From: Parerythrobacter sp.
Lineage (GTDB): Bacteria > Pseudomonadota > Alphaproteobacteria > Sphingomonadales > Sphingomonadaceae
Length of the DNA stretch: 43,607 nucleotides
Direction of reading: 5' to 3'
NCBI GenBank assembly: GCA_028289565.1
Contig: JANQPE010000011.1
Coordinates: forward strand, 1 to 43,607
Shown here: positions 1-43,607 of the stretch, piece by piece
Layout: each line of letters begins with the position of its first letter
How positions within the stretch are numbered: the stretch's first letter is position 1
Notes under the pieces: model-generated
Told to the model about the DNA's origin: nothing
The model's input: only the letters and a program-made list of their open reading frames with translations
Database searches by the model: none
Position numbers and translations under genes: made by a program

Positions 1-160
1 AGAGCCGGTCGGCTTGCCTGATACCAAACAACCGCTCTCCATAGCGGTGATAGGCATAGCCGATGGTGGTAACCGATTGTGGGTGGCGCATGCACGCTAG
101 TATGCCGGCGCTACCCCGGTCTACGAAAGACCGGCAAATAGCGCTGGGACGGCTGTTCAT
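1..160 (-). CDS. Possible partial open frame running off the left edge
   Basis: Read on the minus strand, an ATG at 158-160 opens a frame that stays open for 53 codons to the window edge. The inner part (residues about 27-53, including TTIGYAYHRYGERLFGIRQ) has a protein-like composition and codon use like that of neighbouring genes. I do not recognise a family. No convincing ribosome binding site was seen. It may be the start of a gene whose body lies outside the window, or a chance frame. Confidence 0.2.
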   Translation of the reverse strand, partial: MNSRPSAICRSFVDRGSAGILACMRHPQSVTTIGYAYHRYGERLFGIRQADRL

Positions 161-238
161 CGGTCTTGTGCGGCGAGGGCGATGTGCGATATTCTGACGA
201 TCAGACACAATCGCGCAAAGCTATCCCGATAATCCTGC

Positions 239-307
239 CCAAGCGGTACTGGCGATCCGCCGGAAAGGTTCCACCTTTCCGGTGGTCGGCTTGCCAGTGC
301 CGCTTGG
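239..307. repeat. Long imperfect palindrome / hairpin
   Basis: Bases 239-269 pair with 273-307 around a three-base loop (270-272). The outer stem 239-253 pairs with 293-307 over 15 positions with one G-U pair. The inner stem 257-269 pairs with 273-285 over 13 positions with one G-U pair. A small asymmetric internal loop separates them. It lies outside any gene. It could be a structured RNA, a REP-like element or a protein-binding palindrome. Its sequence differs from the CGTCATCCC-type palindromes found later in the window. Confidence 0.7.
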
Positions 308-460
308 TGGTATGAGGGTGGCTAAGCGCTGCTGGCTATGATCAAGGTAGTGACAACGCACAATATCCCCTAACCGACTTTTTGTTGGTCTTGGGCGCGC
401 AGGCCAAGCGTTTTAGACTGGACGCGGTACATTCGATAATAGCCAAAAACACAACAAACT

Positions 461-650
461 ATGCCTATTCAATTTGCACACGACTTGCGCCTGGCCAGAC
501 GCAAGGCCGGTTTTATCCAGAACGATGTTGCCCATCTTCTGGCACCATGGCTTTAAGCCGAGTGCGGTGTCAAAACTGCTCAAGCCAGGCCTCGAAGCGC
601 GATTGCGTGAGCGTGTGCTCATGTCGAACACATCGCTGCGTCGTTACACA
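461..650 (+). pseudogene. Remnant of an XRE-family helix-turn-helix regulator
   Basis: From ATG 461 the frame reads an N-terminus typical of small XRE regulators (FAHDLRLARRKAGF, then QNDVAHLL) but meets TAA at 554-556 after 31 codons. In another frame, around 555-650, pieces resembling the rest of that family follow: PSAVSKL, then ARLRERVL and SLRRYTT. The expected middle of the protein is missing, so the gene appears to carry a frameshift and an internal deletion. The family assignment rests on motif memory. The downstream part is degraded and its end is approximate. Confidence 0.45.
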
Positions 651-821
651 ACATCCGTGGTCTGGAGCCATACGAAATTCACAACCAAGGTCTGTCCGGC
701 AGAGGGATAGAAGTGCTGATCCGAATAATCTCGTGAGGGGCAGTGTTGGCTCTCCCCGGTTGCCAAGCGACGCTTCATCTCGCAGGTAGGCGAACGGTGT
801 ACGGCAAACTTCAGGTGCTTC

Positions 822-2867
822 ATGCTACGATTTTTCGCTTTGGCGGTTTTGACGGCTAGCTGCGCAACAGCGGCTGGTGCGAACGATGATCTCCGCCTGT
901 TTTCGGCGGAAGATGTATTCGAACTGGAATGGGCGGACGATCCGCAGATCTCTCCCGATGGAGAGCAAGCCATCTATGTGCGCCGATCCAACGATATATC
1001 GACTGATCGAACGAGATCGCGCGTTTGGCTTGTCAATCTTGATGGCAGCCTGCACGAACCGCTGTTGGCGGAAAGCGGTTCTTACCGGTCTCCACGCTGG
1101 TCGCCCGATGGTACTCGCATGGCATACATGAAAAGCGTTTCGGGCCGCACCAGCCTGTATGTTCACTATCTGAAGTCCGGCCGGGATGCGCTTCTGGGCA
1201 CTTTCGAGGAAGGACCGGGGAATCTCGCCTGGTCGCCCGATGGCACGATGCTGGCCTTCACCATGGCGGTAAGAGCGGAAGGCAAAAGCCTGGTGACCAG
1301 GCCCGCAAAACCCAAAGGCGCCAGTTGGGCCAAGGCACCGGTCGTTATCGATCGCGCGCGCTACCGGACCAACGGCGAGGGGTTCCTGGAGCTGGCCTAC
1401 GACCATGTCTTCATCATCCCGGCAGAAGGTGGAACCGCCCGCCAGCTCACCACAGGCGATTTCCAGCATGGCGGGGCATTGTCGTTTACCCCCGACGGGA
1501 ATGAGATCGTGTTCTCGGCCAACCGCAACGAAGACTGGGAGCTTCAGTCCCGGGAAGCAGACATTTTTTCAGTCAATGTGAACTCGGCCGAGCTTATTCA
1601 GCTCACCGATTTGCCCGGGGTCGAAGCAAGCCCCGAGGTTTCTCCCAATGGCCGCTGGATCGCTTATCTTGGTACCGGCAATGCGCGCGAGCCGTTCCTG
1701 CCGACTGATGTGTTCCTGATGGATCGCGATGGGGAAGGCTCCAGGAACCTTACCCGGGGCCTGGATCGCCGCACCGGCAATCCGCAATGGCTTTCTGACA
1801 GAGAAATCTCCTTCACCTATCAGGACCGGGGTGAGAACAATATCGGCGTGGTCAGCGTGGCGGGCAAACGACGCGTGGCGGTTGAAGGGATTGGCGGGAC
1901 CACGATTGGCCGCCCCTATGTGAGCGGGACTTACGACGCGGGACCCGGCGGAGCTCTCGTCTACACCAGGGGTACGGCCTATCGTCCGGCCGATCTCTAC
2001 TCGTTTAAAGATGGCCGAACGCATAGGCTCACGGCGCTGAACGAAGATCTCCTCGCGCACCGCGATCTGGGGGAACTGCGCTCGTTCACGTACAATTCCT
2101 CGCTGGATGGGCTCGAAATCCAGGGATGGATGATCACGCCACCGGGTTACGAGGAAGGAAGGACCTATCCGCTGATCATTGAGATTCACGGGGGACCACA
2201 TCTTGCCTACGGCCCGCATTTTTCGGCCGAACTCCAGCGTATCGCGGCCGCGGGCTACGTGGTGGTCTACGACAATCACCGCGGCTCGATCGGCTATGGC
2301 AGCGAGTTCGCCAACCTGCTCAAATACAAATATTCAAGCCCGGATGATTTCGCGGATCACATGTCCGCAGTGGATTGGGCCATCGACAGCGGCTTTGCCG
2401 ATAAGGATAACCTGTTCATCGCAGGTGGTTCGGCCGGCGGTATAGCGACGGCCTATGCCGTTGGCCTCACCAACCGCTTCAATGCAGCCGTGGCAGCCAA
2501 ACCGATTATCAACTGGGTCTCCAAGGTTCTCACCGCGGACAGTTATGTCGGCCAAATCGCCAACCAGTTCCCCGGACCGCCATGGGAGCACCCCGAGCAC
2601 TATTGGGAGCGGTCACCATTGTCTCTAGTGGGCAATGTGGAAACACCGACCATGCTGATCACGGGGGAAGTCGATTATCGCACGCCCATCTCCGAGACGG
2701 AGCAATTCTATCAAGCCCTGCAATTGCGTCGTGTCCCAAGCGTAATGGTCCGGATTCCAGGCGCAAACCACGGCATCGCCAGCCGCCCATCTCGCCTTAA
2801 TGCGAAGGTTGATTACACCCTGGCATGGTTCGAGAAATACCGGGTGGGGCGGGAGGAGGAGGAATAG
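822..2867 (+). CDS. Secreted S9-family prolyl oligopeptidase-like peptidase
   Basis: A 681-residue protein with an N-terminal signal peptide (about residues 1-20). An N-terminal WD40-like/TolB-like beta-propeller follows, with repeated SPDG motifs (SPDGEQAIY, SPDGTRMAY, SPDGTMLAF, SPNGRWIAY). The C-terminal alpha/beta-hydrolase domain begins near residue 440. The catalytic triad is visible: Ser in GGSAGG, Asp in GEVDYRTP and His in GANHGI. Proteins of this family cleave short peptides, often after proline or with dipeptidyl/acylaminoacyl specificity; the exact specificity cannot be read here. The ATG at 822 is preferred because the signal peptide starts there. The gene stands alone between decayed DNA upstream and a convergent gene downstream. 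Confidence 0.9.
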   Translation: MLRFFALAVLTASCATAAGANDDLRLFSAEDVFELEWADDPQISPDGEQAIYVRRSNDISTDRTRSRVWLVNLDGSLHEPLLAESGSYRSPRWSPDGTRMAYMKSVSGRTSLYVHYLKSGRDALLGTFEEGPGNLAWSPDGTMLAFTMAVRAEGKSLVTRPAKPKGASWAKAPVVIDRARYRTNGEGFLELAYDHVFIIPAEGGTARQLTTGDFQHGGALSFTPDGNEIVFSANRNEDWELQSREADIFSVNVNSAELIQLTDLPGVEASPEVSPNGRWIAYLGTGNAREPFLPTDVFLMDRDGEGSRNLTRGLDRRTGNPQWLSDREISFTYQDRGENNIGVVSVAGKRRVAVEGIGGTTIGRPYVSGTYDAGPGGALVYTRGTAYRPADLYSFKDGRTHRLTALNEDLLAHRDLGELRSFTYNSSLDGLEIQGWMITPPGYEEGRTYPLIIEIHGGPHLAYGPHFSAELQRIAAAGYVVVYDNHRGSIGYGSEFANLLKYKYSSPDDFADHMSAVDWAIDSGFADKDNLFIAGGSAGGIATAYAVGLTNRFNAAVAAKPIINWVSKVLTADSYVGQIANQFPGPPWEHPEHYWERSPLSLVGNVETPTMLITGEVDYRTPISETEQFYQALQLRRVPSVMVRIPGANHGIASRPSRLNAKVDYTLAWFEKYRVGREEEE

Positions 2868-2951
2868 CCTCGCTTTGCCTTGGACGGCTGCTTCCGACAC
2901 GAGGTAGCGCTTCTTGTCGATGGAATGCACGGCAATCTCAATCTGTCTCAT
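2868..2951 (-). pseudogene. Possible short gene remnant beside the peptidase
   Basis: On the minus strand an ATG at 2951 opens a 28-codon stretch (starting MRQIEIAVHSIDKKRYL) whose codon use looks genuine. The frame then runs antisense into the 3' end of the peptidase gene, where it no longer looks like protein. It may be the 5' end of a gene truncated by the event that placed the peptidase gene here. I do not recognise it, and it may be chance. The rest of the gap to 2990 holds nothing I can name. Confidence 0.18.
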
Positions 2952-2990
2952 GAGCGCCGACCGGCATTCATTCCCCTGTTCGCGATGGGT

Positions 2991-4496
2991 CTATCGGCCA
3001 TGTAACCGGGCTCTGGCGGTCCCCTTCGCTTCGATCGGCATGAACAGGCCTTTGCCCGTGACCTGGATTTCACCATGCTCGATGGATGCAATGTCGAAGT
3101 TCAACGTAATCTCGCCAACCGTGACGGTTTCGATGCCGGCGCGTGCCTGCTTGACGATGTCGTCGTAATCCTTCCTGAAATCTTCCACGAGCGCGTTCTG
3201 GATAGCGCGGCGCACGTCTTCGCCCGCCATCACCCGGATGAGCAGATCGCCGGTGGCCTTGTCCATGTCGCCGTAAATTCGCAGATCCTCGATCCCGACG
3301 ATCTCGCTGCCAGCCTCCGTTACCGGCTTGCCGACAAGCCATATCAGCCCGTTCGAAGCGCCCCATATCCGACCCGTGCGGTTGCCGACCGGTTCGACCG
3401 TTGCGGTTACGCCGACCGCGATCTTCCCGCCCTGGGTGGCGAACATGGTTACGTCTTCGAATTCGACTTCGAGGCGACCGAGACCTTCTTTCTCGATACC
3501 TTTTTGCGCCAGTTTATGCAGTTTGCGCAGAATAACCGGTTCGATCTGGGCATAATCGGCCAGGACTGGCAGGACGGCGCTGAAACCGGATTCGCGGGCA
3601 ACCGGCACATTTCCTCCCAGCGGAGTCGCAGGCGGCCTGGCCGGTTGTTCTCCGACAATGATCTCCGTCTGTGCCGCGAGCATCACATCAGCCGACAGAC
3701 GCCCGCCGCTGACCCGGAAGCGCCCTATGCCGGCATTTTGCGGCGTCATGCGCAGCCATACGGGCGGGTTCTCGCGATTGAGTGACAGGACCGTGAAGCC
3801 CTGTTCCCATAATTGCGTGACATCCGACCGGATATGTATGCGCGAAAGCTGGCGTTGCAGGCTGCGTTCGATCCCGTCGATTATCCCGCGCAGTTCCTTG
3901 TCCGCCCGGTCAGTGAAACTGATCCTTTGGCCGAGGAAGTCGATGCCTGGCTCCCTTGCCCAGCGATATGTCAGGCCGACATCCGATTTTGGGCGCCAGT
4001 CGCTGCCGATGGAGAACCGGGCCGAAACTTCGACGATGGCAGAGCCGGTTGCCGTTTCACGCTTGATTATGCCGCCGACGTCTTCCGCCCTGACGGTAGC
4101 GGTCACGGGGAAGCGCGCGACAAGCGTGTCACCGCGCCCGCGCAAGGTTATCGCCCCGCGCCGCGCATGTCCCACGATCCGGCAGCCGATCCTGGGCGTT
4201 TGCGTGATATCACGCCCCAGCACGCGGACATCCTTGCGCGGAACGCATTCGTCGAGCTTGCGATCGATCGACCACAGCCTGCGTGGAACATCGCGTTCGA
4301 GGCCGCGCTTGAGGCTTGCCAGGGGCACGCCGATCGATGCAACGACCACCGATTGCGCTGCGCGATGATCGGGCTGGCTGTCGATGCGAACGGGCTTCGG
4401 GTAATCCGTGATCTGCACGCGCATGTAGAAGTGGTAGGCGCCGGCAGCGACGGCGATCGCGAGCAAGGCTGCCAGAAATATGGCTGTTCGGCGCAT
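2991..4496 (-). CDS. DUF4403 family protein, membrane-anchored or exported
   Basis: A 501-residue protein with one N-terminal hydrophobic segment (residues about 5-22), acting as signal peptide or anchor, followed by a long soluble region without cysteine clusters or recognisable catalytic motifs. Its length and layout match the DUF4403 family of envelope proteins of Gram-negative bacteria. The family has no firmly established role; a lipid-binding or envelope function has been supposed for similar folds. The stop codon of the upstream aldo/keto reductase gene abuts this gene's ATG, so the two are probably cotranscribed. Assignment is from overall resemblance rather than a diagnostic motif. 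Confidence 0.7.
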   Translation of the reverse strand: MRRTAIFLAALLAIAVAAGAYHFYMRVQITDYPKPVRIDSQPDHRAAQSVVVASIGVPLASLKRGLERDVPRRLWSIDRKLDECVPRKDVRVLGRDITQTPRIGCRIVGHARRGAITLRGRGDTLVARFPVTATVRAEDVGGIIKRETATGSAIVEVSARFSIGSDWRPKSDVGLTYRWAREPGIDFLGQRISFTDRADKELRGIIDGIERSLQRQLSRIHIRSDVTQLWEQGFTVLSLNRENPPVWLRMTPQNAGIGRFRVSGGRLSADVMLAAQTEIIVGEQPARPPATPLGGNVPVARESGFSAVLPVLADYAQIEPVILRKLHKLAQKGIEKEGLGRLEVEFEDVTMFATQGGKIAVGVTATVEPVGNRTGRIWGASNGLIWLVGKPVTEAGSEIVGIEDLRIYGDMDKATGDLLIRVMAGEDVRRAIQNALVEDFRKDYDDIVKQARAGIETVTVGEITLNFDIASIEHGEIQVTGKGLFMPIEAKGTARARLHGR

Positions 4497-5519
4497 CTAG
4501 TCGCGCACGCTGACTTTCAGGTCCGCGGGAGGCATGGCGAAGAGGCCGGTTACCGGATGCGGGACATAGGCTTCCTCGAGTGCGCGGTTTTCTTCGGCAC
4601 TCAGTTCGACATCGAGAGCGGCCACTGCGTCGTCGATATGCCCGGCCTTGGTGGCGCCGATGATCGGGCTGGTAACTTCGGGCTTTTGCAGTACCCAGGC
4701 GAGAGCGATTTGGGCCATTGGCAGGCCGCGTTTGTCGGCGATCGCCTCCACGGCCTCGACGACCTTGCGGTCGCTTTCCGCCGTGCGGGCATATAACACT
4801 GCCATGAGCTGATCGCTTTCGGAACGCTCCGTCGCTTCGGCGTCCCATGGGCGTGCCAGCTTGCCGCGAGCCAGCGGACTCCATGGCATCACGGCTATCC
4901 CGTAATCCGCGCATAGCGGCAGCATCTCGCGTTCTTCCTCGCGATAGAGCAGGTTCACGTAATTCTGCATCGAGACGAAGGATTTGAGCCCCACCTTGTC
5001 GGCAATATGGAGCAATTTCTGAAACTGCCACGCATACATCGACGATGCACCGACATACCGGACCTTGCCCGAGCGGACGATCGTATCGAGCGTCTCGACG
5101 ATTTCCTCCATCGGGGTCTGCGGGTCGAGCCGGTGGATCTGGTACAGGTCGATATAGTCGGTGCCGAGGCGGCGCAGGCTGTCATCGACCGCATGCATCA
5201 GTGCCTTGGCTGACAATCCGCCGGTATTGGGTGCCTGTCGCCAGCGGAAGAATCCCTTGGTGGCGATTACGATTTCATCGCGATATGCCATTTCCTTGAG
5301 CAGCCTGCCGGTTATTTCCTCGCTGGTCCCTCCCGAATAGGCATTGGCGGTATCGAAGAAATTGATCCCGGCTTCGAGAGCCTGGCGGATGAAGGGGCGC
5401 GATTCGTCCTCGCGCATGGTCCAGTCATGCCCCTGCGCGTCGGGATCGCCAAAGCTCATGCAACCAAGACACAGGCGCGAGACTGTAAGGCCGGTATTGC
5501 CGAACTGGATATATTGCAT
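4497..5519 (-). CDS. Aldo/keto reductase
   Basis: A 340-residue NADPH-dependent oxidoreductase of the aldo/keto reductase fold, normal length for the YajO-like group. It opens with FGNTGLTVSRLCLGCMSFG. The catalytic tetrad is visible: Asp and Tyr in FFDTANAYSGG, Lys in IVIATKGF and His in YQIHRLD. The cofactor region near the C-terminus includes SPIIGATKAGHIDDAV. The substrate cannot be deduced; such enzymes reduce aldehydes and ketones in the cytoplasm. The gene abuts the DUF4403 gene and is divergent from the SahR-like regulator, sharing a roughly 140-base intergenic region that holds a regulatory palindrome. Confidence 0.9.
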   Translation of the reverse strand: MQYIQFGNTGLTVSRLCLGCMSFGDPDAQGHDWTMREDESRPFIRQALEAGINFFDTANAYSGGTSEEITGRLLKEMAYRDEIVIATKGFFRWRQAPNTGGLSAKALMHAVDDSLRRLGTDYIDLYQIHRLDPQTPMEEIVETLDTIVRSGKVRYVGASSMYAWQFQKLLHIADKVGLKSFVSMQNYVNLLYREEEREMLPLCADYGIAVMPWSPLARGKLARPWDAEATERSESDQLMAVLYARTAESDRKVVEAVEAIADKRGLPMAQIALAWVLQKPEVTSPIIGATKAGHIDDAVAALDVELSAEENRALEEAYVPHPVTGLFAMPPADLKVSVRD

Positions 5520-5630
5520 GGTTATTGGCCCTGCCTGAATGAAACGAGGTGCATGGTGGCTGAGCCCGGCCTGCTATACAAGTCATTCGACCGAGAGAAG
5601 CATCCACGAAGACGCGCCGATCGATCTTGC

Positions 5631-5654
5631 AGATATAACGATACCTTTATATGT
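5631..5654. promoter_or_regulatory. Candidate SAH box (SahR operator)
   Basis: Two 12-base halves, AGATATAACGAT and ACCTTTATATGT, form an imperfect palindrome: 9 of 12 positions match when one half is reverse-complemented. It ends 7 bases before the preferred ATG of the SahR-like regulator at 5662. The AT-rich core ATATAA...TTTATAT resembles the SahR-binding motif I recall for alphaproteobacterial methionine genes. The sequence TATAAC inside it could also be a -10 element, so repressor binding would block transcription. Its place between the aldo/keto reductase and sahR-metF-metH suggests autoregulation of the methionine operon. Confidence 0.6.
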
Positions 5655-5661
5655 GTTGCGA

Positions 5662-6660
5662 ATGCGTATCGAGGCGATCATGCGGGCTTTGGCCGACCCG
5701 ACGCGATTGCGGATCATGCGACTGCTATCCGCGATGGAGCTTGCTGTTGGTGAACTGGCTCAGGTCCTGGGGCAGAGCCAACCGCGTGTATCGCGCCATG
5801 TCGGTATCCTGTGCGATGTGGGACTGGCCGAGCGGCACCGCGAGGGAAGCTGGGTTTTCCTGCGCGCCGTCATCGGGCGCGAGCGCGGCACTCCGGTCGG
5901 CGAATCCGTTGCCCGGTTGCTTGCGACTGCCGAGCGCGAAGATGCCGACTTTGCCGCCGTCTGCAGCGAGGATCGGCGTCAACTCGCAGCAATCAGGGCG
6001 TCGCGCGAACGCAATGCCGAAGCCTATTTCGCCGAGCATGCGGACGATTGGGACGAGTTGCGCCGCTTGCACAGCCCCGATCGCCAAGTAGAAAAAGGGC
6101 TGCTTGCAGCGCTCGGGGACGAACCGCTTGGCGAATTGCTCGATATCGGTACCGGCACGGGGCGCATGGCCGAATTGTGTGCCGACAATGCCACACGGGT
6201 GGTGGCGCTCGACAAAAGCCTCGACATGCTCCGCGTCGCGCGTGCCAAGTTGCAGGATCGCACTGCCGACACGGTCGAGCTGGTCCAGGGTGATTTCGCG
6301 GCCCTGCCGTTCCCGGCGCACAGCTTCGATACGGTGCTGTTCCATCAGGTGCTGCATTTTGCGCAGGATCCCGGTGGCGCGCTGACGGAAGCCGCCCGTG
6401 TCACGCGACCAGGAGGACGGATTGCAATCATCGACTTTGCTGCTCATGAACATGAGGAATTTCGCGAACGCTATGCCCATGCCCGTCTCGGTTTCAGCGA
6501 CAATGCTATCCGTGACTTCATGCACGAAGCCGGGTTCGAGCCGCGTCGTCCGCTGGCGCTCGAAGGTGATGAACTCGTCGTGAAAATCTGGCTGGGTACG
6601 CGGATGGGGGCGCCAGCCACAGCAGACTGTGCAACCGATACTAGAAAGGCCGCCCGGTGA
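5662..6660 (+). CDS. sahR: SahR-like regulator: ArsR-type HTH plus SAM-methyltransferase-like domain
   Basis: A 332-residue protein. Residues about 1-85 are an ArsR-type winged helix (IMRALADPTRLRIMRLL, then QSQPRVSRHVGIL as recognition helix). Residues about 150-300 form a class I methyltransferase fold with the SAM-motif LLDIGTGTGRMAEL and a later LFHQVLHFAQDP. In the SahR group this domain senses S-adenosylhomocysteine and derepresses methionine-cycle genes. An ATG exists in frame at 5539, but 5662 starts exactly at the conserved HTH and leaves the palindrome at 5631-5654 outside the gene. Its stop overlaps the metF start by 4 bases, so regulator and targets share an operon. The SahR name rests on architecture and context. 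Confidence 0.8.
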   Translation: MRIEAIMRALADPTRLRIMRLLSAMELAVGELAQVLGQSQPRVSRHVGILCDVGLAERHREGSWVFLRAVIGRERGTPVGESVARLLATAEREDADFAAVCSEDRRQLAAIRASRERNAEAYFAEHADDWDELRRLHSPDRQVEKGLLAALGDEPLGELLDIGTGTGRMAELCADNATRVVALDKSLDMLRVARAKLQDRTADTVELVQGDFAALPFPAHSFDTVLFHQVLHFAQDPGGALTEAARVTRPGGRIAIIDFAAHEHEEFRERYAHARLGFSDNAIRDFMHEAGFEPRRPLALEGDELVVKIWLGTRMGAPATADCATDTRKAAR

Positions 6661-7586
6661 GTCCGACATTCGACCAGATGCAGGAAGCACGCACTGCGCT
6701 TGATGCGCCGCTATTCTCCGACCTGCCGGGCGACATCTCGGTCAGTTTCGAGTTTTTTCCGCCCAAAACCGAGCGGATGGCGCGGACGCTGTGGGACAGC
6801 GTCAAGACGCTCGAGCCGCTTGGGCCCCGCTTTGTGTCGGTTACCTATGGTGCGGGCGGTTCGACGCGCGAGCGCACGCATGAGCAGGTGGTGCGGATCA
6901 ATCACGAGACATCAATCCCGGCGGCGGCGCATCTTACCTGCGTCAACGCAACGCGTGAGGAAGTCGACGAGATCGCACGGCACTACTGGGAGAGCGGCAT
7001 CCGCCACATTGTCGCTCTGCGCGGGGACCCGCCCGATGGCGCGGAAGGCTACACGCCGCACCCGGATGGCTATGCCAATGCCGTGGAGCTGATTACCGGG
7101 CTCAAACGGATCGCCGACTTCGAAATCTCGGTCGCGGCCTATCCCGAGGTCCATCCGGACTCGCCGGATCGCCAGGCCGATCTCGACAACCTCAAGGCGA
7201 AGTTCGAGGCCGGAGCAGGACGGGCCATCACCCAGTTCTTCTTCGAGCCGGAGTGCTTCTTTCGCTTCCGCGACAAGGCGGTTGCGGCCGGGATCGACGC
7301 CGAGATAGTTCCGGGGATCATGCCGGTGATGAGCTTTGCCAGCGTACAGCGCATGTCCGGATTGTGCGGCACGGCAATTCCGCGCTGGATGGAGGGGCTG
7401 TTCGACGGGCTCGATGAGCGCCCCGCCGCGCGCCAGTTGGTCAGCGCGACAATCGCCGCCGAACTGTGCCGCAAGCTCTATGCCGGCGGGGTGCGGCACT
7501 TCCATTTCTACACCCTCAACCGTGCGGAACTGAGCTATGCGATCTGCCATATGCTCGGCATGCGCCCGAAGGGTGAGATACCGTGA
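6657..7586 (+). CDS. metF: Methylenetetrahydrofolate reductase
   Basis: A 309-residue flavoprotein that reduces 5,10-methylene-THF to 5-methyl-THF, the methyl donor for methionine synthase. Family motifs include SFEFFPPKTERM near the N-terminus, VTYGAGGSTRERT, HIVALRGDPP and AITQFFFEPE. The length is normal for bacterial MetF. The start is a GTG at 6657 inside the stop of the upstream regulator gene (GTGA overlap), and the stop overlaps the GTG start of the next gene, so translation is probably coupled across sahR-metF-metH. The enzyme acts in the cytoplasm. Confidence 0.96.
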   Translation: MSPTFDQMQEARTALDAPLFSDLPGDISVSFEFFPPKTERMARTLWDSVKTLEPLGPRFVSVTYGAGGSTRERTHEQVVRINHETSIPAAAHLTCVNATREEVDEIARHYWESGIRHIVALRGDPPDGAEGYTPHPDGYANAVELITGLKRIADFEISVAAYPEVHPDSPDRQADLDNLKAKFEAGAGRAITQFFFEPECFFRFRDKAVAAGIDAEIVPGIMPVMSFASVQRMSGLCGTAIPRWMEGLFDGLDERPAARQLVSATIAAELCRKLYAGGVRHFHFYTLNRAELSYAICHMLGMRPKGEIP

Positions 7587-8629
7587 GCGCCCGCGAACTC
7601 CTCCGATCGGAAGCGAAACGGCGTATCCTGATAAAGGACGGCCCTTACGGTACCGCGATCCAGAACGCGAAGCTGGCTGCGGAGCAATATGCCGGCGATA
7701 CCGGTCTGGCCGACGACCAGAAAGGCAATAACGACCTGGTCAACCTGACCCGGCCGGCCGTGATCCGCGAGATCTGCGACGATTATATCGAGGCCGGAGC
7801 AAGCCTGCTTGCGACCAACACGTTCAATGCCAACCGCATCAGCCAGGCCGATTACGGTGCCGAAGGGTTCGTGCGCGAGATGAATATCGCTGCGGCCAGG
7901 ATCATCCGCGAGGCCATCGACGAAGCGACCGCCAGGGACGGTGTCGTCCGCTTCGTGGCCGGCGCGATGGGACCGACCAACAAGACGCTGTCGCTCAGCC
8001 CCAATGTCGAGGATCCCGGCTTTCGCGAAGTCACCTTTGACGAGGTGAAGGATGTCTATCGCGAACAGGCCGGGGCATTGGTCGAGGGGGGAGTCGATTT
8101 CATCCTCGTCGAAACCGTGTTCGATACGCTCAATTGCAAGGCTGCGATCATGGCGGTGCGCGAGCTGGCCGAAGACCTGGGGCGCGATGTACCGCTGATG
8201 ATCTCGCTCACTCTGACCGACTTGTCGGGTCGCAATCTGTCGGGCCACACGGTCGAGGCGTTCTGGCATACCGTGCGCCATGCGGATCCGGTCACGATCG
8301 GCCTCAATTGCAGCTTCGGCGCCGACCAGTTGCGTCCGCATGTCCAACTGCTCAGCGGCATCGCCGATACGCTGCTGATGGCTTATCCCAATGCCGGGCT
8401 GCCCAACGAGCTCGGCGAATATGACGAAGCACCCGAGACCACTGCATCGCTGGTGAAACAATGGGCGGAGGCAGGCCAGGTGAACATCTTGGGCGGATGC
8501 TGCGGAAACACACCCGGCCATGTCGCGGCCATGGCCCGGGCCGTCAGTGGCATGGCTCCGCGCATCGTCCCCGAGCCCAGTACCGGGATGCGTCTCGCCG
8601 GTCTCGAACCCTTCACGATCGCAGCGTGA
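7583..8629 (+). CDS. metH: Methionine synthase, homocysteine-binding module (split MetH, part 1)
   Basis: A 348-residue homocysteine S-methyltransferase domain, equal to the first module of the usual ~1200-residue MetH. The zinc-binding cysteines are visible: one in GLNCSFGAD and the pair in [10 protein letters not shown]. It begins at a GTG overlapping the metF stop and ends in a TGATG overlap with the next gene, which encodes the other modules. The two proteins must associate to transfer the methyl group from cobalamin to homocysteine. Such a split is common in alphaproteobacteria, so this is a normal gene and not a frameshift. Confidence 0.93.
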
Positions 8630-11259
8630 TGGCTGATACTTCCACCGCCCGCTTCGTCAATATCGGCGAACGCACCAATGTGACCGGCTCTGCCCGGTTC
8701 AAGAAGCTGATCATGGCGGACGACTATGCAGCCGCGGTTGAAGTCGCGCGCCAGCAGGTCGAAAACGGCGCCCAGGTGATCGACGTCAATATGGACGAGG
8801 GCCTGCTCGACGCCGAGCGGGCAATGACCACTTTCCTCAAGCTGATCGCGGCCGAGCCCGATATCGCACGCGTTCCGGTGATGATCGACAGCTCGAAATG
8901 GGAGGTGATCGAGGCCGGGATAAAATGCGTTTCAGGCAAGCCGATCGTCAATTCGATCAGCATGAAGGAAGGCGAGGAGCCGTTCCTCGAACAGGCACGC
9001 AAATGCATGCTGTACGGTGCAGCGGTGGTCGTGATGGCTTTCGACGAGAACGGCCAGGCCGACACCAGGGCCCGCAAGGTCGAAATCTGCACCCGTGCCT
9101 ATGAACTGCTGACCGGGTTCGGTTTCCCGCCCGAGGACATCATCTTCGATCCCAATATCTTCGCGGTGGCAACCGGGATCGAAGAGCATGACCGCTACGG
9201 GCTCGATTTCATCGAAGCGGTGCAGGAGATCAAGGAGCGCTGTCCGCATGCGAAGACTTCGGGCGGGCTGTCGAACCTCTCCTTCAGCTTCCGCGGCAAC
9301 GAGACCGTGCGCCGCGCGATGCATTCGGTGTTCCTCTATCACGCGATTCCCGCCGGACTCGACATGGCGATCGTCAACGCAGGGCAGCTCGATGTCTACG
9401 ACACGATCGATGCCGAACTGCGCGAGGCGTGCGAAGATGTGATCCTGATGCGCCGCGAGGATGCGACCGAGCGGCTCATAGACCTGGCCGAAAGCTACAA
9501 GGGCAAATCGAAACAGGATGAGAAAGAGGCCGCGGAATGGCGCGGCTGGCCGGTCGAGAAGCGGCTCGAGCACGCGCTGGTCAAGGGGATTGACGCGCAT
9601 GTGGTCGAGGATACCGAAGAGGCGCGTGCTGCCGTCGCCGGGCGGGAGGGTCGCCCGATCGAGGTCATCGAAGGGCCGCTGATGGACGGCATGAACGTGG
9701 TCGGCGACCTGTTCGGCAGCGGCAAGATGTTCCTGCCGCAAGTGGTGAAATCGGCCCGTGTGATGAAGAAGGCGGTCGCGCACCTGATCCCTTTTATCGA
9801 GGCGGAGAAGGAGGAGGGGGCCAAAGCCAAGGGCACAATCGTGATGGCGACCGTCAAGGGCGACGTGCACGACATCGGCAAGAATATCGTCGGCGTTGTC
9901 CTGCAATGCAACGGCTACGAAGTGATCGACCTTGGCGTGATGGTGCCATGGGCGAAAATCCTTGAAACGGCCAACGACAACCAGGCGGACATGATCGGCC
10001 TGTCGGGCCTGATCACACCGTCGCTCGACGAGATGGTGACCGTTGCCGAAGAGATGCAGCGTGCGGATATGGCGATGCCGCTGCTGATCGGGGGGGCGAC
10101 CACCAGCAAGGTTCACACCGCGCTCAAGATCGATCCGGCCTATGAAGGACCGGTCATCCATGTCCTTGATGCCAGCCGCGCAGTCGGCGTCGCCAGCCGC
10201 TTGCTCTCGGATACGCAGCGCGATGGCTTTGTCGACGACATGGCAGGCGAATATGCCAAGGTGCGCGAGGCGCGCGAGGGCAAGGCGAAGAGCGTGCTGC
10301 TCACGCTCGAGGAAGCACGCGCGAACTATTACGATGCCTTTCTCAGCGACAAGCCGGCGCCGCCGCTCGAACCCGGGGTGCATGCATTCGAGGATTGGTC
10401 GCTCGCCGATCTGAGCGACTATATCGACTGGACCCCGTTTTTCCGGGCCTGGGAACTTGCCGGCACTTATCCGGCGATCCTCGACGACGAAGTGGTCGGC
10501 GATACGGCGCGTGATCTGAAACGCGATGCCGCTGCGATGCTCGACCGGATCATCGGCGAGAAATGGCTGACCGCGCGTGGTGTGTGCGGCTTCTGGCCCT
10601 GTGCGCGGCACGGGGACGATGTGACCATCCACCGCGAGTTTATTAGAGAAGGGGGGCGCGAAGAGCATGTCGTGCTCCCCTTCCTGCGTCAGCAGATCAA
10701 GAAATCGCGCGACCGGGCCAATATGTGCCTGGCGGACTTCATCGATCCGGCGGGCGACTGGATCGGCGGCTTCGCGGTCGGCATTCACGGGATCGAGGAG
10801 CATTCGCAGCGTTTCCTTGCCGACAGGGACGATTATTCCGACATCCTGCTCAAGGCGCTGGCGGATCGCTTCGCCGAAGCTTTCGCCGAACGGTTGCACC
10901 AGCATGTCCGTACCGATCTGTGGGGCTATGCGCCGGGCGAACAGTTGACCAACGAAGCGCTCATCAAAGAGGAATATCGCGGCATCCGACCAGCTCCGGG
11001 CTACCCCGCCTGCCCCGATCACTCGCTCAAGCCGATCCTGTTCGAACTGCTCGATGCCGAAGCGAATGCGGGTCTGTCGCTGACGGAGAATTTCGCCATG
11101 CTGCCAACCGCGGCCGTGAGCGGGTTCTATTTCGGCCATCCCGAAGCCGAATATTTCGGCGTTGCCCGCATCGGCCGCGACCAGCTCGAAGATTACGCCA
11201 AGCGGCGCGGTGTCGATCTGCCCACCGCCGAGCGCTGGCTTCGTCCAAATCTGGATTAG
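8629..11259 (+). CDS. metH: Methionine synthase, folate/cobalamin/activation modules (split MetH, part 2)
   Basis: An 876-residue protein. The pterin-binding domain comes first ([25 protein letters not shown], ending near residue 310). The helical cap and B12-binding domain follow, with the cobalamin histidine in [12 protein letters not shown] near residue 410. The SAM-dependent reactivation domain comes last ([22 protein letters not shown]). It binds methyl-THF and cobalamin and passes the methyl group to homocysteine on the partner encoded just upstream. The ATG at 8629 overlaps the upstream TGA by one base. Longer in-frame starts inside the previous gene are unlikely. The stop is followed by the glycine riboswitch region. 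Confidence 0.95.
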
Positions 11260-11337
11260 GGGTCCGATCCCGATTGACGCAGGCCGTGCAATCGCGCAGG
11301 ACGATGCCGTTATCCGCAGGAGCGATTCTGCGGGTCG

Positions 11338-11531
11338 ATATGCGGGAGAGTTCGTGCCGGGTCCGTCCGGCATGGCGCCGAAGGAGCAACCGCCCCGGAA
11401 TCTCTCAGGCCAACGGACCGCGTATCGGTTGACACTCTGGAAAGCGCCCTGGCTGCGGCAGGGGCCACCGAAGGGGTAAACCGCGCGCATCCGCGCGCGG
11501 CCAAGCTCTCAGGTTTCCCGACAGAGGGGGC
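11338..11531 (+). promoter_or_regulatory. Tandem glycine riboswitch upstream of gcvT
   Basis: Two glycine aptamers in tandem. The first has GCGGGAGAG, GCCGAAGGAGCAA and AATCTCTCAGGCC in the expected order, leading to GACACTCTGGA. The second has CTCTGGAAAG, CACCGAAGGGGTAAA, AAGCTCTCAGG and CGACAGAGGGGG. The leader sits between metH and gcvT and should control glycine cleavage genes, typically switching them on when glycine is abundant. No clear intrinsic terminator with a U-run follows. The ribosome binding site TCGGGGA (11562-11568) can pair with TTTCCCGA (11514-11521) in the second aptamer, which suggests translational control. Boundaries are approximate. Confidence 0.93.
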
Positions 11532-11573
11532 AGTGCAGGCGGCGCGGTGTCGCCAATGCTGTCGGGGACCGGA

Positions 11574-12695
11574 ATGAGCGAAGAGAATAGTGACAATCTG
11601 GACAGTCTGCCGCTCGATGCCTGGCATCGAGAGCAGGGCGGACGCATGGTGCCCTTTGCGGGTTACGAAATGCCGATCCAGTATGCAGGTATCGTGGCCG
11701 AGCATGAATGGACCCGCACGCAAGCGGGGCTGTTCGATGTCAGTCATATGGGTCAATTGCTGATATCGGGGCCTGATCTTGATGCCGCGGTCGAAGCCGT
11801 GCTGCCGATCGACCTGTCGACACTGAAGCTGGGCAGGCAGCGCTATTCGCTGCTGCTCGACGAAAATGGCGGCGTGCTTGACGATCTGATGGTCTCGCGC
11901 TGGCCGCGGCATCTCTATCTCGTCGTCAATGGCGCAACCAAGTGGGACGATATCGGCCATTTGCGCGAATATCTGCCTGACGAGATCACGCTTCAACATC
12001 TGGAGGACCGGGCACTGCTGGCGCTGCAGGGCCCCAAGGCCGCCGATGCGCTCGCGCGGCATGTGGAGGGTGAATACGAGTTGTCGGCGCTCACTTTCAT
12101 GCGCTTCGGAAAATTCACCATCGCGGGCCATGATGTAACGATCGCGCGGGCGGGCTATACGGGTGAGGACGGTTTCGAGATATCGCTCCCCGGCACGGCG
12201 GCGGAAGAAATCGCGACATTGCTGTGCGGCGAACCGGAAGTGAAGCCGGTCGGCCTTGGTGCGCGTGACAGTCTACGGCTCGAAGCGGGCCTGCCGCTCT
12301 ACGGGCATGACCTGTCGCCCGAAACCAGCCCGATCGAAGCGGGGTTGATTTTCGGCATCAACAAGCGCCGTCGCACGGAAGGCGGCTTTCCCGGCGCGGC
12401 ACGGATCCGGCGCGAGATTGCCGAAGGTACCTCGCGTCGCTGGGTCGGTCTCAAGCTCGACGGCCGCATGCCCGCGCGCGAGGGCGCCGAGATATTTGCA
12501 GGCAAACAGAAGGTCGGCCGCGTCACCAGCGGCGGGTTCTCGCCCACGCTCGGCCATCCGATCGCGATGGCCTATGTCGATGTGGCGCATGCCGAGCATG
12601 GCGTCGCGCTCGAAATTGAAGTCCGTTCCAGGCGTCTGCCGGCGACCGTCGTGCCGATACCTTTCGTTCCGCACCGCTATTATCGAGGGAGTTAG
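11574..12695 (+). CDS. gcvT: Glycine cleavage system T protein (aminomethyltransferase)
   Basis: A 373-residue cytoplasmic enzyme that takes the aminomethyl group from lipoyl-GcvH and forms methylene-THF and ammonia. Recognisable stretches include MVPFAGYEMPIQY, GLFDVSHMGQ, RAGYTGEDGFEI and DSLRLEAGLPLYGHDL. In-frame starts exist at 11547 (GTG) and 11556 (ATG). The ATG at 11574 is preferred because GGGGACCGGA lies directly upstream and the conserved region follows at normal distance. It is the first gene of gcvT-gcvH-gcvPA-gcvPB, under the glycine riboswitch. Confidence 0.95.
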   Translation: MSEENSDNLDSLPLDAWHREQGGRMVPFAGYEMPIQYAGIVAEHEWTRTQAGLFDVSHMGQLLISGPDLDAAVEAVLPIDLSTLKLGRQRYSLLLDENGGVLDDLMVSRWPRHLYLVVNGATKWDDIGHLREYLPDEITLQHLEDRALLALQGPKAADALARHVEGEYELSALTFMRFGKFTIAGHDVTIARAGYTGEDGFEISLPGTAAEEIATLLCGEPEVKPVGLGARDSLRLEAGLPLYGHDLSPETSPIEAGLIFGINKRRRTEGGFPGAARIRREIAEGTSRRWVGLKLDGRMPAREGAEIFAGKQKVGRVTSGGFSPTLGHPIAMAYVDVAHAEHGVALEIEVRSRRLPATVVPIPFVPHRYYRGS

Positions 12696-12698
12696 CCC

Positions 12699-13070
12699 AT
12701 GGCCCGTTACTTTACCGACGAACATGAATGGATCGACGTGGAGGGTGATACCGCCACCGTCGGCATTACCGATTACGCGCAGGAACAGCTTGGCGATATC
12801 GTTTTCGTCGAGTTGCCCGAAGTCGGCGCGGTGATCGACAAGGGCGGCGATGCCGCCGTGGTCGAAAGCGTCAAGGCGGCGAGCGATGTCTATGCCCCGA
12901 TCGGTGGCGAGGTGATGGAAGCCAATGCCGCGCTCGAAGATGATCCGGCGCTCGTCAACACCTCGCCCGAGGAAGACGGCTGGTTCTTCAAGATGACCAT
13001 CGGCGACAAGTCCGAGTTCGAAGGGCTGATGGACGGCAAGGCTTACAAGAGCTTCGTCGACGGACTCTAA
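12699..13070 (+). CDS. gcvH: Glycine cleavage system H protein
   Basis: A 123-residue lipoyl carrier protein, standard length. It opens with the family-typical [15 protein letters not shown]. The lipoylated lysine sits in [14 protein letters not shown]. GcvH carries the aminomethyl group from the P protein to the T protein. It follows gcvT after 3 bases. Downstream, an 80-base dispersed palindrome separates it from gcvPA. Confidence 0.97.
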
Positions 13071-13071
13071 T

Positions 13072-13153
13072 CGTCATCCCGGCGGAAGCCGGGACCTGGT
13101 GCAGCAATGTCCGACTTGGCGGATAGCGATCCCAGCTTTCGCTGGGATGACGG
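13072..13153. repeat. Dispersed palindromic repeat, copy 1
   Basis: Begins CGTCATCCCGGCG and ends GCTGGGATGACGG, so the ends are inverted repeats. Internal halves also fold (CCCGGCGGAAGCCGGG, and CCCAGCTTTCGCTGGG). The layout of two small hairpins inside one large palindrome recurs at 39433-39514 and 40328-40406. This copy fills the gcvH-gcvPA gap within the operon, so it is transcribed and may affect RNA stability or partial termination. Confidence 0.8.
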
Positions 13154-13162
13154 GAAAACGAA

Positions 13163-14530
13163 ATGCGCTACCTACCCCTGACCGATACCGATCGCAGCGA
13201 GATGCTTGCCAAGGTCGGCGCGTCCTCGATTGACGATCTGTTCGTCGATGTGCCCGAAGAGGCACGGCTGTCCGGGCCGATCCATGGCCTGCCGCTTCAT
13301 GCAAGCGAAATGGCGGTCGAAAAGCATATGCGGCGGCTGTCGAAAAAGAACCTCGCGGCTGCGGACGCACCCTTCTTTCTCGGCGCGGGGGCCTACCGCC
13401 ACCATGTTCCGGCCAGCGTCGATCACATTATCCAGCGCGGCGAGTTCCTGACCGCCTATACGCCGTATCAGCCCGAGATCGCTCAGGGTACGTTGCAGAT
13501 GCTGTTCGAGTTTCAGACGCAGGTGGCTCGGCTCTATGGCTGCGCGGTCGCCAACGCCTCGATGTATGACGGTTCGACCGCGTGCTGGGAAGCGGTGGCG
13601 ATGGCAAGCCGCATTGCGCGTGGCAAGCGAAGCAAGGTGGTGCTCTCCGGCGCGCTGCATCCGCATTACGCCGAAGTCGTCAAGACGATGGCCAAATTCA
13701 CCAAGGATGAGATCGCGGATGCCAAGCCGGTCATGCAGGGGAGCCCCGACAATGAAGGCCTGATCGCGCGGATCGACGACAACACCAGTTGCGTTGTCGT
13801 TCAGTATCCCGATATCCTCGGCCGCATTCCCGACCTTGCCGAGATCGCCGAGGCGGCGCACGACAAGGGCGCTCTCCTGATCGCCGTTAATACGGAGCCG
13901 GTGGCGCTGGGCGCGATCAAGTCACCGGGCGAACTGGGTGCGGATATTGTGGTCGGCGAAGGCCAGTCGATCGGCGTCGGCCTGCAATTTGGCGGGCCCT
14001 ATCTGGGCTTGTTCGCGGTGCGGGATCCCAAACATGTCCGCCAGATGCCCGGGCGGCTCTGCGGCGAAACGGTGGATGCGGAGGGCAAGCGCGGTTTCGT
14101 CCTGACCCTGTCGACCCGCGAGCAGCATATCCGCCGCGAAAAGGCGACATCGAATATCTGCACCAATTCGGGCCTCTGTGCGCTGGCTTTCAGCGTCCAT
14201 ATGACATTGCTGGGCGAGAAAGGGCTACGGCAACTTGCGGCGGAAAATCACCGATTGGCCTGTCTTGCGGCCGACCGGCTGGCAAGCGTGCCGGGTGTGT
14301 CCGTCCTGAACGACGGATTCTTTAATGAATTCACAGTCATGCTGGACCGCAACGCGCGCGAGGTTGTGCGCGAACTGGCCGACAGGCGCGTGCTTGCCGG
14401 TGTTTCGTTGGGCCGGCTCTACCCGCAGGCGGACGATCTTGCCGGCGGCTTGCTGGTGGCCGTCACCGAAACGACGACCGAGGAGGATATCGAGACGCTG
14501 GGCACCATGCTGCGGGAGGTGCTGTCATGA
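13163..14530 (+). CDS. gcvPA: Glycine dehydrogenase (decarboxylating) subunit 1
   Basis: A 455-residue protein matching the N-terminal half of the P protein. It begins [15 protein letters not shown] and contains [26 protein letters not shown] and [12 protein letters not shown]. With GcvPB it forms the PLP enzyme that decarboxylates glycine and loads the aminomethyl group on lipoyl-GcvH. Two-subunit P proteins are usual in many bacteria, so this is not a broken gene. Its stop overlaps the gcvPB start by 4 bases (ATGA). Confidence 0.96.
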
Positions 14531-16095
14531 ACACGCCCAACAAGTCCGGCTGGAAACCTGAGGTGAACGCGCCGGAAGACGGTATGCATGCGGGCCCGGA
14601 AACGGTTACCGGCAACCGTGCGCTGATGCTTGATGAACCGCTGATTTTCGAGCTGGCGGACAATATGGCGACAGGAGTCGACCTGCCCGAACCGGCTTCC
14701 AACGCACCAAGCAGGCTTGGCGGAATGGAGCGTGCGGACGCGTTCGGGCTGCCCGGCCTGTCGGAGCCGGAAGCCGTTCGCCATTACACCCGACTCAGCC
14801 GGCAGAATTATGCGATTGATCTGGGCCTGTTTCCGCTTGGGTCGTGCACGATGAAGCATAATCCGCGGCTGAACGAGAAGGTCGCCCGGATGCCCGGCTT
14901 TGCCGATTGCCATCCGCTTGCCCCCGTTCACACCGTGCAGGGTGCGCTGGGAGTGATCCACGAACTTGGCGAGTGGCTGTGCAAGCTTACCGGAATGCCC
15001 GCGGTCGCGATGAGCCCGAAGGCAGGCGCGCATGGCGAGTTGTGCGGAATCCTCGCGATCCGCGCGGCGCTTGAGGCGCGCGGCGATGCGCGCAAGGTCG
15101 TACTCTGTCCGGAAAGCGCGCACGGCACCAATCCCGCGACGGCTGCCTTTGCCGGTTACGAGGTCGAGGATATTCCTGCGACCGGCGAGGGACGCGTGGA
15201 TTTCGACGCGCTCAAGGCGCGGCTCGGTCCGGACGTGGCGGCAGTGATGATCACCAACCCGAACACCTGCGGGTTGTTCGAGCGCGATTTCAGGAAGATC
15301 GCGGATGCAGTCCACGAAGCAGGCGGTTTCGTCTATTGCGACGGGGCCAATTTCAACGCCATCGTCGGCCGGGTGCGTCCGGGTGATCTTGGCGTCGATG
15401 CGATGCATATCAATCTGCACAAGACCTTCTCCACGCCGCATGGCGGTGGCGGGCCGGGCAGCGGCCCGGTGGTCTTTTCCGAGGCGCTGGCACCTTTCGC
15501 GCCGCTGCCCTTCGTCGAGCAGCGCGGGGACAGTTTCCATCTCGTCGAAGAGGAAACGGCAAAAGCGGATCACGAGCAGAGTTTCGGACGAATGACCGCC
15601 TTTCATGGCCAGATGGGCATGTTCACCCGAGCGCTGGCTTATATGCTCAGCCATGGAGCGGACGGATTGAAACAGGTTGCCGACGATGCAGTGCTCAATG
15701 CCAATTATGTATTGCGAGGTCTCGATGATCTGCTCCACGCTCCCTACGCTTCCAGTGGACCGTGCATGCACGAGGCGCTGTTCGGCGATGATGGTTTCGA
15801 AGGCGGATTGTCGACGCTCGACCTGGCGAAATCGCTGATCGACGAGGGATACCATCCGATGACGATGTATTTCCCGCTCGTCGTCCACGGCGCGATGCTG
15901 GTCGAGCCGACCGAGACCGAGAGCAAGGCCTCGCTCGACCAGTTCGTTGCCGCGTTCCGCAATGCTGCCGAGCGTGCCAAGGCCGGGGATGAGAGCATGA
16001 TGCAATCACCCTATTACGCGCCCCGGCGTCGGCTCGACGAGACGCAGGCTGCGCGCAAGCCCGTGCTGGCGTGGCAGGAGCCGGATGAAACGTAA
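14527..16095 (+). CDS. gcvPB: Glycine dehydrogenase (decarboxylating) subunit 2
   Basis: A 522-residue subunit carrying the PLP lysine in [17 protein letters not shown]. Other family motifs are [11 protein letters not shown] near residue 110 and [10 protein letters not shown]. It completes the glycine decarboxylase with GcvPA; together with gcvT and gcvH the operon turns glycine and THF into CO2, ammonia and methylene-THF. That product feeds MetF and MetH, encoded just upstream. The gene ends the gcv operon; about 70 bases follow before the cyclase gene, with no convincing terminator. Confidence 0.96.
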
Positions 16096-16168
16096 CGCCC
16101 GTTTTATACAAGCCAACCTTGGCGGTTTACGCTAGTGCCGATTGTGAAATCCGCTGGGGAGGGCGGGC

Positions 16169-18193
16169 TTGGCAATCGATCGAGGTGACAATTTCATCGT
16201 TCGCGGCTGGCGCAACGTGCGCGAGGCCGGGCCGCGTCGGCTGGCACTGACTGCCCTGCTGGCGCTGGTTGCTCTCCTGGTTGCCCGCTATGGCTGGGTT
16301 CTGCCGGGAATGGGCGAGGCTGAACGTGAACTTTATGATTCACGTGCTTATGTTGCAGCCGATCGGGATGCCGTGGCGCAGGATGATCGTATTCTAATGG
16401 TCGTCTATAACGATCAGACGCTCATCAATGTTCGCAAGCGCTCGCCACTTGATCGCGGTCTGCTCGCCCGGGCGCTGCGCACTATCGATGCGATGGATGC
16501 GAAAGCGATCGGGATCGATATCTTGTTCGATCAGCCGCAGGATGAAGATGCCGAATTGATCGATACCCTGCGTGCGATGCAGACACCGGTCGCGGTCGGC
16601 TATGCCGAAGAGAAAACCAATGAAGGCAGCATCCGCTATGAACAGGAGCGGTTCCTGCGCGAATTCATGGCGGCATTGGAAGGCAGCAATGCCGAGCCGG
16701 GCAGCGTGCGGCTCGACAACCGCTATGGCGCCACCCGGCTGTGGCCTTCGATAGAGCCGGGCCTGCCGCCCGTCCTCGGGCGCAAGATGTTACGACTGGC
16801 AGGTGAGGAGGCGAAGTCGTTTCCCGGCTATACCGGGGCAATCCGCTACCGCCTGCCGGCCGATGAAAGTCGGCCGGTTTTCACCACTTTGCCGATCGAT
16901 CTGTTCCTCGATCCGGAACTGGCACCGCTGATGGCTGAGCAGGTTGCGGGCCGTTATGTCCTGATCGGCGGTGATATTGTCGATTACGATCGCGTGGCCA
17001 CGCCTATTTCCGAAGCCATGGGTACGCCGCGCCCGCCCGGATTGCGGGTCCATGCGGACATGATCGCGCAAATGCTTGATGGCAAGCGGCTGCCGGCTCC
17101 CTTGCCGGTGACGCTGTGGGGATTGGCGATGCTGATGGTCGTCATGGCCATACTCACCGGCCTGCTCGAATGGGGTAGTTGGCGGATTTATGCTCTGCTT
17201 GTCTTGCAGTTTGTGGTGATGCTCGGTGTGCCTTTCCTGATGGAATTGCGTGGAACCGATACCTACGGCGTGCCTGCCGCAGGCTGGATACTGGGCTGGA
17301 TCATCGCGTTCACGGCCGTGACCTCTGCCGCGCGGGCGGCAGGCGCGGTACAGCGCAATTTCGCCCAGGGTGCGTTGGGCAAATACCTGCCGCGCGAAAT
17401 GGCCAGGGAAATCATCGACAACCCCGATCTTCTATCGCTGCATGGTGAAAAAAAGCGGATTTATGTCCTGTTTTCCGATCTCGAAGGGTTCACCAAAATG
17501 AGCCATGCGATGCAGCCGGAAACGGTTGCCAAGGTTCTTAACCGTTATCTCGAAATGCTCAGCCGGGTCGTTCTCGATCATGGCGGAGTGATCGACAAGT
17601 TCGTTGGTGACGCGGTGGTAGCCTTCTGGGGCGCGCCAATCGCGCGCGAGGACGATGCCGACCGTGCTGCCCGTGCAGGCTATGCGTTATGGCAGGCGGG
17701 TGAGGAATTTCGTGCGGAGATCGCGGCCATGGATCCGGATTTGCCTCCCATAGGCAAAACGCGTGTCGGACTGCATTACGGTGACGCGGTGGTCGGCAAT
17801 TTCGGCGGCGAAACGCGCATCCAATATACCGCGCTGGGTGACAGCATGAACACGGCCGCGCGGCTTGAGGCGGCCAACAAGGCACTCAATTCCAGCATCA
17901 TGGCCAGCCGCGAATTCGTCGAGCGCACCGGGCTGGGATGGTGGCGTGCGATGGGGCGGGTGATCCTGCGCGGTCGTGCGCAGCCGGTCGATATCTTCGA
18001 ACCTGTTCCCGATTTCCCGGAGGAAGAATGCAAGGAATTGCTTCGCGCGTCCATTCTTGCCGAAAGTGATTCCGCGGCCGCCGCTGCGATCGTCGAGGGG
18101 TTGGTCGCTAGCCATCCCGATGACAAGGCGCTGGCCAATCTGCTACACCGTTACCGCAATCTTGGAGAAGGAGGAGCCCATGCCCTCGGTTAA
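16169..18193 (+). CDS. CHASE2-domain class III adenylate/guanylate cyclase
   Basis: A 674-residue membrane protein. One N-terminal helix (about residues 24-45) precedes an extracytoplasmic CHASE2 sensor domain to about residue 305. Three membrane helices follow (WGLAMLMVVMAILTGLL, then IYALLVLQFVVMLGVPF, then GWILGWIIAFTAV). The cytosolic class III cyclase domain starts near residue 425. Catalytic features are intact: metal-binding Asp in LFSDLEGFT and in FVGDAVVAFW, the Lys of IDKFVGD, and Asn/Arg in GDSMNTAARLE. The threonine of YTALGD suggests ATP as substrate, so cAMP is likely. The start is a TTG preceded by GGGGAGGG. It overlaps the next gene by 14 bases. A cNMP-binding reductase and a phosphodiesterase are encoded nearby. 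Confidence 0.88.
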   Translation: MAIDRGDNFIVRGWRNVREAGPRRLALTALLALVALLVARYGWVLPGMGEAERELYDSRAYVAADRDAVAQDDRILMVVYNDQTLINVRKRSPLDRGLLARALRTIDAMDAKAIGIDILFDQPQDEDAELIDTLRAMQTPVAVGYAEEKTNEGSIRYEQERFLREFMAALEGSNAEPGSVRLDNRYGATRLWPSIEPGLPPVLGRKMLRLAGEEAKSFPGYTGAIRYRLPADESRPVFTTLPIDLFLDPELAPLMAEQVAGRYVLIGGDIVDYDRVATPISEAMGTPRPPGLRVHADMIAQMLDGKRLPAPLPVTLWGLAMLMVVMAILTGLLEWGSWRIYALLVLQFVVMLGVPFLMELRGTDTYGVPAAGWILGWIIAFTAVTSAARAAGAVQRNFAQGALGKYLPREMAREIIDNPDLLSLHGEKKRIYVLFSDLEGFTKMSHAMQPETVAKVLNRYLEMLSRVVLDHGGVIDKFVGDAVVAFWGAPIAREDDADRAARAGYALWQAGEEFRAEIAAMDPDLPPIGKTRVGLHYGDAVVGNFGGETRIQYTALGDSMNTAARLEAANKALNSSIMASREFVERTGLGWWRAMGRVILRGRAQPVDIFEPVPDFPEEECKELLRASILAESDSAAAAAIVEGLVASHPDDKALANLLHRYRNLGEGGAHALG

Positions 18194-18908
18194 ACCAATG
18201 CTCGCAGCTGCTCTTGCGCTGGGTATCGTGCTCGCGAGTCCCGGAACAGCCCATGCCGACGTGGTCGTCGCATCGAGCGGACCGTCATCCGGGCAATTCC
18301 CGGTTGGCAAGAAATTATCGCCGGTCGAGCGGATCACGCTCAAGGTCGGGGATTCGGTCACTGTTCTCGGTTCGACGGGAACACGCGTCATTCGCGGGCC
18401 GGGCATCCATCGTGTTGGCGCGCGCGGCCCCAGCAAGCGCTCGACATTCGCCGTGCTGACGCGCCAGCGTTCGGCCCAACGGGTCCGCACCGGGGCAGTA
18501 CGGGGCGATATCCCGGGTGCGACGCTGACCAGCCCGAACATGTGGTATGTCGATGTTTCCAAGTCCGGTACGATGTGTGTCGCCAACCTCGATAGTGTGC
18601 GGCTGTGGCGCCCGGGGACCGAAGGCAATTCGACCTATCTCATCGCCAAGGCGAGTTCACCCGACCATATTCATGTCAACTTTGAGGACGGGGCGATGGT
18701 GGCCGAATGGGACGGCATGCGCATGCCGCTTGCCGAGGGTGCGACCTACAAGATTACCGGTCCGGGAGGCGGGGCGGCCAGCGAAGTGACCTTCGCGATG
18801 CTCGACGAACCCGGTGACGATCCGGAGGCGCTGGCCGAGGACTTGATCGCGAAGGGATGCACGGTACAGCTCGAACTGCTTGCCTCGACGATGATGACGG
18901 CCGGCTAG
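18180..18908 (+). CDS. Exported FecR-like hypothetical protein
   Basis: A 242-residue protein with a clear signal peptide (residues 1-26, ending near PGTAHADV). A beta-rich segment with a FecR-like pattern follows (LKVGDSVTVLGSTGTRVI, then GPGIHRVG). There are two cysteines, in TMCVANL and KGCTVQ. It starts at an ATG inside the end of the cyclase gene, so the two are translated together. CHASE2 cyclases are often neighboured by exported FecR-domain proteins, so a periplasmic partner or ligand for the CHASE2 sensor is a reasonable guess. Function is not established. Confidence 0.7.
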   Translation: MPSVKPMLAAALALGIVLASPGTAHADVVVASSGPSSGQFPVGKKLSPVERITLKVGDSVTVLGSTGTRVIRGPGIHRVGARGPSKRSTFAVLTRQRSAQRVRTGAVRGDIPGATLTSPNMWYVDVSKSGTMCVANLDSVRLWRPGTEGNSTYLIAKASSPDHIHVNFEDGAMVAEWDGMRMPLAEGATYKITGPGGGAASEVTFAMLDEPGDDPEALAEDLIAKGCTVQLELLASTMMTAG

Positions 18909-18932
18909 GCTGGCGTGCGCAAGTCGTAAATT

Positions 18933-18952
18933 GCCGGTATTAGCCGGTATTA
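18933..18952. promoter_or_regulatory. Tandem 10-base direct repeat before the cytochrome operon
   Basis: GCCGGTATTA occurs twice in a row in the 125-base gap between the FecR-like gene and the pentaheme cytochrome gene. A period of ten bases puts both copies on one helix face, as for a regulator bound to direct repeats. I could not identify a convincing -35/-10 pair in this gap. The purpose of the repeat is unknown. Confidence 0.35.
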
Positions 18953-19033
18953 GAGGGTTGGCAGCAGCAGATTTTATAGGCACAGTTCGAACCACAAGAA
19001 TAAGATGGGGTCGCCCGCTGACGGAGGGTGACA

Positions 19034-20404
19034 GTGAAAGTGTTCGGGGGGAAAGCAGTCGGGCTGCTGGGCATGCCGGTTTTTGCGGTAGCCGCCTTGC
19101 TGTTCGGTGCTGTCGGCCAACTCAACGCCCAGGGCGGTCCACGATACGAAGGCGTTGCCAGTTGCGCCGGTTCGACCTGCCATGGCCGGGCCGAGGGCAA
19201 CGGCGAAGTCGTTCGGCAGGATGAAATTGCAACCTGGCAGGAGCCGTCTTCAGCCAGCGGTTCGCACAGCCGCGCCTATGCCGTGCTTGCCAGTCCACGC
19301 GGGCGGCAGATCGCTGCTAGCTTGGGCCTTGGTCCGGCGACATCCGCCCCGGCCTGTCTGGGTTGTCATTCGACCTATGCCCCCGCGGCCCGGCGCGGGC
19401 CGCGGTTCCAGATTTCCGATGGCGTCGGGTGCGAAAGCTGCCATGGCGCATCATCGAGCTGGCTGGCGGTGCACTATGCCAAGCCGGCAACGCATGCTTC
19501 GAACGTCAGGGCGGGATTGACCCCGCTGACCGATCCGCAGGTCCGGGCCGGCATATGCCTCGATTGCCATTTCGGCAGCACCAAGACCGGGCAGTTCGTC
19601 ACCCATTCGATGATGGCGGCGGGCCACCCACGCATTTCTTTCGAACTCGACCTGTTTTCCGCTCTCCAGCAGCATCACGATGCCAATGACGATTATGTCG
19701 CGCGCAAGGGGAGGCTCGACAGCGTTCGGTTATGGGCTGTCGGCCAGGCGGAAGCGGTACGTCGTTCCACCGACCTTTATGCCCGGCCGCAATTCGGAAT
19801 CGAGGGTGTGTTTCCCGAATATTACTTCTACGATTGCCACAGTTGCCACCGGACGATCACCGACGGACCTCGGCGCAAGCTGACTTTCGAAACCAATCCC
19901 GGGCGACCGATCCCGTTCGGCCTCGCTCCGTATAACGATGAAAACATCATCATGCTGTCGGCTGTATCGCAGGCGCTGGCACCGGGTCGGGCCGCCGCTT
20001 TCGACAAGGCAAGCAAGGGTTTTCATCGGGCGATGGGGCAGGGTCGCAAAGAGGCTGTGACAGCCGCACAGCGCCTGCGCGGCGAAGCACGGGCATTGTC
20101 CGATGCGCTCGCCGGACGATCCTATTCGGGGAACGATGCCTTTACCGTAATCGCCAGCATTTCCGATCGCAGCACGTCGCCACGGTTCACCGATTACACA
20201 GGTTCGGCACAGGCGGTCATGGCGGTCGATACGCTGCTTAACGCGCTGGTTCGCGAGGGGCGCGTCACTGCTGGCGCGGCCGCAGGCATACGGGCCAATA
20301 TCAACCGTGCCTATGCGGCGGTGCGTACTCCGGAAAGCTACGATCCGGCACGGTTCCGTTCGGCTCTGGGGCAGGCAACCCGGGCGATAGGGGCCTTGCG
20401 TTGA
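19034..20404 (+). CDS. Periplasmic pentaheme cytochrome c (c554-like)
   Basis: A 456-residue exported protein with an N-terminal signal peptide (about 30 residues). Five heme-attachment motifs are visible: an unusual CX4CH (CAGSTCH), then CLGCH, CESCH, CLDCH and CHSCH. The spacing resembles the cytochrome c554-like multiheme group. The last third lacks heme motifs and looks helical. The GTG at 19034 is chosen because GGAGGG lies five bases upstream; a GTG at 19028 is in frame. The stop overlaps the next start. It is the first of four coupled genes and probably carries electrons in the periplasm. Confidence 0.85.
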   Translation: MKVFGGKAVGLLGMPVFAVAALLFGAVGQLNAQGGPRYEGVASCAGSTCHGRAEGNGEVVRQDEIATWQEPSSASGSHSRAYAVLASPRGRQIAASLGLGPATSAPACLGCHSTYAPAARRGPRFQISDGVGCESCHGASSSWLAVHYAKPATHASNVRAGLTPLTDPQVRAGICLDCHFGSTKTGQFVTHSMMAAGHPRISFELDLFSALQQHHDANDDYVARKGRLDSVRLWAVGQAEAVRRSTDLYARPQFGIEGVFPEYYFYDCHSCHRTITDGPRRKLTFETNPGRPIPFGLAPYNDENIIMLSAVSQALAPGRAAAFDKASKGFHRAMGQGRKEAVTAAQRLRGEARALSDALAGRSYSGNDAFTVIASISDRSTSPRFTDYTGSAQAVMAVDTLLNALVREGRVTAGAAAGIRANINRAYAAVRTPESYDPARFRSALGQATRAIGALR

Positions 20405-22407
20405 TAGTGCGGCGTGCCGGCCTTTCCCTGACGATCGCGGCGGCCATGACGATGGCCGGTTGCGGTGGGGGAGGCAATAATAGCCAACCGCCCCCGCTCG
20501 GAGGGGGCAGCCCCGCCCCAACGCCGGCTCCGACACCGGGAGCGCTGTTTGCGCAACCGGCACAGGAATCGCTGTCGGTCGCGGAGGTCCAGCAGGTTGT
20601 CGCGCAAGCCGTGGGGGAGGCGCAGGCGCGCGGACAGCCTTCGATTATCGCGGTCACGGACCGGGTCGGCAATGTCCTTGCCGTGTTCCAGATGACCGGT
20701 GCTCCGGGAACGACGCAACTCAGCACTCGCCAGATCGGGGGCAATGCGGCCCCGGGTGATGAGATCGGGCTGCAGGGCGCGATGGTGCCGTCGGCCGCGG
20801 CGGCCATCGCCAAGGCGATCACCGGGGCCTATCTGTCGAGTGGCGGCAATGCGTTTTCCACCCGCACGGCAAGCCAGATCGTGCAGGAACATTTCCCTCC
20901 GGCGACTTCGACTGCCGGGTTGGAAAGCGGCCCGCTATTCGGCGTGCAATTCAGCCAGCTTCCCTGCTCTGACCTGAATACGCGCTTCGGAGCAATGGGA
21001 CCGGGTGCCTTTATCGGGCCCAAGCGTTCACCGCTCGGCCTTGCCGCTGATCCGGGCGGCTTTCCGCTATACAAAAACGGCGTGGTTGTCGGCGGTATCG
21101 GGGTGATGGGCGATGGCGATTACGGCTTCGATCCCAACATCCTCGATCGCGATAACGATCCGGAAGAGGCAATTGCGCTGGCCGGAACTCAGGGCTTTAC
21201 TCCGCCGACCGCCATTCTCGCCGACCGGATTCCGGTCGATGGCACGACGTTGCGTTTCAGCGACATGACCGCGAATGATATCGGAGCCTTGCAGACAAGT
21301 TTCGGGGCGATCAACGGTCCGGCGGGCAATCTTGTCGCGGTTGCCGGGTATACCGACGGTGTCGTCCGGGCCGGTACGGCCTATGGCAGTGAGGCATCGG
21401 GCATTCGCGCCAGCCGGGCCGGCGAGTTTGCCAATGTCGACGCCTATGTGCTGACCGACGGTGCCGGCAACAATCGCTACCCGATCCGTGGAGGCACCGA
21501 TGTCGCTTCGGTGGGGCAGCCGCTGACGGTGGCGGAAAGCAGGGCGATTCTGGAAGAGGCGTTCATTATCCTCTCCCGCGCGCGGGCGCAGATACGTCGT
21601 CCGCTTGACAGCCGCATGCAGGCGACCATCAGCCTGGTCGATACCCACGGGGAGATTCTGGGTATTGTCCGTTCGCCCGACGGCCCGATCTTTGGCACCG
21701 ATGTTTCGCTGCAAAAGGCACGCACCGCGGCGTTTTTTTCCAATCCGGTCGCCGCCCAGCAATTGTTGGGTACCCCGGTGGTTCCGGGAGTAACCGATAT
21801 CCCCGCCTATGTCCCACGTGTGCGGGCATTCCTGAACGATCAGGCAGCACTGACCGGCAATTTCGCTTTCGCCGATAGGTCAGGCGGCAATCTGTCGAGA
21901 CCCTATTTCCCGGACGGCGAAGTCGGCCGCCCGCCCGGGCCGTTGTCAGTCGAAACATCAAATGATTTCAGTCCCTTTGCCGTCGGATTGCAGACCGATC
22001 TTGTCATCCCCAATATCGGTGCGCACCTCAATTTCATCACTAGCAACGGCGCGAATGCGGACACACCGCAGCAATGCACGCAGGTGCCGAACGGGCCGGG
22101 CGGGCTGAAGCGGATCGCCAATGGCATCCAGATATTCCCCGGCTCGGTACCGATCTATCGCGGTGACCAACTGGTCGGCGGGATCGGCGTATCGGGCGAC
22201 GGGATCGACCAGGATGATATGGTCGCATTCCTCGGCACGCATAATGGCGGACAGCGTGCCGGAGGCATCGGCAATGCGCCCATGAACATTCGCGCCGACC
22301 GGATCGTGATCGATGTGAACGGGAGCTCGGTGCGCCTGCGCTATGTCAACTGCCCCTTCGCCCCGTTTCTCGACACCGCAGCGCAAAATGTGTGCGAGGG
22401 GCTGTAG
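20401..22407 (+). CDS. Lipoprotein with two HbpS/GlcG-like domains
   Basis: A 668-residue lipoprotein: signal peptide with lipobox TMAGC, then a Gly/Pro-rich linker (PPPLGGGSPAPTPAPTPG). Two halves resemble the HbpS/GlcG (heme-binding protein, old DUF336) family. The first half has IIAVTDRVGNVLAVFQMTG and GGIGVMGDGDYG. The second has ISLVDTHGEILGIVRSPDG, QKARTAAFF and GGIGVSGDGIDQDD. In HbpS this fold binds heme or related ligands. Long insertions enlarge each half. TTG 20401 overlaps the upstream stop; GTG 20407 is an equally possible start. Its place between cytochrome and outer-membrane barrel genes suggests heme or electron-acceptor handling at the envelope. Confidence 0.75.
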   Translation: MIVRRAGLSLTIAAAMTMAGCGGGGNNSQPPPLGGGSPAPTPAPTPGALFAQPAQESLSVAEVQQVVAQAVGEAQARGQPSIIAVTDRVGNVLAVFQMTGAPGTTQLSTRQIGGNAAPGDEIGLQGAMVPSAAAAIAKAITGAYLSSGGNAFSTRTASQIVQEHFPPATSTAGLESGPLFGVQFSQLPCSDLNTRFGAMGPGAFIGPKRSPLGLAADPGGFPLYKNGVVVGGIGVMGDGDYGFDPNILDRDNDPEEAIALAGTQGFTPPTAILADRIPVDGTTLRFSDMTANDIGALQTSFGAINGPAGNLVAVAGYTDGVVRAGTAYGSEASGIRASRAGEFANVDAYVLTDGAGNNRYPIRGGTDVASVGQPLTVAESRAILEEAFIILSRARAQIRRPLDSRMQATISLVDTHGEILGIVRSPDGPIFGTDVSLQKARTAAFFSNPVAAQQLLGTPVVPGVTDIPAYVPRVRAFLNDQAALTGNFAFADRSGGNLSRPYFPDGEVGRPPGPLSVETSNDFSPFAVGLQTDLVIPNIGAHLNFITSNGANADTPQQCTQVPNGPGGLKRIANGIQIFPGSVPIYRGDQLVGGIGVSGDGIDQDDMVAFLGTHNGGQRAGGIGNAPMNIRADRIVIDVNGSSVRLRYVNCPFAPFLDTAAQNVCEGL

Positions 22408-24465
22408 ATGGCGACACCGCTGATGCTACCCCTGATCTTGCCGCTTGCGGCTTCCACACCGCCGCCGCAGGAGGCGGGGGCGGAATTCGAGCGAGCTTTC
22501 GAAGAATTCCGTGTGACGCGAGAGGAGGGCGGAGAGCAGGTGGCCGTCGCGCCCGATACGACATTCGCGGAAGCCTTCGCCCGATACGGGATATCGCGCA
22601 GGCAGGTTTCGACAAGCTACCTCGCTCTTGCAACGCACCGGGCCGACACGCCTGGCGAACAGGCGCCGCAAGATGCCGTGCCGGAAGAAGCACGGGAACT
22701 TCCCCCGGCCGAGGCTGATCCGGACGAACCGCCTCCGGTTGATAATGAAAGCATCGAGGGCCGCCGCCGTCCCGGCTATACTGCAGAACTGCCCGACCGG
22801 ATCGAGCAGACCAATGAGGGCGCCGTGCGTGCCCCGCGGCCCGAGGCATTCCCGACTGACCAAGTGCCGATCCCCGACCGCTGGCGATTGATCGAAAGCT
22901 TGGGGTTGGTGAAGGAACGCTGGTGGGATCCGTACAACCAGAACACTTATAAGGGCGATCGACCGATCAATCCTGACAAGGTTCCGTGGTTGCCGATAAA
23001 AGGCAAGGACTGGTTCTTCGTCGTCAATGCGATCAGCGACACGATTTTTGAACCGCGCACCTTTCCTACCCCGGTTGGCGTGCAAACGACCGCCGATCCC
23101 GGCCGGATCGATGTGTTCGGCAATACGGCCAGTATCGTCGCTGCGCAGACATTCATCGTCGGCGCGGCGCTGCTCAAGGGCAATACCGCCTACAAACCAC
23201 CCGATGTCGAATACCGGCTGACCTTTGCCTTCAATGTCAACCATGTCGATGTACCCGAACGGCGCGTACTATTTGTCGAGCCGACCAGGCCGACCCATCG
23301 CACCGATCATTTCCTGGGCGTCCAGGAAGCTTTCTTCGACTACCACTTCCGCAATGTGTCGGACCGTTATGACTTTGATTCCATGCGGATCGGCGTTCAG
23401 CCTTTCCAAGCCGATTTCCGAGGTTTCCTGTTCAACGACAACCAACTCGGCATCCGTTTTTTCGGGACGCGCGACAACAACCGATTCCAGTATAATATCG
23501 GTGCGTTCTGGCGGTTGGAAAAGGATACCAACAGCGGGCTAAATGCGGTCTTGCAGACGCCGCGCGACGATTTCCTGTTCATTGCCAATGTTTACCGGCA
23601 GGATTTCCTGATTCCGGCGCTGACCAGCCAGATAACCGTCGCCTACAATAGAAATCGCGAAGCCGACGATATCCAGATCGACGATAACGGGTTTCCGGTT
23701 CGCCCTGCCTTGCTCGGCGATTTGCGCGGGCGCGATTATGATGTGTTTTATCTTGGCTATAATGCAGACGGCCGGATCGGACGCTTCAACATTACCGCCA
23801 GTGCCTATGCCGCATTGGGCGAAGACCGGAACAATTTCTTCACCAGTCAGCCGGCCGACATTCGTGCCTTTTTCGGCGCGGCGGAGGTCAGCTACGACCG
23901 CGACTGGATGCGTTTTCGCCTGTCGGGTGCCTATGCCAGTGGCGACGGCGACCCCTATGACGATACCGAAACCGGTTTCGACGCCGTGTTCGAGAACCCG
24001 GTTTTCGCAGGCGCCGACACATCCTATTGGATCCGCCAGACGATCCCCTTCGCCGGCGGCGGTCGCGCCATCGCCGTCAACGGTCGTAACGGAATCCTCA
24101 ATTCGCTGCGCAGTTCGAAAGAGCAAGGACAGTCGAATTTCAACAATCCGGGCTTGATCCTCGCCGGTGCCGGTGCGGATTTCGACCTGACGCCCGAATT
24201 CCGGCTGTCGGGTAATGTCAACCATCTGTGGTTCGAAAACACCGCGACATTGCAGGCGCTACGCAACGAAGGTTCGATCCCCAAGGATATAGGGTGGGAC
24301 CTCAGCGCTGCCGCGATATGGCGGCCCAAGGCGACGCAGAACATTGTCCTGCGTCTGTCGGGCGCGGCACTGCTTGCCGGTGACGGATTCCGCGATCTGT
24401 TCGACAATCTCGGGCAGGACCGAACCTATTATTCGATCCTCGCCAATGTGACGCTGGCTTACTGA
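22408..24465 (+). CDS. Outer-membrane beta-barrel protein of a multiheme cytochrome operon
   Basis: A 685-residue protein with a short signal peptide. An acidic, proline-rich segment (about residues 80-150) is followed by a C-terminal region of alternating amphipathic strands, ending in a tyrosine (VTLAY), typical of outer-membrane beta-barrels. I see no cysteine in it. The strand region has many short turns rich in Asp, Asn and Gly. It begins directly after the stop of the lipoprotein gene and its stop overlaps the ATG of the giant cytochrome. By analogy with porin-cytochrome conduits it could house or dock a cytochrome across the outer membrane. It is not recognisably MtrB. Confidence 0.65.
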   Translation: MATPLMLPLILPLAASTPPPQEAGAEFERAFEEFRVTREEGGEQVAVAPDTTFAEAFARYGISRRQVSTSYLALATHRADTPGEQAPQDAVPEEARELPPAEADPDEPPPVDNESIEGRRRPGYTAELPDRIEQTNEGAVRAPRPEAFPTDQVPIPDRWRLIESLGLVKERWWDPYNQNTYKGDRPINPDKVPWLPIKGKDWFFVVNAISDTIFEPRTFPTPVGVQTTADPGRIDVFGNTASIVAAQTFIVGAALLKGNTAYKPPDVEYRLTFAFNVNHVDVPERRVLFVEPTRPTHRTDHFLGVQEAFFDYHFRNVSDRYDFDSMRIGVQPFQADFRGFLFNDNQLGIRFFGTRDNNRFQYNIGAFWRLEKDTNSGLNAVLQTPRDDFLFIANVYRQDFLIPALTSQITVAYNRNREADDIQIDDNGFPVRPALLGDLRGRDYDVFYLGYNADGRIGRFNITASAYAALGEDRNNFFTSQPADIRAFFGAAEVSYDRDWMRFRLSGAYASGDGDPYDDTETGFDAVFENPVFAGADTSYWIRQTIPFAGGGRAIAVNGRNGILNSLRSSKEQGQSNFNNPGLILAGAGADFDLTPEFRLSGNVNHLWFENTATLQALRNEGSIPKDIGWDLSAAAIWRPKATQNIVLRLSGAALLAGDGFRDLFDNLGQDRTYYSILANVTLAY

Positions 24466-27400
24466 TGCAGTATCTACGCCATCTCCTCTTCGCGGTTGCA
24501 GTCGTCATGGCCGGCGGCTCAATGTTGTGGGGCGATGCGATCCGCGCCGCGGGCAAGGAAAAGGCGATCGAACGCGATTACAGCCGAGTGCGTGCAGGGG
24601 ATGCACCCGCTCAGCAGACGCTCGAACAGATGATGGTCAAGTCGGACGGATGCTATTCGTGCCATGTCCGGACCGATGCGCCGACCATGCATACCACACC
24701 CGCCGTACGGTTGGGTTGCGTCGATTGTCATGGTGGTGACGCCAGTGTGCGTGGCGACAGTTCGCTGGCGCATGACGACCCTGCCTATGTCGCTGCGCGC
24801 GAGCGGGCGCATGTGCTGCCGAAATATCCGGATAGCTGGCACTATCCTTCCTCCGCAAACCCGAAACGCAGTTACACCTTGCTCAACAGGGAAGCGCCCG
24901 AATTCGTCCGTTTCGTCAATCCGAGCGATTATCGCGTTGCACGTGAGGCATGCGGGGCGTGCCACATGCCGATCATCGAGGCGGGCGAGCGCTCGATCAT
25001 GGCGACCGGCGCGATGCTGTGGGGCGGAGCGGCCTATAATAACGGCATCGCCCCCTACAAGAATTACGTGTTCGGCGAATCCTACACGACTGGTGGAGAG
25101 GCGGCCTGTATCGTGTCGCCTTCGAAGAACCTGCCTGTTTCCGAACTTGCCAGGGCATGCAATCCGGCGGTCGGGATCAAGGATTCCGACATCCTGACCG
25201 ATGCCGAACGCGAGAGGGGCGCGCTGGCTCGTCTCTACCCGCTACCGGCATGGCAAGTGATCCCGCCGGGTGACGTGTTCCGTGTGTTCGAGCGTGGCGG
25301 GCGCAATATCGCCACGCAATTCCCCGAGATCGGCTTGCCCAATCCGACCGGGTTGATCCAACGGCTAGAGGAGCCTGGGCGGCCCGATCTCAAGCAATCC
25401 AATCGCGGCATGGGTACCGGCCTGCGTGTTGCGATCCCGGTGCTCAACATCCACAAGACGCGGCTCAACGATCCGTTCATGTGGTTCATGGGCACCAACG
25501 ACCAGCCGGGTGACTATCGCCATTCGGGCTGCGCGGCATGCCATGTGGTCTATGCCAATGATCGCGAACCGCGCCATTCGTTGACCTATGCGCAATATGG
25601 CCGTGACGGGCAGACGGTTACCGTTGATCCGACCATCTCCGGCAAGCTGGAACCGGACCACGGAGACAGTCATGGGGATGGTCACGGCGCGGTCAAGCAG
25701 CCAGGTGATCATGGCCGCGATAACCATGGAGGCGACGGCCGTGGTGAAAAGGGACCGATGAAGGAGAAGGGGCATCCCCTCCGGCATGTCTTCACCAAAT
25801 CGATCCCCACTGCGCAATGCATGAATTGCCACATGCATCAGCCGAACATCTTCCTGAATTCCTATCTCGGCTACACCATGTGGGACTATGAATCCGACGC
25901 CCCCTTCATGTGGCCGAAGGAACAGAAGTACCCTACCGCGAAAGAGATTCACGAGGTTCTCGAACGCAATCCCGAAGGCGCGGCGCCCAAGGGCAAGTGG
26001 GCCGATCTCGATTTCCTGCGCAACGTCTACGACCTGAATCCGCGGCTTAAAGACACGCAATTCGCCGACTATCACGGTCACGGCTGGAATTTCCGAGCGA
26101 TCTTCAAGCGTGATCGCGAAGGCAATCTCCTGGATGCCGAAGGGGAGATCGTCGACCCGGACGATCCCGAGAGATGGCGCAAGGAAGGCGAAGGCAAGTT
26201 CGTCGAACCGGGCACCAATCCGGGCAAGACCGTGCATATGATGGACATCCATGCCGAAGTCGGTATGCAGTGCGCTGATTGTCATTTCGGGCAGGACAGC
26301 CATGGCAATGGCCTGATCTACGGCGAAGTCGCGAATGCGGTCGAGATCGGTTGCAAGGACTGTCATGGCACACCCGATGCCTATCCCACATTGCGGACTA
26401 GCGGCCCGGCTGCTCCGCCCAGGGGCAATGACCTGTCATTGCTGCGCAATCCAGACGGGAAACGCCGGTTCGAATGGACTTACGACAGTGTGGGCGCACG
26501 CGTGCTGGTGCAGCGCTCGATCGTCGATCCGGATCTCGAATGGACGGTCAGCCTGGTCAAAGACAGTGTCGATCCCACTGCTCCGCATTTCAACGCCAAG
26601 GCTGCGCGCGCCAAGCTGATGAGCAAGGCAGGGGCCGAAACCGGGCAATTCGAATTCGGCACCGGAATTGCCGATGACGATCGTGCCCACCGCGATCCGG
26701 AAATGGCCTGCTTTACCTGCCATCTGTCCTGGACGACCTCATGCGGTGGTTGCCATTTGCCGATCGAGGCGAACTGGAAAACCGAGCTGCATCATTATGA
26801 GAGCGATACCACTCGCAATTTCGCGACTTACAACCCGCAGGTTGCACGCGACCAGATGTTCCAGTTGGGCAAGCACCAGACGACCAAGGGCAACCAGGTG
26901 GCCCCGGTCCGTTCGACCAGTGCGCTGGTGCTCAGTTCTACCAATATCAATCGCGAGCGAATCTATATCCAACAGCCACCGGTTTCTGCGATCGGCTTCA
27001 GTTCGCAAGCCTTCGCGCCGCATTTTCCGCATACAGTGCGCAAGACCGAGACCAAGACCTGTTCTGACTGTCACCTGTCGGCCGGAGATGACAACAATGC
27101 GATCATGGCCCAGCTATTGCTGCTGGGCACGAATTACGTGAACTTCCTCGGTCTCAATGCATGGACCGGCGAAGAGAACGGCTTCGAGGCAATCCGCGTG
27201 ACCGAATGGGAAGAACCGCAGGCGGTACTTGGTTCCTACCTGCACAAATACGCCTATCCGGATTACTATCGGCAGTTTGTTGAGGATAACGATCGCGAAT
27301 TGAAGGACTGGGTCCGCGGCAAGACTTTCGACGAGGATTTGGGTGGCGAGACCAAGGCTTTCGAACAGTTCGCCAATGTTCATGAGGGCACCAGCGACCG

Positions 27401-28625
27401 CGTCGGGTGTCTGCAACTGCGCGGCGAATACATGTTCGTCGCCGAGGGCAAGGGTGGTTTTCGTGTCTATGACGTTGCCTCGATCGCGAACAAGGGCTTT
27501 TCCGAACGGATCGTAACCGCACCGTTTTCCGCCATGGGGCACGACACGCATGTCGATACGAAAAATGCGACCTGCATGGCGTTGCCGACAAATCAGGCGA
27601 TCAACCCGCTACGCAACACCGAAGACATGCGCGAATTGAATCAGGAACAACCGTTCCTGCCGATTTACAATTATGCTGTGATTACCGACGCCGAGGAAGG
27701 TCTGATCCTGGTCAATGTCAATACGATGGCCGATGGCGAATTCCGCAACAACAAGCTCGAGCGGGCTCAATTCTCGAATGGGACAGCGGCCTGGAACGAA
27801 GGCGGGATACTTGCCGGGGCCCGGCATATCCACCTGGCGGGCGAGGTGGCCTATATCACTGCCGATCGCGGGTTGGTGGTGATCGATCTTGCCGATCCGA
27901 CGAACCCGCAAGTTGCGGCAGTTCGCGAGTTGAACGATGCACGGGCCAGCGCGATCCAGTTCCGCTATCTGTGGGTGACCGATGCCGAAGGCGTGAAACT
28001 GTTCGACGTCACCAGCCTGCGGAATCCGGTGCCGCTGCCACACGCCACCGTGCCGCTGGCCGATGCGCGGCGGCTCTATATCGCCCGGACCTATGCCTAT
28101 GTCGCGGCCAAGGGCGAAGGGTTGGTGATCCTCGACGTGACCCGTCCCGAAGCACCGAAAATGTATAAGCGCGAGACGCTTGGCGGTACGATGACCGATG
28201 TCGAGGATGTCGTCGTTGCCTCGACCAATGCTTCGCTATTCGCCTATGTCGCCGACGGGGTAAACGGAATGAAAGTGCTGCAACTGACCAGCCCGGACAG
28301 CCAGCGCAATTTCTACGGTTTCAGCCCCGCGCCGGTACCCGAACTGGTCGCCTGGGCGAAAACCAAGTCGCCGGCTATTTCGATGTCCAAGGGCCTGGAT
28401 CGCGACCGTGCCGTCGACGAGACCGGTGGCCAGATTGCCGTATTCGGCCGCCTCGGCTCGCGCCCCTTCACGCGTGAGGAAATGGAGCGCCTGTTCCTGA
28501 CCAGCGGCGGTGTGCCGTGGAAGGTCAGCGACGAGCCCGATATGGAGGCATGGATCGGCACTGGTCCGGTTCGGGGCCCAGTTCGAGGCCCCGTCCGGGA
28601 CATCGCACGCGGGATAGGGGAATAG
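24465..28625 (+). CDS. Giant decaheme cytochrome c fused to LVIVD-repeat propeller
   Basis: A 1386-residue exported protein with an N-terminal hydrophobic signal or anchor (about residues 5-25). Ten CXXCH motifs lie between residues 63 and about 870: CYSCH, CVDCH, CGACH, CAACH, CMNCH, CADCH, CKDCH, CFTCH, CGGCH and CSDCH. From about residue 980 to 1290 LVIVD-type repeats form a probable beta-propeller (GGFRVYDV, RGLVVIDLADPTNP, EGVKLFDVTSLRNP, EGLVILDVTRPEAP). A His/Asp/Gly-rich segment lies between hemes 4 and 5 (residues about 397-438). The C-terminus carries three GPVR units. No CXXCK or other catalytic heme signature was seen. It ends the operon and converges on the phosphodiesterase gene after 6 bases. 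Confidence 0.88.
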   Translation: MQYLRHLLFAVAVVMAGGSMLWGDAIRAAGKEKAIERDYSRVRAGDAPAQQTLEQMMVKSDGCYSCHVRTDAPTMHTTPAVRLGCVDCHGGDASVRGDSSLAHDDPAYVAARERAHVLPKYPDSWHYPSSANPKRSYTLLNREAPEFVRFVNPSDYRVAREACGACHMPIIEAGERSIMATGAMLWGGAAYNNGIAPYKNYVFGESYTTGGEAACIVSPSKNLPVSELARACNPAVGIKDSDILTDAERERGALARLYPLPAWQVIPPGDVFRVFERGGRNIATQFPEIGLPNPTGLIQRLEEPGRPDLKQSNRGMGTGLRVAIPVLNIHKTRLNDPFMWFMGTNDQPGDYRHSGCAACHVVYANDREPRHSLTYAQYGRDGQTVTVDPTISGKLEPDHGDSHGDGHGAVKQPGDHGRDNHGGDGRGEKGPMKEKGHPLRHVFTKSIPTAQCMNCHMHQPNIFLNSYLGYTMWDYESDAPFMWPKEQKYPTAKEIHEVLERNPEGAAPKGKWADLDFLRNVYDLNPRLKDTQFADYHGHGWNFRAIFKRDREGNLLDAEGEIVDPDDPERWRKEGEGKFVEPGTNPGKTVHMMDIHAEVGMQCADCHFGQDSHGNGLIYGEVANAVEIGCKDCHGTPDAYPTLRTSGPAAPPRGNDLSLLRNPDGKRRFEWTYDSVGARVLVQRSIVDPDLEWTVSLVKDSVDPTAPHFNAKAARAKLMSKAGAETGQFEFGTGIADDDRAHRDPEMACFTCHLSWTTSCGGCHLPIEANWKTELHHYESDTTRNFATYNPQVARDQMFQLGKHQTTKGNQVAPVRSTSALVLSSTNINRERIYIQQPPVSAIGFSSQAFAPHFPHTVRKTETKTCSDCHLSAGDDNNAIMAQLLLLGTNYVNFLGLNAWTGEENGFEAIRVTEWEEPQAVLGSYLHKYAYPDYYRQFVEDNDRELKDWVRGKTFDEDLGGETKAFEQFANVHEGTSDRVGCLQLRGEYMFVAEGKGGFRVYDVASIANKGFSERIVTAPFSAMGHDTHVDTKNATCMALPTNQAINPLRNTEDMRELNQEQPFLPIYNYAVITDAEEGLILVNVNTMADGEFRNNKLERAQFSNGTAAWNEGGILAGARHIHLAGEVAYITADRGLVVIDLADPTNPQVAAVRELNDARASAIQFRYLWVTDAEGVKLFDVTSLRNPVPLPHATVPLADARRLYIARTYAYVAAKGEGLVILDVTRPEAPKMYKRETLGGTMTDVEDVVVASTNASLFAYVADGVNGMKVLQLTSPDSQRNFYGFSPAPVPELVAWAKTKSPAISMSKGLDRDRAVDETGGQIAVFGRLGSRPFTREEMERLFLTSGGVPWKVSDEPDMEAWIGTGPVRGPVRGPVRDIARGIGE

Positions 28626-28631
28626 GGCGCG

Positions 28632-29483
28632 CTACTCTTCGCGCTCGGCGAACATTTCGCGCATCATGGGCTGCAGGTGCGGGCCGTAATAGGCGAGCAC
28701 ATCCCATTCATTGGTCTTCTCGTAATGAGTGACGAGCGATCGCCCGTCCCAGCGATGCAATGCGTAGGTTGCCGGTTCCGTGGTGATCAGCACGCGCTGG
28801 TCGGGCGTGTCGGAATCGACTTTGCGCAGGTCGAGCGAGACGAGCGGAGCGACCGACGGCGTTACCGACAGCGGAACTCCGTTGAAGGCCGTTGTGATCG
28901 GGCGATGGAGATGCCCGCAATGGATGGCGACGATCTGGTCATGCCCTTTGATCGCAGCGGCGAAATTGGCGATCCAGCCTTCGTTCGGTGACGGGTCCAT
29001 CCAGTCGATGCCGGATACTACCGGCGGATGATGCATGAAGATCAGCGTCGGGGTATCGGGATGTCCGTCGAGTTGCGCGCGCAACCATTCGCGGCGTTTT
29101 TCGCAAAACGCGCCACCGTGGCGGCCGGGCTCGAAGGAATCCAGCATCAGGATGCGGAGCCCGTCTTGTTCGATCGCATAATGCACAAAACCGCCTTCGC
29201 TGGGTATATCGGGGAAGGCACGCAGCAATTCCTCGCGCGAATCGTGGTTGCCGACCATCGCATAGACAGGGAAAGGACAAGCTTCGAGCAATTCGGCGGT
29301 TTTTTCGAAACTCTCACGGTCGCCGCGGTCTGTCAGGTCACCGGTGAGTACCAGCATGTCGATCGGATTCGGGCTCTTCAGCAGGCGATCGAGCGTTGTC
29401 CGGAAACGAATCCGATTGAGTTCCTCCGGCCTGGCATCCGGATCGAAGCCGATATGGATATCGGTCATCTGCGCGATCAGCAT
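28632..29483 (-). CDS. Class III cyclic-nucleotide phosphodiesterase (CpdA-like metallophosphoesterase)
   Basis: A 283-residue cytosolic enzyme with the full two-metal calcineurin-like signature: D-X-H in MTDIHIGF, GDLTDRGD, GNHD, the histidine pair in FMHHPP, and GHLHRP. Length and motif spacing match the CpdA/Rv0805 group, which hydrolyses 3',5'-cAMP, often with broad specificity. It is the last gene of the minus-strand operon led by the cNMP-binding reductase, starting 23 bases after the FHA-cytochrome stop with GGAAGGGGA as ribosome binding site. The context makes cAMP removal the likely role; other phosphodiester substrates remain possible. Confidence 0.82.
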   Translation of the reverse strand: MLIAQMTDIHIGFDPDARPEELNRIRFRTTLDRLLKSPNPIDMLVLTGDLTDRGDRESFEKTAELLEACPFPVYAMVGNHDSREELLRAFPDIPSEGGFVHYAIEQDGLRILMLDSFEPGRHGGAFCEKRREWLRAQLDGHPDTPTLIFMHHPPVVSGIDWMDPSPNEGWIANFAAAIKGHDQIVAIHCGHLHRPITTAFNGVPLSVTPSVAPLVSLDLRKVDSDTPDQRVLITTEPATYALHRWDGRSLVTHYEKTNEWDVLAYYGPHLQPMMREMFAEREE

Positions 29484-29506
29484 GGTAGATCCCCTTCCAT
29501 GCGGTT

Positions 29507-31273
29507 CTAGCCGGACTTCCGGCTAATTCTTGCAACCCGGTCCGACACCACATCAGGGTGGTTGCCGGGTATTCTCCCCTCTTGAGGGTGATAGGAATGG
29601 CACATTGCGCAGCTCGAAGGAACCTCGGCCTGCTTGGCATCCTCACCCAGATGGCAATCACGGCAAATCGCTATACCGGGCAGCAGAAGATCGGAAGAAC
29701 TCTTGGAACTTTCTGCCTGGTGGCAACTGGTGCAATCCTCCTGTTCGTGCTCTTCGTGATCGAAACGCCCGTTGAGCAAGTAAGTATCGCGCAAATGGAC
29801 CGGGATGACATCGGGCTTCCCGTCGTTGGTGGTCGGTATGTGGCACTCGCCGCAAACGCCGCGCGCGGACAGTGCCTGGCTGATCCCGATGTAATTACGG
29901 GCCGGCCTGCCGAAATCCTGGAAATAGCGCCCGCCACGGGCGTACTCGCCCGGCCGGTGACGGTTTCCGGTGGTCACAGGGCGCCGCGGAGAGCGATCCA
30001 TTGCCATCAGGTCCGCGCGCATGGCATCCACATCGCCATGGCGCAGCGTGCGGAAAGTCGATCCCACACGATCATAGACGAGACTGTGGCAGGCCTCGCA
30101 ATCCTCCTCCATATCCACGGGCAAGAAACCCGCCTTGTCAGCGGTCGGTGTATGGCAGTCGGCACAGGCGAGTGCGCTGCCATACCCTTTCTTGGACCCC
30201 AGATTACCGGCCATGCGTGCTACGCCGCCATCGGTGTCAAGGTGCAGATCGTGTGGAAAGCGCAGACCGCTGGCCTCCTTCGGTTTCGCCGACAGGGATA
30301 ACCGCTCGGTACTGTCGCGCCCCAGTTCGGTAAACACGATCGCTTTGAATTGCGGATGCGCTGTGCCGAAATCAGCGGCATTCGCGATCTCCGTATCGGT
30401 CAGCCGTCCATCCATGCCGTTATGGCAATCGGCGCAGAATTGCTGCGCGGCAGGTTCCATCCGACCGGCGCCTTCATGTTCAGTATGGCACGTGGTGCAG
30501 GAACCGGGACCTTCCTTACCGAAAGTCTGTGCTATTGCCCACAGCATCCGGTCGCTCCGGGAGAGGGGGCCGCGCCCGGTAAGCTGGCGTGGGATGGGGG
30601 CATGATCGCCGATTTCTTCGTGGCAGGTCAGACAGGTTTCGTCGCGCACCGACTGGAACGGTTTGACGTGACAGGCCTCGCAATTGTCCTCGAGCCCATG
30701 GTGAGCAAGGCTGAGGGCACCGGTACTCCAACTTGCATCCATGAGGGTGTGGCCCTTGCTGTCGTAATCGGGCTTGGCTGGCGGTTCGCGATTTAGATTG
30801 GTGTAGATCGGGATGGCGAGAAAGGCGATCAGGATCGCGGCCAGCCCGATCCAGGCCATGACCCGCTTGCCTGGCAGTGCGCTCGACAGGGCAAAACCCT
30901 TGAGCACGTCGATCGCGCCTTCCTTCTCCTCGACTTGCCGGACGGTGAGAGTGACGGGGTCGCTGCCTTCCTGAGAAGCAGCAATGCGATAGCTTCCGAA
31001 AGATAATTCGGTGCCTTCATGCGGATTGAACGTGCCTTCGTCGACGGTTCGACCATCCATGGAGAAGCCGAGCGTTCCGACTGCGGTGATATGGAGTTTC
31101 CCGCCTTCCGCGGGTTTGATCCTGGCATGTCGCTGTTCCACGGCGAGATCGGAAAGGTGGAGATCGTTTTCGGTCGCGCGCCCGATGGTGATCGTATCCT
31201 GGGCCACTTCGCGATCACGCACGATTTCGCGCCCGTCTGCGGTGAGGTCGATAGTCCGGATCAGGAATGCCAT
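29507..31273 (-). CDS. FHA domain - membrane helix - decaheme cytochrome c
   Basis: A 588-residue fusion. Residues about 5-110 are an FHA domain with the phosphothreonine-binding layout: Gly-Arg at 31-32 (ITIGRATEND), Ser at 41 and Arg-His at 48-49 (SDLAVEQRHARI). One membrane helix lies at about 137-160. Beyond it are ten CXXCH motifs from residue 198 to near the end: CEACH, CLTCH, CTTCH, CADCH twice, CEACH, CGECH, CTSCH, CRDCH and CAMCH. The FHA domain should be cytosolic and the hemes periplasmic. An in-frame start at 31315 exists, but the ATG at 31273 has GAGGGGAG upstream and follows the cytochrome b stop by 13 bases. Confidence 0.9.
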   Translation of the reverse strand: MAFLIRTIDLTADGREIVRDREVAQDTITIGRATENDLHLSDLAVEQRHARIKPAEGGKLHITAVGTLGFSMDGRTVDEGTFNPHEGTELSFGSYRIAASQEGSDPVTLTVRQVEEKEGAIDVLKGFALSSALPGKRVMAWIGLAAILIAFLAIPIYTNLNREPPAKPDYDSKGHTLMDASWSTGALSLAHHGLEDNCEACHVKPFQSVRDETCLTCHEEIGDHAPIPRQLTGRGPLSRSDRMLWAIAQTFGKEGPGSCTTCHTEHEGAGRMEPAAQQFCADCHNGMDGRLTDTEIANAADFGTAHPQFKAIVFTELGRDSTERLSLSAKPKEASGLRFPHDLHLDTDGGVARMAGNLGSKKGYGSALACADCHTPTADKAGFLPVDMEEDCEACHSLVYDRVGSTFRTLRHGDVDAMRADLMAMDRSPRRPVTTGNRHRPGEYARGGRYFQDFGRPARNYIGISQALSARGVCGECHIPTTNDGKPDVIPVHLRDTYLLNGRFDHEEHEQEDCTSCHQAESSKSSSDLLLPGIAICRDCHLGEDAKQAEVPSSCAMCHSYHPQEGRIPGNHPDVVSDRVARISRKSG

Positions 31274-31286
31274 GTGCCCGCTCCCC

Positions 31287-32150
31287 TCACCAGTAATAAA
31301 AGACGCTGACCACATGCGCGATCAGTGCTGCGATGAGGGCGATCGTCGCCGGGATATGGATATACAGCCACACTTCAAGCAGTGCCCTGAGGCGCATCTG
31401 GCGGCGAATCTGGTCAAGTTGCGCCTTACGGCGCCCAAGCAGAGCGTTGACCCGCTCATGCTCTTCACTGCCGTCACTGGCGAAGGCGCTTTGCGCCCGC
31501 CGTGTCTTGCAACCGGGATAGCGCCCGGTCAGGCGAGCGGTCATTCCTGCACGAAACGCGTCCTGTTCCAGTGCGGCAATGATCAGATCGGCATCGTCGC
31601 GATCAAGCGGCTGGGCGGCGTTGTCGAGCTGACGGTCGATCGCTTCGAGCGCTTCGACCATCTGCCCGCGGGTCATCTCGCGGCGATTGGTGCTAAGCCG
31701 TTCGGGCAATGTGGCATAGACCGAGATGCCGTAAATGCCCGATACGATGACCAGCATCATCAGCGCCCAGGCAAGCGTATGGACGTTCCAGCCGAGTTGG
31801 AAGCCGGTATGCAAGGTTCCTATCACGACAAGCGCAAGACCAAGATAGACATGCGCGCTGGTCCAGGCCTTCAGGCTCCAGCGCCCCTCGGTCATCTTGC
31901 GTTTGCGGATACCGAGCAATGACAACCACACAATCAGTAACAGGCCGATAGTACCGAGCGTATAGCCGAACCAGCTACCGCCATTGTGGCGCGGTTCCAC
32001 ATCGATCAGGAAATAGGCCAGCAGGACAATGACCGAGATACCCAGCGCGATCTTGAGCCAGCGCATGCGGCGGTGAGCGAGGAAACTCTCGTGGTCGGCA
32101 TCGCGCCGCTGTTCATCAAGGGCGAAATCGCGTTTGGAGGTGGACGCCAT
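31287..32150 (-). CDS. Five-helix b-type cytochrome, probable transmembrane electron carrier
   Basis: A 287-residue integral membrane protein with about five helices (starting near residues 31, 61, 98, 126 and 258). Two pairs of histidines, H100/H114 and H265/H279, each spaced H-X13-H, fall in helices 3 and 5, as in the diheme b ferric-reductase-type proteins. H124 follows helix 3. A soluble, charged loop of about 100 residues separates helices 4 and 5. It overlaps the upstream reductase stop by one base (TAATG) and precedes the FHA-cytochrome gene. It probably passes electrons from the cytosolic Fe-S module to periplasmic hemes. It could also exchange electrons with quinone. Confidence 0.78.
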   Translation of the reverse strand: MASTSKRDFALDEQRRDADHESFLAHRRMRWLKIALGISVIVLLAYFLIDVEPRHNGGSWFGYTLGTIGLLLIVWLSLLGIRKRKMTEGRWSLKAWTSAHVYLGLALVVIGTLHTGFQLGWNVHTLAWALMMLVIVSGIYGISVYATLPERLSTNRREMTRGQMVEALEAIDRQLDNAAQPLDRDDADLIIAALEQDAFRAGMTARLTGRYPGCKTRRAQSAFASDGSEEHERVNALLGRRKAQLDQIRRQMRLRALLEVWLYIHIPATIALIAALIAHVVSVFYYW

Positions 32151-34603
32151 TATTCCACCTCATCCGCAAGCTTGGTATAGGAAAGGAACTTCTCGGGAGA
32201 TACGCGGATCGCCGCCCCGGTGGGACAGGCGCGGACGCAGGCCGGACCGCCTTCTATTCCCGAGCACATGTCGCACTTGATTGCGACCTTGGGACGTTCC
32301 TGCCCGTCTTTCTCGATGGCTTTCCTGCGCCAGGAATAGTTGGCCTCGCCCGGTCCTGGACCTCGTCCGAACAGCAACCAGCTAATCAGGGAGGGTTTGG
32401 GTGGCGGTTTGGCGTCCATCCGGATCACGCCATAGGGGCAGTTGCGCTGGCAGTTGCCGCAGCCGATGCAAGAATCGTCGATAAAGACTTCACCATCGGG
32501 CCCTCGCTTGATGGCGTTGGGCGGGCAGTCGGCCATGCAATGCGGATGTTCGCAATGGCGGCACGATGTCGGCACATGCAGGTGAGCGTATGTCCGGCCG
32601 GCCTCGCGATCGAGCCGGGAGAGACCGTCATGGCTGTCGGCGCAGGCTTTTTCGCAATTGTCGCAACCGACGCATAATTTCTCGTCGATCAGCAAGACGT
32701 CGGTGGCTTCGCCGACACCGTTGTCGACCAGAAATTGCGCGGTCTCGGAATACATGTCGACAGCACTGCCGAAGCTTTCCTTGCGGCTTTCGACGAAGGA
32801 ATTCGTCTCGCGCCGCCCGGACATCTCGGCCAGGACCTTCTCGCGCAGATGCGGCTTGCGGTCGAGCAGGGAGACAAATGCCTCCCCGGGGAAACGGATA
32901 ACTTCGGATTTGATCGCCGCCTTGACCGTGGCAGTGCGTTTCGATCCGTCGATTACCGCCATCTCCCCGACATAGGAACCTGCCGGCAGATAGGAGAGGA
33001 AGACCGGCTTGCCGCCGATATCCTTCTCGATGATCATCGAGCCGCGGCGGACTATGAAGACATCCTTATCGTCTTCGCCTTCGGTTATGACAGTGTCTCC
33101 GGCGCGAACTTCCTCGACTTCCGAGGATTCCACAAGCTCCGCGACGTCTGCCGGTTCCAACCCGGAGCCGAACATTTGCAGCAATTGCCGTTCGACCGAA
33201 ATCCGGTTGACCGCTCGGTTGGCGCTGGGTGCCGTGGCGAGCAGTTTCAACGCGGCTGTTCGCGCCAACTCCAGTACCACCGTATCTTCGGCCGCGCGGA
33301 TGGTGGATCCGCGCCGACGACCGGAAACCAGGCCGACTTCGCCGAAAATAGAGCCTCGTTCGATCGGTACGGTGACAGAGGGATTCCCCGGGTCGATTTC
33401 CACGCTGACCGACCCTTCCGCAATGGCGAACATGGACGATCCCGGTGCATTCCTCTCGAAGATTATATCTCCGGCACGGAAGGCACTCACTTCGGAATCG
33501 AGCATCAGCTCGCGCATCTGGAGCGGGGAAAGGTCGTGCAGGATCACGACATTCGTGTTGAAGGTTTCCAGCCATTCGTCGACCGACCGGCTACCGGGCA
33601 GAGCATCGAATTTCTCTGCCAGGATCGGTTCGTCCGCGGGTTTGAGTTCGGTATTCCCGTTGAGGAATTCGATCACATCGTAGCCCTGATTCATGCAGTG
33701 CTTGATCAGCGGATAGCCTGCCAATGCACCAATGACGTGGATACCCGGTTTGGTCGTCTCGAAGCTGGGCGAAAGCTTGGGGAAGGCACCCCGGTCTTCG
33801 CTGGTGAATTCGATCCCGCATCCTTCCACGAAACCGCGTGGTGGCTGCGATCCGGTACGGGCTATGATCCGGTTGCACGGGATCGTCTCTTGCCCATCGC
33901 GCGTGTCGAGCACTAGCTCTCCTTCGCGTATTTCGGCGGGGTTGGTTTCGCGACGTACGAAAATCCGCCCATCAGCTTCGGCCTCTTCGAGCAGCTTGAC
34001 GTTGGCCTTCTTGGCCCGGGCGAATTCGGCGCGTCGATTAAGGATGCTCACCACGTTGCGTTGCGCCGGGTCAGCAGCAAGGCCGAGCGCATTCTCGATT
34101 CCCGCATCACCCGAACCGATGACCGTGATATGCTCGTCGAAATACTCGCCCGGATCGTCGAGCTGATACTGGATGTGCGGCAAGTCGGCGCCCGGAATGC
34201 GCAGCAGGTTGGGATTGCCCTGCGTTCCGATGGCCATCACGACCGCTTCGGCTTCGATAGTCTCGCCGCTTTTCAGCAGAATCGTGAAATTGCCCGTTTC
34301 GCCGGTAATTTCGGACACTTCGGCGTTCAATTTTACATTGACCTTGTGTTCCTCGATCTGGCGATCCCAGGTATCGAGGATGAATTCGCGCTTGCCGGCA
34401 TCGAAATCGAGATCGGAGCGCAGCACCAGATTGCTGGGCGTCGCCATCACGTGCTTGCCCTTCTGGTACTTGAAAATCGTGTCGGAGAGGTGGTCGGTCT
34501 TCTCGATCAGGATATGCGGCATATCGAGCGCGGCAGCATGGCCGGCGGCGCTGAGGCCGGCTGGTCCCGATCCGACAATAGCTACGCGATAGCGATCCGG
34601 CAT
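32150..34603 (-). CDS. cNMP-regulated FAD/NAD(P) reductase fused to four-cluster ferredoxin
   Basis: An 817-residue cytosolic fusion. Residues 1-340 form a TrxR-like two-dinucleotide-fold flavoprotein (FAD motif GSGPAG at 11-16, NAD(P) motif GSGDAG at 163-168) without a CXXC disulfide. Two cyclic-nucleotide-binding domains follow at about 365-465 and 485-590. Each has the phosphate-binding Glu and Arg nine residues apart: E422/R431 and E547/R556. The C-terminal module has sixteen cysteines in four [4Fe-4S] motifs (644-654, 681-693, 712-722, 777-793), like DmsB/HybA. An upstream in-frame ATG at 34636 is less likely than 34603, which has GGGGGAGG upstream. It is the first gene of the operon with cytochrome b, FHA-cytochrome and phosphodiesterase. 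Confidence 0.92.
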   Translation of the reverse strand: MPDRYRVAIVGSGPAGLSAAGHAAALDMPHILIEKTDHLSDTIFKYQKGKHVMATPSNLVLRSDLDFDAGKREFILDTWDRQIEEHKVNVKLNAEVSEITGETGNFTILLKSGETIEAEAVVMAIGTQGNPNLLRIPGADLPHIQYQLDDPGEYFDEHITVIGSGDAGIENALGLAADPAQRNVVSILNRRAEFARAKKANVKLLEEAEADGRIFVRRETNPAEIREGELVLDTRDGQETIPCNRIIARTGSQPPRGFVEGCGIEFTSEDRGAFPKLSPSFETTKPGIHVIGALAGYPLIKHCMNQGYDVIEFLNGNTELKPADEPILAEKFDALPGSRSVDEWLETFNTNVVILHDLSPLQMRELMLDSEVSAFRAGDIIFERNAPGSSMFAIAEGSVSVEIDPGNPSVTVPIERGSIFGEVGLVSGRRRGSTIRAAEDTVVLELARTAALKLLATAPSANRAVNRISVERQLLQMFGSGLEPADVAELVESSEVEEVRAGDTVITEGEDDKDVFIVRRGSMIIEKDIGGKPVFLSYLPAGSYVGEMAVIDGSKRTATVKAAIKSEVIRFPGEAFVSLLDRKPHLREKVLAEMSGRRETNSFVESRKESFGSAVDMYSETAQFLVDNGVGEATDVLLIDEKLCVGCDNCEKACADSHDGLSRLDREAGRTYAHLHVPTSCRHCEHPHCMADCPPNAIKRGPDGEVFIDDSCIGCGNCQRNCPYGVIRMDAKPPPKPSLISWLLFGRGPGPGEANYSWRRKAIEKDGQERPKVAIKCDMCSGIEGGPACVRACPTGAAIRVSPEKFLSYTKLADEVE

Positions 34604-34660
34604 CAACCTCCCCCACGCAAGCGATCCCGCGACCATATGTTTTGTTCTGGTCGCATCATA

Positions 34661-34694
34661 GGCAATTGGACCGTTTTCGCCAGTGCCAATTGCC
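34661..34694. promoter_or_regulatory. Perfect inverted repeat in the divergent promoter region
   Basis: GGCAATTGG at 34661-34669 is inverted at 34686-34694 (CCAATTGCC); centres are 25 bases apart, and each arm contains the palindrome CAATTG. It lies in the 121-base gap between the reductase operon and the CcmI-like gene, so it could be an operator for both directions. A weaker GACCA...TGGTC pair lies at 34631-34652. No CRP-like TGTGA-N6-TCACA site was seen here. Confidence 0.5.
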
Positions 34695-34724
34695 GCTTGC
34701 CATGACGGATGCTAGCGCGCGCAT

Positions 34725-35660
34725 ATGGGAGACGATAGCAAGGATCGGACATCGGGGAGCGGCCCGTCCAGAATCACCTTGGGCGTATTGTTGCTTGCTG
34801 CACTGTTTGCGGCCGGAGCCATCGGCTACAGCATGTTCGGCAAAAATGCGGAAGACGTTTCGCAACCCGCCGCATCCACCGACAGCACCCTGTTGACACT
34901 CGAGGAACTGAGAGAACGCGCCGAAGCAGACCCGCTTGATGCCGGAGCCTGGCAGGAACTCGGCTTTGCCTATTTCGCGGATGGGCAGTTTGCGGAGGCG
35001 GCGCGGGCTTACCGTCAGGCGGCGGAAGGGGATCCTGATAATGCCGTTCTATGGTCTTCGCTGGGCGAAGCCCGTGTGATGGCGAGTGAGCGTGACCCGA
35101 TGCCGGCCAATGCCGTGGCGGCTTTTCGTCAGGCACTCGAGCTGGATTCGTCCGATCCGAGAGCGCGTTATTTTCTCGCCGTCAAAAAGGATCTCGATAG
35201 CAATCCGGAAGGGGCGATTGCCGATTGGCTCGCCCTGCTGGAAGACACGCCCCCCGGCGCCCCATGGGAAGACGATCTGCGTCGCACGATCGAGCAGGTC
35301 GGCAAGATCAACTCCATCGACACGTCCGGCCGCATCGCCGCAGTGACGGCGGACAGGCCCGAACCGCCCGAACTGACTGCGGGCAATGCCATTCCCGGGC
35401 CTTCCAGGGAACAGATCGCTGCGGCGAGCACGATCGCACCGGGCGAACAACGGCAAATGGCGGAAGGAATGGTCGAACGACTGGAGGGGCGGCTCGAAAG
35501 CGACCCGTCCAATGTCGATGGCTGGGTAATGCTGATGCGCAGCCGCGTTACTCTGGGCCAGCCCGAACGGGCGAAGCAAGCCCTGACTGATGCCATTGCG
35601 GCGAATCCACGGTTCGAGGCGCGGCTACGCCAGGAAGCGCAGCTTCTCGGGATACGCTAG
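34725..35660 (+). CDS. CcmI/CycH-like TPR protein, probable cytochrome c maturation factor
   Basis: A 311-residue protein with one N-terminal membrane helix (about residues 18-36) and tetratricopeptide repeats outside it (GAWQELGFAYFADGQFAEAA, then NAVLWSSLGEARVM, and near the end DGWVMLMRSRVTLGQPERA). The layout matches CcmI/CycH, which presents apocytochrome c to the heme-lyase complex. The usual additional N-terminal helix of full CcmI is absent. It is divergent from the reductase operon, next to genes encoding 25 heme-attachment motifs, which supports a maturation role. No other ccm genes are in the window. Confidence 0.72.
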   Translation: MGDDSKDRTSGSGPSRITLGVLLLAALFAAGAIGYSMFGKNAEDVSQPAASTDSTLLTLEELRERAEADPLDAGAWQELGFAYFADGQFAEAARAYRQAAEGDPDNAVLWSSLGEARVMASERDPMPANAVAAFRQALELDSSDPRARYFLAVKKDLDSNPEGAIADWLALLEDTPPGAPWEDDLRRTIEQVGKINSIDTSGRIAAVTADRPEPPELTAGNAIPGPSREQIAAASTIAPGEQRQMAEGMVERLEGRLESDPSNVDGWVMLMRSRVTLGQPERAKQALTDAIAANPRFEARLRQEAQLLGIR

Positions 35661-35674
35661 GCCATTCGGCCTAG
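35657..35674. terminator. Possible bidirectional terminator palindrome
   Basis: CTAGGCC at 35657-35663 and GGCCTAG at 35668-35674 form a perfect 7-base stem with a four-base loop. It lies exactly between the convergent TPR and flippase genes, and each arm supplies the TAG stop of one gene. There is only a short T-run on the plus side and none on the other, so Rho-independent action is uncertain. Confidence 0.45.
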
Positions 35675-36939
35675 TTTCCCGGAGCTTCGTCCGGCGGTTC
35701 GACGGTAATCCTGATTTGCTGAAGCGAGATTATCGCCACCCAAAAACCGAGGACCGCCAATGCGCTTGAGCCGAGCACGGTAAAGGCGGCGCCTTTCAGC
35801 CCGTTCCAGCCCATCGCGACATCAAGCAGCAGGAGGGCCAGCACTGTCGGTACCGCCCGAACCACGAAAGCGGTGCCTGCGCGGCCTGCGGAAACAAGCA
35901 GCGATTCCAGGCTTGCGCCGACCAGTTCGATGGCTCCCGCAATCGCCAGGATAACCATTGCCCAGTAAACGACGCGAAAATCCTCGCCGGCGATCGCAAC
36001 CAGCCCCCAACGGCCGAACAGCAATGCCACGCCAACGGCGAGCAGTCCGCCGACCAGCGCGATATTGGCCATGCGCCGAGCGATATCGTGCGCTGCGTCT
36101 TGCGCATGGACAAGTTCGGGATAGATCGCTTTGGAAACGGTCTGGGCAAGCTGGACCAGTGCCTGCCCCAGTTGCGAGGCTACCCGGAAACCACCGGCAA
36201 AGGCTTCGCCGCCGATCGCTCCCACGAGCAGGATCATCACCTGCTTGCCCGCGATGGTCAGGCTTCCGGTCATATTGGTCGACCAGACGAACCGCCATGC
36301 ATCGGCATGGTCGCACGGAATCTTGCGCAGACTGATCTGCGAAATGTCGATCCGTTCCTGCCGTGCAGCAACGATCCACAACGCCCCGGCAACTGCGATT
36401 TCCGCTACCGCCCACGCAAGGATAAAGCCCGTTACCGTCGGCATGAACATCCAGGCCAGTATCGCCCCGATCGCCCGCACGATAGGCTGCACCGCCTCGG
36501 TGGCCGTGGCCAGTCCGTATTTGAAACGCAGACGCAGCAAGCCGGTCGGTGTCGTTCGGATGGAAAGAAGCGATACGATGCAATAGCCGAATGCGATCCA
36601 CAGCAATTCGTCCGGCAGTGGCAGCCAGAGCTGGGCAGTCGATACGAGCATGGTGGCGAGGACGGCTCCCATCACCATCGACAGCATGTCGAGTGCGATG
36701 GCGAAACCGGTTGCCTCGCCGGGTCCGTCCTTGCCCGCACCCCAGCGGACCACGAACTGCCATGTCTGGAAATTGGCCAGGCCGGTTACCGTTTGTCCCA
36801 GCGCGACGATGATTGCAAAATGGCCGAATCCGTCGAGCCCGAGCGTCCGCGTCGCCAGGGCGAGATAGACGAGGCTGAGGACTGCGTTGACACCGCGCCC
36901 ACTCAACAGCCAGCCGATATTGCGGATAAGACGGCGCAT
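35671..36939 (-). CDS. Polysaccharide flippase (Wzx/MOP-type membrane transporter)
   Basis: A 422-residue protein made almost wholly of membrane helices (about twelve). It opens with a positively charged start and GWLLSGRGVNAVLSLVYLAL, typical of the oligosaccharide flippase family of the MOP superfamily. Such proteins move undecaprenyl-linked sugar units across the inner membrane for capsule, O-antigen or exopolysaccharide. No glycosyltransferase or polymerase gene lies beside it; the upstream gene is a sugar-type nucleotidyltransferase. The specific glycan cannot be deduced. Confidence 0.82.
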   Translation of the reverse strand: MRRLIRNIGWLLSGRGVNAVLSLVYLALATRTLGLDGFGHFAIIVALGQTVTGLANFQTWQFVVRWGAGKDGPGEATGFAIALDMLSMVMGAVLATMLVSTAQLWLPLPDELLWIAFGYCIVSLLSIRTTPTGLLRLRFKYGLATATEAVQPIVRAIGAILAWMFMPTVTGFILAWAVAEIAVAGALWIVAARQERIDISQISLRKIPCDHADAWRFVWSTNMTGSLTIAGKQVMILLVGAIGGEAFAGGFRVASQLGQALVQLAQTVSKAIYPELVHAQDAAHDIARRMANIALVGGLLAVGVALLFGRWGLVAIAGEDFRVVYWAMVILAIAGAIELVGASLESLLVSAGRAGTAFVVRAVPTVLALLLLDVAMGWNGLKGAAFTVLGSSALAVLGFWVAIISLQQIRITVEPPDEAPGN

Positions 36940-36957
36940 GGCCGGTTCGCGCGGGCC

Positions 36958-37752
36958 TCAGCCCGCAACAGCCCCGCGCCTGGCGAGCAGTTTCTCGGTA
37001 ATACCGAAAGACCGTTCTTCATCGACATCGATGGCATACTCGCCATTCGACAACACTATCGGTACCAGCTTGAAGCCGAAGCGTTTGGAAATTTGTGCGA
37101 ACAAGATCTCCTTGGTGCCCCAGCCAAGATAGAAGCGGATCAGGTTGATCACACCGAACGCCTTGGCGATACGACTGGGATATTTCACGAATTGGCCGCC
37201 GCTGCGCATGATTTCCGCCGCGCCAAGAGCCTCTTGCGAGCCGATCCAATAGGTGTTGCAGTTGGAATAGCCGCCATCGGAAAATTCGTAGAATTTCTTC
37301 TGTCCCACCGGGTCGGCGGCGATCACGTCTTCCTTCCGTGCGAGCGCGGCTGCGGCACCGGCCTTTTCAGCCAGGGCCTTGTCAATAAATTCCGAATAAC
37401 CTTCCGCCGTCACAAGGCAATTGTCGGCCGTGGTGATCATGATCGGGAAATCCGCGTCTTCAGTCCCAGAAAACACGCTATCGACGAGGTTGAATGCGCC
37501 TGGCCGGAATTCCAGCCGCCCTTCCTCCTGCAACCGCGTCACGACGGGGATTGCAGCGATTTCTTCCGGTTCGTGTGCGACGATGCGGATATCGCCGACC
37601 CGATCGCATTGCGCCACCGCTTCGACGACGTGCTGGATCATCGGTTTCCCGCCGACGGGTACGACGCATTTCTGAGCCACTCCCGCACGTGCAGCAAGCG
37701 GGTCGAGGGAGCCGGAGCGTTTCCCGGCCATGATAAGGGCAGTGGCTTTCAC
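36958..37752 (-). CDS. Nucleotidyltransferase (sugar-phosphate or MobA-like)
   Basis: A 264-residue Rossmann-type protein. It begins ATALIMAGKRSGSLDPLA, a variant of the G-X-G-X-R signature of NTP transferases, followed by a Lys in QKCVVPVGGKPMI. A metal-binding Asp sits in MITTADN. Relatives activate sugars or other groups with NTP. It is followed after 18 bases by the flippase gene, so a role in making a nucleotide-activated envelope sugar is plausible; the substrate is unknown. Confidence 0.72.
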   Translation of the reverse strand: MKATALIMAGKRSGSLDPLAARAGVAQKCVVPVGGKPMIQHVVEAVAQCDRVGDIRIVAHEPEEIAAIPVVTRLQEEGRLEFRPGAFNLVDSVFSGTEDADFPIMITTADNCLVTAEGYSEFIDKALAEKAGAAAALARKEDVIAADPVGQKKFYEFSDGGYSNCNTYWIGSQEALGAAEIMRSGGQFVKYPSRIAKAFGVINLIRFYLGWGTKEILFAQISKRFGFKLVPIVLSNGEYAIDVDEERSFGITEKLLARRGAVAG

Positions 37753-37827
37753 GTCGGCGCTCCTACCCGCAAAGCGCGCATTGGCAAAGACTTGTCATGG
37801 CCGCCGGCAATCGCCACCAGCACGGCC

Positions 37828-38565
37828 ATGCGGATTATCTTCAGCAGGAAAGGGTTCGACAGCACCGCGGGTGGCGGTCCTTCGCCGATCATCGGCGGGC
37901 GTCCGGTCAGCCTGCCGATTCCCGATACCAAGGGGCTGTCGCGCACGACCTACGGTAAACTCGGCCTTGGCGAGCATGCGGCGAAAGCGAGCCGGGGGAG
38001 GCTGGGCGCAGGCGACCTGTGCCATCATGACCCGATGTTCCTGCCGGATGGCATGGCGATTCTGGGCCAGTGCGCTTCGGCACAGGGCCACCTTGCCAGG
38101 CAGGGGGTTGACCTTGGCGATGTCTTCCTGTTCTTTGGCTTATTTGAAGGAGAGGGGCATCCCCGCCACCACCGTATCTTCGGCTATCTGCGGATCGACG
38201 AGATCGTCCCGCTGATCGAGGCGGACAAGAATACGAAGGCGCGTTTCCTCGCCATCGACCATCCGCATGCGCTTGGAATGCACGGGACGAACGACACGCT
38301 CTATGTCGGCAAGGGGACCACTGCGAACCATGCTTCCGCGGACCTCACGCTCACCGTGGATGGCGGGCCGGTTTCGATGTGGCGGCGTCCGGCATGGTTG
38401 CGGCGGGGAGAAATCACCTATTTCCCCGACAGAGATGAGAACTGGCCGGATCACGACCGGATGTACCGGATCGGCAACGGGCAGGAATTCGTCGCCGATA
38501 TCGGTCGCCGCAAGGCACCCCGCGAATGGCTGGCGCGCATGATCGCGGAAATCAATAGGTCTTGA
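37828..38565 (+). CDS. Nmad3-like protein (putative nucleotide modification-associated domain)
   Basis: A 245-residue protein beginning MRIIFSRKGFDSTAGGGP, followed by SPIIGGRPVSLPIPDTKG. This N-terminus matches what I recall of the Nmad3 family, predicted from gene neighbourhoods to link to modified nucleotides. A later segment has GVDLGDVFLFFGLF and HRIFGYLRI. The ATG at 37828 is chosen because conserved sequence begins there, though its ribosome binding site is weak. The same frame continues upstream antisense to the flippase; that part is not coding. Its 3' end overlaps the convergent mmsB by 14 bases. Its biochemical activity is unknown. Confidence 0.68.
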   Translation: MRIIFSRKGFDSTAGGGPSPIIGGRPVSLPIPDTKGLSRTTYGKLGLGEHAAKASRGRLGAGDLCHHDPMFLPDGMAILGQCASAQGHLARQGVDLGDVFLFFGLFEGEGHPRHHRIFGYLRIDEIVPLIEADKNTKARFLAIDHPHALGMHGTNDTLYVGKGTTANHASADLTLTVDGGPVSMWRRPAWLRRGEITYFPDRDENWPDHDRMYRIGNGQEFVADIGRRKAPREWLARMIAEINRS

Positions 38566-39421
38566 TGATCGCCGAGAAATCGAGCCCGCTATTGCCCGCA
38601 CCGTCGAAATCCTCGTAAAGCGCGGCGGCGCGCGAGCTTAGCGGTACCGCGCTGTCGGAGCTGTCGGCAGCTTCCATCGCCAGTCGTAGGTCCTTGAGCA
38701 TCAGCGCCGTGGCGAAACCGCCCTGGTAATCGTTGTCGGCCGGGCTTTGTTTCCCGACGCCGGGCATCGGCGTGTATTCGTTGAGCGACCAGTTGTAGCC
38801 GCTGGACTGCGAACTGATTGCGTAGAAGGTTCGCGGGTCGAGGCCAAGCCTCTCCGCCATTTTCATCGCCTCGCACGTACCGATCATATGTACGGCCAGC
38901 AGCATGTTGTTGCAAATCTTGGCGGTCTGCCCGGCTCCGGCATCGCCGGCATGAATCACCGCTTTGCCCATCGCCTGCAGGATCAGCTCGGCGCGGTCGA
39001 AAGCATCCTTGGTGCCGCCGACCATGAAGGTCAGCGTGCCGCCATTCGCGGCAGCAATGCCGCCTGATACGGGCGCATCGACCATGTTGTAGCCAGCCGT
39101 TTCCGCCGCTTCGGTTACTTCCTTCGCCGTGGCGACATCGATAGTCGAGCAGTCGAGGAATACCGCACCTTGCGGGGCATGGCCGATCACATCGCCCGTA
39201 TAGACGGCCTTCACGATCGCGCCATTGGGCAGCATCGAGACGACCGCTTTTGCTCCGTCGACGGCATCCCTCGCGCTTGTGAATGTCTCGCATCCATTGT
39301 CACGCGCGGCGGCCAGCGCGTCTTCGCTGAGGTCGAAAGCGCACACTTCATGCCCTGCTTTTACAAGGTTCGCGGCCATTCCGCCGCCCATGTTTCCAAG
39401 GCCGATAAAAGCGATTTTCAT
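38552..39421 (-). CDS. mmsB: 3-hydroxyisobutyrate dehydrogenase
   Basis: A 289-residue NAD+-dependent beta-hydroxyacid dehydrogenase, normal length. The dinucleotide motif is FIGLGNMGGGMAANL at the start. The substrate-binding stretch is DAPVSGGIAAANGGTL, and the catalytic lysine lies in GAGQTAKICNN. It oxidises 3-hydroxyisobutyrate to methylmalonate semialdehyde in valine breakdown. It is the last gene of the minus-strand valine cluster, separated from the enoyl-CoA hydratase gene by a dispersed palindrome. The next enzyme (MmsA) is not in the window. Confidence 0.94.
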   Translation of the reverse strand: MKIAFIGLGNMGGGMAANLVKAGHEVCAFDLSEDALAAARDNGCETFTSARDAVDGAKAVVSMLPNGAIVKAVYTGDVIGHAPQGAVFLDCSTIDVATAKEVTEAAETAGYNMVDAPVSGGIAAANGGTLTFMVGGTKDAFDRAELILQAMGKAVIHAGDAGAGQTAKICNNMLLAVHMIGTCEAMKMAERLGLDPRTFYAISSQSSGYNWSLNEYTPMPGVGKQSPADNDYQGGFATALMLKDLRLAMEAADSSDSAVPLSSRAAALYEDFDGAGNSGLDFSAIIKTY

Positions 39422-39432
39422 AACAATTTCTC

Positions 39433-39514
39433 CGTCATCCCGGCGAAAGTCGGGATTTTTGTCAAGCTAACGTTTCGCTAGCGGCACGAGACCCCTGCTT
39501 TCGCCGGGATGACG
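39433..39514. repeat. Dispersed palindromic repeat, copy 2
   Basis: Begins CGTCATCCCGGCGAAAG and ends CTTTCGCCGGGATGACG, giving terminal inverted repeats of 17 bases. The centre is less conserved (CTAACGTTTCGCTAG lies within). It sits between mmsB and the enoyl-CoA hydratase gene. It belongs to the same family as 13072-13153 and 40328-40406. Confidence 0.85.
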
Positions 39515-39529
39515 CGAATACTACCTCTA

Positions 39530-40315
39530 CTACCTCCCTTTCCACTGGCCTGCGCGCTTTTCGACGAAGGCGGCCATGCCTTCGGCCTTGTCTTCGCTCG
39601 CGGTCAGGATCTGGAAGATACGGCGCTCCATGATCAACCCCTGGTCGAGCGTGGTTTCGAACGCCGCATTGACCATTTCCTTGTTCGCGATCGCGGCCAT
39701 CGGCGGCATGCTCGCGATGGTGCCGGCCGTTTTCAGCGCTTCGTCGAGCAAGTCGTCATGCGGCACCACGCGCGCCACGAGATTGCTGCGCTCGGCTTCC
39801 TCGGCATCCATCATCCGGCCCGTTAGGCACATTTCCATCGCCTTGGACTTGCCGATCGCCTTGGTCAGCCGCTGGCTGCCACCCATGCCGGGGGCGACGC
39901 CGAGCTTTATCTCGGGCTGGCCGAACTTCGCATTTCCCGAGGCGATGATGAAGTCCGCCATCATCGCCAGTTCGCACCCGCCGCCTAGGGCGAAACCATT
40001 GACCGCGGCGATCCACGGCTTGCGGGTCTTCTTCACGATCTCGCCGGTCCAGGGCGCGAAGAAATCCTCAAGGTAGAAATCGGCTGCGGCCTTCTCGCTC
40101 ATTTCCTTGATGTCCGCGCCCGCGGCGAAGGCCTTGTCGCCTGAGCCGGTCAGGACGGCGCAGAGCTGGCTGCTATCGGCCTGGTAGACGGCAAAAGCTT
40201 CGATCAGCTCTTCGAGCACCTGTGAATTCAGTGCATTGAGTGCCTTGGGCCGGTTGAGCGTGATCAGCGTGACTGCGTCACGCTGATCGATGGTGATGGT
40301 TTCGTAGTTGGCCAT
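39530..40315 (-). CDS. Enoyl-CoA hydratase (probably methacrylyl-CoA hydratase)
   Basis: A 261-residue crotonase-family enzyme. The oxyanion and catalytic regions are visible: [25 protein letters not shown], and the Glu in [13 protein letters not shown]. In valine breakdown it would hydrate methacrylyl-CoA to 3-hydroxyisobutyryl-CoA; similar enzymes also serve fatty-acid oxidation. The ATG at 40315 (MANYETITI) has GAAGGAAGAG upstream; an in-frame ATG at 40333 gives a less likely longer form. It is flanked on both sides by copies of the dispersed palindrome. Confidence 0.9.
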
Positions 40316-40327
40316 TTTCTCTTCCTT

Positions 40328-40406
40328 CGTCACTCCCGCGAAGGCGGGAAACCAGACTAATACTGTGCTCCGCTTCTCTGGATCCCGGCCTTTGCGGGGA
40401 TGACGG
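40328..40406. repeat. Dispersed palindromic repeat, copy 3
   Basis: Begins CGTCACTCCCGCGAAGGCGGG and ends CCTTTGCGGGGATGACGG. It is the most diverged of the three copies, but the ends are still inverted. It lies between the 3-hydroxyisobutyryl-CoA hydrolase gene and the enoyl-CoA hydratase gene. Confidence 0.72.
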
Positions 40407-40408
40407 AA

Positions 40409-41461
40409 CTATGATCTGAGCGGCACCCACTCCTCGTCTTCGGATAGCGGAGCGAAAATGCTGTCGATCAGTTCGCCGCTCACTTCTTCGGGGGTTGCCG
40501 GGTCCCATTTGGGATCGTGGGTCTTGTCGACGATTACCGCCCGCACGCCTTCGGCGAAATCGGGGCGGGTAAGAACGCGCGATCCGATGCGGTATTCCAT
40601 CCGCATGTTGTCGGCGAAGTTCTCCAAATTCGCACTTGTCGCCAATTGGCGCAGCGCGACCTTGCAGGTCTGCGGACTCTTAGTGCCCAGCGTGTCGCGC
40701 TCCTTGGCCGCCCAATCGCTGCTATCCGCCCCCAGGCTTGCTAGGATGTCCTCGTAGCGGTCGGACGCGAAGTGTCTGGCGATCCGGTCGGCATTGGCTT
40801 CGATCCGGGCGTCGGGCGGGGTGACCGACAGTTCCGACAGGATACCCGCCATCCGGCTTGGATCGGCGGCGATCCGCTCCTTGGCTTCGGCCAGCTTGTC
40901 GCTTGGTAAATAGTGTGTCGCGAGGCCCGCCCACAGGCATTCCGCCCCGTCGAGCCGCGCCCCGGTGAGCGCGAGGAACTGCCCCAGCCGCCCGCCGAGC
41001 CGCGAGAGGTACCAGCCGCCGCCGACATCGGGAAACAGGCCGATCCCGGTCTCCGGCATGGCGAAGCGGGTATTCTCGGTCGCGATGCGGAACGTCGCCG
41101 GCTGCGAAATTCCCACGCCGCCACCCATGGTGATCCCGTCCATGAACGCGACCACCGGCTTGGCGTAGGTGAAGAGCTGGTGGTTGAGCTGGTATTCGTC
41201 GTGGAAGAACCTGCGGCCCGACACCCCGTCATCATTGAGCGCCGAATTGCGCAGGAAGGCGATATCGCCACCCGCACAGAATCCGCGCCCCTCGGCATGG
41301 TCGATGATGACTGCCTGCACGGCATCGTCTCCGGCCCATTCCGCCAGCGCCGCGCTCATCGCATGACACATGTCGAGCGTCAGCGCATGCAGCGCCTTGG
41401 GCCGGTTAAGCGAGAGATGGCCGGTCTTGCCCGCGATCTTGGTCAGAACTTCGTCGGTCAT
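40409..41461 (-). CDS. 3-hydroxyisobutyryl-CoA hydrolase
   Basis: A 350-residue crotonase-superfamily hydrolase of the HIBCH type, longer than simple enoyl-CoA hydratases. Typical stretches are AEGRGFCAGGDIAFL, MDGITMGGGVGIS and AMPETGIGLFPDVGGG. It frees 3-hydroxyisobutyrate from CoA, preventing build-up of reactive methacrylyl-CoA, and feeds MmsB. Its start overlaps the stop of the upstream membrane-protein gene by 4 bases. Confidence 0.93.
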   Translation of the reverse strand: MTDEVLTKIAGKTGHLSLNRPKALHALTLDMCHAMSAALAEWAGDDAVQAVIIDHAEGRGFCAGGDIAFLRNSALNDDGVSGRRFFHDEYQLNHQLFTYAKPVVAFMDGITMGGGVGISQPATFRIATENTRFAMPETGIGLFPDVGGGWYLSRLGGRLGQFLALTGARLDGAECLWAGLATHYLPSDKLAEAKERIAADPSRMAGILSELSVTPPDARIEANADRIARHFASDRYEDILASLGADSSDWAAKERDTLGTKSPQTCKVALRQLATSANLENFADNMRMEYRIGSRVLTRPDFAEGVRAVIVDKTHDPKWDPATPEEVSGELIDSIFAPLSEDEEWVPLRS

Positions 41462-41859
41462 TCAGAACTTCCTGTCGGCGATGCCGTCGCAATACGAGGT
41501 GGGAAGAGGTGCCAGGAAACCAGCCAGTAGGTGAGTGATGCAGCCGTTGCGGCAACGAGCAAGTATGCAATCTCGAACGGCTCGAAAGTATTCATTATAA
41601 ACACGCAGATGAGCAACTCGATCGCGACGCCTGTTGCGGCGAACAACCTCCAGCCACCAGATTTTCGCAGTTCCGAGTAGATGATGCCTGGTACACCGAC
41701 CGGAGCCGCCAGAATCAGGGCGGCGGGAAGGAACAATCCCAACATCATACCGAATTGGGAGAATACGGGATCACCCATGAGAGCGAAGCCGATCATAAGA
41801 ACAAGCGTTCCAACCAAGGCAGCGCTCAGATAGCCCGCTATGATGGAAGCGAGCCTCAC
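41458..41859 (-). CDS. Small four-helix membrane protein in the valine operon
   Basis: A 133-residue protein with about four membrane helices (AALVGTLVLMIGFAL, GLFLPAALILAAPVG, WRLFAATGVAIELLICVF, and AYLLVAATAASLTYWLV). I do not recognise a family. It overlaps the acyl-CoA dehydrogenase gene and the hydrolase gene by 4 bases each, so it is translated with them. Its local base composition is less G+C-rich than its neighbours, suggesting later insertion. A transport or anchoring role is only a guess. Confidence 0.6.
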   Translation of the reverse strand: MRLASIIAGYLSAALVGTLVLMIGFALMGDPVFSQFGMMLGLFLPAALILAAPVGVPGIIYSELRKSGGWRLFAATGVAIELLICVFIMNTFEPFEIAYLLVAATAASLTYWLVSWHLFPPRIATASPTGSSE

Positions 41860-43001
41860 TGGCGCAGCAAGTCCCGGCCGACGATCATCCGCATCACCTG
41901 GTTGGTCCCTTCGAGGATCGAGTGCACGCGCAGATCGCGCCAGAAGCGTTCGATGGGATATTCCTTCAAATAGCCATACCCGCCGAATAGCTGCAGCGCG
42001 TTGTTGACCACGTTCGAGCCGCTATCGGTGGCGAGCCGCTTGGCCATGGCGGAGAACTTGCTCTTGTCGGGAGCGTTGTCGGTGACCTTCGCCGCGGCGA
42101 GATAAAGCAGCGCGCGCGCTGCTTCCAGTTCGGTCGCCATGTCAGCCAGCATGAACTGCGTGTTCTGGAAATCGGCGATCGGGGTGTCGAACTGCTTGCG
42201 CTCCCTGGTGTAGGCCACCGCCTCGTCGAGGCAGCGTTGCGCGCCGCCGAGCGAACAGGCGCCGATATTGAGCCGCCCGCCATCGAGCCCCATCATGGCG
42301 AAGCGAAACCCCTCACCCTCGTCGCCGACGCGGTTCTCGACGGGCACGCGCGCATCCTCGAAGATCAGTTGCGCGGTGGGCGAGGCATTCCAGCCAAGTT
42401 TTTTTTCCGGCTTGCCAAAGCTCAGACCCGGCGTGTCCTTGTCGACCACCAGACAGGAGATGCCCTTGGTCTTGTGTTCGCCGGTGCGGACCATGGTGAC
42501 GTAGAGATCGTTGAAGCCGCTGCCCGAAATGAACTGCTTGGTGCCGTTCAGCACATAGTGATCGCCGTCCAGCCTGGCGGTGGTCTTGAGCCCGGCCGCA
42601 TCGGAGCCGCTGCCCGGCTCGGTCAGCGCGTAGCTGGCGATCTTCTCCAGCGTGACGAGACCGGGCAGGAACTTGTCCTTCACCGCCTGCCCGCCGAACT
42701 GGTCGATCATCCAGCTCGCCATGTTGTGAATCGAGATATAGGCGCTGGTCGCGGGACAGCCATAGGCCATCGCTTCCATGATCAGCGCGGCCTCAAGCCG
42801 GCCCAGCGCGATGCCGCCCGATTCCTCCGATACGTAGATCGCACCGAAGCCCAGTTCACCCGTCCGCTGGATCACGTCCTTGGGGAAATGGTGCTTTTCA
42901 TCCCAGTCGGCCGCGTGCGGGGTAATATTGTCGGCGGTGAAGCGCTGCGCCATTTCCTGAATCGCAAGCTGGTCGTCGGTAAGCTGGAATTGTCCTATCA
43001 T
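41856..43001 (-). CDS. Isobutyryl-CoA/acyl-CoA dehydrogenase
   Basis: A 381-residue FAD-dependent acyl-CoA dehydrogenase, normal length. Motifs include SYALTEPGSGSDAAGLKT, FISGSGFNDLYVTM, QLFGGYGYLKEYPIERFWRD, and the C-terminal ILEGTNQVMRMIVGRDLL. The context with HIBCH, enoyl-CoA hydratase and MmsB points to isobutyryl-CoA (ACAD8-like) as substrate. It passes electrons to ETF. The ATG at 43001 (MIGQFQLTDDQ) overlaps the RidA stop by 4 bases and is preferred over an in-frame start at 43058 inside that gene. Confidence 0.92.
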   Translation of the reverse strand: MIGQFQLTDDQLAIQEMAQRFTADNITPHAADWDEKHHFPKDVIQRTGELGFGAIYVSEESGGIALGRLEAALIMEAMAYGCPATSAYISIHNMASWMIDQFGGQAVKDKFLPGLVTLEKIASYALTEPGSGSDAAGLKTTARLDGDHYVLNGTKQFISGSGFNDLYVTMVRTGEHKTKGISCLVVDKDTPGLSFGKPEKKLGWNASPTAQLIFEDARVPVENRVGDEGEGFRFAMMGLDGGRLNIGACSLGGAQRCLDEAVAYTRERKQFDTPIADFQNTQFMLADMATELEAARALLYLAAAKVTDNAPDKSKFSAMAKRLATDSGSNVVNNALQLFGGYGYLKEYPIERFWRDLRVHSILEGTNQVMRMIVGRDLLRQ

Positions 43002-43393
43002 GCGCTGCCCCCTAGCACCGCTTCGGCTTCGATTTCTACCAGCCATTCTGGGCGGCATAGCGTGGTGACGCCGACCATGGTGGCCGCCGGGCGCGCTTCC
43101 GCGAAATAGCGTGCATGTACGGCCCCGACGGCTTCCTGCTGGTCGATATCAGTCAGGAACATGCGAGTGCGCACGACATCGGCGGCGCTGCCGCCGAGTT
43201 CCTCGACTGCCCGCGCAATCAATGTGCAGCAACGGTCCGCTTGCGCCGCCGCGCCGCCCTGTGTGGTGGAACCGTCATCCTCGATCGGTCCGGTGCCGGC
43301 GACGACGATCCGGTCTCCAACCCGCATGGCGCGGCTGAAGCCGAATTGTGCTTCGTAAGGCGAACCGGATGAGGCGCGTCGCCGCCCGGTCAT
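42998..43393 (-). CDS. RidA/YjgF family protein
   Basis: A 131-residue protein of the RidA superfamily. The conserved arginine lies in VVRTRMFLTDI; the family-typical ends are RVGDRIVVAGTGPI and VGVTTLCRPEWLVEIEAEA. RidA enzymes hydrolyse reactive enamine/imine intermediates from PLP-dependent amino-acid enzymes. Being translationally coupled to the acyl-CoA dehydrogenase suggests protection during branched-chain amino-acid breakdown, though many family members have other or unknown roles. Confidence 0.88.
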   Translation of the reverse strand: MTGRRRASSGSPYEAQFGFSRAMRVGDRIVVAGTGPIEDDGSTTQGGAAAQADRCCTLIARAVEELGGSAADVVRTRMFLTDIDQQEAVGAVHARYFAEARPAATMVGVTTLCRPEWLVEIEAEAVLGGSA

Positions 43394-43607
43394 CCGCAGC
43401 GGACCGAGGTGATGACCATCTTGCGATCATAGCTCACACGCACTCGGTCGGGGCGGTAGTCCATCGTGACTACGCTATCCGGTGGCACCCATTGGAAAAT
43501 CCGAGCGCCGGTTGCGCGCCGGATTTCGGCACCGAGTTCCGAGGTCGCGCGCTGGCCGATGAAGCGTGCCGCCCGGTCGGTCGAACACAACCCTCCATGG
43601 CTGACCT
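43390..43607 (-). CDS. Peptidase inhibitor I78 family protein, N-terminus cut by window edge
   Basis: At least 72 residues read in frame to the window edge, so the gene begins outside. Recognisable I78 signatures: RFIGQRAT, TGARIFQWVPPDSVVTMDYR, RVRVSYD, and the C-terminal CG. These are small periplasmic serine-peptidase inhibitors. A TTG at 43588-43590 is an internal codon rather than the start, because the frame stays open upstream (reading VSHGGLCS) and this family normally has a signal peptide. The stop overlaps the RidA start by 4 bases. Confidence 0.8.
   Translation of the reverse strand, partial: VSHGGLCSTDRAARFIGQRATSELGAEIRRATGARIFQWVPPDSVVTMDYRPDRVRVSYDRKMVITSVRCG

Follow-up and report, generated by a model that had tools for sequence, protein, structure and literature searches.

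The sequence studied was Parerythrobacter sp. contig JANQPE010000011.1, positions 16,169 to 35,660 of a 43,607-nt window (the whole stretch of DNA that was analyzed), from a marine-type bacterium. Every part listed in a preliminary description of this block was found in its place (Table 1), and the operon overlaps and tight packing reported there are real and are also conserved in relatives. Operon A, on the minus strand, encodes a reductase (RED), an inner-membrane protein (IMP), an FHA-decaheme cytochrome (FHA10), and a class III metallophosphoesterase. Operon B, which faces the RED operon, encodes a c554-like cytochrome, an HbpS-like lipoprotein, an 18-strand AlgE-like barrel, and an LVIVD decaheme cytochrome; the gene for a CHASE2 cyclase adjoins it. 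In almost every Sphingomonadales locus the CcmI/CycH-like gene points away from RED in divergent orientation, and at one locus (L103) it lies together with CcmF beside RED. The earlier total of 25 heme motifs holds, with a makeup of 24 CXXCH motifs and one CX4CH motif.

Table 1. Features of the block, with window coordinates, strand, and basis of assignment
Feature	Coordinates	Strand	Basis or remarks
CHASE2 receptor class III nucleotide cyclase	16169..18193	+	CHASE2 6.5e-24, Guanylate_cyc 9.1e-14
Secreted protein, function unassigned	18180..18908	+	Usual CHASE2-cyclase partner in relatives
Cytochrome c554-like	19028..20404	+	Cytochrome_C554; 4 CXXCH and 1 CX4CH
Lipoprotein with HbpS-like domains	20401..22407	+	Pfam PF03928 2.8e-21; lipobox in sequence
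Outer-membrane barrel, AlgE/OprD type	22408..24465	+	18-strand model
Large LVIVD-repeat decaheme cytochrome c	24465..28625	+	10 CXXCH
Class III metallophosphoesterase, SpdA/CpdA-like	28632..29483	-	Pfam Metallophos
FHA10: FHA domain, TM helix, and periplasmic decaheme cytochrome c	29507..31315	-	Pfam, hydropathy
IMP: 5-helix inner-membrane protein, predicted diheme b	31287..32150	-	Motif counts, RED fusion; abuts RED
RED reductase	32150..34636	-	Likely start codon 34603; Pfam, NCBIfam, PDB homologues, residue conservation in 107 homologues
cNMP domain 2 phosphate-binding cassette GSYVGEMAVIDGSKRTATVKA	32918..32980	-	Glu558, Arg567
cNMP domain 1 phosphate-binding cassette GSIFGEVGLVSGRRRGSTIRA	33293..33355	-	Glu433, Arg442
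CcmI/CycH-like TPR protein	34725..35660	+	TPR_CcmH_CycH 3.6e-16

The preliminary description had made its reading depend on the genes being conserved together, and this was found across loci, genomes, and plasmids. RED and the barrel occurred in identical sets of genomes, 32 of 100 from the family (Fisher 7e-27, a statistic that ignores kinship), and in at least 6 genomes the two co-occurred on the same contig though more than 90 kb apart. The same 12 Sphingobium megaplasmids, among 72,556 plasmids, carried the cyclase, the barrel, and RED, and on plasmid pMSHV these three lie in one block. Chance clustering was rejected because conservation of the block extends to about 80 loci and to those 32 family genomes, and contamination or a one-genome oddity was rejected since it is present in many genera. 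These results support the view that the gene set is one conserved unit.

In the RED chain, a YpdA/thioredoxin-reductase-like FAD/NAD(P) domain (residues 16 to 318; Pfam Pyr_redox) is followed by tandem cNMP-binding domains at about residues 378 to 470 and 496 to 605 (Pfam cNMP_binding x2, 6.5e-33) and then by a ferredoxin domain (Fer4) with 16 Cys for four [4Fe-4S] clusters. Translation likely starts at Met12 (base 34603), because homologues begin there. The FAD motif, the NAD(P) motif, and the 16 cluster Cys were retained in nearly all of 107 homologues, which reach down to about 43% identity and come from several classes. The ligand-binding residues named earlier are likewise kept in both cNMP pockets: Glu433 and Arg442 of domain 1 were invariant (107/107), and in domain 2 Glu558 was found in 106 and Arg567 in all 107, so that both domains carry the Glu and Arg cassette of the ligand-binding PF00027 type. 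Both pockets are intact and are candidate sites for a messenger such as cAMP, and they lead to the suggestion that electron flow may be switchable by a signal. A Thr/Ser follows the cassette Arg in domain 2, with which cGMP as the ligand would also fit.

The flavin domain matched TIGR04018 (YpdA-type; NCBIfam, 1.8e-36) and has PDB entry 7a7b as a homologue. RED thus shares a homologous FAD/NAD(P) domain with YpdA-type flavin disulfide reductases and thioredoxin reductases, but it differs from them in its fusion to cNMP and ferredoxin domains and in the disulfide CxxC: no conserved redox CxxC was found in the flavin domain among the 107 homologues, and identification of RED as a thioredoxin or bacillithiol reductase was rejected for that reason. 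In the window's own genome, which has 3 cyclase-domain genes, the two cNMP domains of RED were the only ones found with an intact cassette; because this genome is 85% complete, a further cAMP receptor may be missing. That the lineage has no cAMP receptor other than RED agrees with this incomplete genome but does not hold generally, since Crp-like proteins of some relatives (at least four genomes) carry intact or near-intact cassettes. Outside Sphingomonadales, the RED pockets are kept, and the cyclase and phosphoesterase are not routinely adjacent.

IMP has 5 TM helices, an SGXXG motif (SG at residue 137), and two WX3HX13H motifs (W96-H114 and W261-H279), and it is predicted to carry two b hemes; both His motifs were present in 102 of 103 homologues. 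The AF2 model (pLDDT 73) was matched in fold searches (Foldseek, VIA-align) to Dcytb and cytochrome b6 at a Z of about 9, equal to that of unrelated helical proteins. No match to Pfam FRD was obtained for IMP, and a search for sequence relatives among solved structures found none for IMP or the LVIVD decaheme. In two distant genomes, RED and IMP form a single ORF, a gene fusion that supports a transmembrane path from RED through IMP to the decaheme. RED, IMP, and FHA10 are adjacent in Sphingomonadales and in most distant loci examined, with median intergenic gaps of 0 and -28 bp.

FHA10 consists of an N-terminal FHA domain, a single TM helix (residues 149 to 175, by hydropathy), and a region with 10 CXXCH motifs that were retained in 99 to 100% of 100 homologues. 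The phosphothreonine-contacting Ser of the FHA domain is lost, and most homologues have Glu, Asp, Thr, or Asn in its place, which weakens the case for this domain as a phosphothreonine reader. The phosphoesterase gene directly follows FHA10 in Sphingomonadales loci, and the metal ligands of its product are invariant. This protein had been called a cyclic-nucleotide phosphodiesterase, so that reductase and signal-removing enzyme would share one operon. Its class III metallophosphoesterase assignment and the shared operon stand, whereas the cAMP-removing role is weakened: the closest NCBIfam profile was SpdA (7e-42; 143.9 bits against a cutoff of 400), and CpdA was matched at 1.5e-23 (83.7 bits, below the cutoff of 225). 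SpdA is specific for 2',3'-cNMP and is inactive on 3',5'-cAMP (PMC4222275).

The CX4CH motif of the c554-like cytochrome was kept in 15 of 15 homologues, and the heme motifs of the LVIVD decaheme were conserved in 67 homologues. The outer-membrane barrel described earlier was modeled with 18 strands over residues 200 to 685, approximately, and in fold comparison this model matched AlgE with a Z of 26.6 and an rmsd of 3.0 over 359 residues. As to MtrB/PioB-like sheathing, what was found was this model of the AlgE/OprD type; MtrB was absent among the matches listed for it, an absence that is no evidence of a different fold.

The cyclase motifs SDLEGF, IDKFVGDA, and YTALGDSMNTAARLE aligned to the catalytic domains of CyaB/CyaC and comprise the class III adenylate cyclase residue set, i.e., two metal Asp, the adenine-selecting Lys and Thr/Asp, and the transition-state Asn/Arg, whose catalytic roles we take to be those general in the family. 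On the strength of the Lys of IDKF and the Thr of YTALGD, an adenylate cyclase is predicted.

The probable function of the conserved gene set is to carry electrons outward, through many hemes, from the inside of the cell toward its surface. We tentatively favor a PCC4-like transmembrane electron-transfer system in which a cyclic nucleotide, with 3',5'-cAMP the likeliest, would exert allosteric control over the cytoplasmic entry enzyme, RED. NAD(P)H would reduce the FAD of RED, and the four [4Fe-4S] clusters would relay the electrons to IMP, whose two b hemes would pass them over the inner membrane to the anchored decaheme FHA10. From there they would travel through the periplasm to two partners at the outer-membrane barrel, the c554-like cytochrome and the LVIVD cytochrome, with a final acceptor that could be periplasmic or outside the cell. 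Class III cyclases, the nearby CHASE2 protein and others, would supply cAMP, which would bind the tandem cNMP domains and open or close the flavin-to-cluster step. The proposal draws directly on the genes present and their packing, on the conservation of ligand, cofactor, and heme residues, and on the RED-IMP fusion and co-occurrence; cNMP binding, gating, electron direction, the terminal acceptor, and the roles of the phosphoesterase and the FHA domain are what we infer. Gating of RED by a cyclic nucleotide is plausible.

PCC4 itself is a putative porin-cytochrome conduit, proposed for quinone-linked Fe(II) oxidation, and He et al. proposed the oxidative direction for both PCC3 and PCC4 (He et al. 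2017, PMC5566968). The likeness of the IMP motifs and gene set to PCC4 favors electron uptake, in which a donor outside the cell or in the periplasm, such as Fe(II) or Mn(II), would feed the cytochromes, IMP, and the quinone pool, with RED as a side branch for NAD(P)H making or redox sensing. We consider this unlikely, given that RED is a constant and sometimes fused partner of IMP. Moreover, reduction of NAD(P)+ with electrons from Fe(II) or Mn(II) is uphill, and the carriers named below belong to Sphingomonadales, which are mostly heterotrophs.

A rather more doubtful alternative is that RED, IMP, and FHA10 supply periplasmic reductions (e.g., a heme- or thiol-related reductase), while the barrel and the HbpS-like lipoprotein handle substrate or heme rather than electrons. 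The presence of that lipoprotein and the modeled AlgE/OprD-like fold, which is that of a substrate or exopolysaccharide channel, are consistent with such a role, and surface exposure of the LVIVD decaheme is an assumption; however, the location of 15 of the 25 heme sites in the barrel operon, together with the identical genome sets of barrel and RED, suggests a path ending at the outer membrane.

The cyclase had been presented as the signal maker of the system. Its position beside the cytochrome operon holds, but a dedicated partnership is weakened by its usual neighborhood, since in most relatives it lies within a CHAT-CHASE2-orf18-ShlB-adhesin (two-partner-secretion) module. This module is also present in two genomes without RED, and in several RED-positive genomes housekeeping genes separate it from the cytochromes. 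Together with the nearness of the phosphoesterase to SpdA, these observations point to cNMP domains that would not be gated by the local cyclase and would instead bind a constitutive or a different ligand (cGMP or 2',3'-cNMP) or act in assembly, the cyclase being merely a next-door member of the secretion module. That is improbable, because the cyclase tracks RED (29 of 32 RED-positive genomes versus 3 of 68 RED-negative genomes), stays where the adhesin module has been lost (the window and six other loci), and travels with RED on Sphingobium plasmids with no housekeeping genes between.

Porin-cytochrome conduits are usually treated as constitutive wires or as transcriptionally controlled. With cyclic-nucleotide control of RED as the preferred reading, it is possible, and we advance this with greater caution, that a second messenger directly gates transmembrane electron flow: cNMP binding by RED may switch delivery through the diheme b protein to the multiheme conduit, a posttranslational control that would extend over several proteobacterial classes and move on Sphingobium plasmids with a CHASE2 adenylate cyclase. 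Because RED joins electron-entry cofactors with two intact cNMP pockets, fast signal-dependent control of transmembrane electron flow is testable with one purified protein. RED also offers a function-linked handle on an uncharacterized conduit, which was present in roughly one-third of the genomes sampled from a common family of aerobic bacteria. Cultured carriers (e.g., Erythrobacter dokdonensis, Novosphingobium mathurense, and Sphingobium herbicidovorans) open the way to genetics.

The preliminary description knew of no described system with these parts. This is right in part; the electron skeleton resembles that of PCC4. The IMP of PCC4 has 5 TM helices, of which TM4 bears SGXXG and TM3 and TM5 each bear WX3HX13H, as the window IMP does; subgroup II has a PF13247 Fe-S gene upstream of IMP, the place held here by RED, which scored 42.1 bits against PF13247 (cutoff, 26.2); and both systems include decaheme and tetraheme c554-type cytochromes, with a porin in PCC4 (PMC5566968) and an outer-membrane barrel in the window. 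We use the label PCC4-like rather than PCC4 because the heme counts of the window are 4(+1), 10, and 10, and the 4-, 5-, and 10-heme set, with a porin-like ORF and the same RED-IMP-FHA10 core, was found in relatives L119 and L120. An AlgE-like barrel, the LVIVD decaheme, and the HbpS-like lipoprotein replace the pentaheme and porin of PCC4 (PMC5566968), and the window barrel had no detectable similarity to the porin-like protein of L119. The 'group 1' ghost-rock PCC of a metagenome study (2026; PMC13264449) also resembles the block, by description alone: a decaheme gene of 4 to 5 kb lies beside a porin of about 20 strands, and 7 of 11 cases have a gene for a ferredoxin-NADP reductase close by, which fits the LVIVD decaheme, barrel, and RED. 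For the cyclic-nucleotide link no precedent was found: the term "cyclic nucleotide" is absent from the main text of He et al. 2017 (PMC5566968), the group 1 text as searched includes no such part (PMC13264449), and literature searches limited to main texts found no paper joining cyclic nucleotide binding with porin-cytochrome or multiheme systems. The electron skeleton is therefore not new, and the outer-membrane module differs from that of PCC4; what appears new against the literature searched is the cyclic-nucleotide element on a PCC4-like skeleton, with a directly testable regulatory idea.

Two further systems bear comparison. NOX, ferric reductase (FRD), and cytochrome b-type reductases pair an NAD(P)H-FAD donor with a diheme HX13H membrane protein that conducts electrons through the membrane, as RED and IMP would do, and He et al. 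2017 also liken the PCC4 IMP to NOX/FRD-type transmembrane reductases (PMC5566968); unlike in NOX/FRD, Fe-S clusters and cNMP domains stand here between flavin and heme. The CHASE2 cyclase-SpdA-Clr signaling of S. meliloti likewise has CHASE2 receptor cyclases, a class III phosphoesterase gene at a cyclase locus, and a cNMP receptor, but that receptor, Clr, is a transcription factor, whereas the candidate receptor here, RED, would be the redox enzyme itself (PMC4222275, PMC13001267).

The window is one contig (C62) of a 2.2-Mb genome that is in 148 contigs and is 85% complete, and sequence and domain searches recovered every part listed in the preliminary description where it had been placed. 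The three cytochromes contain 24 CXXCH motifs plus one CX4CH motif, and since the latter was kept in 15 of 15 homologues, the earlier count of 25 heme-binding motifs was correct. On the minus strand, the genes for the reductase (RED), the five-helix membrane protein (IMP), the FHA-decaheme cytochrome (FHA10), and a phosphoesterase are closely packed, and the tight operon described previously was confirmed by median gaps of 0, -28, and 33 bp along this order in the named Sphingomonadales loci.

A search of genome contigs with the reductase gave at least 593 matching stretches and at least 584 confirmed relatives; among the matches listed, Erythrobacter, Pontixanthobacter, Altererythrobacter, and Novosphingobium carry close relatives. 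The loci of the best 80 of these at least 584 relatives were read. Within them, the order RED-IMP-FHA10 was retained wherever the contig was long enough, the phosphoesterase gene directly followed FHA10 in 72 of the 72 loci reaching far enough, and a CcmI-like TPR gene diverged from RED in nearly all. The gene for the LVIVD decaheme cytochrome lay within 10 kb of RED in 56 loci and, except in L010 and L079, converged on the phosphoesterase gene. Because CcmF and a CcmI-like TPR gene adjoin RED in locus L103, the evidence suggests that the divergent TPR gene seen in Sphingomonadales was left over from a cluster for cytochrome c maturation. Full-length RED homologues (43 to 54% identity) extend to further alphaproteobacterial families and to classes of the phylum other than Alphaproteobacteria, and IMP and decaheme genes adjoin them in most distant loci read.

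Positions of features in the window and in homologous loci
Sequence	Positions	Feature
Window	5539-16095	Ordinary one-carbon block: ArsR-methyltransferase fusion, MTHFR, two-gene methionine synthase, glycine cleavage gcvT-H-P1-P2
Window	18180-18908	orf18, secreted; found with the CHASE2 cyclase in almost every relative read, with or without the adhesin module
Window	20401-22407	Lipoprotein with HbpS-like (heme-degrading/heme-sensing family) domains, within the multiheme cytochrome operon
L103	4685-9014	CcmF and CcmI-like TPR genes beside RED
L107 (G001)	3971-7288 and 8954-11458	Second, stand-alone RED, both cassettes intact, near the gene of a class III cyclase with a FIST sensor; IMP and FHA10 genes absent beside it
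L110 (related genome)	11347-14558	Caspase-domain (Peptidase_C14) protein with bacterial SH3 domains adjoining RED; trypsin-like protease gene also adjoining
L111 (related genome)	3-2744	Caspase-domain (Peptidase_C14) protein with bacterial SH3 domains adjoining RED
pMSHV (NZ_CP020539; L238/L239)	about 786,000-818,500	Whole cluster

Conservation of the genes together in related genomes, the check proposed in the preliminary description, was borne out. Among 100 same-family genomes, RED was present in 32 and the outer-membrane barrel in exactly those 32; in at least six genomes (G469, G552, G547, G532, G214, and G486), over 90 kb of a single contig separated the two, and therefore the co-occurrence is more than linkage. 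The CHASE2 cyclase, scored as present at an E value of 1e-40 or lower, was found in 29 of the 32 genomes with RED versus 3 of the 68 without it. Fisher tests, in which kinship between genomes was ignored, gave 7e-27 for RED and barrel and 2e-18 for RED and cyclase. That the genes of the cluster function together is well supported.

RED, barrel, and cyclase also occur together on 12 Sphingobium plasmids, which may be one lineage and therefore count as about one event. On the 959-kb plasmid pMSHV of Sphingobium herbicidovorans, typed as conjugative, the order is CHAT-cyclase-orf18-ShlB-adhesin-c554-HbpS-barrel-LVIVD, then two small genes, then phosphoesterase-FHA10-IMP-RED-TPR, with no housekeeping genes from CHAT to TPR. 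CHAT, ShlB transporter, and adhesin genes here stand directly upstream of c554, and the adhesin-like two-partner-secretion protein (2093 residues) contains no heme motifs. Since the plasmids carry it with RED and barrel, the cyclase is a real travelling companion. In most relatives read, its setting is CHAT-CHASE2 cyclase-orf18-ShlB-giant two-partner-secretion adhesin, often with housekeeping genes between this module and c554; in the closest relatives of the window (L154 and L156 to L158), the adhesin part is missing and cyclase-orf18 adjoins c554. The module is also present in two genomes without RED or barrel (L141 in G542 and L142 in G477). Perhaps the partner of the cyclase is the larger surface module rather than RED alone. 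When aligned with CyaB and CyaC, the catalytic domain of the CHASE2 cyclase shows the Lys and Thr of adenylate-forming class IIIb enzymes.

Pfam, NCBIfam, and PDB homologues indicated that RED combines a YpdA-like domain for FAD and NAD(P), which lacks a redox CxxC, with a pair of cNMP-binding domains and a ferredoxin domain. Among 107 homologues, all 16 cluster cysteines were invariant, and the phosphate-binding cassettes kept E433, R442, and R567 in 107 and E558 in 106. In the CRP/PKA family, the cassette Glu and Arg contact the ribose and phosphate of cAMP. Given this conservation, RED likely binds a cyclic nucleotide, and cGMP may be an alternative ligand because Thr or Ser follows R567 of the second domain in most homologues. 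Since the regulatory domain pair sits between flavin and clusters, the natural reading is that binding would gate electron flow. A Pfam search of the window's genome, at 85% completeness, found three cNMP domains, the third in a Crp/Fnr protein; the cassette was absent from this protein and from a further HTH_Crp protein. The genome codes for three class III cyclase domains. RED is therefore the best candidate, judged from sequence, for the receptor of cAMP made in this genome. Several relatives have additional Crp-like proteins with an intact cassette. As for the cyclic-nucleotide phosphodiesterase described previously, a phosphoesterase with all metal ligands is indeed present, but its best profile match is SpdA, which acts on 2',3'-cAMP and not 3',5'-cAMP (PMC4222275), so that it should not yet be named a cAMP phosphodiesterase.

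IMP contains WX3HX13H twice plus SGXXG, the motif set that the main text of He et al. 2017 (PMC5566968) assigns to the PCC3 and PCC4 proteins of the inner membrane and interprets as two b hemes. A fold search with the IMP model returned matches, none decisive. RED and IMP form a single open reading frame of 1120 to 1125 residues in two genomes of another class (L108 and L109), a fusion that speaks for electrons passing directly between the two. In FHA10, one transmembrane helix separates the FHA domain, which lacks the phosphothreonine-contacting Ser, from ten invariant heme sites, so that a cytoplasmic FHA domain and periplasmic hemes are likely. The barrel was modeled with 18 strands (overall pLDDT, 55.7; barrel part mostly 70 to 80) and matched AlgE/OprD-type channels (Z, 26.6; rmsd, 3.0; 359 residues); an outer-membrane step is likely on this resemblance. 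Flow from NAD(P)H to the outside is the preferred direction, since the flavin enzyme constantly accompanies IMP and electron transfer from metals to NAD(P)+ is uphill.

The preliminary claim that no such system had been described stood only in part, since a PCC4-like skeleton was already known; in the library searched, no paper was found linking cyclic nucleotides with porin-cytochrome or multiheme systems. The term "cyclic nucleotide" is absent from the main text of He et al. 2017, and cyclic nucleotides are not mentioned in the conduit-group section of a 2026 metagenome paper (PMC13264449). By the description in that section (a 4-to-5-kb decaheme gene, a porin with some 20 strands, and in many cases a gene for ferredoxin-NADP reductase), the window cluster fits this group. 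As defined in the main text of He et al. 2017 (PMC5566968), the putative porin-cytochrome conduit PCC4 consists of IMP, a porin, and cytochromes carrying 4, 5, and 10 hemes; in subgroup II, a PF13247 Fe-S gene stands upstream of the IMP gene. Two loci with the RED-IMP-FHA10 core (L119 and L120) encode a c554 with four CXXCH motifs, a pentaheme, a decaheme, and a putative porin with a signal peptide and C-terminal Phe. The window shares the IMP and the Fe-S gene with PCC4 but differs in its heme numbers, 4(+1), 10, and 10, and its barrel did not resemble the putative porin of L119 in sequence; it is therefore a PCC4-like system with another outer-membrane module.
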